From contig CP136063.1 of NCBI GenBank assembly GCA_032622095.1, forward strand, positions 9,837,814 to 9,901,813: 64,000 nt of DNA, given 5' to 3'. The notes under the pieces are model-generated. The model was not told where the DNA came from, did not search any database, and saw only the letters and a list, made by a program, of their open reading frames with translations. This DNA is from Siphonodentalium dalli (Eukaryota; Mollusca; Scaphopoda; Gadilida; Siphonodentaliidae). Shown here in pieces: positions 1-64,000 of this stretch (position 1 is the stretch's first letter; each line of letters opens with the position of its first letter). A program made the translations under genes and the position numbers.

Positions 1-1468
1 TAAAGGGTTATATAACACTCCCATATGGATCCTCACGTAGAACCATGCAGACGACAGTCACCAATGCATTGTTCTCTCTGTCTGGGGCTCCATAAAGGGT
101 TATATAACACTCCCATGTGGAGCCTCACGTAGAACCATGCAGACGACAGTCACCAATGCATTGTTCTCTCTGTCTGGGGCTCCATAAAGGGTTATATAAC
201 ACTCCCATATGGATCCTCACGTAGACCCATGCAGACGACAGTCATCAATGCATTGTTCTCTCTGTCTGGGGCTCCATAAAGAGTTATATAACAATCCCAT
301 GTGGAGCCTCACGTAGACCCAAGCAGACGACAGTCATCAATGCATTGTTCTCTCTGTCTGGGGCTCCATAAAGGGTTATATAACACTCCCATATGGATCC
401 TCACGTAGACCCATGCAGACGACAGTCACCAATGCATTGTTCTCTCTGTCTGGGGCTCCATAAAGGGTTATATAACACTCCCATATGGATCCTCACGTAG
501 ACCCATGCAGACGACAGTCACCAATGCATTGTTCTCTCTGTCTGGGGCTCCATAAAGGGTTATATAACACTCCCATATGGATCCTCACGTAGACCCATGC
601 AGACGACAGTCACCAATGCATTGTTCTCTCTGTCTGGGGCTCCATAAAGGGTTATATAACACTCCCATATGGATCCTCACGTAGACCCATGCAGACGACA
701 GTCACCAATGCATTGTTCTCTCTGTCTGGGGCTCCATAAAGGGTTATATAACACTCCGATGTGGAGCCTCACGTAGACCCATGCAGACGACAGTCATCAA
801 TGCATTGTTCTCTCTGTCTGGGGCTCCATAAAGAGTTATATAACACTCCCATATGGATCCTCACGTAGACCCAAGCAGACGAGTCATCAATGCATTGTTC
901 TCTCTGTCTGGGGCTCCATAAAGGGTTATATAACACTCCCATATGGATCCTCACGTAGACCCATGCAGACGACAGTCACCAATGCATTGTTCTCTCTGTC
1001 TGGGGCTCCATAAAGGGTTATATAACACTCCCATATGGATCCTCACGTAGACCCATGCAGACGACAGTCACCAATGCATTGTTCTCTCTGTCTGGGGCTC
1101 CATAAAGGGTTATATAACACTCCGATGTGGAGCCTCACGTAGACCCATGCAGACGACAGTCATCAATGCATTGTTCTCTCTGTCTGGGGCTCCATAAAGA
1201 GTTATATAACACTCCCATATGGATCCTCACGTAGACCCAAGCAGACGAGTCATCAATGCATTGTTCTCTCTGTCTGGGGCTCCATAAAGGGTTATATAAC
1301 ACTCCCACATGGAGCCTCACGTAGACCCAAGCAGACGAGTCATCAATGCATTGTTCTCTCTGTCTGGGGCTCCATAAAGGGTTATATAACACTCCCATAT
1401 GGATCCTCACGTAGACCCATGCAGACGAGTCATCAATGCATTGTTCTCTCTGTCTGGGGCTCCATAAA
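1..1468. repeat. 92-bp satellite array, about 16 copies
   Basis: Head-to-tail units of 92 bp fill the left edge and continue past it. Each unit contains TTATATAACACTCCCATATG, GCAGACGAC and GTCTGGGGCTCC. Copies differ by a few substitutions (CCATATGGATCC versus CCATGTGGAGCC) and several carry a 2-bp deletion (GACGAGTC for GACGACAGTC), so variants are shared between non-adjacent copies, as expected from unequal exchange. The short open frames seen on the minus strand follow the unit and are not genes. The GCAGACGAC...GGGGCTC core, with about the same spacing, also occurs once at 61.7 kb and inside the MITEs at 26.9, 45.6 and 49.0 kb. Confidence 0.95.
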
Positions 1469-1574
1469 TGATTCGAAAACTGATCAGGATTCAGAAGCTC
1501 GCCTTATCATTCACGCATCAATCCTAAAGGAGTATAAAACAACTCCACGGCCTGTCTTTATTAGCACTCAGGAT

Positions 1575-2642
1575 TAATAAAGAACCAAAGTCGGGCGCTT
1601 CGGGTCATATATAGACTACTAGCAGGATTACCCGGCGTTGCCCAGGTTAAAATGATGTGAAACCCTCTGCATATTGTGGATATAAGGTGTATCGTGGGAA
1701 TGATTAAATAAAAGTTTGGTGGCAATCGGCGGCAAACATTTGTTCTGCCCCTTCCCTTTTCAGCCCCTGACAACAGCGTCACTTTAGAAAATTGTAATCC
1801 GCACCATTATCTTTCTCGTAAAAAGTTACTCATAGTAGACCAGTTTGACTCGAACGGCGCCACTTTTGACATGTTTAAACTGCACCACCAGATTCCTTAT
1901 CTCATGGGGATGATTATATATGTTTCGTGGCAATCGGTGACAATTTTTTTCTGCCGCTCCCCCTTTTCTGCCCCTGAAAACAACGGCGTCACTTTAGAAA
2001 ATCCTAACCCGCAACATTATCTTTCTTTTAAAATGTTACCCCTAGTAGAACACAGACAGACTTTCGCAAATACAGATATAGATATCTGATTGTGTGACGT
2101 CACCAAGTAATACCAGTAGGACGCAGCTGTTTCGAATTTCGCGAGCGCTTTTGTCGCAATGTAGATGGGTGGGCTTAAAGCATTAATGTCGCAATCGGAA
2201 AATCTTGTTACTCTGTCTTTCAATTAGTGGTATTGCAAATGAGAATTATGAATATTGAATTACAATGAAAGTTCATTCGTAGCGTTAGTTTACCTTTTCT
2301 TGATAACATAATCCACAATAAATAACGACGCTATTGTAACTACAGTTTACACACATCGGGGTGAGTGAGAAAGTGATCGAAATTCCTGAATGTCATCACG
2401 AATGTACCTTCCTACTGTGTACATCACTTGGTACGATGCGGTACTGTATGAAACGAAATAATATATATTTAATAAGGATTAATCGTTATCGTACGAATAA
2501 TTTATATAGTACTTACATGCATGTGATAATTCATACATATACTATTTTCTGGAATCAAAAGGAAACACATAATTATGAACAAAGCAGAAGATGCATTCGC
2601 GCAGGTTCAGTCGAAATCGGTCAATGTGGAAATTTACACGAT
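1575..2642. mobile_element. Left part of an interrupted dispersed repeat
   Basis: Sequence from about 2093 to 2642 matches 42232-42775 (shared stretches include GGTGGGCTTAAAGCATTAAT and TGGTATTGCAAATGAGAATT). The stretch near 1575-1613 (GAACCAAAG...TCGGGTCATATATAG) matches the end-like sequence at 40935 and, inverted, at 43665. The copy stops at 2642, exactly where the 12.27-kb element begins, and resumes at 14913. No protein can be read from it. Confidence 0.75.
1614..2075. repeat. Insertion with internal direct duplication
   Basis: This block is absent from the related copy at 41.0 kb, where TATATAGGC runs straight into ATCTGATTTTGTGACGTCACC. It contains two diverged direct copies of about 140 bp, near 1698-1840 and 1908-2050. 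Both include CAATCGG, a pyrimidine-rich GCCCCT stretch, GTCACTTTAGAAAAT and a CATTATCTTTCT stretch. A short GC-rich CCCGGCGTTGCCCAGG motif lies near the left edge. I see no coding content. Confidence 0.6.
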
Positions 2643-2880
2643 TAGTAGAGGCTCTTATGTCCATTTTTTGGCTCCCGTGTGCATTTTGTGAAGAAATATA
2701 GCCACTATGCTCATGATGTTGCTTGATATCTGGGGCACCAGAAAACAAATGATAGACACCTGGGGGTCGCGACTGGGTGGATTTATGACGTCATCAAGAT
2801 GGCCGCCATCCAACATTTCAGAGTAGGCACTGAATCAGTTTGATTAATAGCTAGTAGTGAATTTATGGTAGGAAATATAA
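2643..2880 (+). repeat. Left terminal inverted repeat of 12.27-kb element
   Basis: Pairs with 14680-14912 on the opposite strand. Shared landmarks in order are TAGTAGAGGCTCTTATGT, TGAAGAAATATAG, TTGCTTGATATCT, CACCAGAAAACAAATG, GGGTCGCGACTGGGTGGATT and ATGACGTCATCAAGATGG. Divergence between the arms shows the insertion is old. Confidence 0.85.
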
Positions 2881-2899
2881 TATTTATCTACTGTTGTGA

Positions 2900-4100
2900 T
2901 ACTATGATAACAGGCTTCACTTTGACAGAAAAATTGACCACATTTAACCAAGATGGCCGCCAAAATGGCGACCGAAGTTCGGAAAAATGATGAATTTTCA
3001 CACATGTCTCTTAAAACATTCACGGTTGTTTGAAATCGGTGGCTAATATCAACTTAATTTTAAATACATTTGAATACCTAACCATTTGAACATGATAATA
3101 TGTCATAATTTGGGTCTTATTCATACAAAATATCGTCAAAATGTGAATTCATAAATATGCTATGAAATTTTACCAAATATCGATTTTGTAATTCAAGCCA
3201 AGTGTTAGCCAGAAAATAGCTGAATTTGATGACAAACATTTGCAACAGGTTTAAACATACAGATTGCCATATAATTACAACCAAAAAAGTGCATCTGTAT
3301 TCAAGATGGCGACCAAAATGGTTGCCAAAATTGATAAATCACTAAAATTTGTCAAATTTTCTTTGATATCACTCCTAATGTGCGATTTAGTTAATATAGG
3401 TGAATATATTTGCTCCGTGTTGGCGTAATAACATAGAGACATGAAACAATATGAATAGTTTGTGAACAATGGCTGTTTATACTCAAGAATTCGAGAGAAT
3501 GAAACTTCGAAAATGAGATGAAATCATCAAAATGGCAACCATGAACAATTTCAGAGTTGGCATTGGGTTTGGGAGGAAAATTTAGATAGTGAAATGATTA
3601 TGTTTCGCGACAAATAATACCATTGGATCACACTTCCTCTTGACGGTGCAATTTGGACCTCAAAATCCAAGATGGCTCCCAAAACGGCGACCGAAATTCT
3701 AATAATTGATGATTTTTCACACTCGCCTCTTAAATTATTCACAGCGGTTTGAAGTCGGTGGCTACTAGCAACCTTATTTTGAATGAATTATACTATCTAA
3801 TCATTCGACAACCATGATATGTTAGATTAACATATTATTATCCATATGAATCTAAATTCAGGATGGTGACTCAGATGGTTACCAAAATGGAGAAATCATC
3901 CAAATTTGCTAGTTTTCATTGATAACGCTCCTAATGTGGGTTTCAGTGACTACTGGTAAACACATTTGTTCCCCAGTTGACAAAAGTGCAAGAAATGCTG
4001 ATACAATCTTATACAATATGAATATTTGCGAAAAGTAGCTGCTTATATTCGAGATTTCATGAGAATGGAAACAGAAACCATGAAAAGTAGATAAATTCAT
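2900..4100. repeat. Internal arm with AAGATGGC motifs, inverted at 9660-10850
   Basis: Sequence around 2915-3110 (TTTGACAGAAAAATTGACC, AAGATGGCCGCCAAAATGGC, GATGAATTTTCACAC) is found reverse-complemented around 10650-10850 (GTCGCCATTTTGGCGGCC, TTTTTCTGTCAAATGG). Similar blocks recur at 3300, 3670 and 3860. These are diverged inverted and direct repeats within the 12.27-kb element and are not coding. Confidence 0.7.
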
Positions 4101-7100
4101 CTGATGTTGACCTATTTGAAAATATCAAAATCTGAATATATGCTGATTACATCCATCATTACATGTACATCGTAAATGTCCTGATTGGGTGACTCGACTG
4201 GAGAAAAATCCCTACCTCAACCATAAGGCTGTCGGTATTGAGCAATACTTTAATTACTTCCCCTTGATATCGCTCCACTTATGGGGTTTGGCTAAGAATT
4301 TTTCACTTGACTCCTGTATTGCTCATGTAATGCCATCATACTATGTCAATTCTACCGAAATTCAGCTGCTCACGGAAATTAATTGAATGGACATCACACA
4401 ATGCAGTACCCAAAAACAGTAGCGGCATATAATGCGTTGACATTACAGACATCTTCCATGTTAACAAGCTTAATAATTAGTGTATACTTAGTACATATAT
4501 ACGAATAGGAGCTAATATTTGTGTGCTTCGTTCTTATTAATATACATGTACGAAAACACAGGGTATACTTTTGTGAAACTGAGAAAATTTACAATTGCCC
4601 GTCCTTGAATAACATCTAGTTCAAATTGTGTGTGCATCAGGGGATTATATGACAGTAATTGCTTTGTCGTAGACTACCAAACGAGAGCGTTCAGATGTGA
4701 GCTCTATGTGTCTTCTGCGAAGAAGAATCGCATTGGCGGATTTCTACCAGACCTCTGCTTATTACATGCGATATATAGCGACTAGATATAAATTATGTTC
4801 AGGTTTGTACCAAAACAGAAACAGCTGTGGAGCTCTGGTCAGCTCATATGTCAACTCACTGACTCCACACCCAAGATTTGCGAAAGCGTGGCTGATTTTG
4901 ATCGAGCTAGGATAGGAAGATAGCCTCATATAATGAGTTCAATTGGTATACATGTGTATTTGAGTTCCACAGAGATAGCTTTCTGGACATCGCATATACT
5001 GCAAGTTCGTTCCGTGTATGATCCACACCTTTCTGTGCTGAACTTATACACTCATCAAGTTTATATTAGATACACCCATGTCATATTTGTCACATGTGCT
5101 ATCGAAGTTCTTTCATGCTTGCGTTATGCGTTCTCATCAATATGTCATACAAGAAACATATTCACACCAAATTTTCTTTAAATGCCTGCATTTCTGTAAT
5201 TTTATCGGCTATCGGCAATGTTCCAGATAAAATTGATAATAATTTGTCGCACCAATGCACAGTTCGACTTGGCTGTAGAGGCAATTCAACTCACCGACAT
5301 GTTGAGGTACATGTATTATTATTGAGTGGAAAGTTTGTAGTATTCTTTCCAGATGTTTTATGCAGGAACATTTGATATCCCACTACAATGAAATCAGGTC
5401 TGCAGAAAACTCAGGTCGTTAAGCGTTGTAATCGTATACCTTCCTGAGCAATAGTTGAAGTAAATTTCAGTTATGGACTCTTCAAATAGCTAAGAATCCA
5501 CAATCTTCTCTCAATTCAAGCATAACATTGTTATCTATTACTTCCAACTTTTGCGCAGTATCTATATTCCACGCTTGTTATTGGCCTACTTGTGGATCCG
5601 ACTATTATGGTTGTACGGTTTGCCAGCAAATTCTATAAACTACGTTTGTTCGATGGACAATTAAAGGATTTCGTTCGAGATTGCGGGGTTTCTGTGATTC
5701 GAAGATCTTTACTTTCTGTAAATTAACAGTTGATGTATAATGCTAATGAATGCCCCCATGTGGACGTTTTGCAAGAAATCTTAATAACGTTCCATTAAAT
5801 TATCTTGATGACCCGTCACTGTATTCATTACTTCGATGCACCACCATATGGCATGGACCAAAGACGAGCTTCAGGGGTGCTATTCACCGGCTGGGTTTAT
5901 AATATAGTCCAGGTAGTTTTACGAGGCGACGCTCAATGCGAAGCTATCGGTGGACATATCGATGGGAAGACATCGCCGCGCCATATAGGATTATCCAATC
6001 AAGGTGATTGGCGTCAATCATAGATTGACCACCGGTCACACAAACAAGCTGCGTGTAACCGTACACGTTTGTACAGATTCCAACAATGAGCGACCGAGGA
6101 AAAGGACGTGGGGCAAAATATACAACCGACGACATGAGGGGGTCTACAAACAAAATCCATATATAGGGCCGGGTGGGTGGGTGGTCCAGAGGCCGAAACA
6201 ATCGTGCTTGTGATTTTTTTCTCCAAAATGGGTTTTTTTTTTCAAACAATTTACAAGTACTGACCATGTAATGTTATTTGTAAGCATGTTAGTATCATGT
6301 TTGTTGGCATATGGCTATATAGACAGCTATAGTGACTATTTAGCCTCAGATTTAGCAACATTCTGGATTTCACAGGATCCCGTCCCACTTCTCAGTGGAA
6401 AACCGTAATTTAGTAAAAAAAAATAATGTATTACCCAGTTGTGTTACCCGAATAAAAGTAATAAAATAAAAAAAACTGTATCACAAATACTACATGGTGA
6501 ATACTCAATGATGACTAGATATCATTGACCCGATTGTTGCATAACATGAAATTGAAAAGGGTATCTCATAAATTTATAATGTCTGAAATACTGTCTTGTT
6601 CTGGCATGCAATCAAATTCATTCCTCCTGGTTATTTCTCATCTTTTTAATGATTGCAAGTAATGTTAATTTGCAGCACTTATCCAAATAAAACTGAATTG
6701 GTTATGATGAATGGCCGTTACTGTTTATTGTTCAGACAATCCCAACTGAAGGTGACGCTATTCTCCTTGAATTTACGAACTTCATCTTGAAGCTTATATA
6801 ATTAAATACTGCTCAACAAGACTAAACTACAATACTAATTGTATACTGTTATCGCTTACACATAGATGAACTGAAATAATGTGATGCATTCAGATGCTTT
6901 GAGAAACGACATTCTTCAATGTCTTCAAAGTTCAAACTAAAATCAAGAATAAAATCTGCCTGAGACTATACTGCAGACTCTAGTGCACAAATATACATAC
7001 AAATGGTTGGGTTATAATAATGCAAAATGTGGTTACGGATGGAACCAAGTTGGTAGCTCTGGTATGCATCGACAGGCAAAACCTGTGATATGCAGTAATA

Positions 7101-9659
7101 TCTGCATACATCCTTCCCGTATCATTCAGGTCTATCACCATACCAAACCACTTCAAAATTCGACAACCGACACTTCAACTTATATGGCAAAAACTTTGTA
7201 CGGATTGAATTTCATAAACAGGGCCCATGGATAACTCTGGTAGGCATTGGTAATCACAATCCGTGATATTATGCATATTCGTTCCCCATTTCTGGTCCGT
7301 CACATGTCATAGAGCATCAAAATATGACAACCGACTCTTGAGTTATGATGCAAAATGTTTGTACGGACGGACGGCTCGAGACGTCAACTATATACCCGCC
7401 GACTAATATCGGGGGTATAATAACCATATATCTATGTGTATACCTAACCAAAACAATTCCCCTCACCCACCCCGGTAGATAAGACTAAAGAGTTCTTTGA
7501 TCATGCACAAATAATTGTAGAACCCATGACTTGTTAACCACTATTTACACTGGCCAGAGTTCTCTGTCAGACAAAACACGCTCGATATATTAAGGCTATA
7601 ATGCGGTCTACGGCAATTTGTGACATACACTGTACCTACACAATGCTTTATTATTGTTGTTAGATACTGGAAATTTCAGGAAACACCTGGAAATACAGTT
7701 TATTTTTCGTTTTTTTGACCTGTGCTTTACCGATTAAGGATCTTATTGCTTGAGTCTTAATTTTACAAACTTTGCATCAAAAAAGAATAGTGGAATGGGA
7801 TTGAAAGGCAGTTAACACAGTTATTGAAGAACGGCTAAAAAACTCTGAATTTTTTTATAAAAACAAGAGAAAGGGGGTGGGTCCCTAACATTTGGAGGAA
7901 CAAATTTGCACAAATGGGGTGGTGGGTCCCTCGGGGTCGGAAAAAACACTTTTTGGGCCCTATATGTGCAATTGTTTTCCAGACCCCCCCCCCACTGCCG
8001 ACGAGCGTAACACTTTTTTGGGCATTGTGAAGAGAAGAATCAAAATATTAAAGAACAAAGAAACCGGCACCATTCACCAGCGCCGGAAAAATGATGCATG
8101 TAAAGAAATTTCTTTGGAAATAGCAGGGAAATATCCAAACAGAACCAAAACACAAACAAAATTCTTCTGAGACGTTATCATCTTGGCTCTTCATTTTCAC
8201 ACTGTGCTAATTAAAAAACCTCATTAATATCATTGAAACTCATTCTGCAGATATATAAATACAAGCATGAGTCTCCACACAATTATACCCAAAAATTATA
8301 CCGCTATACATGCCGATTGTGGCCGGTGAGTGTTCATGAATTAGTCGTAAGACGGCGTCAATTGACAGCTGACAAATCTGATTGATGGGATCAATCACAC
8401 CATCGACAGTGTGTGTCGTTTGCGCTAAAGCAAAGATACCTTTGCGTTTAGCCGCTACCATATAAACTACCTGGTTTATAAAATAGTCTCGCTTGGTGAA
8501 TAGCACCCCTGGTGTTTCGATGAGTTATTTCATCACTAAATATCCAGGCACTAGGCATAGGCATTTTTATTTCACGATATTTTTTCGTTGACAACCAGGA
8601 AGAAGTTGAGGAGCCGTTACTGTCACTTGCTGGACTCGACATGGAGAATGACAAACCTTAGGCTATTTTTGCCCGATACTGATGTTTTGACATATTCTAA
8701 AATAAACTGACATGCATTAACTCGGTTATGTGCACAGCTCTGTTAGACTACATCAAAGTGAATATGCAATGTATCTGCTATGAGGTCAGTGGCCGTATCT
8801 GTATCATGGACTCTCCATTCCACAACCGAAGCAAACATTCGATATGGATTCTCCGATATGCAGTCGGAGAGTTTGTGGTGAGCTCTGTTAGCTTGCGAGA
8901 TGAGTTTGTAATTCAACTGTAGTTGCTGGGGTGAGTTGGTTGTAGATAGACTACCATCGATGTGACCATCTATTGGACGAAGTAACAAGAGTGGTACATG
9001 TGCGGACTCACATCTTGAGAAGTGTGACAATGTCTCAACTATTCAAACGAATTTCGGGTGATGAAACACAGATATGCCAAAAACAAGAAACTGAACCATG
9101 CAATATCCCCTTATTGTATCTTATTAGACACAACTGTTTCATAATTAGATACGAAATACTGTTTGCACTAACATGTAATGCCTGTGTATTTCTAAGTTGA
9201 GCAATTATATTTCCCGGTGGAAGTATGATAGCAATGCAACTTCGACTTCGATGAAGTCAAGGTGTGATATTTTCCCTGAATCTTCTAAATTTTTGTGGCC
9301 GGGCGAAATCAACGTGGTCAACAATTCATCAAGAATAGGCAACGAATAAAGCAGATCTGCCCCAAACGAAATAATATAGGCATAAAGTTGGATTTCTGTC
9401 TGTATTATGACTGCAGGGATTCTTTTGCGTTCGAGTACTCGTTATGCTCTTATAATGATTCAGTCAGCACATATCCGGTTTGACTTCCTTCCCAGGAAAC
9501 GGGCAGGATCGTTTAAATTATATTGGGCAATTTCGTGTTTCTAAGAGTCCATTCTGATATATTCTCGATTATAAACAAACTATGTTTGGTCAAACATAGT
9601 CACAATATAACTTAACATGATAGTATCTAATTTAGATTGGGCGAATATATCCAATTCCT
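4101..9659. other. Non-coding interior of the 12.27-kb element
   Basis: I see no supported gene here. A short phrase, GGGGTGCTATTCACC, occurs near 5875 and, inverted, near 8490-8510, so this interior shares another dispersed repeat. A hairpin repeat lies at 7385-7425. Runs of C and G near 7870-7995 are low complexity. Minus-strand open frames at 8240-8654 read as plausible peptide for short stretches but break, overlap the dispersed repeat, and match no family I recognise. Confidence 0.5.
7385..7425. repeat. Short hairpin motif of a dispersed repeat
   Basis: ATACCCGCCGAC and ATCGGGGGTATA are near inverted copies separated by a few bases, preceded by GTACGGACGGACGG. This looks like the end of a small interspersed element. 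The exact family is not identified. Confidence 0.5.
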
Positions 9660-10850
9660 TTGCTAAATGCCATTTGAGAATATAAACATTTGTCACATTT
9701 TATAACTGAGTTTTGGCGGCCATTCTGGCGACCATCTTGGGTCAAATAGATCAATGTCGAGTGTAATTGAATGAGACTAACGATATTTAAAACTGTGTAC
9801 ACTTTTGTTTATTTTATTATGCCTATTTCTGTCCAATGTTAATCTAGAACCTCGAGAAGCAAGTTTATTTGTGAAATTACATAGCGCATTATTTAATTTG
9901 CATTTTTCGGAGTATGGACAACAATTAGACACAAATTACAGCATCATATGTTTTCCAAAGAACTTGGTGTCATGACTGATAAAAACAAAGACAAGTCCTA
10001 CTCGCCAAAGTTTACGAATACCGAAAATGATGTAAGGGGCATGTGTAACAATTCAACACATTTCTATATTTCGGTCGCCATTTTGACAGCCATCTTGGTT
10101 TTTTTATCAATCTTGTTCTTTCAAAAGGAAGCTTGGTGCAATTTTATCATTGCCGTAGAAATATTGTTTATTTTCTGTGTTAAATTTTCTTCATCACTCA
10201 GTGCCCATTCTGCAATTTTGTGTGGCTGCCATGAAGATGATTTGACTTAATATTTTCGTGGTATAATTCTGTTGAATTCTTGGGTATAAGCAGCTATATG
10301 GTTCACCAAATTTACAAATTATTCCATAAGTCCATGGATTTACGCGAAAAAGTAGCACATATTCACATATATTTACTTTTCCCAAACACATGAGTGATAT
10401 CAATAAAAATTGGACAGATTTTGGTGATTTCTCCATTTTGGCAGCCATCTTGGCCGCCATCTTAAACGAAAATGCACTATTTTCAGTGTAACTATATGGC
10501 AATTCACATATTTAAAATATTTTTACATTATCTTCTTCAAATTTAGTTATTTTCTGTTCAACTCTTGGCTAGAATCACATAATTGAATTTTGGTTAACTT
10601 TCATAGCACATTTTTCAATTCACATTTTAAAGATTGCTGGCAGGAATGAGATCCGAAATATGACATATTATGTTGTAGAAATGGTTGGATATTATAATTT
10701 ATTCAAATTTAGGTCTTTATTCGTTACAAATTTCAAACATCGGTTAATGATTCAAGAGGAAAGTGTGAAAAATCATCAATTTTCCAAATTTCAGTCGCCA
10801 TTTTGGCGGCCAGCTTGGTTTATGGTGGCCACTTTTTCTGTCAAATGGAA
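9660..10850. repeat. Internal arm, inverted partner of 2900-4100
   Basis: Contains several blocks of GGCGGCCATTCTGGCGACC, TCGGTCGCCATTTTGACAGC and CATTTTGGCAGCCATCTTGG type, in the opposite orientation to the left arm. Open frames up to 119 codons here (for example 10660-11019) are translations of the repeat. Confidence 0.65.
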
Positions 10851-11019
10851 GTATGGGGTATTCACAACCCGAAAGGGTTGTTTTACGGTAAATTGCGTAA
10901 ATGACGCAAGTATAGTTGTGACGTCAGTAATTTCTATACCCCATCAACATGAAAAAATTGTTTTTACATCCGGGCGATTCAGACCTATGGGGCCTATGGT
11001 GGGCGCCATGTTGGAATAG

Positions 11020-14000
11020 AATTGACAAATTAATAAAACGAATTTATTTTTCTTCTTCGATCAGCCTCCCTATAGCAACACTATTAAATTTGAAACACAA
11101 AATCAACCTTATTCAAAATTAAATGCTTAATGTGGATTTAGCTGACACGGGCGCATAGCATTCGGCAAACCTCGACAGATTCCGTACCGTTAAAGTTTGA
11201 AAATTACGTCCCCTGGCAAGCCATAGCAACGTTAATTTGAGATGATGACGTATTTTCTTTACAAGATGGTGGCGCTCTTTTATTTGCGAAATTTGAAACT
11301 GAATTGCTTGTTATCGCTCGTATTTTAAATGTACAACGGTATCACCGCACGTAGGCGTTAAGAACAAACGAGAAAACACAAGCGAAGATAGCACAACGAG
11401 CCCATTACTGGAATGACTTTGATGTCAAAGCAGTCAAAAGAAGAAGAATAACAACAACAACTTGTTTTGAACTTGGAAGTTTAAAACTGAAAATCAGTCA
11501 GTCGGAAAAAGAAACTCAATGACGAATCTGTGACTGAAAAAAAATATGAAAATGAAGGTCACTGGAGTGAAATGTGGACTGGTCTGTGCAGACTGATCAC
11601 CACCGCGATTTGACTTGTTCTGTTATTTAGTGATTACAGATTAGTAAATTTAGTTATCAGCTCAGCCTCATCCACTCACTGTGAATGTGACTCAGGTCAA
11701 AATTCAATTCTAGCCATCTACAGAGCAGTCAACACACAGATGTAACAAACATGTAAAACCCAGTGAATTGGTGACTAACAAAGTGAGTCGTTTATCTTCT
11801 TGTTGAGCGAAGGAAAAGAAGAATATCTCCCAATCCCAACTGGTCTCGGCACACTGCAGAGTTCATGCGCAGTGACTGGTGAGAGGATATGCTTCTGGGC
11901 CAACTTTCCATCTGTGTGTATGAATTCTGTTTCCTGTGATGGACACATCAAGTTAAATATAATAATTATAATGCACGGTGATAAGTTTTAGCATTCTCAC
12001 ATATTAAATAATTCATGATTTTAACACTGTGTTCTCGATTTAGACCTTAAGCATTAAGCGGGAGCTTGACCAGCATGGCTAGCATATATATTAACTAGTG
12101 GCTATTTGTGGAAAAAATATTAAATATAGCCCTGCGTACTTGCTATTGTCGACTTGACACATTGAGATTGGAATAATATGTATGCTAAACATAATAATTC
12201 CAGGCAACTTAGTTGAACTGTCACGACCTTCTAGTTATACATGACTAATGAGGCAATCATATAAATGTTTAATCTAGTAGCAATTTCTCAGACCATGCCA
12301 TGAACATCTATGTATCTATGCCTGTCAAGAATAATGCCATTCCTCCCGGGCAATTATTAAAATGTTTGTATACTATCAGATGCCTATTAACCAATAGTGG
12401 CAGCATGTGTCGCATGATTAGTAATTTTAGATAAAATTCTCAACGATGATTAAGTTTTTTGACAAAGAGACATACATGTATAGAATTAAATTGAAATAGA
12501 ATTAAATAGAATTAAATTTCCATCAATATTGTTAATTTCAGTCTAGGTCTCCGCTATTACTATTATTGACCATCACAATGCTTAGACATCTGAGAGTACG
12601 ATAAAAGCTCATAAAAGTCACGAACAAGCATGCAATCTCGAGCTGGGACCACCCTTAATACTTGTTTCTTATCATCTACTTCACAGAAGGGGTCACCCCT
12701 AAGTAATAACCATATAGGAAATGTACAGAACATACCACTATTGCACAATGACATCAGTTTGATTGATCTAAATTATTTATCTACTTCAGCCCCAAAACAA
12801 TAGTCATTTGGCAAATTATCTCATTCCTTTTTGAAGTGCCTATCATCTACTGAAGTTGGATCCTACCATAGGCCATAAATTATGTCTCATTGAGTCATTG
12901 TGCCCCATCTACGTAACCCTTTATTCATAAAAATGTATTCAGTATTATATGTGAATTTATCCAACAAAGATATTTTTCGCTTAAAGGTCCTCAATGATTC
13001 AATCCGAATCAATAGTCCCCATATCATCAGATTCCAACAACAAGAAGATTTTTTGAAATGCCGCTTCAGTTGACAGAATCGATAAATCTCCAAAAAAAAC
13101 TGCAGTCAATTATAGCATAAAATTGACAAAAACTTGTAATTTATTAACTTTGTGCTCAACGAATATTGCTCATTTGTCAAACATCTGACAAACACAAAAA
13201 AAAACAGTTGATTTTAGAATTATCTATCTTCATCTGCAATTTGGTCAGAAAAAGTATTCTCGTCTGCTGTTTGCTGGGCCACCTAAAATTAAAATGATAG
13301 ATTTTAAAAATCGGTATCTGATCACTCTGAGCTTTGATGTTGTGGGTTCCTCGACTTGAATCAAATATTTTTCACCTCCGAAGTCAAGGAAATAATAATC
13401 TGCGAGGGTTAATTCGGATTGAGTACCTTTAAAATTGCAAAAATTAAATTAAAATAATTTTGCCTTGAAAATTGGTCGCTTGACCAGATTCAACCTTCAC
13501 CTGATGATTGCATTTTGAAGAAATATAGTAAAATGTGCTATATGGTTAATATCGCTTGACTGGCGCCATGAATATTGGTCTGGAAATTAGAGAAATGTTA
13601 GAGGCAATATCTCACTCTGACCCATGTCTAACTGTGGCCCACATTCCTCTATATCTGGTGCTGCGACATATTCTCGTGCAAATAGGTTTATTTGTACCTA
13701 AATATTCACATATGTTCATATATTTTTTATTCATTTAAATTTGTTTAAATCAAAATTTAGAAAAACTAACGCCATTATACACTCTGCCAGGGAACCCTGA
13801 GTCACCACACCAAATTTCGTTGAAATCTGGGCACCAAAATTAACAAAGACGCGTTGGTCTCAACTTTACTCCAGTCTTATATGTGTATATATAAACAGTC
13901 CCATGAGACATGTATTCATTTATTGGTGGACGTGTCATGGGCTCTTCATACAGGATCGCGTTCATTATTTCGAAGGTTCCATATTCCAAAGGTTCTTAGT

Positions 14001-14679
14001 CAGACATCGAAGGTTCGCTATTCTGAAGGTTTGCTATTCTGGGCGTATTTAACCAGAAAAGGTGGACAACTCTAATACCAAGTAGTTATTATTACCACGA
14101 TTTTACAGTTATCCATCTCTATCTGGAAGACCGCCCGTTTGACCTCGTCCTTATGGCACGATCAGGTCCAGAAACAATAAAACTATCAAACTGCAAAGAT
14201 CGATATCTAATTACTCTGAACTTTGATGGGTGGGTTCCTCGACACTAATCAAATATTTTTTTCCCCACCGAAACCAAAGAAAGAGTTATTTAGCAGCGTC
14301 TTATCGGATTGAGTACCTTTAAGTTATTTCCTTCATTAAAAGAGTCTTATGATAAAGAACCCTCTCAAAACTTTAGAATATAAAATGAAACTTCAAAATA
14401 ACAAGTTATAAAATCCTTCTGAATATCGAGGAATATAGAGAACCTTGGGAATGGCGAAACTTCGGTATAATGAACCTTGGGAATAGCGAACCTTTGGACA
14501 CAGAGTGACATGTCGCCGTCCTACGGTCCATACGTACTGGCGTGATCGTATATACCCCAAGTTGGCCAGAAATACAGGTACTCCTATGAAACATACATTT
14601 ATCATTTTATAGATGGACGTACGTGTTTTGGGTTGTCCATACGTATTGACGTAATCATATTAGTTTCACGTCAGTGGTG
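11020..14679. other. Right interior of the 12.27-kb element, no gene seen
   Basis: AT-rich sequence without a recognisable protein. Two diverged direct copies of a repeat of about 130 bp lie at 13305-13440 and 14195-14330; both contain GGGTTCCTCGAC, AATCAAATATTTTT and CGGATTGAGTACCTTTAA. Between and after them, 13960-14045 and 14400-14500 carry degenerate repeats of an AACCTT(T/G)GGAATA type in opposite orientations. Confidence 0.5.
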
Positions 14680-14912
14680 AGATAATCAATTTTCTATAAT
14701 AAATTCACAAGTAGATATTGATCAAACTGACTCAGTGCATACTGTGAAATTGTGTATGGCGGCCATCTTGATGACGTCATAAATCCACCCAGTCGCGACC
14801 CCAAGGTGTCTAACATTTGTTTTCTGGTGCCTGAGATATCAAGCAACGTCATTGGCATAGTCGCTATATTTCTTCACAAAGTGCACACGGGAGTACATAA
14901 GAGCCTCTACTA
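14680..14912 (-). repeat. Right terminal inverted repeat of 12.27-kb element
   Basis: Reverse-complement partner of 2643-2880, ending ACATAAGAGCCTCTACTA at 14912 and followed by the second GAT. Confidence 0.85.
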
Positions 14913-15295
14913 GATGACGTTGTTCGTCGATTTTCGTTCAAACGACACGGTGACACGCATCTCGGTAGTGTATCTCCACCGCAGTGCTCACCCAGCGTCA
15001 AGAAAAGAACTAAATTGGTTAAATTCATTAAAGATGTTCTCGTCCCCTCTCGACAAGGTATAACTATTTTCACTTCGATGTTGGTACTAGTAGTTTATAA
15101 CCATGAATAGACTAGTTGTCGATCAAGACTATCCGGGTGTACGATTTGCCTAATTTATACTCGAAATTAGGGTTGGGGTCCATTCATTCGACGAAACCAG
15201 GAAATAAAGCCTTATGAGAATCTTATTTGGGGGGGGGGGGTACCAGGGAATCTATAAACTAATTTTGATTTAAAAAAAAAAGAAGTAAAAGCCAC
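14913..15295. mobile_element. Middle part of the interrupted dispersed repeat
   Basis: Continues the copy broken at 2642. It matches 42765-43180 (TGTTCGTCGATTTTCGTT, CAGCGTCAAGAAAA, CCCCTCTCGACAAGGTATAA, ACCAGGGAATCTATAAAC). It is interrupted again at 15295 by the giant palindrome and resumes at 20167. A G-run near 15230 and an A-run near 15272 are low complexity. Confidence 0.8.
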
Positions 15296-16655
15296 TAGTC
15301 GGGGAGCCAATAAGGTCCACCTGCACCCCCCCCCCGATGATTACAGATAACCTTATTTGTATTGTTCCCTATGGTATCCAGATAAAGAATCCGGATTTCA
15401 CCGAAAAATAAAGGTGGCCCTACTAGGTGCTAGAGCCATTTGAATCCAAGATGGCCGCCATTTCCTCTAATTCCGACCAGCTGTATTTAATCGTTGTAAT
15501 GGATCGGTTGTTAGCAAAAGACACAGACAAAATGTATGCCATTTTGTTGGTATGATGTCCTTCTTCAAAATGACGGCAAATAATTTCCAAAAAAATTCAA
15601 AATGGCCGCCGAAAAATGACGTCATATGCACGAAAATAGGAAATTTTATTAATATTTCACCATATCTTCCATTTTTCTTCACATTAATCATTAGTAAATG
15701 GCAATGTTTTTGAGACAGTCACCAAGCGTGATAGTATAGCGTCATTTTAAGACATTTGCCATTGACGAGGGTTCCGTAATAGATACAAAAAGAGGATTTG
15801 AAAAAGAGGGGTAAAATTTTCGATTTTTTGCAAGACGATTTTGATAGTCATTTTATCGACAAACCACACAGGCTGTTAATAGAATGTCAACAACTATGTG
15901 CTTTATTTTATTGGACGGATGTTTTACTTCAATGGGAATGAAATTGGTGTAGAAAATTTCCAAAATGGCCGCCGAAAATATGAAAAATGGTAAATATTGT
16001 CCTGCAATGGCTTACAAGTTGTGGTTGATATATAAAATTGGCTAATCTGTATTATATACATTGAATACTAACATGTCTGATGTACCATGGATCATTGTTA
16101 CTATTGTCACTACTGACATCACCAGAAATATTGGACTTTTCTCTCACAAACTTGACATAAATATCGGCAAAAATTTACTTTTCAGGGTTGGACAATTTTT
16201 TAAAGTAAAATGCAACTATCATTGGTATCAAAGGTATTTATTGTTTTGGTCTATCTTAAATGTGTCACACTACGGTGTTTATAGACCAAATTGCTCAAGA
16301 TGGCTTCCAAAATGGCAACCAAATTTGTAAAAAGTTGATTTTTTACATATATCCCGAACATTATTATCTGCGTTATCCGACAAGGTAGCAAACTGTGACT
16401 CACTTGATTATTATACGTGTTAGTTAATTAACTGACAACTACGTTCTATTCTGTTTGTCCCATTTCCGTATGGGGCATGCCACATTCATTTTAAAGTTGT
16501 AGTATGGAATTTTGCGGAGAACCTCTTTTGTGATTCTGGCCATATTATTGAAAGGAAATGGGCAGAACTTTGAGACGGAACTGAGATGAACCATAATATG
16601 TGGCTATTCTGGCCCATTATGATAAAAAGTGATCAACTGGATAAAAGATGTGCCA
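15296..16655 (+). repeat. Left arm of the giant palindrome
   Basis: Reverse complement of about 18795-20166. Landmarks present in both are the poly-C/poly-G run, CATTTGAATCCAAGATGGCC, TACAGCTGGTCGGAATTAGA (right-arm form reads through the same block), CCATGGATCATTGTT-type sequence and AGTTAATTAACTGACAAC. Arms are highly but not perfectly identical. Confidence 0.9.
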
Positions 16656-17760
16656 AGATGGCAGCCAGGGAGTTACTGTATGATCATAGGTGATGTGAAT
16701 AGGTATACAGGGAGTTACTGTATGGTCATGAATGATGTGAATATGTATACAAGGAGTGACTATATGGTTATGAGTGGGGTGTCCATGGTGAGATGCATAG
16801 GAATATAAGGAGTGGCTGTATGGGCATGTGTGAGGTGAATCGGTATACATGTAGTGACTGTACGGTGTATTGTTGTGTGTGGCCGATGTGACCGTATGGG
16901 CATTGCTGTGGTGTATAGATATAACGAGAGTAGCTACATGGTCATATGTGAGTTGTTTATGTATATATGGAGTGACTGTAAGGTCGTGGTGGGATGTATA
17001 TGTGTACCGTGTGTGGCTGTATTGTGACATGTGGGTGTATATGTATATTTGTGCTGTCTGTATGATCATGGATGGAGTGCGTAGATAAATAGGGAGTGAT
17101 TTTATGGTTATGGGTAATGTGTGTAGGTGCACATGGTATGCTTGTACGGTCAAGATTGAAGTTATATGCATACCTGTGGCTATATAGGGAGTGCCCTTTT
17201 GGTAACGGGTGGGTCGTATATTGATATATGTTGTGGATGTATTATTATCGGTGGTGTATAGGGTGTAGATGAATGATCATGGATGGCGTGTATGAGTATA
17301 CAGAGAGTTGCTGAATTGTCATGTGCGAGGTGTATATGCAAGTGTGAAACTTCTGAGTGGTCGTGTGTGCGGGTATTGGTATATTTGGAAGGGCTCACCA
17401 TTGGTGAGGTGTACATGTATATCTGGATTGACTCTATGGTCATGGGTATGGCGAATAGATATACATGTAGTGGCTGTATGGTCCGTGGTGAGGTGAATAT
17501 GTATACAATGAGTGACTGTATGATCGTGAATGTGGTGAATATGTATACATGGAGTGACTATATGGTCAGGTGTAGGAGTATACCTGGTGTTCATAAATGG
17601 TGACTCATGGCTATATCGTCATTTGTGGCGTGTACCGGTATAACCAAATATGGCTGTATGGTCAGGTGTACGTGTATAGAGTGGGTGAGTATATTGTCAT
17701 TTGTGTGGTGTTTATGTACATATGAGGTCATGGGTGGGTTGTTCATGTGTAATTTGGGTG
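16656..17760 (+). repeat. Minisatellite, first orientation, in palindrome centre
   Basis: Degenerate repeats of a phrase like GGAGTGACTGTATGGTCATG followed by a GTGAATATGTATAC-type phrase, roughly every 60-75 bp. Long open frames on either strand here (up to 184 codons) are His/Thr/Tyr-rich translations of the repeat. Same repeat occurs reverse-complemented at 17880-18790. Confidence 0.85.
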
Positions 17761-17879
17761 GCTATCGCTTTCCACAATAACTCAAGGATATGTTAATCAA
17801 TAGAGAGGTCGTGTCAAAGAGTTCTCCACCTTGATAGTGTTTGTGTACATGGGGGAACTTTAAACGTGAAAAGCGATAG
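17761..17879. repeat. Palindrome turn-around
   Basis: GGGTGGCTATCGCTTTCCAC on the left and GAAAAGCGATAGCCACCC on the right pair across about 90 bp of non-palindromic spacer. This is the centre of the 4.87-kb element. Confidence 0.75.
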
Positions 17880-18790
17880 CCACCCATTACCACACAGTCA
17901 TTCTATATATACATAAACACCACAGACATAACAATATAGTGACCAACTGTATAAACGTACACCTGACCCATGACCATGGATGGCCATACAGCCACGAGTC
18001 ACAATGCAGCCACATCGGGTATAATCCTAAACATGACCCATAACCATAGAGTCACTCCTTGTATACCCATTCACCTCACCATTGGCCATACGGTCATCCC
18101 ATGTATACCTATTCTCCACACACACATGGTCAAATAGACATTCAATATATACATCAACACCACAACAATGACCACAGAGTCACCCCGGGTATACATATCC
18201 ACCTCACCAATGGTCATATAGCCACTCGCTTCATACACATACCCTCACCCATGGTACCTGGTATACTCCCTCATCTGACCTATGGCCATATAGTCACCCC
18301 GTGTGTACCTATTCAAAACATTCATACATGATCATCGTCAATCATTGTATATATATTCACCCTTGGCCATGTCACTCCCTGTATCCCTATTTGTCACACC
18401 ATAGCAGAATAGCCACTCACGATATACGAATACTCCCCAGCCATGTCAGTATATTCACTCCATGTATGCATATGCACATCATCCATGGCCATATAGCCGC
18501 TCGCTATATACACATACCCCTCGCCCATGACCATATAGCAACACATGTGTATACCCGTATAACCTACACATGGCCATACCGCCACGAGTCACCAAGCAGG
18601 AACACCGGGTATACTCATACACCTGACACATGACCATTTAGTCACTCCCTGTATAGCTATTCATTACATGTATGATCATACAGTCACTCATTGGATACAT
18701 ACATGTACTCATCTCACCACTGACATACAATAACTCCCTGTATAGTGTATACCTATTCACCTCACCTATGATCATATAGTAACTCCCTGG
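17880..18790 (-). repeat. Minisatellite, second orientation, in palindrome centre
   Basis: Units such as CATAGTCACTCCTTGTATAC-like with ACCTATTCACCTCACC are the reverse complement of the array at 16656-17760. Open frames are repeat translations. Confidence 0.85.
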
Positions 18791-20166
18791 CTACCATCTT
18801 GGCATCCACCCTGTATCCAATTGATATGTTTTATCATAATGGACCAGAATAGCCACATATTATGGTTCATCTCAGTTCCGTTTCAAAGTTCTGCCCATTT
18901 CCTTTCAATAATATGGCAAGAAAAACAAAAGAGGTTCTCCGCAAAATTCCATACTGCAACTTTAAAATGAATTTGTCATGCCCCATACGGAACTGGGACA
19001 AACATAATAGAACGTAGTTGTCAGTTAATTAACTAACACGTATAATAACCAAGTGAGTCACAATTTACTACCTTGTCGGATAACGCAGAGAATATTGTTC
19101 GGGATATATGTAAAAAAAATAACTTTTTACAAATTTGGTTGCCATTTTGGAAGCCATCTTGAGCAATTTGGTCTATAAACACCGTAGTGTGACACATTTA
19201 AGATAGACCAAAACAATAAATACCTTTGATACCAATGATAGTTGCATTTTACTTAAAACAACTGTCCAACCATGAAAAGTGAATTTTTGCCGAAATTTAT
19301 GTTAAGTTTGTGAGAGAAAAATCCAATATTTCTGGTGATGTCAGTGGTGACAATAGAAACAATGATCCATGGTGCATCAGACATGTTATTATGCAAGGTA
19401 TATAATACAGATTTTATATATTAACCACAACGTGTAAGCCATTGCAGGACACCCTGGGGCAATATTTACCATTTTTCATATTTTCGGCGGCCATTTTGGA
19501 AATTTTCTACACCAATTTCATTCCCATTGAAGTAAAACATCCGTCCAATAAAATAAAGCACATAGTTGTTGACATTCTATTCACAGCCTGTGTGGTTTGT
19601 CGATAAAATGACTATCAAAATCGTCTTGCAAAAAATCGAAAATTTTACCCCTCTTTTTCAAATCCTCTTTTTGTATCTATTACGGAACCCTCGTCAACGG
19701 CAAATGTCTTAAAATGACGCTATAATATCACGATTGATGACTGTCTCAAAAACATTGCCATTTACTGATGATTAATGTGAAGAAAAATGGAAGATATGGT
19801 GAAATATTAATTAATTTTCCTATTTTCGTGCATATGACGTCATTTTTCGGCGGCCATTTGGAATTTTTTTCTAAATTATTTGCCGTCATTTTTAAGAAGG
19901 ACATCATACCAACAAAATGGCATACATTTTGTCTGTGTCTTTTGCTAACAACCGATCTATTACAACGATTAAATACAGCTGGTCGGAATTAGAGGAAATG
20001 GCGGCCATCTTGGATTCAAATGGCTCTAGCACCTAGTAGGGCCACCTTTATTTTTCGGTGAAATCCGGATTCTTTATCTGGATACCATAGGGAACAATAA
20101 AAATAAGGTTATTTGTAATCATCGGGGGGGGGGGGGTGCAGGTGGACCTCATTGGCTCCCCGACTA
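18791..20166 (-). repeat. Right arm of the giant palindrome
   Basis: Inverted partner of 15296-16655, ending GGCTCCCCGACTA at 20166 followed by CAC. Confidence 0.9.
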
Positions 20167-20230
20167 CACAGCTACCCTAATTAGATGTTTTGCTTTGGTT
20201 CGTTAATTACACCAGCGTATGATAATATTA
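20167..20230. mobile_element. Right end of the interrupted dispersed repeat
   Basis: AGCTACCCT followed by TTTGGTTCGTTAATTAC and GCGTATGATAATATTA matches the terminus at 43185-43243 and, inverted, 38709-38765. It closes the copy that began near 1575. Confidence 0.8.
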
Positions 20231-20685
20231 CAAGGGAGTTTTTGGATACGACGAAATATCTTGTGACAACTTAATTTAATAGCAATTATTAGTTTAGCGG
20301 TATGATGTCAACTCGAAAAACTTCCACCCAAAGGCATATTGTACTTGTGGACTGAAAAAATACAAATACTATGTTGCACAGCCATCTTCAGGTTATGCTA
20401 ATCAAATTATAGTTTGGGTCATTAAATATACCTCAATCAAAATTAGATTATACCATTTGGGAATCCGCATCCATTCAACCATCAACAGCTCATGGGCATT
20501 TCACGAATTTGCTGGGTCACGTACCGTGTGTATATAAGCATAACACTCTCTTGCCACAATCATGTGCAGGCCAATTTCAAATGACTTAGCTTATTGTTGT
20601 GACATATATACTGTTGTAAAAAGTGGACGATGGCATGTACATCTCTGAAGGTATGTAAAGATATTGAACGCGGACCTTTGCGCTA

Positions 20686-20772
20686 AAGCCCTGTGCCAAT
20701 GCATTCTATTATATATACGAGTCGACCATAGGTCGCCTCGCATATATAACAAAATGCATTGGCCAAACAAAT
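20686..20772. repeat. Solitary 75-bp hairpin cassette
   Basis: CCCTGTGCCAATGCATTC, then a TATATA(C/T)GCGAG stem with a CGACCATAGGTCG loop, then the inverted stem ending GAATGCATTGGC-like. This is one hairpin of the cassette found in pairs elsewhere (26.75, 45.43, 48.85, 59.05, 61.79 kb). The second hairpin is missing and the following 300 bp is AT-rich decay with TAAGAAAAA-TGATAAA repeats. Confidence 0.8.
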
Positions 20773-21469
20773 GTTATACTATTTTGTATAATTGTAAACA
20801 AAATGTAAGAACAAATTTAAAAAATGAAAAACAAATTGTTAATTAAAGAATGTAAGAAAAAATTATAAATATTTATCATGAATGTACGAAAAGATGATAA
20901 AAAATTATAAAATTGTTAAAGATTATAAGAAAAATGATAAACAAAAGTTATACAATGTAAAACAAAGATAAAATGATTAAATAATATAAGAAAACGTGAT
21001 AAAAGTTGTTTTCGAATGTAAGAAAAAATGATAAAGATTGAATGAAATAATCTGCAATGAGCTGGAATTGTTGCACAGATAACACGACATACGACGCCAA
21101 TCGAGTTGAATTAAATTGTATTATTCTTCATAAAGCTATACATGTACATGATATAGTAAATATAAGTCTACTGACATCCGGACATTATATCATGTCAGCG
21201 TGGGTGATACATTGATGGTTTGGTCAAAGTGAAGATAATGTGAATAGTCGTTGGATAACAGTACGTGGGGAAAACATATTTATAATGCATGTGCATTATA
21301 TTGTTAATTTTAATTTAATTCAGCAACACGGGTACTTCAGCTTGCTTGCATAATGTGCGTGAGTGTGTGCGGGTATGCTGCTATCGTAACACCAACAACA
21401 AATGTATGCACCGGACGTCGTTTGCGAGATGTTTATGGACTTACCAGCGCGTCAGTGCAACCCGGTTTA

Positions 21470-22020
21470 CTGGCTACCATAGTTACTGAATGCTTCAGCG
21501 ATTACTAAATGCTTCCGCGATTATTAGTAACCACAATTACTGCGTGCTTCCGCGATGATTGGATACCACAGTTACTGCATGATTCTGCGATAAAATACAT
21601 ATAATTTATGTGTTTATTTATCAAATAATAATTATTGCATCTTTCTGAGAAAATTAATTAGTCAAAATTTATTTCCCAAATGAATGAATCCGCGATGCTT
21701 GGTGGTCACAGTAAGTATGTATGTGAAGTCCAACAATTATGGGTGATCACTTGTATGTGTGTGTGTGAAGTCAAACAGTTACGGATGATCAGTGTTAAGT
21801 TTTTCAAGTCAAACAATTATAAATGGACACAAGAATGCGAAGCCAAACAATTACTGGTGATCACTGTTATGATTGTATGTGAAGTCAACCACCCACAGAT
21901 AATCACTTTTAAGTTTGTGAAGGCAGACATTTATAGATGGCAACTATTAAATTTGTATGCGAAGTCAACCACCTACAGATGAACACTGCTAAGGGTTGTT
22001 TTGTGAAGTCTGAACGACTT
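21470..22020. repeat. Two degenerate tandem repeat tracts
   Basis: From about 21480 to 21600, phrases of the form TTACTG-TGCTTCCGCGAT recur. From about 21700 to 22020, a GTGAAGTCAA-CA(A/C)TTA...GATCACT phrase recurs about every 45-60 bp for six copies. A 100-codon frame across the second tract is a repeat translation. Confidence 0.65.
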
Positions 22021-22139
22021 TTACTAACACCAGGGTCCTATGGAACAAATCTAAAAATTATTGACTGGATTAAGGCATTTCTAAACTACGCGAGTTAAAG
22101 TGTCGGTGTAAATTGTGATTATTCACACGGAAAGAATGA

Positions 22140-22335
22140 AACAAGCGGTGTGCCTCCGGGACTTATTATATCACCTGTATTATTCGTTTATTATTCGTTA
22201 TATTTATTCATGACCTCCGTGAATGTGCGGACGGAATTTGCGAAATGTTCGCAGATGACACTAAACTACTTGGAGACCCAACTAACAATAATATAGATAT
22301 AATTGCAGTCCGTAAGTGGTTGAATATCTGATGAA
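22140..22335 (+). pseudogene. Reverse-transcriptase fossil (non-LTR)
   Basis: Two frames decode adjacent parts of a LINE reverse-transcriptase palm. From about 22143 the peptide SGVPPGLIISPVLF resembles the usual SGVPQGS-xLGPxLF block. After a frameshift, 22213-22332 reads IHDLRECADGICEMFADDTK and continues LLGDPTNNN to a stop after VRKWLNI. The FADD box is the catalytic Asp pair seen in Jockey/CR1/RTE-like elements. The piece is broken, short and without flanking LINE domains, so it is a dead fragment. It differs from the antisense LINE at 30-32 kb, which has YADD. Confidence 0.8.
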
Positions 22336-24252
22336 AGAGCATTACATAGAACGTACGTCAATTCAGCGGGCGAGAATGGCTCATACTGTATATGTACGAT
22401 ATATGGTATATATTTGAAGCTGTGTCATGTCTTACATACAATTTCGAACACCCCGATCAACTATGGAATGGGCGGATTGACCATATTCCCCGTGCCATCT
22501 TTAGTTTGGTAATATCCTTCCTCTTGTTACAAATGACCTCTTCCTTTCCATGACACCTATGTGACGGGGTGATGTTGTCGGTTCTATTCAGTCAGAGTTA
22601 TCAATAGAAAGATTTTTCCTATTTGTTGCGTGTTTGACAAATTAGATTTGTTTAACAATTATCATGAGATGTGTTCGAAATATTTGGAGAAAGACAAACC
22701 AAAAATAATAAAATTCACTTCATGAAATGCTGAGAATGACGTATGTAGTTTAATTGGCTGTATTACTGCATCAACAGCAGTCGGGCGATTTTGTATACTG
22801 TTTGACATATTTGATGTCACTTTGAGACATTAACACCCCTATGTACATGGCATCGCCAAACCCGAGGGTATCGTCATACCCGAGAAGATGGGAAAATCAT
22901 TTTCACGTATATGATATGGGGATATGTTTGTTTCTCATCGTAAAACAGACAAGGAACAACGTATGTGTATGTCCGCATGGAGCAGGAGCATGTATTTTCC
23001 GAGATAAAATCATTGAATATTTGTTTGCGAATTTGTTCAATAGTGTTTTGACTTTTGCTCACTCAAATTTTCTAGAACATCCACCCACTAGTATAGTTCC
23101 ACGCTGCCAAAACAAATACCGGTATATAGTTGAATATGTCAATGGACGAAACGGCACATATATTCTTATACTTATGCTGTTCTAACCATTATTCTTGCTG
23201 TGCATGTTTTCCATCCATTGTTATTTTAGTCTTGATACATAATTATGATGGAAATATGCGATAAAACACTTTTTATTAGTTCTGCTCCTTCCTGTTCCTG
23301 GCCCAAACGGCAAAATTAGAGTCATCGTATCATTGAGATGAGTGTGTATACCTCCATTGTAAGATCAGCGACACACTCGGTACGTAGGTATATATCAGAT
23401 TTATGAAGGCATGGAGTCGGTATGAGTGTGCACTGCTTCAAATGTGCTAAGTTTAGTGGGCGTGGACAAATTTTCATTTATTATCGAAATGGTAATGTGT
23501 CCATCGAAATGGCACAACGAAATGTCCCTCAACTTAGATCAGACGTGAACGTCGATCGATTCGTGGATTGTATGACTATTCAGTAATAAACGTTAAAGTA
23601 TATATCGCACATTTGCATTGATATCACTTTATGACATTGTTGCCATGGAGACATATTGTGTAATACACATGTGTCATGAGTTTCCAATCGTTGTTTTGTC
23701 GGTCCCAGTCTCTACATCATGGCGGCTCATAAAGCGCTGTTTGAGTCGGCGGTACCAGTCGATCCGTATAATGATCATAACAGCTTATATGTGAAGCTCA
23801 ATAGCGCTCTCTGACTCGTCGACCCCAATCTATATTATATATCATATTATTATCATGGCGACCCCAGTCTATATTCTATATCATATAAGTATCATGGCCG
23901 TCGATTGGTTATAGTGCTTTCGTACTATTATAATTATGTAGCAATCTTAATTATATCTAAATGCTTAGGTTAAAATAGCAAAGCAAATGTTAATACTTGC
24001 GAAAAAAGCTATATTATTCAGCAGTGTTCTATCTCCAAACAAACGTCAAGGAATTACGTGAATAATACCGACAATTTAAACATATTAGTTTTTCGTTTCC
24101 AACGATAAAATGAAAAAGTTGATTTTTTCACAAATCTATCTGTGTGTTGACATAAGTTAAGCTATGTTAAGTTTGTGGATGGGTGACCATCTTGGGATTC
24201 CAGGTTCAGCCAACATTATGTGCAACTCTCTCTCTTTCTGTTACAATTACAG
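22336..24252. other. No gene seen; minor repeats
   Basis: Mostly unique-looking AT-rich sequence. At 23700-23900 short phrases (CATGGCGACCCCAGTCTATA and TATATATCATATTA) recur two or three times. The last 30 bases are a pyrimidine tract and CAG acceptor leading into the candidate exon at 24253. Confidence 0.4.
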
Positions 24253-24352
24253 GGAATGGTTGTCTTGGTTGGACTCTATGCTGTGTATGGGAGACAGGGA
24301 GAGCGAAAGACGTTGGACGAACACCTTCAGGAAGCGATTGACTCTTACAAGC
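24253..24352 (+). CDS. Candidate 5' exon of the astacin gene (partial)
   Basis: A 100-bp open segment lies between CTCTCTCTTTCTGTTACAATTACAG-type acceptor sequence and a GTGAGT donor. It encodes a short hydrophobic run, MVVLVGLYAVYG, then a charged helix-like stretch RQGERKTLDEHLQEAIDSYK. It ends with one spare base; the next exon at 33628 starts with two, so the join makes an in-frame Gln. The hydrophobic run could be a secretory signal (Met at 24256) and the rest the start of an astacin propeptide. An alternative is the third membrane segment and loop start of a tetraspanin, which has a similar pattern. Splice sites and phase are seen; membership of the astacin gene is inferred. Intron to the next exon would be 9.3 kb. 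Confidence 0.5.
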
Positions 24353-24474
24353 GTGAGTATGTAATATACGAACTCCGAAACCAGAATCCATCGAAAAATC
24401 AAATAAGAAAGAAATGGCAGAGAATGGTGAAGGTCAATACAGATGGCATTACGAATGACCAGTACATGACATGC

Positions 24475-24985
24475 TGTAACACATGACCAGTTCACGAGAT
24501 ACTACACCACATGACCAGTTCGTGAGATGTTACACCAGATGACCAGTTCACGATATGTCGTAACCATGACCAGTTCACGAGATGGTACACCACATGGCCA
24601 GTTCACGAGATGTTACACCACATGACCAGTTCACGAGATGTTACACCACATGACCAGTTCACGAGATGTTACACCACATGGCCAGTTCACGAGATGTTTC
24701 ACCACATGACCAGTTCACGATATGTCGTAACCATGACCAGTTCACGAGATGTTACACCACATGGCCAGTTCACGAGATGTTACACCACATGGCCAGTTCA
24801 CGAGATGTTACACCACATGACCAGTTCACGATATGTCGTAAACATGATCAGTTCGCGAGATGTCATACCACATAACCAGTTCACGAATTGCATAACACAT
24901 GACCAGTTCACGAGATATCATAACACATGACCAGTTCACGAAATGTCATAACACGAGATTGCATAACACATGACCAGTTCACGGT
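24475..24985 (+). repeat. 28-bp minisatellite, about 18 copies
   Basis: Units of the form ACATGACCAGTTCACGAGAT plus TGTTACACC, with variants CATGGCCAG and GATATGTCGTAACC. The array starts about 120 bp after the donor of the candidate exon at 24352 but does not contain that donor. A 106-codon frame through it is an artefact. Confidence 0.9.
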
Positions 24986-25239
24986 TGAACTGAGACTCAT
25001 AGGCGTCCGATAATAATAGCTATTTATGATTGCTTTGAATTAAATGAAATATTTCTATAGAGAATGTCGGAGAAAGTATGTTGAAAATGACATATTTAAA
25101 AAATTATATAACGACATCTAAAATCTCGACAATCCCGGCCACTAACTCAGACTAAATTCTGATATACAATTGTCAATGTATGCTTCAAATGCGCCGAATG
25201 CGAGTCGAAAAGCGAATATATTATAACAAAAAGCTGAAT

Positions 25240-26460
25240 ACAGCATCACCTCTAAACGTAGACTTCGAATTGATGTACATCAACACGTACCATGTCTCCA
25301 ATTTAAATCAGAGGTCGTCGGAACTACTGGCAAGATATGAGGCATGTCACTAATTCATACCTCGCTTGTAACCACCCTCTTGACACGGCACTGTGCCTAG
25401 TTGGCCTCTAGGTGAGCATTGTGTAATTTTGCAACTAATCATGGTAGAATACTGAAGTAAGGTCATTATACATATACAAAATATAGATTAGTGTAGAAAA
25501 AATCCAGGGTGGATCGACGGGTAATTTAATTGTGTAAAGACACATCAATGGAAATGTGTCCATGCATGGCTATTAACCACATGTTGTTCTTATGTTCCCG
25601 ATGTTAGTTCCAATCACTCCCATATCGGATACAAAGATACATTCGCGTGGTCCTAACAGAAAACGACATGGTAACTATCAAATGTGGGCAACCCATACAA
25701 GGTTGAAACTATCAAACTTGCAAGTGTATGTCGGAAAAGGTGATCATGTCGGATGCTCTCGATTATTCGCGGAATCACATTCATTATTATACATATTACA
25801 ATTTTGAAAGTTTGAAATAACTATTGGCGGCGATTGTAACGTTATGACTTTACACCTTTGACACATACCTAACATCACATAAACCCGAATACGTTATCAT
25901 ATTTAGCGCGAATCCATTCGTATTTTTGGCATACGGTAAGTCAACTCGCATGCGAAAAATTGTTTCCAATGTGTTAGATTTGTCAACATGGCTAATACGT
26001 TACAGTGTATATAGATATGTATTGGAATACGTTACATTGTATCTAGCTATGTGGTATAGCTTGCTTCAATGCTCTTCGATACCAATTCCACCTCCCCTTT
26101 GTGCTGGTTTTGTTCGACCTGGCATTTCATCACACATTACCATGTCGCCAATTTAGATTGACCAGTCAGAGATCGAAACTACTGACTTGTTATGAACATA
26201 TACTCTCACTAAACCGGAAGTCTGAGTCCATAGTATGACAGTAACGGTCATCTTAAAACACTATATTTAGTTCGTTTCGAGTTTTAAAATGTGTAAGTTT
26301 GCAAATAATTAAGGTAGAATACCGAACTACATGTAACGGAATTAAACACATCGATTGGTGTAGTAATCATGGGTGGTCCGACCGTCAATTTGATTATGTA
26401 AAGACACAGTGATTGAACAGTATACATTGGTTATTAATCACGTGCTGTTGATATAAATAC
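25240..26460. repeat. Two direct copies of an ancient duplicated segment
   Basis: About 25290-25590 and 26130-26450 align with gaps: ACCATGTC(T/G)CCAATTTA, TGGTAGAATAC, ATTGGTGTAG/TTAGTGTAG, TGTAAAGACACA and ATTAACCAC/ATTAATCAC. The block at 25820-26100 between them is related to the two flanks of the array at 27.7-29.0 kb. Confidence 0.6.
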
Positions 26461-26698
26461 ATATTTATTGTAACACAATTTACAAGGGATTGGGGACAAG
26501 TTATAACAACTTAAGGTGGTCCCTCTCCCGACACTATTTACACATATGTTTAAAAAAAGTAAATAAGAGATATAATGTACATGCAATAATAATGTTGATG
26601 ACGATGATGTCTGATGTCACGTGTCCGATGTCAGTTCGATGATACACTGAGTATATCCTTGTTTTAACTTTTAACTGAACACCGTAGCTATCTGTATA

Positions 26699-27159
26699 TG
26701 TGACCCGCCATATCAAATCCAGTCGTAAGTCGGGATTTATTTTACCCTGTGCCAATGCATTCTCTTATATATGCGAGTCGACCATAGGTCGCCTCGCATA
26801 TATAAGAGAATGCATTGGCCTAACAATTTTTTATCCTTTTTTTTTAAATAAATGTTTCTTACAATTTTTAGGACATTAAATAAAAAACATCCATTACCCT
26901 GCAGGGAGCCCCACACATATATAGAAGCATATAGAAGAGTGTCATCTGCTCATGTTTGTCTGGGGCTCTGTATGGGTGAAATTATAAAATTGTTAAAGAA
27001 TACAAGAAAAAATTATTAAAATTGTAAAAAATTGTTAGGCCAATGCATTCTCTTATATATGCGAGGCGACCTATGGTCGACTCGCATATATAAGAGAATG
27101 CATTGGCATAGGGTAAAATAAATCCCGACTTCCGACTGGATTTGATATGGCGGGTCACA
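26699..27159. mobile_element. 461-bp MITE with paired hairpins, TSD TA
   Basis: Inverted ends TGTGACCCGCCATATCAAAT are flanked by TA on both sides. Inside each end sits a hairpin cassette of about 75 bp (26750-26820 and 27036-27108), inverted relative to each other. The centre holds GAGCCCCACACATATATAG and GTCTGGGGCTC, itself a loose inverted pair. No coding capacity. A TA target and simple TIRs suggest mobilisation by a Tc1/mariner-like transposase; this is inference. Confidence 0.85.
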
Positions 27160-27714
27160 TATGTGAGAGTAAAATTCAGTGTTGAAATTGGCAAACCATA
27201 CAGCCAGGGATCGCGCTGCCACTTTCCACATTTGTCAATGGCAAAAATAATTCACATTTGGCAAACAATATTTAAATTTGGCAAAAGTTTTGGCAAGTCA
27301 CTTTATAATTCCTCAATAAGGTTGAAGAAATATTGGTAAATTAATACCATTCATTCTATGATATTATTATAATATAATTATGTCAGTGGTGTTTAATGTG
27401 GTTTCCGTTAAGAGGCCGTTAATCTGGTAATAGTATTGCCGATGGTTGGAGGGATAACTTTTAGCTAGTGTGATGGTGGTGTTTACATAGCTAATCGCCT
27501 CTTGCGATGTTCCCTTCTGATGATGCAAAACCCCTTTACCATTTTATTGTTCGCTGATTGGTTTATTTGTGTATGATAAACCACAATATAGATGCAAGTA
27601 TAATTATTAACTAACTGCTAAATGATACTATCAGGGATCACATTTGGCACATTTTAGCATTTGAAATTAGTCTTGGCAGCGATTGTCATTTCATGAGTAA
27701 TGGTAATATCGATA

Positions 27715-28998
27715 CCAGAATATGTTATCAGAGTTAACGCGAATCCATGCCCGGAATATGTTATCAGAGTTAACGCGAATCCATGCCCGAATATGTTATC
27801 AGAATTAACGGAATATGTTAACACAGTTAACGGAATATGTTATCAGAGTTAACGGAAAATGTTATCAGAGTTAACGGAATATGTTATCAGAGTTAACGCG
27901 AATCCATGCGATCAAACCGGAATATGTTATCAGAGTTAACGGAATATATTATCACAGTTAACGGAATATGTTATCAGAGTTAACGGAATATGTTATCAGA
28001 GTTAACGCGAATCCATGCGATCAAACCGGAATATGTTATCAGAGTTAACGCGAATCCATGCCCGGAATATGTTATCAGAGTTAACGGAATATGTTAACAC
28101 AGGTAACTGAATATGTTATCAGAGTTAACGGAATATGTTATCAGAGTTAACGGAATATGTTATCACAGTTAACGGAATATGATATCAGAGTTAACGCGAA
28201 TCCATGCGATCAAATCGGAATATGTTATCATAGTTAACGCGAATCCATGCGATCAAACCGGAATTTGTTATCAGAGTTAACGGAATATGTTATCAGAGTT
28301 AACGGAATATGTTATCAGAGTTAACGGAATATGTTATCAGAGTTAACGGAATATGTTATCACAGTTAACGCGAATACATGCGATCAAACTGGAATATGTT
28401 ATCAGAGTTAACGGAATATATTATCAGAGTTAACGGAATATGTTATCACAGTTAACGCGAATACATGCGATCAAACCGGAATATGTTATCAGAGTTAACG
28501 GAATATATTATCACAGTTAACGGAATATGTTATCAGAGTTAACGCGAATCCATGCCCGGAATATGTTATCAGAGTTAACGCGAATCCATGCGATCAAACC
28601 GGAATATGTTATCAGAGTTAACGGAATATATTATCACAGTTAACGGAATATGTTATCAGAGTTAACGGAATATGTTATCAGAGTTAACGCGAATCCATGC
28701 GATCAAACCGGAATATGTTATCAGAGTTAACGCGAATCCGTGCCCGGAATATGTTATCCGAGTTAACGGAATATGTTATCAGAGTTAACGCGAATCCATG
28801 CGATCAAACCGGAATATGTTATGAGAGTTAACGGAATATGTTATCAGAGTTAACGCGAATCCATGCGATCAAACTGGAATATGTTATCAGAGTTAACGCG
28901 AATCCATGCCCGGAATATGTTATCAGAGTTAACGCGAATCCATGCGATCAAACCGGAATATGTTATCAGAGTTAACGCGAATCCATGCGATCAAAAGT
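27715..28998. repeat. Composite minisatellite with 22-bp core
   Basis: The core GGAATATGTTATCAGAGTTA plus AC repeats about 45-50 times, either directly joined or followed by GCGAATCCATGCCC or GCGAATCCATGCGATCAAAC. The three spacings mix irregularly, giving a variant-repeat pattern. A single diverged ancestor-like copy (GAATACGTTATCATATTTAG then CGCGAATCC) is present at about 25886-25920. Confidence 0.9.
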
Positions 28999-29944
28999 TA
29001 TTTGTTGGCAAACTCGCATGTGACCCACTATTTCCAATCTGTTATAATTATCTACTAGCGAATACGTTAGAGTGTCTCTAGTAACGTGTTATTTGTCCCA
29101 CCTCCTTACATTATTATGAGAGTCCATCCACCCCCCATCCCGCCACCCATAGTATCTTATTATTATACATTATGTTATACCACACAACGGAAGACCTTTA
29201 ACTATCAATATCGGAACAAAGTTCCTAGATTTAAAATCTGATTTAATATAATAAAATGAACATATATTCTATTAATCCCAATTTACATGTCAGTCACTGG
29301 GAGTGCATGTGGTGTACGAAAGACGTGTAAATGAAGCGAGCGAGATGTGAGCGAATTGGAAGAATGTCACTTGATATATAATAATGTGTACCTCTGTTTA
29401 TGTTTACATTCCTTCATTGATGTATGTGTATACCAATACAAAAATAAAAAAGACTATCAATATCAACTTCCTCGACCGAGAAAGTGTACGTCTATTGTTC
29501 AAAATTAGACACAAAACTATTATCCTACCTAAATACACGTACCATTAATCCGCTCGCTCATTTACGTCCAACCATCTCGTTCTCGTTCATCTCATATACT
29601 ATACCATGCATCATCCAAGTTATCTATACCTTTAGCCTCATATCAACATTATTTACTTATCACTTTTAGTTGGAATTCTCCCGAAACCTCCATAAAGAGC
29701 CTTTCCTGTGAATTATAGAAAAAATACTTTTTATTTTATCCTATCCCTGCCTTAATCCGCTGTATACAATAATAGTTTTCAGTTAGATGAACTCCTTTGT
29801 GAGTTTGGTGGTGGTTTTCACGAAATATTCTCTGTACAGTTATTAACTTATTCTTACTTTTACTATTAGAATATCAAAACGTACTAAGTGTTCCTATACA
29901 AATGAAACATATTTTTTTTCACAACCCATTTATTATGTTCTAGA
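28999..29944. other. No gene seen
   Basis: AT-rich sequence. The first 100 bp (GGCAAACTCGCATGTGACCC through TACTAGCGAATACG) is the paralogue of 25940-26040. Nothing else recognisable before the LINE 3' end. Confidence 0.4.
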
Positions 29945-32225
29945 TAGTTGTTGATTGATTGATTGATTTATTGCACAAGTCACATAACAGTGAAACAAGC
30001 AAAACGTATATACACTATGTACACAAATTCGGATATCACATTCATCATTGTTCATACACATGCATGTTTATATATACAGCAGTAATTAAATTAGATTACA
30101 CAATAATAGCCAATAAACTTAACAAGAATGATAATTACATGTGATCACCCATAACAATAAATGATTTCGCTCATATAGAATAAGCCACTTAAAGGCACAC
30201 CTTAGGAATATGCATAGCCTTTTTATGAGGCTTATATTTTGAAGATTTTGGAGACCATGGAATTTCTGTCTCGTAGGGTTCTTCCAGCAGTATTCAGGGA
30301 TATATTGTTTTCTGATTTCATCCAAATGACTGCATATAATAACTAAATGGTATTCGTCTCCTAAATATTCTTCACATATGGTGCATATTCTATTGTCATT
30401 ATCATTTGGAGATTTCTTCCATCTTGCGCATTCTATAGGAAATTTATGATTTGCAGTTCTGAGCTTCAGGAGGTATATCGATAGATTTGACGGCAACATC
30501 TTCAAGTAATTTGGGTAACCGTAGTCAGTTTTAATAAAACTATAAAATTGGGCCCTCGATGAAGCAGATGTGTTTATGTCAACGAGTAGTACGTCCCAGT
30601 GACGCTGTTTGAGAACAGTTTTTGCATTTCTCAGTTCAATAGCGGTCAGACACGTCTGGGTGATCCACTTTGATTGCAATTTCAAATCATAAAGAGCATT
30701 TTTGACAAAAGATAACCATTTGGTGTTATTTTTGTCTGCTGTCTTTGAGTTCATCTCTTGAGTCTGATAAATTAAGGTATAAATATTCTTAGCTAATTCA
30801 GAGCCGTCACTCGATACGAGCTTTGACCATTATGTCAGAGCTCAGCATGTCATTTCTATCGAAACGGGGTGTCGTGCGAATTCTGCATAAACTATGTAAT
30901 TGGGGGATACTCATTTTGATGGATGCAACCATCTTACAAAATTTTAGATGTAGTGTCTCTACACTTTGAATACGTTCAAAGCACCAGATCTCACTTCCAT
31001 ACAGTAAAATAGGTGAAATCGTCTTATCGAATAAATCAAGCATAATATCAATGGGTAGGTTAAGTTTTCGAACATTATTAAGCAGACCGTACATGGCTCT
31101 CGTTGCAGAATTAACTGTTTTCTTTATGTTCTGACAGAAGCGACCATTATAAAATAACTTAACCCTAAATAAGTGAATTCTTTAACTATTTCTAGGCTAC
31201 AGCCTCTATACATGAATATGGGAAGATTTTTTGACCATTTCTTTGTGAAAATCATTAATTTGGTCTTTTTTGTATTGACTTGAAGTTTCCAAGCCTCTGC
31301 ATAATCGTCGTCAGAAAATAGAACTGTATCGTCGGCATATAAAAGACATAACAATTTAATAAAGCATCTAACATTTTGCATATATGATTCATCTAGAAAT
31401 TTCAGAGGGTCTATTGCACAATCATACAGGAAACTTTGTAAATCATTTACATATAGAGAAAATAAGAAAGGTGACATTATTTCACCTTGGAATAGGCCAA
31501 GTTTACTTACAAAAAAGTCAGACATAGAGTTGTTGTCTTTGACACAAAGTTTAATTTTTCCATACATATCCTTTATAATATTTAGGACTTTACCATTAAT
31601 ATCACAGTTCATCATTTTTAGCCACAATGCGTCCCTCCATATAGTATAAAATGCTTTTCGAAAGTCTATAAAGAATCAATAAAGTTTCTTGCCACTTGAT
31701 AAATAGAGATCTATTATACTCTGTAATATGGTAATATCGTGGAGTGTCCTTTTCTAAATCCGGTTTGTGTTTTCAAGATAACCTCGAATTCTTCGGAAAA
31801 GGCTACTAGTCTGCTATTAAGTATTGATGTGAATATCTTCGAGAAACAGCTTAGCAGAGTTATACCACGGTATGAATCTGGATTTTTTGGGTCCCCAGAT
31901 TTTTATAGATAGGTTTTAACATACCTATCGCCCACCCTTGTGGGAAAATACCGCAATTCTGAATCAAATTAAATAATAAAACATAAACTGGCATAAACAT
32001 ATCTAAAGTCGATTTGAAATATTCATTACTTAGCTGTTCATAACCACTTGCCTTTCCATTGTTAAGCCTCAATATGGCAGTCTTAATCTCCTCCTCCGAT
32101 ATTGGATTATTTAAATAAGAGCTATCCGACGGATCATAATCATCGCTCATGAAACGTGTAAGATCATCAAGCTCTTCTGTACAGTTGACAGACACGGGGC
32201 GACCAGTTAGATCAACATAACATAC
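29945..32225 (-). pseudogene. Antisense, 5'-truncated LINE (reverse transcriptase)
   Basis: On the minus strand, fragments in several frames add up to a non-LTR retrotransposon ORF2 C-terminal half. In order: EEEIKTAILRLNNGKASGYE (32195-31860), YRGITLLSCFSKIFTSILN and QTGFRKGHSTI (about 31865-31750), GLFQGEIMSPFLFSLYVNDL and LLYADDTVLF (31627-31124), ISPILLYGSEIW (31094-30807), and a C-terminal region with CTICEEYLGDEYHLVIICSH, a CCHC-like knuckle (30754-30119). YADD is the catalytic Asp pair. At least four frame breaks and stops make it inactive; no endonuclease domain is present. The element ends at a (TCAA)n tail, seen as TGATTGATTGATTGAT at 29953. It lies in the large intron before astacin exon 1, opposite to the gene. 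Confidence 0.9.
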
Positions 32226-33627
32226 CCACTTTCGTCGACCTCACATTACTCTGTATTATTAACATGTTGTGTTCTGGGCATAGTGTTCACATATATGTTA
32301 TGGGCTTAAACGACATATCAATGGGCATTTCATTTTCATGTTTTTAAAAAGATATACATATCATACCTGATTGCGGTAATTTTTACATCGCATTAAATCC
32401 AACTTGGAGTGTCCTCGCATATATGTAATTAAACCGACATAGTGCGACCGTAAAAATATTCAACACATAAACAGATATAGTCTTGATAATGAGCAATAAT
32501 TAGTCCATTACCAAAATAAGCACAGGGGAATTATGTAGCTGAAATCACATATGTCATTTTGATCAGTAATATATCCCAGTTTCTTAAAGTTATCGAAGTT
32601 GTACACAGGTCTGGCTAAGTGAGCGTAACTATTTTTTATCCCATAGGATCACATGGTGTAATCTCATTGGTTAACTGAAACGAGGCTACAGTAAGATCAT
32701 TGCGCGACAGAAGAAGCACTGCTTGGTGGTTGATTATCTCTTTGTAAACATGCAAAATTTTGTTACCAGGGTATAAACTATTAGATATGAATCAAAGACT
32801 CTTGTAAGGAAATGCTTCTATCGATTAACATTGATTTTATTTCGAATATTTTCCGGTCTAACAACGTGCGGTTGTTTAGCTAACGAACAATACATATATA
32901 TATTTTTTCTCGTTTGTCTGTCACTTGACAAAGTCTATGTTAGACGAATGCTCGTGAGAAAAAAATTATACAATAGGTCTTAAAGGTGTTACCATTTATT
33001 TCAACCCAACTATATATATGTATATATATATATATTCCTGGATTGGATATTAGGGCGACATTCTCTACGAAATAATGTGCATTATGACTTGCCCGTTATT
33101 TCGTTAATATTCATAATTGGGAGGTCATATTCACGAAATAACGGTCATCTTATTACACATGCGCATCAATACTTCCGCCTAGTGCAGACGACAATTTTCA
33201 ACAAAAAAACAGATTTCATCGCCTTTAGGGGAAGAAAGTCAGGAAGACAATAAAATGTACATTAGTGCTTTTAATCTGATGAACAAAAGAGGACTGTATA
33301 TATATATATATACATTGTATATGTGTGTGAGAGGGTGTGTGTCTTTTGAGGAAAACAAGTTTTTTTTCACCATAGCCAATACCAATGACGTACACGAACG
33401 TTCAAATAGAACTGACCTTCGTATCGTATATATATGCATAGTGATGCTTGTTTTGAGCAAAACAATGTGATGAGCAAAACAATGTGTTACCACCATTGTT
33501 GTATTATTTAGGTGCATGTGTGTACAATAAACAATATGTTACCCATACACCTTTACTTCCATGTTACCCATACACTTTACTTCCATGTTACCCATACACA
33601 TTTACTTCAATGTACTATATCTTTCAG
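32226..33627. other. Intron sequence with dispersed repeats and TA microsatellites
   Basis: About 32745-32885 is a single inverted, diverged copy of the 102-bp unit that is amplified at 34.4 kb (AGATATGAATCAAAGACTC, GGAAATGCTTCTATCGATTA) with flanks shared with 46.0-46.2 kb. TA-rich microsatellites lie at 33013-33036 and 33297-33312. CACCATAGCCAATACCAATG at 33367 recurs near 37324. The last 25 bases form the pyrimidine tract and CAG acceptor of exon 1. Confidence 0.6.
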
Positions 33628-33727
33628 AACTGACGCCTTTTTCGTCTGTTCTCGACGACATCAATGAACTGGATATAAAGCTAACTGCATCCGAAGTAGC
33701 GAATCGCAACAAAGCGAATAATCCTTG
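33628..33727 (+). CDS. Astacin protease exon 1: propeptide with Asp switch
   Basis: A 100-bp exon between ATATCTTTCAG and GGTGAGC. In the only open frame (phase 2 start) it reads LTPFSSVLDDINELDIKL then TASEVANRNKANNP, with two bases left over. Astacin zymogens are kept inactive by an aspartate in a (F/Y)xGD(I/M)xL motif of the propeptide that binds the zinc; here ELDIKL has the Asp in that position but Gly is replaced by Leu. The propeptide continues into the next exon through a split Trp codon. Immediately after the donor, a degenerate tandem array repeats the donor sequence. Confidence 0.8.
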
Positions 33728-34122
33728 GTGAGCAACACGTAATTGTCATGCAGTCTGTTGTTGAGTCGGATTGTGTTTGTTCGGGTGAGGAATTCAGTCA
33801 AGTGTTCTACTGTTCGTTCAGTAACAGTGTATTTGTCATGGTGAGAAAAACACGTGTAGTCTACTATTCGTTGAATATATGAGTGTATTTGTCAGGTGAG
33901 CATTACATGGTGTACGTTGTTGGTTTTGTCGGTGTGTATTTATCCGGTGAACATTACATGTCGTATATTGTTTGTTTAATAAGAACGTATTTGTCCTGGT
34001 GAGCAATACAATAATGACATTATAATGTAGTGTATTGTTCGTTTAATGAGGGCAGTTGTACGGGCGATACATACATGTAGTATATTGTTCGGTTCATCGG
34101 AGTGTATCTATCGGATCTCTAC
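33728..34122 (+). repeat. Degenerate 50-57-bp repeats, each with a 5' splice-site copy
   Basis: Beginning at the exon 1 donor, GGTGAGC-like sequence recurs at 33785 (GTGAGG), 33841 (GTGAGA), 33896 (GTGAGC), 33947 (GTGAAC) and 33999 (GTGAGC), then decayed at 34064 and 34114. Each is followed by ACATG/ACACG and a GTATATTGTTCG-like stretch and preceded by GTATTTGTC. The spacing of 50-57 bp (65 once) shows tandem origin rather than chance. Confidence 0.8.
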
Positions 34123-34439
34123 CATATGTGCAGTGAAACAACGCATAACACCCATTTTACGAATGGTCGATCGCAAACCAAATTTGACGGCAAACAGTTT
34201 AATAACTTATCGATAACAGAACATCATTATAAAACAGTTACTCTTCCATATAGTTACACCCACGTGTGATTTGGTACCAGACGTATTTCATCGAAAGCTG
34301 TATTGATTGTTCGAGACCTCCAGTCGCAAACAGCAATATACCAAACTCTCATTTAACACCACCATGTCTGCTTCGTTGTTCTTTAAAATTTTCCAAGACG
34401 AACTATAGCATATACACTAAACAAAACCAACATATACAC

Positions 34440-35690
34440 TAAACAAAATCATACCTCTCTTTAATCGAGAGAAGCATTTCCGGACAGGAGTCTTCGATTC
34501 ATATCTAATATTTTCTATCCCGGTAACTATATAATACATGTTTACAAAGAGATAATCCACCTTTAATCGATAGAAGCATTTCCGGACAGGAGTCTTCGAT
34601 TCATATCTAATATTTTCTATCCCGGTAACTATATAATACATGTTTACAAAGAGATAATCCACCTTTAATCGATAGAAGCATTTCCGGACAGGAGTCTTCG
34701 ATTCATATCTAATATTTTCTATCCCGGTAACTATATAATACATGTTTACAAAGAGATAATCCACCTTTAATCGATAGAAGCATTTCCGGACAGGAGACTT
34801 CGATTCATATCTAATATTTTCTATCCCGGTAACTATATAATACATGTTTACAAAGAGATAATCCACCTTTAATCGATAGAAGCATTTCCGGACAGGAGTC
34901 TTCGATTCATATCTAATATTTTCTATCCCGGTAACTATATAATACATGTTTACAAAGAGATAATCCACCTTTAATCGATAGAAGCATTTCCGGACAGGAG
35001 ACTTCGATTCATATCTAATATTTTCTATCCCGGTAACTATATAATACATGTTTACAAAGAGATAATCCACCTTTAATCGATAGAAGCATTTCCGGACAGG
35101 AGTCTTCGATTCATATCTAATATTTTCTATCCCGGTAACTATATAATACATGTTTACAAAGAGATAATCCACCTTTAATCGATAGAAGCATTTCCGGACA
35201 GGAGTCTTCGATTCATATCTAATATTTTCTATCCCGGTAACTATATAATACATGTTTACAAAGAGATAATCCACCTTTAATCGATAGAAGCATTTCCGGA
35301 CAGGAGTCTTCGATTCATATCTAATATTTTCTATCCCGGTAACTATATAATACATGTTTACAAAGAGATAATCCACCTTTAATCGATAGAAGCATTTCCG
35401 GACAGGAGTCTTCGATTCATATCTAATATTTTCTATCCCGGTAACTATATAATACATGTTTACAAAGAGACAATCCACCTTTAATCGATAGAAGCATTTC
35501 CGGACAGGAGTCTTCGATTCATATCTAATATTTTCTATCCCGGTAACTATATAATACATGCTTACACAGAGATAATCCACCTTTATACCCCGGTAACTAT
35601 ATAATACATGTTTACACAGAGATAATCCACCTTTATACCCCGGTAACTATATAATACACGTTTACGAAGAGATAATCCACCTTTAATATT
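34440..35690. repeat. 102-bp satellite array, about 12 copies
   Basis: Near-perfect units of 102 bp containing TCGATAGAAGCATTTCCGGA, CTTCGATTCATATCTAATAT and ATACATGTTTACAAAGAGAT. The last two copies (35587-35690) are shorter, lacking the first half. Because 102 is a multiple of three and the unit lacks stops on the minus strand, there is a 387-codon open frame of 34-residue repeats; I treat it as an artefact of period. Single diverged copies of the unit occur at 32.75-32.88 (inverted), 36.59-36.72 and 46.07-46.19 kb. Confidence 0.95.
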
Positions 35691-37884
35691 GGCTCGGACT
35701 CATTCAGTTGAGTAAAGACTCACGCTTCACATTATTAACGCTTCTTTTTGAACCTGTACGTTTGCGCGTGCTTGTTCGAACGTGATGCACCTTATGCAAT
35801 AATGGTTGCAGCTCATCATTTCCGTTGTGTGGTAGTTGTGGTGCTATTCAAGTTTCCGGGGCATTATATAAGATCGTAAGTCAGTAGTGTTGGTCCCGAA
35901 TAAATTTTGTCCCATGAAAGTCTAGTAATGAGGCCCAATTTAAGAGAGTTACATTTTCCCTATAGCTAACACAAACATAATCCATTAACATATCCTCAAA
36001 ATGTCACAAGAGCCCCACTAAAGCAAATCCTTAATGTTTGTGTTTCTATATATTAAGGAACTCCACAACAAGAAGGGAATTTTAATTCGATAAATCATTA
36101 ACTACATGTAATCACAATATGTGATGAAACGGTATGTACGTTAAATATGATGCCCTTAAACGCATTATCTATTGTAATGAGTGTATATTATGCCATTAAA
36201 CATTCAACTTGTATGGATTGACAACTGCATTAAACAAATACAAGACAAAGCTAAGGTTACACGTTAACGGTCTAAATTCGCACCATGGCCGAGGTCAATA
36301 ATGCTACGAGTAATGTTAATGATATACTAATGATAAAGTTTTTACTTAAAGATTATTAAATAAATCAGCTGACCAGACATTTTGTGGTGTAACTTTGTCA
36401 CAAATTATAGTCATTTTAATTAGACTCATTATCGCTTATAACTATGAAATAAAACAATACAACCAATCAATATGGGACAGTTGACGTTCGGCATGTAGCC
36501 TTATAAACAACATAATGCTCTCTATCGCTATATGGTATCACCCGAATGGTCTGTTCTAAAGATAGACAAATAAACGGACCAATAAAATATTCGAAATAAA
36601 ATCAATAATAATTGATAGAAGCCTTTTCGGACAGGGGTCTTCAGTTCATATCTATTAGTTTATACCCACGCAACTATTTCAAGTTTGTTGTTTAAAGAGA
36701 TAATCCATGTTTAATAGGGATAGTTGCTTTGTGTGACCCACAGATGTGAGTAGAAGGGGGATGCCCTATAGCAGAAGAGTCCACAATTAGAGGTACCATG
36801 TCTTACCCACCAGAAGCTGACATAAGCTAATGATAGGTAGATCACTCTGCTGTATAGGCAGTTTCTGATATAGTCATACAGAATAGGAAAATAAAAGATA
36901 GCAGAAACCCAAAGAACACATACAGATTTTGTGTTATGATTTATGTTTCATATTAAGAATTAATTTAAGCTTCGTATGATCCACGTTATGTGAAAAGAAA
37001 TAATCAATAAAGCGAGGTCCCCTGGTTATTTCTGAAAATTGAGTACCCACGAGTTCCCCGTGTAATAATTGGGTCCAAATAAAAAACAGCCATTTGTATT
37101 TATCGGAATTCCGGAATATGAAATTGAATGTCCATAAAAGGTTTATTGCGTTAGTATCTATTTATTGCGTTAGTATCTTAACACAAAACTATTTCAAATT
37201 TGTTGTTCAAAGAGATAATCCACATTTAAAGAGATAATCCACCTTTAAAGAGATAATCCATGTTTAATAGGGATAGTTGAGCTGATTAATGCTTGTTTCT
37301 TTGTTTCGTGTATATCTAAGATTCACCATAGTCAATACCAATGACGTACAGGAAAGTTCAAATAAAACTGCTGTTTTACGGTTTGAAGGGTTCTGTCAAA
37401 TAACCCCTTATCTTATACACTATATGTTTTGCCTATGTTTCTATTATCAGAGTGGTATATAATATGATCAAATGTCACGCTCTTTCTCCACAGTTCATTT
37501 AAAAGTGATGTTTTTGGTTTTAGCGGGGTCCTGTCCCATTCATGTTTTAATTATACAATTGATGTGTTTGGGTTTAGGCGGATCCCTGGCTCAATCTTGA
37601 CTTGGTATAATTGTAAAGTGATGTTTTTTTTTGGTTTTGGTGTGGCCCTGGCCCCTTTATTGTGTAATTCCGGAACTTATGAAATGGTTTGCTCCACTAA
37701 TCCGGCCTCCCGATAATTCAGACATCAAACCGTTTACACATTAAGCTTAACCTCCTGGGTCCCATGGATATATTAAATTAATGTAACCCGACAATGCAGG
37801 TGTTAAACCATTCCTAATCACGTACATGTTCCTGGTTCACCACATGTTTTACTATTACGTGTAAGTGTTATTATATCTTGACAG
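35691..37884. other. Intron 1 remainder, dispersed repeat fragments only
   Basis: 36360-36730 is a copy of the repeat that carries the 102-bp unit; it shares CAATCAATATGGGACA, CATAATGCTCTCTATCGCTA and TTGATAGAAGC with 45.3-46.2 kb. AAAGAGATAATCCA(C/T) recurs three times at 37209-37264. At 37500-37670 a GGTTTTAG(C/G)(G/C)GG-C-CTG phrase recurs three times about every 60 bp. The intron ends TATATCTTGACAG. Confidence 0.6.
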
Positions 37885-37970
37885 GTTACGCAAGAAGAGA
37901 AACGCTAAACGTGATACAACCCGCAGATGGACCAACAATATAGTACCATATGCGTTCTCTGGATTGTTCA
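37885..37970 (+). CDS. Astacin protease exon 2: activation site and mature N-terminus
   Basis: An 86-bp exon between TTGACAG and GTGAGTATAT. With the split Trp codon it encodes WLRKKRNAKRD then TTRRWTNNIVPYAFSGLF. RKKR and AKRD are dibasic sites of the kind cut to release the propeptide, and RNAxRD...RW....VPY is the typical start of a mature astacin domain. It ends one base into a codon that is completed as Asn by exon 3. No array is present at this donor. Upstream intron 4.2 kb, downstream intron 8.6 kb. Confidence 0.9.
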
Positions 37971-39729
37971 GTGAGTATATGACGCGATTAAATTATCATA
38001 AATATATAGAGGATCTCTGGCGAGTTATATTTGGATATAATATTTTATGAAACGAGTTTGACACATTTGATTCGCAACGAGTCATAGACGAATTGCGAAT
38101 CAAGTTTATCAAACGAGTTTCGTAAACTCTTTTATCCCCACATAACGAGTTGAAGATCGGGTATGTTAGATGAACAAAAACTAGAGCCGTGTGCCCTTTT
38201 AACAAGTCAAAATCGTTAACAGAAGCCGCAAAATACATAAGTGTTGGCTGAGACGCTTCACAACCGTATACGACAGTAGTGCGCGCTCTGGTTAGGAACG
38301 GAATATAAAATATAGTCCCCCAATTTGCCTCCTTGTGTTGTGTCTATTTTCGTTAGTGCAAGGATGTTGGACAAGAATTCTACTAAAATGCAAGAAATGT
38401 CTGTTCTTTGGTGTCTTGCGCGGCTTTTCGGGATAGTATTAATCCGCCTGAATCACTGTAAATTTTGTTGGCGCGATGCCAAGTGATTGCCGGCAAGCAA
38501 GCGCCTATTCACAATATTGACATATAAAGAAATATATAATGATTTTTATTGAGATAATAAGGGTTTCATGTGATAAACTCATTAAAATATAGTAGCATCT
38601 ACAATTCCTCACTACATTGCGGTGTACAATCAACCAGCATAGTAACACAGCAACACAGTAACACAGCACATGTTCCAAAAGATGGAATGGTATATCAACA
38701 TAATCAGATAATATGACCATACGCTAGCGTAATTAACGAACCAAGGCAAAACCACTCACATGAGGGTAGCTGTGGCTTTTTTGTTTTATTTGTTTTTTTT
38801 TATTTATCAAAATCTGTTTATAGATTCCCTGGTATTCCCTTCAAATAAAATTTACATAAGCCTATATTTCCTGGGTTGATTATCAGTAAAAGTAATTAGA
38901 GTAAAATTAGGCAAATCGTACTTTCGCGTAGTCTTGATTTACAGCTAGACTATACATGGTATAAACTACCAACATCAAAGTGAAAATAGTTATACCTTGT
39001 CGAGAGGGGAGCGGGAAATTGTTTAATTAATTCAACCTGTCTATTTATTTTCTTGACGCTGTGTGAGCGCTGGGGCTGAGATACTATATGGAGAAGCGTG
39101 TCCATTTCATAGCTGTTCATTTCATTCGTAAAGTGTCGTGTCGATTTTAACGAAAATCGACGAACAACCTCATCGTGTAACTTTCCGCATTGACCGAGTT
39201 CGCCTGAACCTGTACGAATGTATCTTCTGTTTTGTTCCCAATTATATGTTTTCGTTCGATTCCAGAAAATAGTATGATATTTATGGATTATCACATTCAT
39301 GTATGTAGTCTTATGATAACAATTAATTCCATATTAAATATATATTATTTCGTTTCGCACAGTACCAAGTGATGTACATTAAAGGCCCACTTCGCACAGT
39401 AGAAAGGTAAATTCGTGGTGACATTCTTATTATTTCACATCAGAAATTTAGATCACTTTTCACTCGCCTCGATAGGTGTAGACTGTAGTTACTATGGTGT
39501 CGTTTTGTATTGTGTCATATATCTCAATAAAACTACCGCTACGAATAAACTTTGTAATTCAATATTCATAATTCTCATTTGCAATAACAGTAATCAAAAG
39601 ATACAGTAACAAGATAATTCTATAATTCTATTACAACATTAATGTTTTAAGCCCACCATTCTACTGAGCGACAAAAGTGGTCTAAAATTCAAAACAGCAA
39701 CGTCGTGCTAGATAATAATTGATGATGTC

Positions 39730-40930
39730 ACAACTTGGAATTTTCTGTCTTTATAACTTGGAATTCTGTTTTTTTAACTCGGAATTTATGACTTTATAAC
39801 TCGGAATTTTGACTTTATAACTCGGAATTCTGTCTTTATAACTCGGAATTCTGACTTTATCGACTCGGAATTCTGACTTTATAACTCGGAATTCTGTCTT
39901 TTTAACTCGGAATTCTGTCTTTTTAAATCGGAATTCTGTCTTTTTATCTCGGAATTCTGACTTTATAACTCGGAATTCTGACTTTATAACTCGGAATTCT
40001 GACTTTATCGACTCGGAATTCTGTCTTTTTAAACTCGGAATTCTGTCTTTTTAACTCGGAATTCGGACTTTATAACTCGGAATTCGGACTTTGTAACTCG
40101 GAATTCGGACTTTATCGACTCGGAATTCTGTCTTTATAAACTCGGAATTCTGTCTTTTTAACTTGGAATTCTGTCTTTTTATCTCGGAATTCTGACTTTA
40201 TAAACTCGGAATTCTGTCTTTTTAACTCGGAATTCTGTCTTTATAACTCGGAATTCTGACTTTATAACTCGGAATTCTGACTTTATCGATTCGGAATTCT
40301 GTCTTTATAAACTCGGAATTCTGTCTTTTTATCTCGGAATTCTGACTTTATAAACTCGGAATTCTGTCTTATTAACTCGGAATTCTGTCTTTTTAAACTC
40401 GGAATTCTGTCTTTTTAAACTCGGAATTCTGTCTTTTTAACTCGGAATTCTGACTTTATTAACTCGGAATTCTGACTTTATAACTCGGAATTCTGTCTTT
40501 TTAAACTCGGAATTCTGTCTTTTTAACTCGGAATTCTGTCTTTATAACTCGGAATTCTGTCTTTTTAAACTCGGAATTCTGACTTTATTAACTCGGAATT
40601 CTGTCTTTTTAAACTCAGAATTCTGTCTTTTTAAATCGGAATTCTGACTTTATAAACTCGGAATTCTGTCTTTTTAAATCGGAATTCTGACTTTATCGAC
40701 TCGGAATTCTGTCTTTTTAAACTCGGAATTCTGTCTTTTTAACTCGGAATTCGGACTTTATAACTCGGAATTCGGACTTTATAACTCGGAATTCGGACTT
40801 TATCGACTCGGAATTCTGTCTTTATAAACTCGGAATTCTGTCTTTTTAACTCGGAATTCTGTCTTTTTATCTCGGAATTCTGACTTTATAAACTCGGAAT
40901 TCTGTTTTTTTAACTCGGAATTCTGACTTT
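39730..40930 (+). repeat. 21-22-bp array, ACTCGGAATTCTG(T/A)CTTT type
   Basis: About 55 copies of CTCGGAATTCTGTCTTTTTA with variants GACTTTATAA, GACTTTATCG and CGGACTTT. Every unit contains an EcoRI-like GAATTC. Unit length wobbles between 20 and 23 bp by loss or gain of A/T. Confidence 0.95.
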
Positions 40931-41165
40931 ATAACGAACCAAAGCCGCTTTGGGTCGTATATAGGCTATATCTGATTTTGTGACGTCACCAATTATTAAC
41001 AAATACGACGCTCTAATTTTTGAATTTGGGGAGCACTTTGGCCGCACAGTAGATCGGTGGGCCTAAAGCATTATTGTCGTAATCGGCTGTCAAGAGGCCA
41101 ACACAAATCAGTCGATGTGCAACATTCTCCTATTTATATAAACGTCATGTATGTGTTTTGTTATT
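40931..41165. repeat. Spacer block with inverted copy at 43430-43668
   Basis: Begins AACGAACCAAAGCCGCTTTG and includes GTGACGTCACCAATTATTAA, GTGGGCCTAAAGCATTATTG and GCAACATTCTCCTATTTATA. The same block, reversed, closes the complex at 43668 with GCTTTGGTTCGTTA. It resembles 1575-1613 plus 2085-2200. Confidence 0.8.
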
Positions 41166-42236
41166 TATAAAGTCAGAATACCGAGTTAGAAGACAGAATT
41201 CCAAGTTGATAAAGTCAAAATTCCGAATTATAAAGATAGAATTCCGAGTTTGGAAAGTCAGAATTCCTAGTTTATTAAGTCAGAATTCCGAGTTTAAAAA
41301 GACAGAATTCCGAGTTTAAAAAGTGAAAAATCCGAGTTTAAAAAGTGAAAAATCCGAGTTTAAAAAGACAGAATTCCGAGTTTAAAAAGTCAGAATTCCG
41401 AGTTATAAAGACAGAATTCCGAGTTAAAAAGACAGAATTCCGAGTTTAAAAAAGTGAAAAATCCGAGTTATAAAGACAGAATTCCGTGTTAAAAAGACAG
41501 AATTACGAGTTTAAAAACTAAGAATTCCGAGTTAAAAAGTCAGAATTCCGAGTCGATAAAGTCAGAATTCCGAGTTTATAAAGTAAAAAATCCGAGTTAT
41601 AAAGACAGAATTCCCAGTTATAAAAACAGAATTCCGAGTTTAAAAAGTGAAAAATCCGAGTTATAAAGACATAATTCCGAGTTAAAAAGACATAATTCCG
41701 AGTTTAAAAATTCAGAATTCCGAGTTAAAAAGACAGAATTCCGAGTTTAAAAAGTTCAAAATCCGAGTTATAAAGACAGAATTCCGAGTTCTAAAGTCAG
41801 AATTCCGAGTTTAAAAAGTCAGAATTCCGAGTTTAAAAAGTCAGAATTCCGAGTTAAAAAGACAGAATTCCGAGTTAAAAAGACAGAATTCCGAGTCGAT
41901 AAAGTCAGAATTCCGAGTTAAAAAGACAGATAAAAAGTCAGAATTCCGAGTTAAAAAGTCAGAATTCCGAGTTTAAAAAGTCAGAATTCCGAGTTTAAAA
42001 AGTGAGAATTCCGAGTTAAAAAAAAAGAATTCCGAGTTTAAAAAGTGAAAAATCCGAGTTAAAAAGTCAGAATTCCGAGTCGATAAAGTCAGAATTCCGA
42101 GTTAAAAAGTCAGAATTCCGAGTTAAAAAGACAGAATTCCGAGTTAAAAAGACAGAATTCCGAGTTTATAAAGTCAGAATTCCGAGTTTATAAAGACAGA
42201 ATTCCGAGTTATAAAGACAGAAAATTCCAAGTTGTG
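41166..42236 (-). repeat. Same 21-22-bp array, reverse orientation
   Basis: Units such as AAAGACAGAATTCCGAGTTA, the reverse complement of the array at 39730-40930, with extra variants AAGTGAAAAATCCGAGTT not seen in the first half. Private variants show the two halves have evolved separately since inversion. Confidence 0.95.
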
Positions 42237-43243
42237 ACGTCATCAATTATTATCTAGTACGACGTTGCTGTTTTGAATTTTAGACCACTTTTGTCGCACA
42301 GTAGAATGGTGGGCTTAAAGCATTAATGTCGTAATAGAAATATCTTGTTGCTGTGTCTTTTGATTACTGGTATTGCAAATGAGAATTATGAATATTGAAT
42401 TACAAAGTTCATTCGTAGCGGTAGTTTACATTTTATTGAGAAATAAGACACAATAAATAACGACACTATAGTAACTACAGTTTACACCTATCGGGGCGAG
42501 TGAAAAGTGATAAGAATGTCACCACGAATTTACCTTTCTACTGTGCGAAGTGGGCCTTTAATGTACATCACTTGGTACTGTGCGAAACGAAATAATATAT
42601 ATTTAATATGGAATTAATTGTTATAATAAGACTACATACATGAATGTGATAATCCATAAATATCATACTATTTTCTGGAATCGAAAGAAAACATATAATT
42701 GTGAACAAAGCAGAAGATACATTCGTGCAGGTTCAGGCGAACTCGTTCAATGCGGAAAGTTACACGATGAGGTTGTTCGTGTCGACGTCGTGTCGATTTT
42801 AACGAAAATCGACACGACACTTTACGAATGAAATGAACAGCTATGAAATGGACACGCTTCTCCATATAGTGTCTCAGCCCCAGCGCTCACACAGCGTCAA
42901 GAAAATAAATAGACAGGTTGAATTAATTAAACAATTTCCCGCTCCCCTCTCGACAAGGTATAACTATTTTCACTTTGATGTTGGTAGTTTATACCATGTA
43001 TAGTCTAGCTGTCAATCAAGACTACGCGGAAGTACGATTCGCCTAATTTTACTCTAATTACTTTTACTGATAATTAACCAAGGAAATATAGGCTTATGTA
43101 AATTTTATTTGAAGGGAATACCAGGGAATCTATAAACAGATTATGATAAATAAAAAACAAACAAATAAAAAAAAAGCTACAGCTACCCTCAAGTGAGTGG
43201 TTTTGCCTTGGTTCGTTAATTACGCTAGCGTATGGTCATATTA

Positions 43244-43670
43244 ACTCGGAATTCTGACTTTATAACTCGGAATTCTGACTTTATCGACTCGGAATTCTGA
43301 CTTTATAAACTAGGAATTGTGACTTTCCAAACTCGGAATTTTATTTTTATAATTCGGAATTTTGACTTTATCAACTTGGAATTCTGTCTTCTAACTCGGA
43401 ATTCTGACATTTATTAACCCGGCATTCTGACAAAACACATACATGATTGTATGCTTATATAAATAGGAGAATGTTGCACATCGACTGATTTGTGTTGGCC
43501 TCTTGACAGCCGATTACGACAATAATGCTTTAGGCCCACCGATCTACTGTGCGACAAAAGTGCTCCCCAAATTCAAATATTAGAGCGTCGTATTTGTTAA
43601 TAATTGGTGACGTCACAAAATCAGATATAGCCTATATACGACCCAAAGCGGCTTTGGTTCGTTATGAATT
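43244..43670. repeat. Short third array plus inverted spacer block
   Basis: Immediately after the palindrome end, about nine units of the array (forward orientation, more diverged) run to 43435, followed by the reverse complement of 40931-41165. This block would complete a second element of the same family, so the complex is a chain: arm, array, spacer, reversed array, reversed arm, array, reversed spacer. Confidence 0.8.
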
Positions 43671-45376
43671 GTCACTATTTCTTGGTGTGAATGTCTTACA
43701 CGGGAGCTGTACACCGTTTTCATCTGGCTTTAGAACGCATTACCTTATGTTTGGATCGCCATGCAAATAAAATAAAGAAACCACTAACTCTCAGTCAACA
43801 TACGTCATATAAACCGGTACCTACATGTTTACACGACTGGGTCGTTATCAATCACCAAGCGTCGTAGAGACTGTTAGCAAACGTCATAGAGACCCACAAA
43901 ATAATGCAGCCGCAATACCAACATCAATGTGAATTCCGTTACCTATTCCTTATTCGGAAATTGACCACGGGAAAGTCCTTAATGAGAACGTGGTCATTCA
44001 GAGCGGCAACTCATTTACGAACCACATTTTGAAACTCGACCCAAGCAACTCATTTCGGACAACTTTTTGAAACTCGACCCAAGCAACTCATTTTCGGACC
44101 ACGTTTTGAAAATCGACCCAAGCAACTAATTTTCGGACAACTTTTTAAAACTAGACCCATGTAATTTTCGGACCATAATGTTCGGCCCAGGTGGCTAATT
44201 ATGATTCTGAACTTACTTGAGACGTTTTCCTTTTATATGCCTATTTTCAATACATATTGGACGTTTAGCCCGAATTTGTTTCCGCCGAACTGATGTACTG
44301 CTCTACTAATGACTTCTCCGTTGTCATTTGCCACAATTGCTGTAAATTAGTAACGTAACTAATGCACGTTGCTAATACAATCGTCATTATTATATACCCA
44401 GACTCGAACATACTTATTGATTTTCAATGGTGGGAGTCTGGTGACGTCAGTGTACCTGGGGTGTCATGTCGATAGTTTCGTCTGCCCCCCCCCCCACATA
44501 TATTAAAGATGTATGTTAACATGTGATTACATCAGGATAACCATATAGGGGTATCGATTGCACTGTATTATTAGGGTTACCCTATATAAATTAAGCATGC
44601 ATGTAGTACATTACATATGCAAGCAAAGGCCGCAAAGTTGGTGTTCATACGTTTAGTATGGCACGAGTTAGCAACTTGCAACTGATGAAGATCTATTGGC
44701 TTTGTATCTTTTCCTTCTCGGGTGATTTCAATTATAAATTATAAATTATAAAATATGAACTTTTGGGTTTTATTAATTGAGATATTTTAGTGCGTACGTT
44801 CGAATTTTATTTCCAATTTGTTTTTAAATGTGGCTCTGTGCCACTGCTCTCCGCCCTAATAAAGTGAATGAGGAATCAGGTATCTGCACACTATTGGGTT
44901 AATTTTCCATTAATCCCCCTATTTGCATATGCTTTGCATATTCCCACTTCTTTCTCTTGGCATCCATATATTTGGTACCAGCGTTACTTTGTGATAAAAT
45001 GTTAAATGACTAATTGGTTGAGGCCATTATTCTTTCAGCTTAAACTAATTTGACATACCACAAAGCTTTCGAGCCGTCAGCCAGCATTTCGGTATGACAT
45101 TGTACTGTCATCCGGGAAGCTAGGAGTGATTTTCGCTAACCCAACATGATGTGTCACCTGGTCATACACCCACATACCACTTATTGTTACCTATAAAATA
45201 ACATATATATTATAACTATACGATATAGGTCTTAAATATGAATTATCTCTTAAATAACAGATTTGAAATAGTTGCGTGTGTATAAAATAATAAATATGAC
45301 ATGAAGACCTCTGTGAGGAAACGATTATATCAATTAATATTTTAGGACAGACCATACAGGCGATACCGTATAGCGA
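43671..45376. other. Intron 2, no gene; four 41-bp repeats
   Basis: 44010-44165 has four copies of about 41 bp containing TTTTGAAACTCGACCCAAGC and TTTCGGAC(C/A)AC. A C-run lies near 44490. No open frame here resembles a protein family. Confidence 0.5.
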
Positions 45377-45378
45377 TA

Positions 45379-45840
45379 TGTGACCCGCCATATCAAATCC
45401 AGTCGTAAGTCGGGATTTTGTTTACCCTGTGCCAATGCATTCTCTTATATATATGCGAGTCGACCATAGGTCGCCTCGCATTTTAGATAATGCATTGGCC
45501 TAACAATTTTTTATCTTTTTTTTAAAATAAATGTTTCTTACAATTTTTAGGACATAAAATTAAAAAAACATCAATTACCCTGCAGGGAGCCCCACACATA
45601 TATAGAAGCATATGGAAGAGTGTCGTCTGCTCATGTTTGTCTGGGGCTCTGTATGGGTGAAATTATAAAATTGTTAAAGAATACAAGAAAACATTATTAA
45701 AATTGTAAAAAATTGTTAGGCCAATGCATTCTCTTATATATGCGAAGCGACCTATGGTCGATTCGCATATATAAAAGAATGCATTGGCACAGGGTAAAAT
45801 AAATCCCGACTTACGACTGGATTTGATATGGCGGGTCACA
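45379..45840. mobile_element. 462-bp MITE, TSD TA, inside an older repeat
   Basis: Same family as 26699-27159: TGTGACCCGCC ends, TA on both sides, two hairpin cassettes (about 45427-45500 and 45718-45790), GAGCCCCACACATATATAG centre. The left hairpin has lost part of one stem. The flanking repeat (CGATACCGTATAGCGATA / TAGTGTATTATG) exists without the MITE near 36520-36545 (inverted), supporting insertion. Confidence 0.85.
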
Positions 45841-45842
45841 TA

Positions 45843-46571
45843 TAGTGTATTATGTTTTTCCTATAGCAGCGTACCGAACGTCAAATGTCCCAGATTGATT
45901 GAATGTATTGTTTTATTCCGTAGTTATGAGCGATAATGAGTCTAGTTAACGTTTATTTGTGACAAATTGCACAATAAAAGGTCGGCCTCTGTTGACAATA
46001 ACCATAGTAACCACTATTGCTCGTTAGCTAAACAATCACACATATTTAGACCAGAAAATATTCAAAATAAAATCAATATTAATTGATATAAGCATTTCCG
46101 AACAGGAGTCTTCGATTCAAATCTAACATATGTATACCTCGGTAACTATATAGCACATGTTTACAAAGAGATAATCGACCTTTAATCGAGTGCATGTACA
46201 CGTGGTTGTCGGCTGCGGCGACCGATATGTGACCAACTGATGTAATTATCATAAAAAACGATGTCATGTGACACATCATTCAGTTATCCATATAGATAGT
46301 TATCATAATGATAGTTATACATATATTTGAAAATGTGTTAGTCTTTAGTCAGAGCATTATCATTGAGTTTGGCGCTTTGTCTATGCATATTCTCACTCTG
46401 TCGTCGTAAAAAGGACGCCCAGAGGATGCGTCTATCAATGTCATTACGATATTGAACTGTTGAAGATCTAGTTTGCACAACTTTCCTCAATAAATTAGTA
46501 TGCACCATTCATAGATTAATTAATGGTTAAACTTTATTTCAAGTTCGTCCGTGTTTTCTTACCTTACGTAG
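45843..46571. other. Intron 2 end with a single copy of the 102-bp unit
   Basis: 46070-46195 is a diverged single copy of the 102-bp array unit (AAGCATTTCCGAACAGGAGT, TTTACAAAGAGATAATCGAC). The intron ends GTGTTTTCTTACCTTACGTAG, a good pyrimidine tract and acceptor. Confidence 0.6.
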
Positions 46572-46689
46572 ACAAGAAGGACCGTGCAGTAATAGATGAG
46601 GCATTCGCGGCGTGGAAGTCTGTCACATGTATCAAATTTATTCCAAGGACAAGCGAAGCAAACTACATCAACTTCATAAGGGGTCTCGG
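46572..46689 (+). CDS. Astacin protease exon 3: N-terminal catalytic half
   Basis: A 118-bp exon. The acceptor at 46571 is the one that keeps phase with exon 2; an AG at 46543 does not. It encodes KKDRAVIDEAFAAWKSV then TCIKFIPRTSEANYINF and IRGL, ending two bases into a Gly codon. The pattern I..A...W...TCI.F.PR....YI.F..G is characteristic of astacin domains, and the Cys is the first of the conserved disulfide cysteines. The donor GG/GTGAGT is followed directly by about 75 tandem copies of a 26-bp unit containing the donor. Confidence 0.92.
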
Positions 46690-48655
46690 GTGAGTTAATT
46701 CATACGACTTCAAAAGGAGTACGGGGTGAGTTAATTCATAAGGAGTACGGGGTGAGTTAATTCATAAGGAGTACGGGGTGAGTTAATTCATACGACTAAA
46801 GGGATACGGGGTGAGTTAATTCATAAGGAGTACGGGGTGAGTTAATTCATACGACATAAGGAGTACGGGGTGAGTTAATTCATTCGACATAAGGAGTACG
46901 GGGTGAGTTAATTCATACGACTTAAGGAGTACGGGGTGAGTTAATTCATACGACTTAAGGAGTACGGGGTGAGTTAATTCATACGACTTAAGGAGTACGG
47001 GGTGAGTTAATTCATAAGGTGTACGGGGTGAGTTAATTCATAAGGTGTACGGGATGAGTTAATTCATAAGGAGTACGGGGTGAGTTAATTCATAAGGTGT
47101 ACGGGGTGAGTTAATTCATAAGGAGTACGGGGTGAGTTAATTCATAAGGAGTACGGGGTGAGTTAATTCATAAGGAGTACGGGGTGAGTTAATTCATAAG
47201 GAGTACAGGGTGAGTTAATTCATAAGGAGTACGGGGTGAGTTAATTCATAAGGAGTACGGGGTGAGTTAATTCATAAGGAGTACGGGGTGAGTTAATTCA
47301 TAAGGAGTACGGGGTGAGTTAATTCATAAGGAGTACGGGATGAGTCAATTCATAAGGTGTACGGGGTGAGTTAATTCATAAGGAGTACGGGGTGAGTTAA
47401 TTCATAAGGAGTACGGGGTGAGTTAATTCATAAGGAGTACGGGGTGAGTTAATTCATAAGGAGTACGGGGTGAGTTAATTCATAAGGAGTACGGGGTGAG
47501 TTAATTCATACGACTAAAGGGATACGGGGTGAGTTAATTCATAAGGAGTACGGGGTGAGTTAATTCATACGACTTAAGGAGTACGGGGTGAGTTAATTCA
47601 TACGACTTAAGGAGTACGGGGTGAGTTAATTCATACGACTTAAGGAGTACGGGGTGAGTTAATTCATAAGGTGTACGGGGTGAGTTAATTCATAAGGTGT
47701 ACGGGGTGAGTTAATTCATAAGGAGTACGGGGTGAGTTAATTCATAAGGTGTACGGGGTGAGTTAATTCATAAGGAGTACGGGGTGAGTTAATTCATAAG
47801 GAGTACGGGGTGAGTTAATTCATAAGGAGTACGGGGTGAGTTAATTCATAAGGAGTACAGGGTGAGTTAATCCATAAGGAGTACGGGGTGAGTTAATTCA
47901 TAAGGAGTACGGGGTGAGTTAATTCACAAGGAGTACGGGGTGAGTTAATTCATAAGGAGTACGGGGTGAGTTAATTCATAAGGAGTACGGGGTGAGTTAA
48001 TTCATAAGGTGTACGGGGTGAGTTAATTCATAAGGAGTACGGGGTGAGTTAATTCATAAGGAGTACGGGGTGAGTTAATTCATAAGGAGTACGGGGTGAG
48101 TTAATTCATAAGGAGTACGGGGTGAGTTAATTCATAAGGAGTACAGGGTGAGTTAATTCATAAGGAGTACGGGGTGAGTTAATTCATAAGGAGTACGGGG
48201 TGAGTTAATTCATAAGGTGTACGGGGTGAGTTAATTCATAAGGAGTACGGGGTGAGTTAATTCATAAGGAGTACGGGGTGAGTTAATTCATAAGGAGTAC
48301 GGGGTGAGTTAATTCATAAGGAGTACAGGGTGAGTTAATTCATAAGGAATACGGGGTGAGTTAATTCATAAGGAGTACAGGGTGAGTTAATTCATAAGGA
48401 GTACGGGGTGAGTTAATTCATAAGGAGTACGGGGTGAGTTAATTCATAAGGTGTACGGGGTGAGTTAATTCATAAGGAGTACGGGGTGAGTTAATTCATA
48501 AGGAGTACGGGGTGAGTTAATTCATAAGGAGTACGGGGTGAGTTAATTCATAAGGAGTACAGGGTGAGTTAATTCATAAGTAGTACGGGGTGAGTTAATT
48601 CATAAGGAGTACAGGGTGAGTTAATTCATAAGGAGTACGGGGTGAGTTAATTCAT
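46690..48655 (+). repeat. 26-bp minisatellite, about 75 copies of a 5' splice site
   Basis: Units AAGGAGTACGGGGTGAGTTA plus ATTCAT repeat almost perfectly, with variants ATACGACTT(A)AGG, GGTGTACGG and AGTACAGGG. The exon 3 end and intron start (CTCGGGTGAGTTAATTCATA) align with the unit, so the array grew from the exon-intron junction. The longer units with ATACGACTTAAGG lie near the left end, in the middle and at the far right end. Confidence 0.95.
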
Positions 48656-48715
48656 ACGATTTAAGACAGTGCCTACTTCCGGCATAGATAGATCACTACA
48701 GTGCCACAATAGCAG

Positions 48716-49321
48716 ACTAAGTGTCACATAATTATTGGTCCTTACAAGCAACTGTCCTCTTGTGAAACGGGCCAGTAATAGTGAACTATATCAATATATG
48801 TGACCCGCCATATCAAATCCAGTCGTAAGTCGGGATTGTTTTTACCCTGTGCTAATGCATTCTCTTATATATGCGAGTCGACCATCGCATATATAAGAGA
48901 ATGCATTGGCCTAACAATGTTTTACAATTTTAATAAAAAAAAATTGTATTCTTTAACAATTTTATAATTTCACCCATACAGAGCCCCAGACAAACATGAG
49001 CAGACGACACTCTTCTATATGTTTCTATATATGTGTGGGGCTCGCTGCAGGGTAATGGATGTTTTTTATTTTATGTCCTAAAAACATTTATTAAAAAAAA
49101 TAATAAAAAATTGTTGGGCCAATGCATTCTCTTATATATGCGAGGCGACCTATGGTCGACTCGCATATATAAGAGAATGCATTGGCACAGGGTAAAAACA
49201 ATACCGACTTACGACTGGATTTGATATGGCGGGTCACATATATTGATATAGTTCACTATTACTGGCCCGTTTCACAAGAGGACAGTTGCTTGTAAGGACC
49301 AATAATTATATGACACTTATG
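48716..49321. repeat. Large inverted repeat centred on a MITE
   Basis: About 80 bp on each side (48716-48796 and 49241-49321) are inverted copies: CAAGCAACTGTCCTCTTGTG and GGGCCAGTAATAGTGAACTA on the left pair with the same words reversed on the right. The MITE at 48799-49238 lies exactly at the centre, making a 606-bp nested palindrome. Confidence 0.85.
48799..49238. mobile_element. 440-bp MITE, TSD TA, reverse centre
   Basis: Same family as 26699-27159, with the GAGCCCC...GGGGCTC centre in the opposite orientation. The left hairpin has lost most of its loop (GCGAGTCGACCATCGC), the right one is complete. Confidence 0.85.
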
Positions 49322-49875
49322 TAGAAAATATTACATATTATAATCTTGTATACGGGGGTCCTATGGGCAGGGAGGTTGGTGGGTCATGACCCTCTGGGCA
49401 GGTTCCTTCCCGCGTCAAGTTATGACGCCACAATCCCTAGCGCCAGTATGGGAAAGAAGTAAGATATTGGCATATTTATTGAAGAAGTAAAGTATTTATA
49501 TGTCACGTGATAGATATTAATATTAATTTAGAGGGAATTGTGCAGAAGTTATTAACTAACTTATTGCATTTACTTGACTAATAACTATTTACCTACTGTA
49601 AGTCATCACTACAGTGTAAAAATTATAAAACGAACGGTACCATCTAAATGAATCACCACTAAAGGTCGGAAGTAACGTTCGTACTCAAAGTGGGTACGAA
49701 ATCTACCGGAATTGAAAGCGGGTACGCTTTTACTTAAGTATAAATAATCATATGTCCCAATTTCATGCAATAAATTCGTCCCAAAGGAATTGCCATACAA
49801 TGCATGGGTTGGCAACTTCCAGTTGGAGGCATTGAAAACCAAACTCACCGACGATTTGAAAAAACGTGAGGCCTC
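49322..49875. other. Intron 3 segment, no gene assigned
   Basis: A minus-strand open frame of 79 codons at 49609-49848 ends just before the Harbinger-like element. It is not a family I recognise and has no visible start or splice context, so I do not call it. Confidence 0.35.
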
Positions 49876-49878
49876 TTA

Positions 49879-51442
49879 GGCCCGTTCCAAACGACGGATT
49901 TTTGTCGACTCGAATCTAATACCAGACCCACAATTGTATTAAATGCGTCTAAAATGCGACGTTTGAAACAATTATATCCGTGTCAGACGCACCACAGACG
50001 AATCTCCGTCCAACTCAGACGAATCTTCGTCGGTGATGCGTCTGAAATCCGTCTTGGTTTCAAACGACGGATTTTTTGTCGACTCGAATCTAATACAAGT
50101 GACGAGAAGAGCCGAAAGTTTCCGAATAACGAATGCAAATGCTATGATAATGATATGATAATGGTATAATAATGCGGAAATACCCACATGACGTCATTTG
50201 TCGCACGCTCTCTTTGTTATAAAGAAAGATATATCTATAAGAATTGCTTAGGTAACATTGTGAAAATGTTAATTATTATGGCAGTTTGATTTCTCAACGA
50301 ACATGGCATGTCACTGACTCACATCTTATAATGGATATATTATCAATGATTTATAATAATTCATATATACCTGTATAAGGGATATGGGTTGTAGCAACTG
50401 ATTTATAATAATTCACATAGACCGATATTCCTTATTGTAAGGGATATGGGTGGTAGTCTCTGATGTATAATAATTAATATATACCGGTATTACTTATTAT
50501 AAGGGGTAGTGGTGGTACCACTGATTAATAATAATTCATATATACCGGCATTACTTGTTATGAGGGGTATATGGGTGGTAACCTCTTATTTATAATAATT
50601 CATATATTCAGGTATTACTTATTATAAGGGGCAGAGTGGTAGCCTATGATTTATAATAATTTATATATACCGGTCTTACTTATTATGAGGGGTAGGGATA
50701 GTAGCCTATGATTTATAATATTCATAGATAACGGTATTCCTTATTATAAAGAATATAGGGTGGTAGCCTATGATTTATAATAATTAATATATTCCGGTAT
50801 TCCTTATTATAAGGGGCAGAGTGGTAGCCTCAGATTTATAATAATTCATATAAACCGGTATTATTTATTATGAGGGGTATGGATAGTAGCCTATGAATTA
50901 TAATAATTCATATATACCGGTATTCCTTATTATAAAGGATATAGGGTGGTAGCCTATGATTTATAATAATTAATATATTCCGGTAATCCTTATTATAAGT
51001 GGTAGGGGTGGTAGTCTCTGATTTATAATAATTCTTGTATACCGGTATTTACATGCATGGTATACACATATATAGATGGCAATTGGTTGCACGATATACA
51101 TTTATTTGTAGCGCCTATTATAGTATATTATATACCTGCATGTACTATATACATGAGCACATATATTCGCGCTGCTGTCGCGCATATATATATATACATA
51201 ATTTATACTGTATTTTAGTATATATATGTATAACATATACCGGTATATATAGGCCTCTATATCTACGCGTGACCAATTTTTGACGTTAACCGGGAATCCA
51301 CCTTTAAATAAATCGACCGATGTATTAGATTCGACGCGACAAAGATGCGTCCGTCTGTAACAAAATCGACCGCAGACGCATCACTGACGGATTTAATACA
51401 ATTAGATTCGAGTCGACAAAAACCCGTCGTTTGGAACGGGCC
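49879..51442. mobile_element. 1.56-kb PIF/Harbinger-like non-autonomous element, TSD TTA
   Basis: Inverted ends GGCCCGTTCCAAACGACGG are followed on both sides by TTTTTGTCGACTCGAATCTA-like sequence and flanked by TTA (49876-49878, 51443-51445). A TTA/TAA target and GG(C/G)-starting TIRs are typical of PIF/Harbinger. A second, internal copy of the AACGACGGATTTTTTGTCGA segment lies near 50063. The middle is a minisatellite; no transposase is present. Confidence 0.8.
50330..51050. repeat. About 60-bp minisatellite inside the Harbinger-like element
   Basis: About 12 units of TGATTTATAATAATTCATAT, then ACCGGTATT-CTTATTATAAGG and a GG-GGTAGCC phrase. Units differ at several positions. TA-rich sequence follows to 51260. 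Confidence 0.85.
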
Positions 51443-51824
51443 TTATACCATCGGGTGTCGGCCGCTCGTCCTGGCAAGGCCAACCAGAGACGCCCGCACA
51501 TCCGAAGACAATGAGCACCAGGCTTCCAAATCGTCGATGGACCAAATAGTTGAAGTAGTGACAACTGCTCAGTGGTCAGCCATTTTCATACAGATGACCC
51601 ACAGATAAGGACCTTCCACTGACAGCTGCCACCACCCAACACTCCTACATTAACAACGTGTGACACAAACTCAATATAGTCAAGTACTGTGTGGATGTTT
51701 GCAGCTTGGAGTTACATTCGTTTGAAGTTTCAGTTCTGATGAGAGTAAAGTAATGTGGGTTTTTTAATCTTAACATTGTTGTCGCTTGTGCCCGGCCCGT
51801 TCATGTGTTTGATAAAAGTCGGCA

Positions 51825-52283
51825 CATCGTTATATCCGCAATACAGATATTCATAATGATATGTTTTATTACCTCTGGATTATTCACCACTGAATAAATT
51901 GGTAAAACATGTGCAAATGCATTGGCCTAACAGATTATATATTAGTTTTTTTGTTATAATTGTTAACAAATGTAAAAATGACAAAAAAATGACCCAAAAA
52001 AATGACAAAATGTTTTTTTAAAATGACCAAAACTATTATAAAAAGTGACAAAAAATGTTTTTTGTCATTTTTTTTATAAATTTTACATTTGTTAACAATT
52101 ATAAAAAAAAATAATATATAATTTGTTAGGCCAATGCATTATCTTATATATGCGAGGCGAACTATGGTCGACTCGCATATATAAGAGAATGCATTGGCAC
52201 AGGGTGTGTGCATTATGCACGTTGACATATCTGAACTAACCTGTTCAACCATCTTGACATGTTAGTGTCCATTGTGCAGGTGC
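51825..52283 (+). repeat. First copy of a duplicated intron end with acceptor
   Basis: 51850-52202 (TTCATAATGATATG, ACCTCTGGATTATTCACCAC, a damaged hairpin MITE) matches 55930-56265. Then 52204-52283 (TGTGTGCATTAT, CACTGACATAT-like, TGTCCATTGTGCAGGTGC) matches 57774-57852, the end of intron 3 plus the first four bases of exon 4. Exon sequence stops after GTGC, so this is a decoy acceptor with no exon. Confidence 0.85.
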
Positions 52284-52288
52284 ATCGT

Positions 52289-55200
52289 CACTGTCGGATA
52301 CCCGTTTAGGTTCGGACATTCCAAGATGGCGGCGCCAACTAAATCAGATAAACGGTAAGTGTATATATTGTCTCCCAGCAGCAATCAACGACACCTTTCG
52401 GTGATACACCTTGAAACAGTTATGTAGGAATTTGTATGCCCAACACATACGTAATACGCCTTTTGCATAACAGGCATGTGAATTGTTGTATTTGGCGTGT
52501 CAAGTCGTCATAATTTTTCGAAATTTTATCGAGGCGGCGAAATGTTCGCTTTTTCGTATTTTTATGGCCCTGGGCTCATGCATCCGCAAATTTATGTATT
52601 GTTGTGGATAGATTAGGTCACCACACATCTTCGGAATGCAAAACCGGCGATATTTTTATTGTCTAACTCCGAAAAATGACCTTTGAAAATTTCAAAATGT
52701 TCAGGTTCGGATTCGCAACATTCGCGATGATTTTGTTCAGGTTCAGACACAATTTTCGTTCAGGTTTGGACAAATATGGTTCAGGTTCGGACAATTTTAG
52801 TTCAGGTTCGGACGCATCAAAACCTGACCTATAAATGACATGCCGAGGTGCAGTCTCGATCTTATTGTGCGTGTTATTAACGAACATGCACTGATAATTT
52901 GTTATTTCTAAATATGGCAGCTGAAATTTCCAAATATAGGTGGTAAATTCTCCGAATTAATGGGATAAAAGCCACAGTTGAATATTCTCGAGCAATGTCT
53001 ACTATAAATCAGCTAGTGGGAATTATTACATTTTACATATGAGCAACAGTGGTATTATACTTATCTTCTGAAATATCGGGGATACATGGATATTTAATAC
53101 CTGGTTCTCGATTTTGAACCACGAGGCGGAGCCAAGAGGTTTCAAAAAGAGACATCCGGGTATTAAATCTGCTAGTATCCCACGATGTTGGCGGAGCTAA
53201 CGATTTTGTCCCACATCAATAGCTACCATGTGGTGTGCTTTTTATAGGTTTTTATAGATAAATTCACACCAATCAGCACCAATAAGAATAATTCAGTAGC
53301 AGACCTATCGATCCTGTTTTAGGTGACGTCAATTAAGCTCAGCGCGCTAGAACAATGTCACGATTGGTGAAACTGCTAGTTCAAGGGTAATTCATAACCA
53401 CGATGTTTCACGTACTTTTATACGCCCACTGTCAAGAGTTATACGGGACATGGTGCATGACTTAAACGTGACGTTGTTGTCAGTCAGATTGTTAGTTACA
53501 ACCGGGTGTGGGGACAAGCGCTGTTTGTAAAATGTTTCCCTATGAAATAGCTGTAATTTTAAATGACATACGATGCGCTCTCTTTCGTCAGGACCTTGAC
53601 ATGGCTAATAATTTTCAAACGTTATCTCACTGTAGATACTTCTGTTTAAAAAAGGGTACACAATTATTGACGCGTGTATTATCAATGAAACTACGCGAAA
53701 TTCCGCGGAAGACTGAAAATAGTTTATTACTGCGATAAGTTCTAAAGAAAAACAAATGATCCCGTTTTATTACGTGTTCATATTTGTTAATTGGGTTTAT
53801 GTGTGTATTATTTAACCATTGGGTAGGCACTATTCTCTTAAGCACATGAAGGAAATTTTCCACCAAAATTTTGAGATGCTTAATTTGCCAACGGAACAGC
53901 TGATGTTGCTTGCATAAGTTTCGCTACTTCGGCGTCTAAATTCTTGTTTCGATAAATAAATACTTGTAGTTTTGCAGAATTGCTTACCATAAGCATAACA
54001 TAAAGAGAATACATATGGTTTCTCGAATAATATATTGCTGAAATATCGCCGCTCGTGAAGATTCGCATATTGCAGGTATTATTCGGCAAACCATATATAG
54101 GTATTCTCTATGTTCGCATAGTGCTGAATAGATCGCAACATGTTCGGGCTCTAATTAATAGTCCGGCATAATAGTCGTGTGACAAATGGTTAACTTGTAA
54201 CTGGATTCAACATTTAGAAATGAGGCAAAACACATAAGGCTTATATTGAAAAGAATATGTTTCGTGTGAATACCCAAATATATCATCCAATTATTGATAC
54301 AAAATATATATTGTCTATCTATCAGCAAGTATTTATGGGCAAATTGTGGAAACAGCTATATAATCACATTCATCGTATAAGCAGTCTAACAAAATATAAT
54401 TACTGTTCGTGGCTCGTTTCTGCGCTTTATGTCTGGGAATATATTGTCAATAGAGACTGGGGGATCGCCTCGGGGGATACGAGCCTCTACCGGGGCATAC
54501 CACACAGTATCCTCCTCAAAAAGCCGTGTAACTTATGTTATGGACAGCTATCTGCTCATCGGCGACCTTCGTGGCATCGTATGTGGATGTGGAGGGGAAT
54601 CACGTTATCGCATAGATCTCACGCGCATAAAATAAGAAAGTCCGCCCAAATTATTCACGAGTGGGCTAAAACCATGCCTCGTGTTCCCCATTTATCGTTT
54701 CTTTTACGAATGAAAGAAAATCAAATGCACAAAAACGCAATAAGAACGCGACTGTACCTCGGTGTGTCATTTTTATGCGAAGTTTTTGATGCGTCCGAAC
54801 CTGAACCAAATTTGTCCGAATCTGAACGAAAATTGTGTCTGAACCTGAACAAAATCATCGCGAATGTTGCGAATCCGAACCTGAACATTTTGAAATTTTC
54901 AAAGGTCGTTTTTCGGAGTTAGACAATAAAAATATCGCCGGTTTTGCATTTCGAGGATGTGTGGTGACCTAATCTACCCACAACAATACATAAATTTGCG
55001 GATGCATGAGCCCAAGGCCAGAAAAATACGAAAAAGCGAACATTTCGCCGCCTCGATAAAATTTCGAAAAATTATGACGACTTGACACGCCAAATACAAC
55101 AATTCACATGCCTGTTATGCAAAATGCGTGTTACGTATGTGTTGGGCATACAAATTCCTACATAACCGTTTCAAGGTGTATCACCGAAAGATGTCGTTGA

Positions 55201-55296
55201 TTGCTGCTTGGAGACAATATATACACTTACCGTTTATCTGATTTAGTTGGCGCCGCCATCTTGGAATGTCCGAACCTAAACGGGTATCCGACAGTG
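52289..55296. mobile_element. 3.0-kb foldback element, TIR CACTGTCGG, 5-bp TSD ATCGT
   Basis: The ends CACTGTCGGATACCCGTTTA are inverted copies flanked by ATCGT at 52284-52288 and 55297-55301. Inverted similarity runs about 520 bp (52289-52815 against 54780-55296), including CAAGATGGCGGCGCC and four variants of GTTCAGGTTCGGAC. The 2-kb interior contains a 221-codon frame (54257-54922) whose last third lies in the TIR. A CAC-starting TIR with a 5-bp duplication is what Transib/RAG-type elements leave; CMC (Chapaev) elements have CACTG ends with shorter duplications. Assignment is inference; no transposase is recognised. Confidence 0.75.
54257..54922 (+). CDS. Open frame of unknown status inside foldback element
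   Basis: 221 codons. The N-terminal two thirds are unique to the interior and contain a few Cys and Trp residues (LLKKPCNLCYGQL) but no motif I recognise. The C-terminal 50 or so residues (ASEPEPNLSESERKLCLNLN and on) are the TIR read in frame, and the mirror frame occurs at 52663-52887. No splice sites or start context argue for it. It may be a chance frame or the remnant of a captured gene. Confidence 0.2.
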   Translation: MFRVNTQIYHPIIDTKYILSIYQQVFMGKLWKQLYNHIHRISSLTKYNYCSWLVSALYVWEYIVNRDWGIASGDTSLYRGIPHSILLKKPCNLCYGQLSAHRRPSWHRMWMWRGITLSHRSHAHKIRKSAQIIHEWAKTMPRVPHLSFLLRMKENQMHKNAIRTRLYLGVSFLCEVFDASEPEPNLSESERKLCLNLNKIIANVANPNLNILKFSKVVFRS

Positions 55297-55790
55297 ATCG
55301 TTATATCCACAATACAGACTTATTGAAGCCATGGACCATACATCGTTATATCCACAATACAGACTTAGTGAAGCTATGGGCCATACATCGTTATATCCAC
55401 AATACAGACTTAGTGAAGCTATGGGCCATACATCGTTATATCCACAATACAGACTTAGTGAAGCTATGGGCCATACATCGTTATATCCACAATACAGACT
55501 TAGTGAAGCTATGGGCCATATATCGTTATATCCACAATACAGACTTAGTGAAGCTATGGGCCATACATCGTTATATCCACAATACAGACTTAGTGAAGCT
55601 ATGGGCCATACATCGTTATATCCACAATACAGACTTAGTGAAGCTATGGGCCATACATCGTTATATCCACAATACAGACTTAGTGAAGCTATGGACCATA
55701 CATCGTTATATCCACAATACAGACTTAGTGAAGCCATGGACCATACATCGTTATATCCACAATACAGACTTAGTGAAGCTATGGACCAGA
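55297..55790 (+). repeat. 45-bp array, about 11 copies
   Basis: Units ATCGTTATATCCACAATACA, then GACTTAGTGAAGCTATGG and (G/A)CCATAC. The first bases of the array are the right-hand ATCGT duplication of the foldback element, so that element landed in the first unit. A single related unit lies at 51828. Because 45 is a multiple of three and stops are absent, open frames of 173-183 codons exist on both strands; these are artefacts. Confidence 0.93.
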
Positions 55791-55924
55791 CGCTCACATC
55801 AATACCATCATGCGTAACATTCCATCAGGCAACTGTGAATATTATGCGTGTAGTTCGTTAGTTCTTTCGTTGAAGTCGCAAGTGATCTGGTGCGCCGTAG
55901 TAATATGATAATAGTCGCTTCGTC

Positions 55925-56265
55925 CCTGACATTCATAATGATATGTGTTATTACCTCTGGATTATTCACCACTGAATAAATTGGTAAAAACCTGTACCAA
56001 TACATTGGCCTAACAAATTATATTTTAGTTTTTTTATAATTGTAAACAAATGTAAAAATTATAAAAAATGACAAAACAATTATAAAAAATGACAAAACAA
56101 ATTATAAAAAGTGACAACCAATTTGTTTTGTCTTTTTTTGTGTGTAAATTTAACATTTTTTAACAATTATAAAAGACTAATATATAATTTGTTAGGCCAT
56201 TGCATTCTCTTATATATGTGAGGCCACCTATGGTCGACTCGCATATATAAGAGAATGCATTGGCA
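55925..56265 (+). repeat. Second copy of the duplicated intron segment
   Basis: Matches 51850-52202, including a MITE whose left hairpin has collapsed to CCAATACATTGG. Both copies share this collapse, so it predates the duplication. The copy is cut at 56265 by the following insertion and resumes at about 57772. Confidence 0.85.
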
Positions 56266-57771
56266 CATCTCATTCTCATTCTCGCTTCCGGCCATTCAAT
56301 GGGAAGGCTCGCCAGCGCTCCGCGCTAATCCCTTGAGTGGTTCGTGACTTTTTTGTCAAACTTGGTTTTGAATTAGGCTTATATAGCTTATACCCAGCCA
56401 TGTTTGCAACGCTTTGGGAGGCTTCCACTCGGCTTATTGTGTGCGTTGGATTATCCATGTACATAATGGTCAGGTGGATGTGGCTTTGGAATACAGCGTT
56501 GCACCCTCTACCAGCAGCGGCTCGGAGAAGACCAACACCACAGTTGGAGGGGCTTCACAGACAAAGAAGGGAAAGAAGAAGAGTCCGGGACACCGTCGCA
56601 TGGACGCCGAAAGAAAGGCCAGGTGGATTAAGAGGAAGGATGAGAGACGCACAGCAACCTCCCACTTGGTCCTGTCTGTGCAGCACCCTGGGCAGGACCC
56701 ACTCCCGAATGCCGCATCCACTGATGTACCACCTCAGAGGCCGACTGAGACCACATAGACAGCCTCTGCGGTTGATGCGGGGGGCGACTGTAACACCACC
56801 TTCACGGCAGGATCCGACTGATGTCACCCCAGCGGCTCCTGCGATGGAACAGTTCAACTTCGAGATGGGGTTGGATTCTCCACCACAGAGGGATGACTCA
56901 TTCACAGTCCCGGAGACGCCGAAGTATGAGCCGGTGTATCCACACAGGGATAGTGAACCACCTGACAACGAAGATCTGTTCAACACACTCACAGAAAACC
57001 TTAGATGCCGGGTACTCGCTGCTGCTGAAAAACATTAAAAATGCACATTCACCAAAACAGACAGCGAATTGGTGTGTAATGACATCATCTACACTGCAGC
57101 AGACGCTGATGACCCGGCTGACCTGGAATACAGGATAGTGGATCAGGATATCCAGTATCGGAAAAAGTCCAACACCAGCAGCATGAGCAACACCTCTCAC
57201 CTTCACCTCTCACCTCTCACTCGGATGCACCACCACCGGCGAAGAGGACCAAGATGAAAAAGAACAAAAAAAGATGAAGATCTAAAATTGTTTCACATGA
57301 CTTTTCCGTGACTTTTGTGAGCCGATATCACAACAAATATTGAATTAATTACCAAGGAGAAATTCGATAATTGTCAGCAACGCAAAGCAAAATTGCTCAC
57401 AAAGTCACTTAAATCGTGTAATTTCGAGTTGAGTCACCTACACTGACGTATATTGTTACGGAACAGGTAATAGCTAAGAAACATATTCCCTGCATTATTT
57501 GTTTGATAAAGTTATAAGTTTCCCTGTCAAAACTTCAAAAAGTTCCCAGCTCTCCCTCTCCCTCGGATGCTTCTTCGTCTGCACCACCACCGGCGAAGAG
57601 GACCAAGATGAAAAAAAGAACAAAAAAAGATGAAGATATAAAATTGTTTTTTTTCTTCTTTTTTTGTGTTGTTTGTTAATAAAGGCATATAACATGACCC
57701 CTCATGAGGGAGTAGACCTTTCGGTCTATTCGACCATCCCGGTGTTAGCCCCCCCCAACACTCCCTTAGAG
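56266..57771 (+). mobile_element. 1.5-kb insertion with broken basic-protein ORF
   Basis: Comparison with the first duplicate (GGCACAGGGTGTGTGCATTA at 52192) shows that everything from TCTCATTCTCATTCTCGC to CTCCCTTAGAGG was added. It is more GC-rich than its surroundings. Near the right end are an AATAAA (57679), a CCCCTCATGAGGGG-like palindrome and a GTAGACCTTTCGGTCTAT hairpin. A block of about 65 bp (CACCACCACCGGCGAAGAGG, AAAAGATGAAGAT) occurs twice, at 57222 and 57575. I cannot place it in a named superfamily; an old retroelement or captured viral-type gene are both possible. Confidence 0.7.
56414..57038 (+). pseudogene. Frameshifted gag-like or ORF1-like basic protein
   Basis: The first frame (56414-56758) reads WIIHVHNGQVDVALEYSVAP, a Ser/Thr-rich linker, then KKGKKKSPGHRRMDAERKAR and WIKRKDERR. 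The reading then continues best in another frame (about 56790-57038) with PPSRQDPTDVTPAAPAMEQF, an acidic Pro-rich tail with VPETPKYEPVYPHRDSEPP, and a stop at 57038. A third frame (57069-57257) gives DDPADLEYRIVDQDIQYRKK. Basic SPxxRRxDxxR stretches of this sort occur in many unannotated invertebrate repeat proteins; I know no biochemical function for them. Frame changes make it likely non-functional. Confidence 0.5.
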
Positions 57772-57848
57772 GTTGTGTGCATTATTCACATTGACATATA
57801 TCAACTAACCTGCTCAGCCACATTGACATTTTAGTGTTCATTGTGCAG

Positions 57849-57918
57849 GTGCTGGTCATATGTTGGGATGATCCAAGGGATAATACAGAATTTGTCTCTG
57901 GACTACCATTGCGTATAT
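57849..57918 (+). CDS. Astacin protease exon 4: GCxSxVG segment
   Basis: A 70-bp exon between GTTCATTGTGCAG and GTAAGTACA. It completes the Gly codon of exon 3 and encodes GCWSYVGMIQGIIQ then NLSLDYHCVY, ending in phase 0. This is the astacin GCxSxVGRxGGxQxxSL...C segment that lies just before the zinc site; both disulfide cysteines are present. The usual Arg and Gly pair (VGRxGG) is replaced by VGMIQG, an unusual change. The sequence before it is duplicated at 52204-52283. Without this small exon the reading frame from exon 3 to exon 5 would not connect. Confidence 0.9.
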
Positions 57919-58890
57919 GTAAGTACAATGATTGTATCGTCTTGTTCACAAAGTGTCTCACATCATACTGAAGCGTCACAATATCACAACGTATATTGTG
58001 ACATTTGATTGATAATCGAATAATGTGATGATATACAATATGATTTAATGTGTGCATATGTATAATGCGACCTGCCATACACACCATCTAGAAGTTAGAC
58101 TGGATAATGCGTTAGACGATTACAACCTACGCCGCGGTTGTCCTGTTTGACCAGCGAGTATAATGTATGTGGCTGGCTTCTTGATTGACCGAAGATTATA
58201 ACAATATTCATAATATGTCATTACTAATTCCGCCAAGGCAAAATGCTATTTGTTCTTACAGTTGTGTAGCAATAAACCATCTGATTAAGATTGTAGACAC
58301 ATAATATTATATTACAATGTGACATCATGGGTATGTCAACAATGTAGGTAGATGTGATGGTCCAGTGGTGTACATGATTTCTATGACTTTACTTACATCG
58401 TGAAGCAATGAGAAATTCCAGTGCAAAATTATAACATCGCATGGTGAATATTCATGCAGCATGGACTATCTCCGATTTCCCAAGTCACAATGGTTTATAT
58501 CACCATTGGAATGCATCTCTGCAACTCATTTACGTACAAGGCAGCAAACTGTATTTGTACTAATTGTGTTGGAATGTTGTTGATGTCAGAAGTCAGGGGA
58601 ATGCAATAAAATGATACGTAGTTATGTAATAAGACGTTCCAACGTACCAAATATATAAATATTATATTATATGGTTACAAATGCACAAACATATCTAAGG
58701 TTAAAAATAGATAGATATTCCGTCTAAGAAATATAGAGGTTAGATTCCGTGCGCTCAGGAATGTTACTGGTAGATGGTTTACTATATATCACTACTCCTT
58801 CCATCATTTTCAAAAAATTACACCCGGCCGAAGTATACATTGTTGGCAGTGGAGAGAGATAGTGGATGGAAATTGGTAATTTATTATGGC
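57919..58890. other. Intron 4 first part, no gene seen
   Basis: AT-rich, unique-looking sequence with no repeat array at the exon 4 donor. Short open frames have no features of proteins. Confidence 0.4.
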
Positions 58891-58899
58891 TATCATTCG

Positions 58900-59300
58900 G
58901 TTAACCCTTTACTCAACAAAACGGCTAAAACCGGCCAAATAAAGCTTCAACAGCCTAAAATATCTTCGGTCTGTCTCAATAAAACCATACAAATATGGAT
59001 ATCATTGGAACCGGCTCATTGACCACATTGTGATGTTACAGTTATGCCCTGTGCCAATGCATTCTCTTATATATGCGAGTTGACCATAGGTCGCCTCGCA
59101 TATATAAGAGAATGCATTGGCCTAAAACAAATCTTTTTTAACACTTTTTACCATTTTTTCTTACATTCTTTAACAATTTTATAATTTTTAATGTGTTAAG
59201 CCAATGCATTCTCTTATATGTGCGAGGCGACCTATGGTCGACTCGCATATATAAGATAATGCATTGGCACAGGGCCGTTCTGTTGGGTTAAATTACTGTA
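58900..59300. mobile_element. MITE with paired hairpins, first of an inverted pair
   Basis: GGTTAACCCTTTACTCAACA and AAACCGGCCAAATAAAGCTT lead to two hairpin cassettes (59045-59125 and 59205-59272) separated by about 75 bp, then CCGTTCTGTTGGGTTAAAT. The whole unit is the reverse complement of about 61765-62165. Outer sequence differs from the TGTGACCC family though the hairpins are the same. Confidence 0.8.
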
Positions 59301-61680
59301 AATGTCTCACCCATCTGAGTATCATGTCATGCTTTTATATACATGGATTGACGAAGAAGGCAAACTATAACGTAAGTCAACACCTAAAAGGTAACAATAA
59401 CTGAAATATGATATATAAATATGGTATGGAATATGAATATTGTGAACAATAATGACATATACGAATGGTATGAGAAATGAACTTTGATAAAGCATATCGA
59501 GTAATGTCTTGTAACTATTGGCTCGCCAATGGCTCGTGCAATACACTGTCGCCTTAAGAAATTTTACGTTTTGCGTGCAACGACGTATAAACACTTAATT
59601 CCGTTGATCATGCGGAAATTAAAAAGGTATGTACATATACTGGGCAAATGTGTCTGATATAGGCTAAACATGCTATTTTATCGAGTTTCCGTGTGGAGAG
59701 CATGCCTCTACGGAAAGTAGTGCCCAACTTAACGTTTGGATCGTTATTCTGTTCACAACTGGATTTGCTATATTATCCGATGTTGGCTTCAAATGGACTC
59801 TGAATTAAACCGAGAATAATAAATTAACATTGCAAATTTTCGCAAGACTAGATCGTGTTGTGCGTATACCCTACGTTCGGTTATGTCCCATTTGTGTCGT
59901 AATATTCGTCTCACACAAACGTGTTACAGGGCTACGCATCTCGTTTAAGATTTTAAGTCTGCATGTAAACTTTGGCGTCTCATATATTTATAACGTCTTT
60001 GTTTCCGTCTTATTCGCATCGTCTATATAGATACACTGCATGATATCCACGGTTAATTATAATTAATATGCTAATAAATATGCTAATGAATATGGCGAAA
60101 ACCTGGTTGGAGATGCGACATGAAATATCAGGTATGCCCCATGTGACTTATTTGACCAATCAAATAAATAATACCGGAAAATATCCGACGAAGGCAGCTT
60201 GCTGATATTTTATCGCCAGTTGGTGATATGTGTTCACCTTGATTGGTGGCCATCGGTATCCGTTAACCAATCTCTATAAGGGACACGATGGTAACCGTGC
60301 ACGCACTCCAGTTATGATCCATCAATATTATCGCCCGTTTCAACAATTGACTTCCTAATTCCATTTTGGATTGTTTGACATAATCGCTGAGCTATTATAT
60401 TGATATGTGTGTGGACATATATATATTTTGAGGGTTTCCGCTGACGGAGGATGTCCATGCATTTCCAACTGCACCCCCTCTTGAATCGGGCCAAAGACCC
60501 AATATCACATAATTGAATTTGCACACCTCCCATCGTCTTTGAATTTCCCCTATGGTACCTCACATACCTTGAATTTTGACTGGACACCGTGGAGGGAGGG
60601 GCCTAGAAGAAATTCCAAACCAATAATTTGACCATAGTAGGAAAAATGCAAATGTTGGTCTAAAACCACGAATTCCACATACATTAATGGTTGAAAATCA
60701 GACTACAAGAACAATTTCAAACCATTGTTGGTGTGAAATTTCCAACTAATATTGTTTCCAAGTTGGCGGGGGTTTCATGTCCCCACATGCGCCCATGTAA
60801 GTTCGGTAACGTAATGTACAGCACAGCCCCATGCACCAAGCAACAATCTCGTGAAAACTTCATATGGGGTCTCAATGGGGGTGGGGTCATCCGATTTGCC
60901 ACAAAACCATAATAACATTTGTCACCCCACATATACATGCACTATGAAATTATAACATTTCCAAATTTCCAAATAACGTGACCACTTTCACATTATGCAG
61001 ACGGTCTTTATGCATGAGATCAGCAACGTTACTAATCCCACCCAACTTCGGTAATACATGTCAACAGTTGGAAATTTCAAAAAGCTATGAATTGCCAAAA
61101 TGGACTATAGGTTATTTATCGGACGCAATTCACTTGAACCAGCATGACTAATACTGTTCTGATTGAGCTCAATCAACGCCGTCTAAACCGCCGCGTTCTC
61201 ACGGGCGTAATCTTTGCAGCAAGAAAATATCAGTGTGCAATTGTACCTGATATTTTCTTGCAGATATTTTCTTGCAGCTTCATGTGTACGCGCCCTTATT
61301 GAAACGTATCGATGGCGGCATTTCAGAAATTGTGTTTTTATCGTGCCAATCGATATAAGTTCCGCGGTGTTAGCATTGTTGTCAGAAAAGGAGTACATGT
61401 CTGTAATATTTGAGCTGTAATTGTCATCTGTTGGTGCAGAATTTACATCAGGATTTTCGTTATCGGAAGCATTTGGGCTATTTGGTTCAGCAGAAATTGA
61501 AATTACATCATGTGGGTTGTAATTTTATTATTCTGCTTCCGAACATTTATTTAGATTTTTTCCAGCTGCCCGCAAACGCTCGCCCACTTATGCGAGGTGT
61601 ATTGTTTATCATTCGTCTTCTGCATTTATTCTTCGGACTCGTTGTAAACGTCTTATTTTTTTAACTTTTAGGTTAACCCT
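59301..61680. other. Intron 4 middle, no gene assigned
   Basis: Mostly unique AT-rich sequence. 60120-60310 has three CCAAT/ATTGG boxes and a CTATAAG, promoter-like in composition but followed by no gene. 60570-60930 is somewhat GC-richer with no recognisable protein. Confidence 0.4.
61216..61277. repeat. Short hairpin with extra half-repeat
   Basis: GCAAGAAAATATCAG pairs with CTGATATTTTCTTGC across 13 bp, and the right stem is immediately repeated as AGATATTTTCTTGCAG. Confidence 0.75.
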
Positions 61681-61682
61681 TA

Positions 61683-62165
61683 AGGTGCCCCTCACAGACA
61701 CAAGCAGACGACATTCAGTAATAGATCCTTCTATCTGTGTGGGGCTCTCTATGGGAGTTAACCATATTAACCATTTACCCAACAGAAGGGCCCTGTGCCA
61801 ATGCATTCTCTTATATATGCGAGTCGACCATAGGTCGCCTCGCATATATAAGAGAATGCATTGGCTTAACACATTAAAAATTATAAAATTGTTAAAGAAT
61901 GTAAGAAAAAATGGTAAAAAGTGTTTAAAAAAGATTTGTTTTAGGCCAATGCATTCTCTTATATATGCGAGGCGACCTATGGTCGACTCGCATATATAAG
62001 AGAATGCATTGGCACAGGGCATAACTGTAACCATCACAATGTGGCCAAGGAGCCGGTTCCAATGATATCCATATTTGTATGGTTCTATTGAGACAGACCG
62101 AAGATATTTTAGGCTGTTGAAGCTTTATTTGGCCGGTTTTGGCCGGTTTGTTGGGTAAAGGGTTA
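61683..62165. mobile_element. MITE with paired hairpins, second of an inverted pair
   Basis: Contains GCAGACGACATTCAGTAATA and GTGTGGGGCTCTCTATGGG (the same core as the left-edge satellite), then GGGCCCTGTGCCAATGCATT, two hairpin cassettes (61793-61866 and 61945-62018), and the reverse complement of 58905-59045 (AAGATATTTTAGGCTGTTGA, CTTTATTTGGCCGG). Confidence 0.8.
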
Positions 62166-62360
62166 ATCTCTTTCGGAGTCGGGAGTTGTTGAGCTATCCG
62201 AATAGTTGTGAACCTATTAACTTTTACTTTTAGGTTAATCTGTTTCGGATTCGGGAGTTTTTGACCTATCCGAATCGTTGTGAACGTATTAACTGTAATG
62301 TTTATGTTCATCTGTTTCGGAGTCGGGAGTTGTTGAGCTATCTGAATCTTTGAGGCATAA
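62162..62360. repeat. Three tandem repeats of about 72 bp
   Basis: GGTTAATCT(C/G)TTTCGGA with GTCGGGAGTTGTTGAGCTAT and CCGAAT-GTTGTGAAC recur at about 62162, 62233 and 62307. They lie about 80 bp before the zinc-site exon acceptor. Confidence 0.85.
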
Positions 62361-62439
62361 ACATATAATTTCCCAATCAATTTTAACGGGTGACGCTCTT
62401 GGGTATTACCACCATTTTAAGATTCCTCTCCTTTTATAG

Positions 62440-62643
62440 AAAGATGTTGTCGTGCATGAATTGGGCCACGTTCTTGGGTTGTACCACGAACACTCTCGTC
62501 CCGATCGAGACGGGTTCATCAGAGTCAATTTACAGAACGTCATACCAGGAGAACAACACAACTTTGTGAAAAAAGACGATTTGGATGTAAGCAGCTTCGG
62601 GACAGCATATGACTACTACAGCATGATGCACTTTGGGCGACGT
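62440..62643 (+). CDS. Astacin protease exon 5: zinc site and Met-turn
   Basis: A 204-bp exon, phase 0 to phase 0, between CTCTCCTTTTATAG and GTGAGTATC. It encodes KDVVVHELGHVLGLYHEHSR and continues PDRDGFIRVNLQNVIPG, EQHNFVKKDDLDVSSFGT, AYDYYSMMHFGRR. HELGHVLGLYHEHSRPDRD is the full astacin signature: three His bind zinc, the first Glu is the general base. The Met-turn is normally SxMHY, the Tyr acting as a switchable zinc ligand and transition-state stabiliser; this exon has SMMHF, so the Tyr is Phe. The last 42 bases of the exon and its donor are the unit of the tandem array that follows. The remainder of the catalytic C-terminal half lies beyond the window. Confidence 0.95.
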
Positions 62644-63765
62644 GTGAGTATCACCCTAGTTATCGTATACAGCATATGACTACTATATCGTGATGCACTA
62701 CGGGCGGCGTGTGTGTATCACCCTAGTTATCGTATACAGCATATGACTACTACAGCGTGATGCACTACGGGCGGGGTGTGAGTATCACCCTAGTTACTAC
62801 GGGCGACGTGTGAGTATCACCCTAGTTATCGTATACAGCATATGACTACTATATCGTGATGCACTACGGGCGGCGGTTGTGTATCACCCTAGTTATCGTA
62901 TACAGCATATGACTACTACAGCATGATGCACTTTGGGCGACGTGTGAGTATCACCCTAGTTATCGTATACAGCATATGACTACTATATCGTGATGCACTA
63001 CGGGCGGCGTGTGAGTATCACCCTAGTTACTACGGGCGACGTGTGAGTATCACCCTAGTTATCGTATACAGCATATGACTACTATATCGTGATGCACTAC
63101 GGGCGGCGGTTGTGTATCACCCTAGTTATCGTATACAGCATATGACTACTACAGCATGATGCACTTTGGGCGACGTGTGAGTATCACCCTAGTTATCGTA
63201 TACAGCATATGACTACTATATCGTGATGCACTACGGGCGGCGTGTGTGTATCACCCTAGTTATCGTGTACAGCATATGACTAATACAACGTGATGCACTA
63301 CGGGCGGCGTGTGAGTATCACCCTAGTTACTACGGGCGACGTGTGAGTATCACCCTAGTTAACGTATACAGCATATGACTACTATATCGTGATGCACTAC
63401 GGGCGGCGGTTGTGTATCACCCTAGTTATCGTATACAGCATATGACTACTACAGCATGATGCACTTTGGGCGGCGTGTGATTATCACCCTAGTTATCGTA
63501 TACATAATATGACTACTATATCGTGATGCACTACGGGCGGCGTGTGTGTATCACCCTAGTTATCGTGTACAGCATATGAATACTACAGCGTGATGCCCTA
63601 CGGGCGGCGTGTGAGTATCACCCTAGTTACTACGGGCGGCGTGTGAGTATCACCCTAGTTACTACGGGCGGCGTGTGAGTATCACCCTAGTTATCGTATA
63701 CAGCATATGACTACTACAGCGTGATGCACTACGGGCGGCGTGTCAGTATCACCCTAGTTATCGTA
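62602..63765 (+). repeat. 67-bp array of exon 5 end plus splice donor
   Basis: The first unit is the exon itself from ACAGCATATGACTACTACAG onward, through the donor GTGAGTATCACCCTAGTTAT. About 20 full or half units follow. Half units (CTACGGGCGACGTGTGAGTA then TCACCCTAGTTA, about 32 bp) are interspersed, giving a higher-order pattern of about 230-300 bp. Many units encode MHYGRR, some MHFGRR. Reading past the first donor meets a stop within the next unit. Confidence 0.95.
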
Positions 63766-64000
63766 CTCAAAGTCTAAACTTCACATGAACACAATGATTC
63801 CTCCATGATGCGGAGATTATGTAGAGGATGATATGCGGTTATAATGTACGGGGCCGATATGCGAGTATCATGTAATGTGCTTTGTAATTTTGATGAAATG
63901 CATACATCGATATTCTGCGTTTTAATCGCGCGATCAGAATTGTGGAATACACAGTATTTTGCCAACTTAAGTATCCTAGCGTGTAATCAAGCTGCACGCA
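63766..64000. other. Intron 5 start, nothing recognised
   Basis: Unique-looking sequence to the window edge; the next astacin exon is not reached. Confidence 0.4.

Follow-up and report, generated by a model that had tools for sequence, protein, structure and literature searches.

Minisatellites spanning 5' splice sites in an astacin gene of the scaphopod Siphonodentalium dalli and in other genes of the same genome

An astacin-type metalloprotease gene of Siphonodentalium dalli carries tandem arrays on three of its 5' splice sites (donors), which raises the question of whether donors attract tandem duplication or whether duplications that cover them are merely tolerated there. The gene lies on the plus strand of a 64-kb stretch of DNA, referred to below as the window (C3:9837814-9901813), within an assembly of 2.23 Gb and nine contigs that was searched as a whole. 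Five of its exons were placed (Table 1). Once joined, they form an uninterrupted frame matching Pfam Astacin (PF01400, 9.5e-48, profile positions 1-145 of 189), and residues 46-192 of the joined protein, encoded by exons 2-5, can be aligned to BMP1 (PDB, 9.7e-38), the only gap being one residue near the exon 3/4 junction. The zinc motif of the astacin catalytic domain is present. The Met-turn departs from the SxMHY pattern, with Phe in place of Tyr; the matched exon of 42 paralog loci has xMHY and none has F (two extra pattern matches, which are the MHE of the zinc motif, were set aside). The Met-turn Tyr of astacins is a zinc-side residue. "Exon 1" falls outside the part aligned to Pfam Astacin and BMP1, its support being the open frame. 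It is preceded by an acceptor-like CAG, so that it is probably not the first exon, and more exons may lie upstream.

Table 1. Exons and arrays of the astacin gene (positions in the window)
Feature	Coordinates	Strand	Description
"Exon 1" of the first-pass annotation	33628..33727	+	Open frame into exon 2; ends ..NNPW (phase 2)
Array 1	33727..about 34117	+	7 degenerate units, 51-64 bp, GGTGAG-like start; first = exon 1 donor
Exon 2	37886..37970	+	Donor TTCA/GTGAGT; no array
Exon 3, start of astacin domain	46572..46689	+	Donor CTCGG/GTGAGT
Array 2	46678..48655	+	73 units, 26/33-bp spacing (one 36); TRF and unit scan; tile score 74
Exon 4 (CWSYVG..)	57849..57918	+	Donor TAT/GTAAGT; no array
Exon 5, HExxHxxGxxHExxRxDRD and Met-turn SMMHF	62440..62643	+	Pfam Astacin; donor CGT/GTGAGT
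Array 3	62602..63765	+	20 units, 67/32-bp spacing; TRF and unit scan; tile score 120
Intronic units with the ACTTT variant of exon 5	62930..63494	+	Unit scan

The donor junctions lie where the first-pass annotation had placed them, with the GT at 33728 (exon 1), 46690 (exon 3), and 62644 (exon 5). Its statement that an array extends from each of them is clear for arrays 2 and 3, while array 1 is old and degenerate and is not called by TRF. The seven units of array 1 are 58-79% identical pairwise, all 21 pairs exceeding all 50 shuffles, and an exon-tail copy was not seen within it. In array 2, the first unit begins 12 bp inside exon 3 and spans the exon end and the donor; the full unit of array 3 starts 42 bp before the end of exon 5 and continues through the donor into the beginning of the intron. 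Since the units of both contain exon sequence, each array arose as a duplication across an exon-intron edge. Array 3 also shows a 233/300-bp higher-order period. The three units are unrelated to one another, as judged by eye. Exons 2 and 4 indeed lack an array at their donors (37971 and 57919), their tiles scoring 16 and 14 in the test described below (the exon 4 tile was placed one base early).

The donor is not preserved in every unit. The hexamer GTGAGT is intact in 71 of the 73 units of array 2 and in 12/20 of array 3, and GTGAGC in 3/7 of array 1; the difference between arrays 2 and 3 indicates that later donors are under no steady constraint. Read-through past exon 3 runs directly into a stop (GGG TGA), and read-through past exon 5 into one inside the first unit of array 3. 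Later donors would thus add stops or shift the frame, and splicing at them in arrays 2 and 3 would, judging from the sequence, damage the protein. As the BMP1 alignment runs across exons 2-5, the conserved protein is obtained with the first donor of array 2. The donor of array 3 occupies the same exon-end position as in paralogs, including paralogs without an array (e.g., L017, L027, and L028), which means that an existing intron grew at its 5' end. For array 1, the choice of donor is backed by the open frame only. The coding-end variant of exon 5 (62630; ACTTT, CATGATGCACTTT, M..F) reappears in three units of the intron (62930, 63163, and 63463). This recurrence at 233-300 bp indicates that the coding end took part in more than one block duplication or conversion.

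Placement on three donors out of five had been deemed improbable by chance, a view that is not borne out inside the window. TRF arrays make up 27% of the gene's intron bases, or 20% without array 2, and under random coverage at least three of the five donors would be covered with P = 0.13 or, with array 2 excluded, 0.06. A direct downstream copy exists for 26% of 3,000 random 60-bp tiles at 33.8-61.8 kb. Because minisatellites cover 20-27% of the gene's introns, array placement inside the window was rejected as evidence.

The comparison was carried to 159 exons of five Pfam families: 59 astacin, 20 myosin, 40 P450, 20 kinesin, and 20 trypsin exons, taken from 61 other astacin, 85 myosin, 93 P450, 123 kinesin, and 150 trypsin matches in the genome. 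Two astacin matches were left out, one apparently intronless and one overlapping. The choice was non-random, with mostly stop-free rows at distinct places, many paralogs, and a few neighbouring exons of one gene, and exon edges were judged by eye. A copy of the exon edge was sought in the adjacent 400 bp of intron at a score of at least 36 (the shuffle maxima for the first 100 loci being 38 for donors and 29 for acceptors). Such copies occur in 16/159 donor flanks vs 3/159 acceptor flanks. The donor cases are distributed as 12/59 astacins, 2/20 myosins, 2/20 kinesins, 0/40 P450s, and 0/20 trypsins, and include L036, with a score of just 36 and an array confirmed by TRF. The acceptor cases are L171 and, marginal at score 37, L133 and L157; the exon start of L157 is uncertain. 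Inverted copies were found at one donor and no acceptor of the 159 exons. The 60-bp exon-tail test misses diverged exon copies, such as those of array 2 (score 19) and of L030, a paralog ~93 kb downstream whose donor carries a 32-bp array corresponding to the half unit of array 3. For this reason, a tile test was adopted, in which a 60-bp tile (-20 to +40) is scored for a direct copy within the next 220 bp.

Donors exceed acceptors in this sample, 3' splice sites being one of the controls put forward in the first-pass annotation. Donor tiles have a copy at 14/159 exons and acceptor tiles at 1/159 (Fisher P = 0.0008 by locus), and junction-spanning TRF arrays are found at 13/159 donors (about 8 families) and 2/159 acceptors (L157 and L171). 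Counted by family, donors stand to acceptors at 8 vs 2 (P = 0.11). The second control, pre-set for all introns and run here on the 159 exons, went against the proposed attraction of duplications to donors by splicing or transcription. Tiles shifted 60, 120, and 140 bp into the same introns have copies at 13, 25, and 27/159, and donor tiles are thus not above them. Among these shifted matches, 11, 10, and 11 belong to loci also positive at the donor, the remainder being 2, 15, and 16. On the acceptor side, the shifted tiles gave 5, 6, and 7/159, and measured against them the deficit at the acceptor itself falls short of significance (1 vs 5 or 6/159, P 0.21 and 0.12).

Array edges were also considered. 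The 5' edge falls within the last 120 exon bases in about 8 families and within the next 360 intron bases in about 23, and an exon-end excess is obtained only under a short-unit assumption (P = 0.01 to 0.15). Units of at least 45 bp seemed concentrated at donors (7 vs 3 families), with a cut-off chosen post hoc.

The pattern extends beyond one gene: donor-spanning arrays are also found in other astacins, myosins, kinesins, CAD, an insulin-degrading-enzyme-like peptidase, an MFS transporter, and NIDO and ShK genes. Taken together, these arrays probably reflect a background of tandem duplication that is tolerated at donors, and less so at acceptors, with no attraction to donors. Arrays 2, 3, and similar ones would start as a tandem duplication over the 3' edge of the exon. 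The exon-proximal edge and its donor copy would remain, so that splicing there would yield a correct mRNA, and later copies, coding tail included, would become plain intron. A duplication of this type may be near-neutral and could spread further into the intron through slippage or unequal exchange. One that spans an acceptor would set complete extra acceptors before the right one and would be tolerated less often. In a minisatellite-rich genome, such tolerance would leave array coverage at donors similar to that of nearby intron, and lower at acceptors. The presence of one donor-spanning array in CAD, an essential-type gene, was counted for tolerance. Counted against it were the non-significant acceptor deficit relative to shifted controls, the family-level P value, and the apparent concentration of units of at least 45 bp at donors.

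Alternatively, donors might be a hot spot of duplication, through nascent RNA, U1, R-loops, or polymerase slowing in germline-expressed genes. This is unlikely, as donor tiles are repeated no more often than shifted tiles of the same introns. Two observations on the sampled exons would nevertheless suit it: TRF-spanned donors are found in 9/59 astacins vs 0/40 P450s, which would fit gene-specific expression, and one array edge lies in the first 60 intron bases vs 13 in the last 120 exon bases. Further support comes from arrays picked by motif. The donor 9-mer CAGGTGAGT, taken as three copies spaced 19-49 bp, gives 764 tandem matches vs 175 for the reversed motif. Among the 100 matches listed (C1, C2, and C3 to 229 Mb), 16 CAGGTGAGT arrays form about 14 families, and nine reversed-motif arrays form about 4 on the same stretch (11 arrays on all of C1-C3). 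A second donor motif, AAGGTAAGT, has about 14 families on C1-C5 vs about 5 reversed, which brings the two 9-mers together to about 28 families vs 9, again among the matches listed, where families were counted by eye. Such patterns miss some arrays, e.g., a CAGGTGAGT cluster at C1:8.88 Mb. Raw tandem matches of AAGGTAAGT stand below those of its reversal (126 vs 240), which counts against a hot spot; raw counts were otherwise dropped as a measure, since single big arrays dominate them.

In 9/16 CAGGTGAGT arrays, a coding exon ends at the first donor (L102, L104, L105, L106, L107, L109, L112, L113, and L115). L112 is CAD (4.7e-16), with a match that runs to the last residue before the donor, L113 an MFS transporter (2.8e-13), L106/L107 NIDO (2.4e-7), L109 Peptidase_M16 (7.2e-7; insulin-degrading enzyme 7e-6), and L104 ShK (1.4e-4), with L105 as its sister; the exon calls of L115 (fn3, 0.13) and L102 rest on an open frame. 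L101, L103, L108, L111, L114, and L116 were not assigned to an exon edge. L110, a candidate donor array, proved instead to mark where a TRPM-like exon with in-frame 45-bp copies starts. Exon ends were examined for CAGGTGAGT only among the donor motifs. In the six reversed-motif arrays fetched, no coding edge was seen by eye, and stretches from five of the six have no Pfam match (L193, and largely L192, are all array). Left out of this fetch were a dispersed 20-bp family and C3:145461164 and C4:157530112, whose units contain GGTGAGT. Single copies of CAGGTGAGT are nearly as frequent as those of its reversal (11,860 vs 10,234), and the 9-mer occurs at 1/159 sampled donors, so that the exon-end share of CAGGTGAGT arrays looks greater than expected from random placement. 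This result hints at a hot spot, of which it is the best remaining support, and conflicts with the shifted-tile test; a higher array density near exons may explain it. The family numbers of CAGGTGAGT among the matches listed and the exon-end share of its arrays were both counted against tolerance.

The acceptor motif TTTTTACAG has 238 tandem matches vs 323 reversed, and TTTACAG 9,649 vs 9,047; the acceptor motif shows less excess over its reversal than the donor motif does. Among 15 TTTTTACAG arrays listed, 14 loci were fetched (C7:185611423, which is like C7:184108458, was left out). The last acceptor is followed by a coding exon in L181 (tissue alpha-L-fucosidase, 2.2e-9), in L188 (CBM_14, 1.1e-6), by open frame in L183/L184, and perhaps in L178. 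With L171 of the exon sample, acceptor-spanning arrays therefore do exist (L171, L181, L183/L184, and L188). The coding-exon share of motif-picked arrays, 4-5/14 for acceptors, is not clearly below that for donors. Both points were likewise counted against tolerance.

A preserved template at the exon edge is a less probable source of the pattern. Here, selection would keep the exon copy and exchange would renew the arrays anchored to it, while free intron arrays would decay. The return of the CATGATGCACTTT variant of exon 5 in intron units of array 3 fits this idea, which also predicts acceptor arrays as common as donor ones, against the 2 vs 13 observed by TRF. It is very improbable that the arrays are functional, e.g., as repeated U1 sites against premature polyadenylation or in tuning the splicing of long introns. 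The hexamer of array 2 is retained in nearly all units, but that array varies little outside the hexamer too (1.5 vs 0.33 changes per column, 73 units), so that the sameness of its hexamer says little. In array 3, the hexamer is often altered and varies more than the remainder of the unit (1.83 vs 0.73 changes per column), and in array 1 fewer than half of the units keep it intact. Coincidence, by which minisatellites filling a fifth to a quarter of the gene's introns overlap some donors, agrees with the P values within the window and does not by itself account for the donor excess over acceptors in the 159 exons; it is likewise very improbable.

Splice sites within minisatellites have precedents; in human IFI6/6-16, the repeat units carry donor sites. 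The window arrays are of a known kind, that of the donor-spanning VNTRs of human ABCA7 and CBS. The ABCA7 intron 18 VNTR, studied for disease, has 25-bp units and alleles of up to 10.7 kb; its first two bases are the canonical donor GT of exon 18, it runs into the intron, and splicing at a donor one unit further in leaves one out-of-frame unit in the transcript (PMC5954066). In the same way, the first unit of arrays 2 and 3 holds the exon's own donor, array 1 being degenerate. The 31-bp VNTR of CBS (c.1444_1467+7) is a single locus with 16-21 copies; by its coordinates, the unit takes in the end of the exon plus 7 intron bases (PMC2630376), and the units of arrays 2 and 3 likewise cross the exon-intron edge. 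As expected of this kind of VNTR, the window arrays extend into the intron, and the exon upstream of one unit is single-copy. The CBS variant 844ins68, a tandem copy of an exon-intron junction with which the mRNA can stay normal, can be likened to the arrays described here (PMC2630376). Unlike ABCA7, a case of one gene, the present genome has arrays in many genes, and the astacin gene alone carries three that are unrelated. In intron gain by tandem genomic duplication of AGGT, a mechanism reviewed as established (PMC3443670), tandem duplication likewise supplies extra splice-site copies; the product is a new intron inside an exon, whereas the exon 5 intron pre-exists. In the open-licence literature searched, single-gene cases and intron gain were found, and no genome-wide survey of donor-spanning minisatellites. 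Within that literature, what is new is how many such arrays one genome contains and how donors differ from acceptors.

It is through their medical effects that single human cases such as ABCA7 and CBS are known. A genome with recurrent donor arrays lends itself to natural tests of spliceosome choice between identical donors, of the kinds of duplication that pass selection, and of one-ended intron lengthening. Donors lying in such arrays may be misplaced by gene predictors and short reads. Tentatively, and with considerable doubt, the introns of this genome might lengthen mainly from their 5' end by a ratchet of donor duplication. Duplications over an exon end would then evade selection through use of the first donor, unlike those over acceptors, and donors might also be duplicated more often than other sequence through germ-line transcription or splicing. 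If this were true, thousands of introns, including those of housekeeping genes, would carry stacked near-identical 5' splice sites.

Exon 5 of the astacin-type gene encodes SMMHF at window 62602-62643, whereas the matched exon reads xMHY at 42 paralog loci, none of which carries F in place of Y. The exon 5 coding variant is found again in three intronic repeat units (at 62930, 63163, and 63463) of array 3, the 67/32-bp array that spans the end of the exon and its donor, so that variants are common to the array and the active-site exon.

Other features of the window are collected in the table. The LINE-like element lies 5' of exon 1 of the gene. The two large arrays share about the same 21-bp unit in opposite orientation (TTCTGTCTTTATAACTCGGAA and its near-complement), with further copies of this type near 43239-43431.

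Additional features of the window
Feature	Position	Strand	Basis or remark
LINE-like element, reverse-transcriptase-like open stretches	30122-32240	minus	YADDTVLF
Large array, 21-bp unit	39743-40935		repeat listing of window
Large array, 21-bp unit	41165-42222		repeat listing of window
Palindrome-like element around CCAATGCATTCTCTTATATATGCGAG, recurring	about 45400-45850, 48800-49240, 59050-59300, 61750-62100		by eye

Elsewhere in the genome, the start of a TRPM-like exon (L110, G000:C2:216920065-216921565) carries in-frame 45-bp tandem copies, the boundary of which, CAG|GTGAGT, resembles a donor. Five astacin paralogs (L012, L013, L018, L026, and L029) have in common a donor-spanning array with a 91-93-bp period, which has at least seven similar units and is truncated by the end of the stretch examined. 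In two myosin paralogs (L043 and L045, G000:C4), a duplicated segment of about 67 bp that spans a myosin-head donor is present in two copies, and may show how a donor-spanning array first begins.
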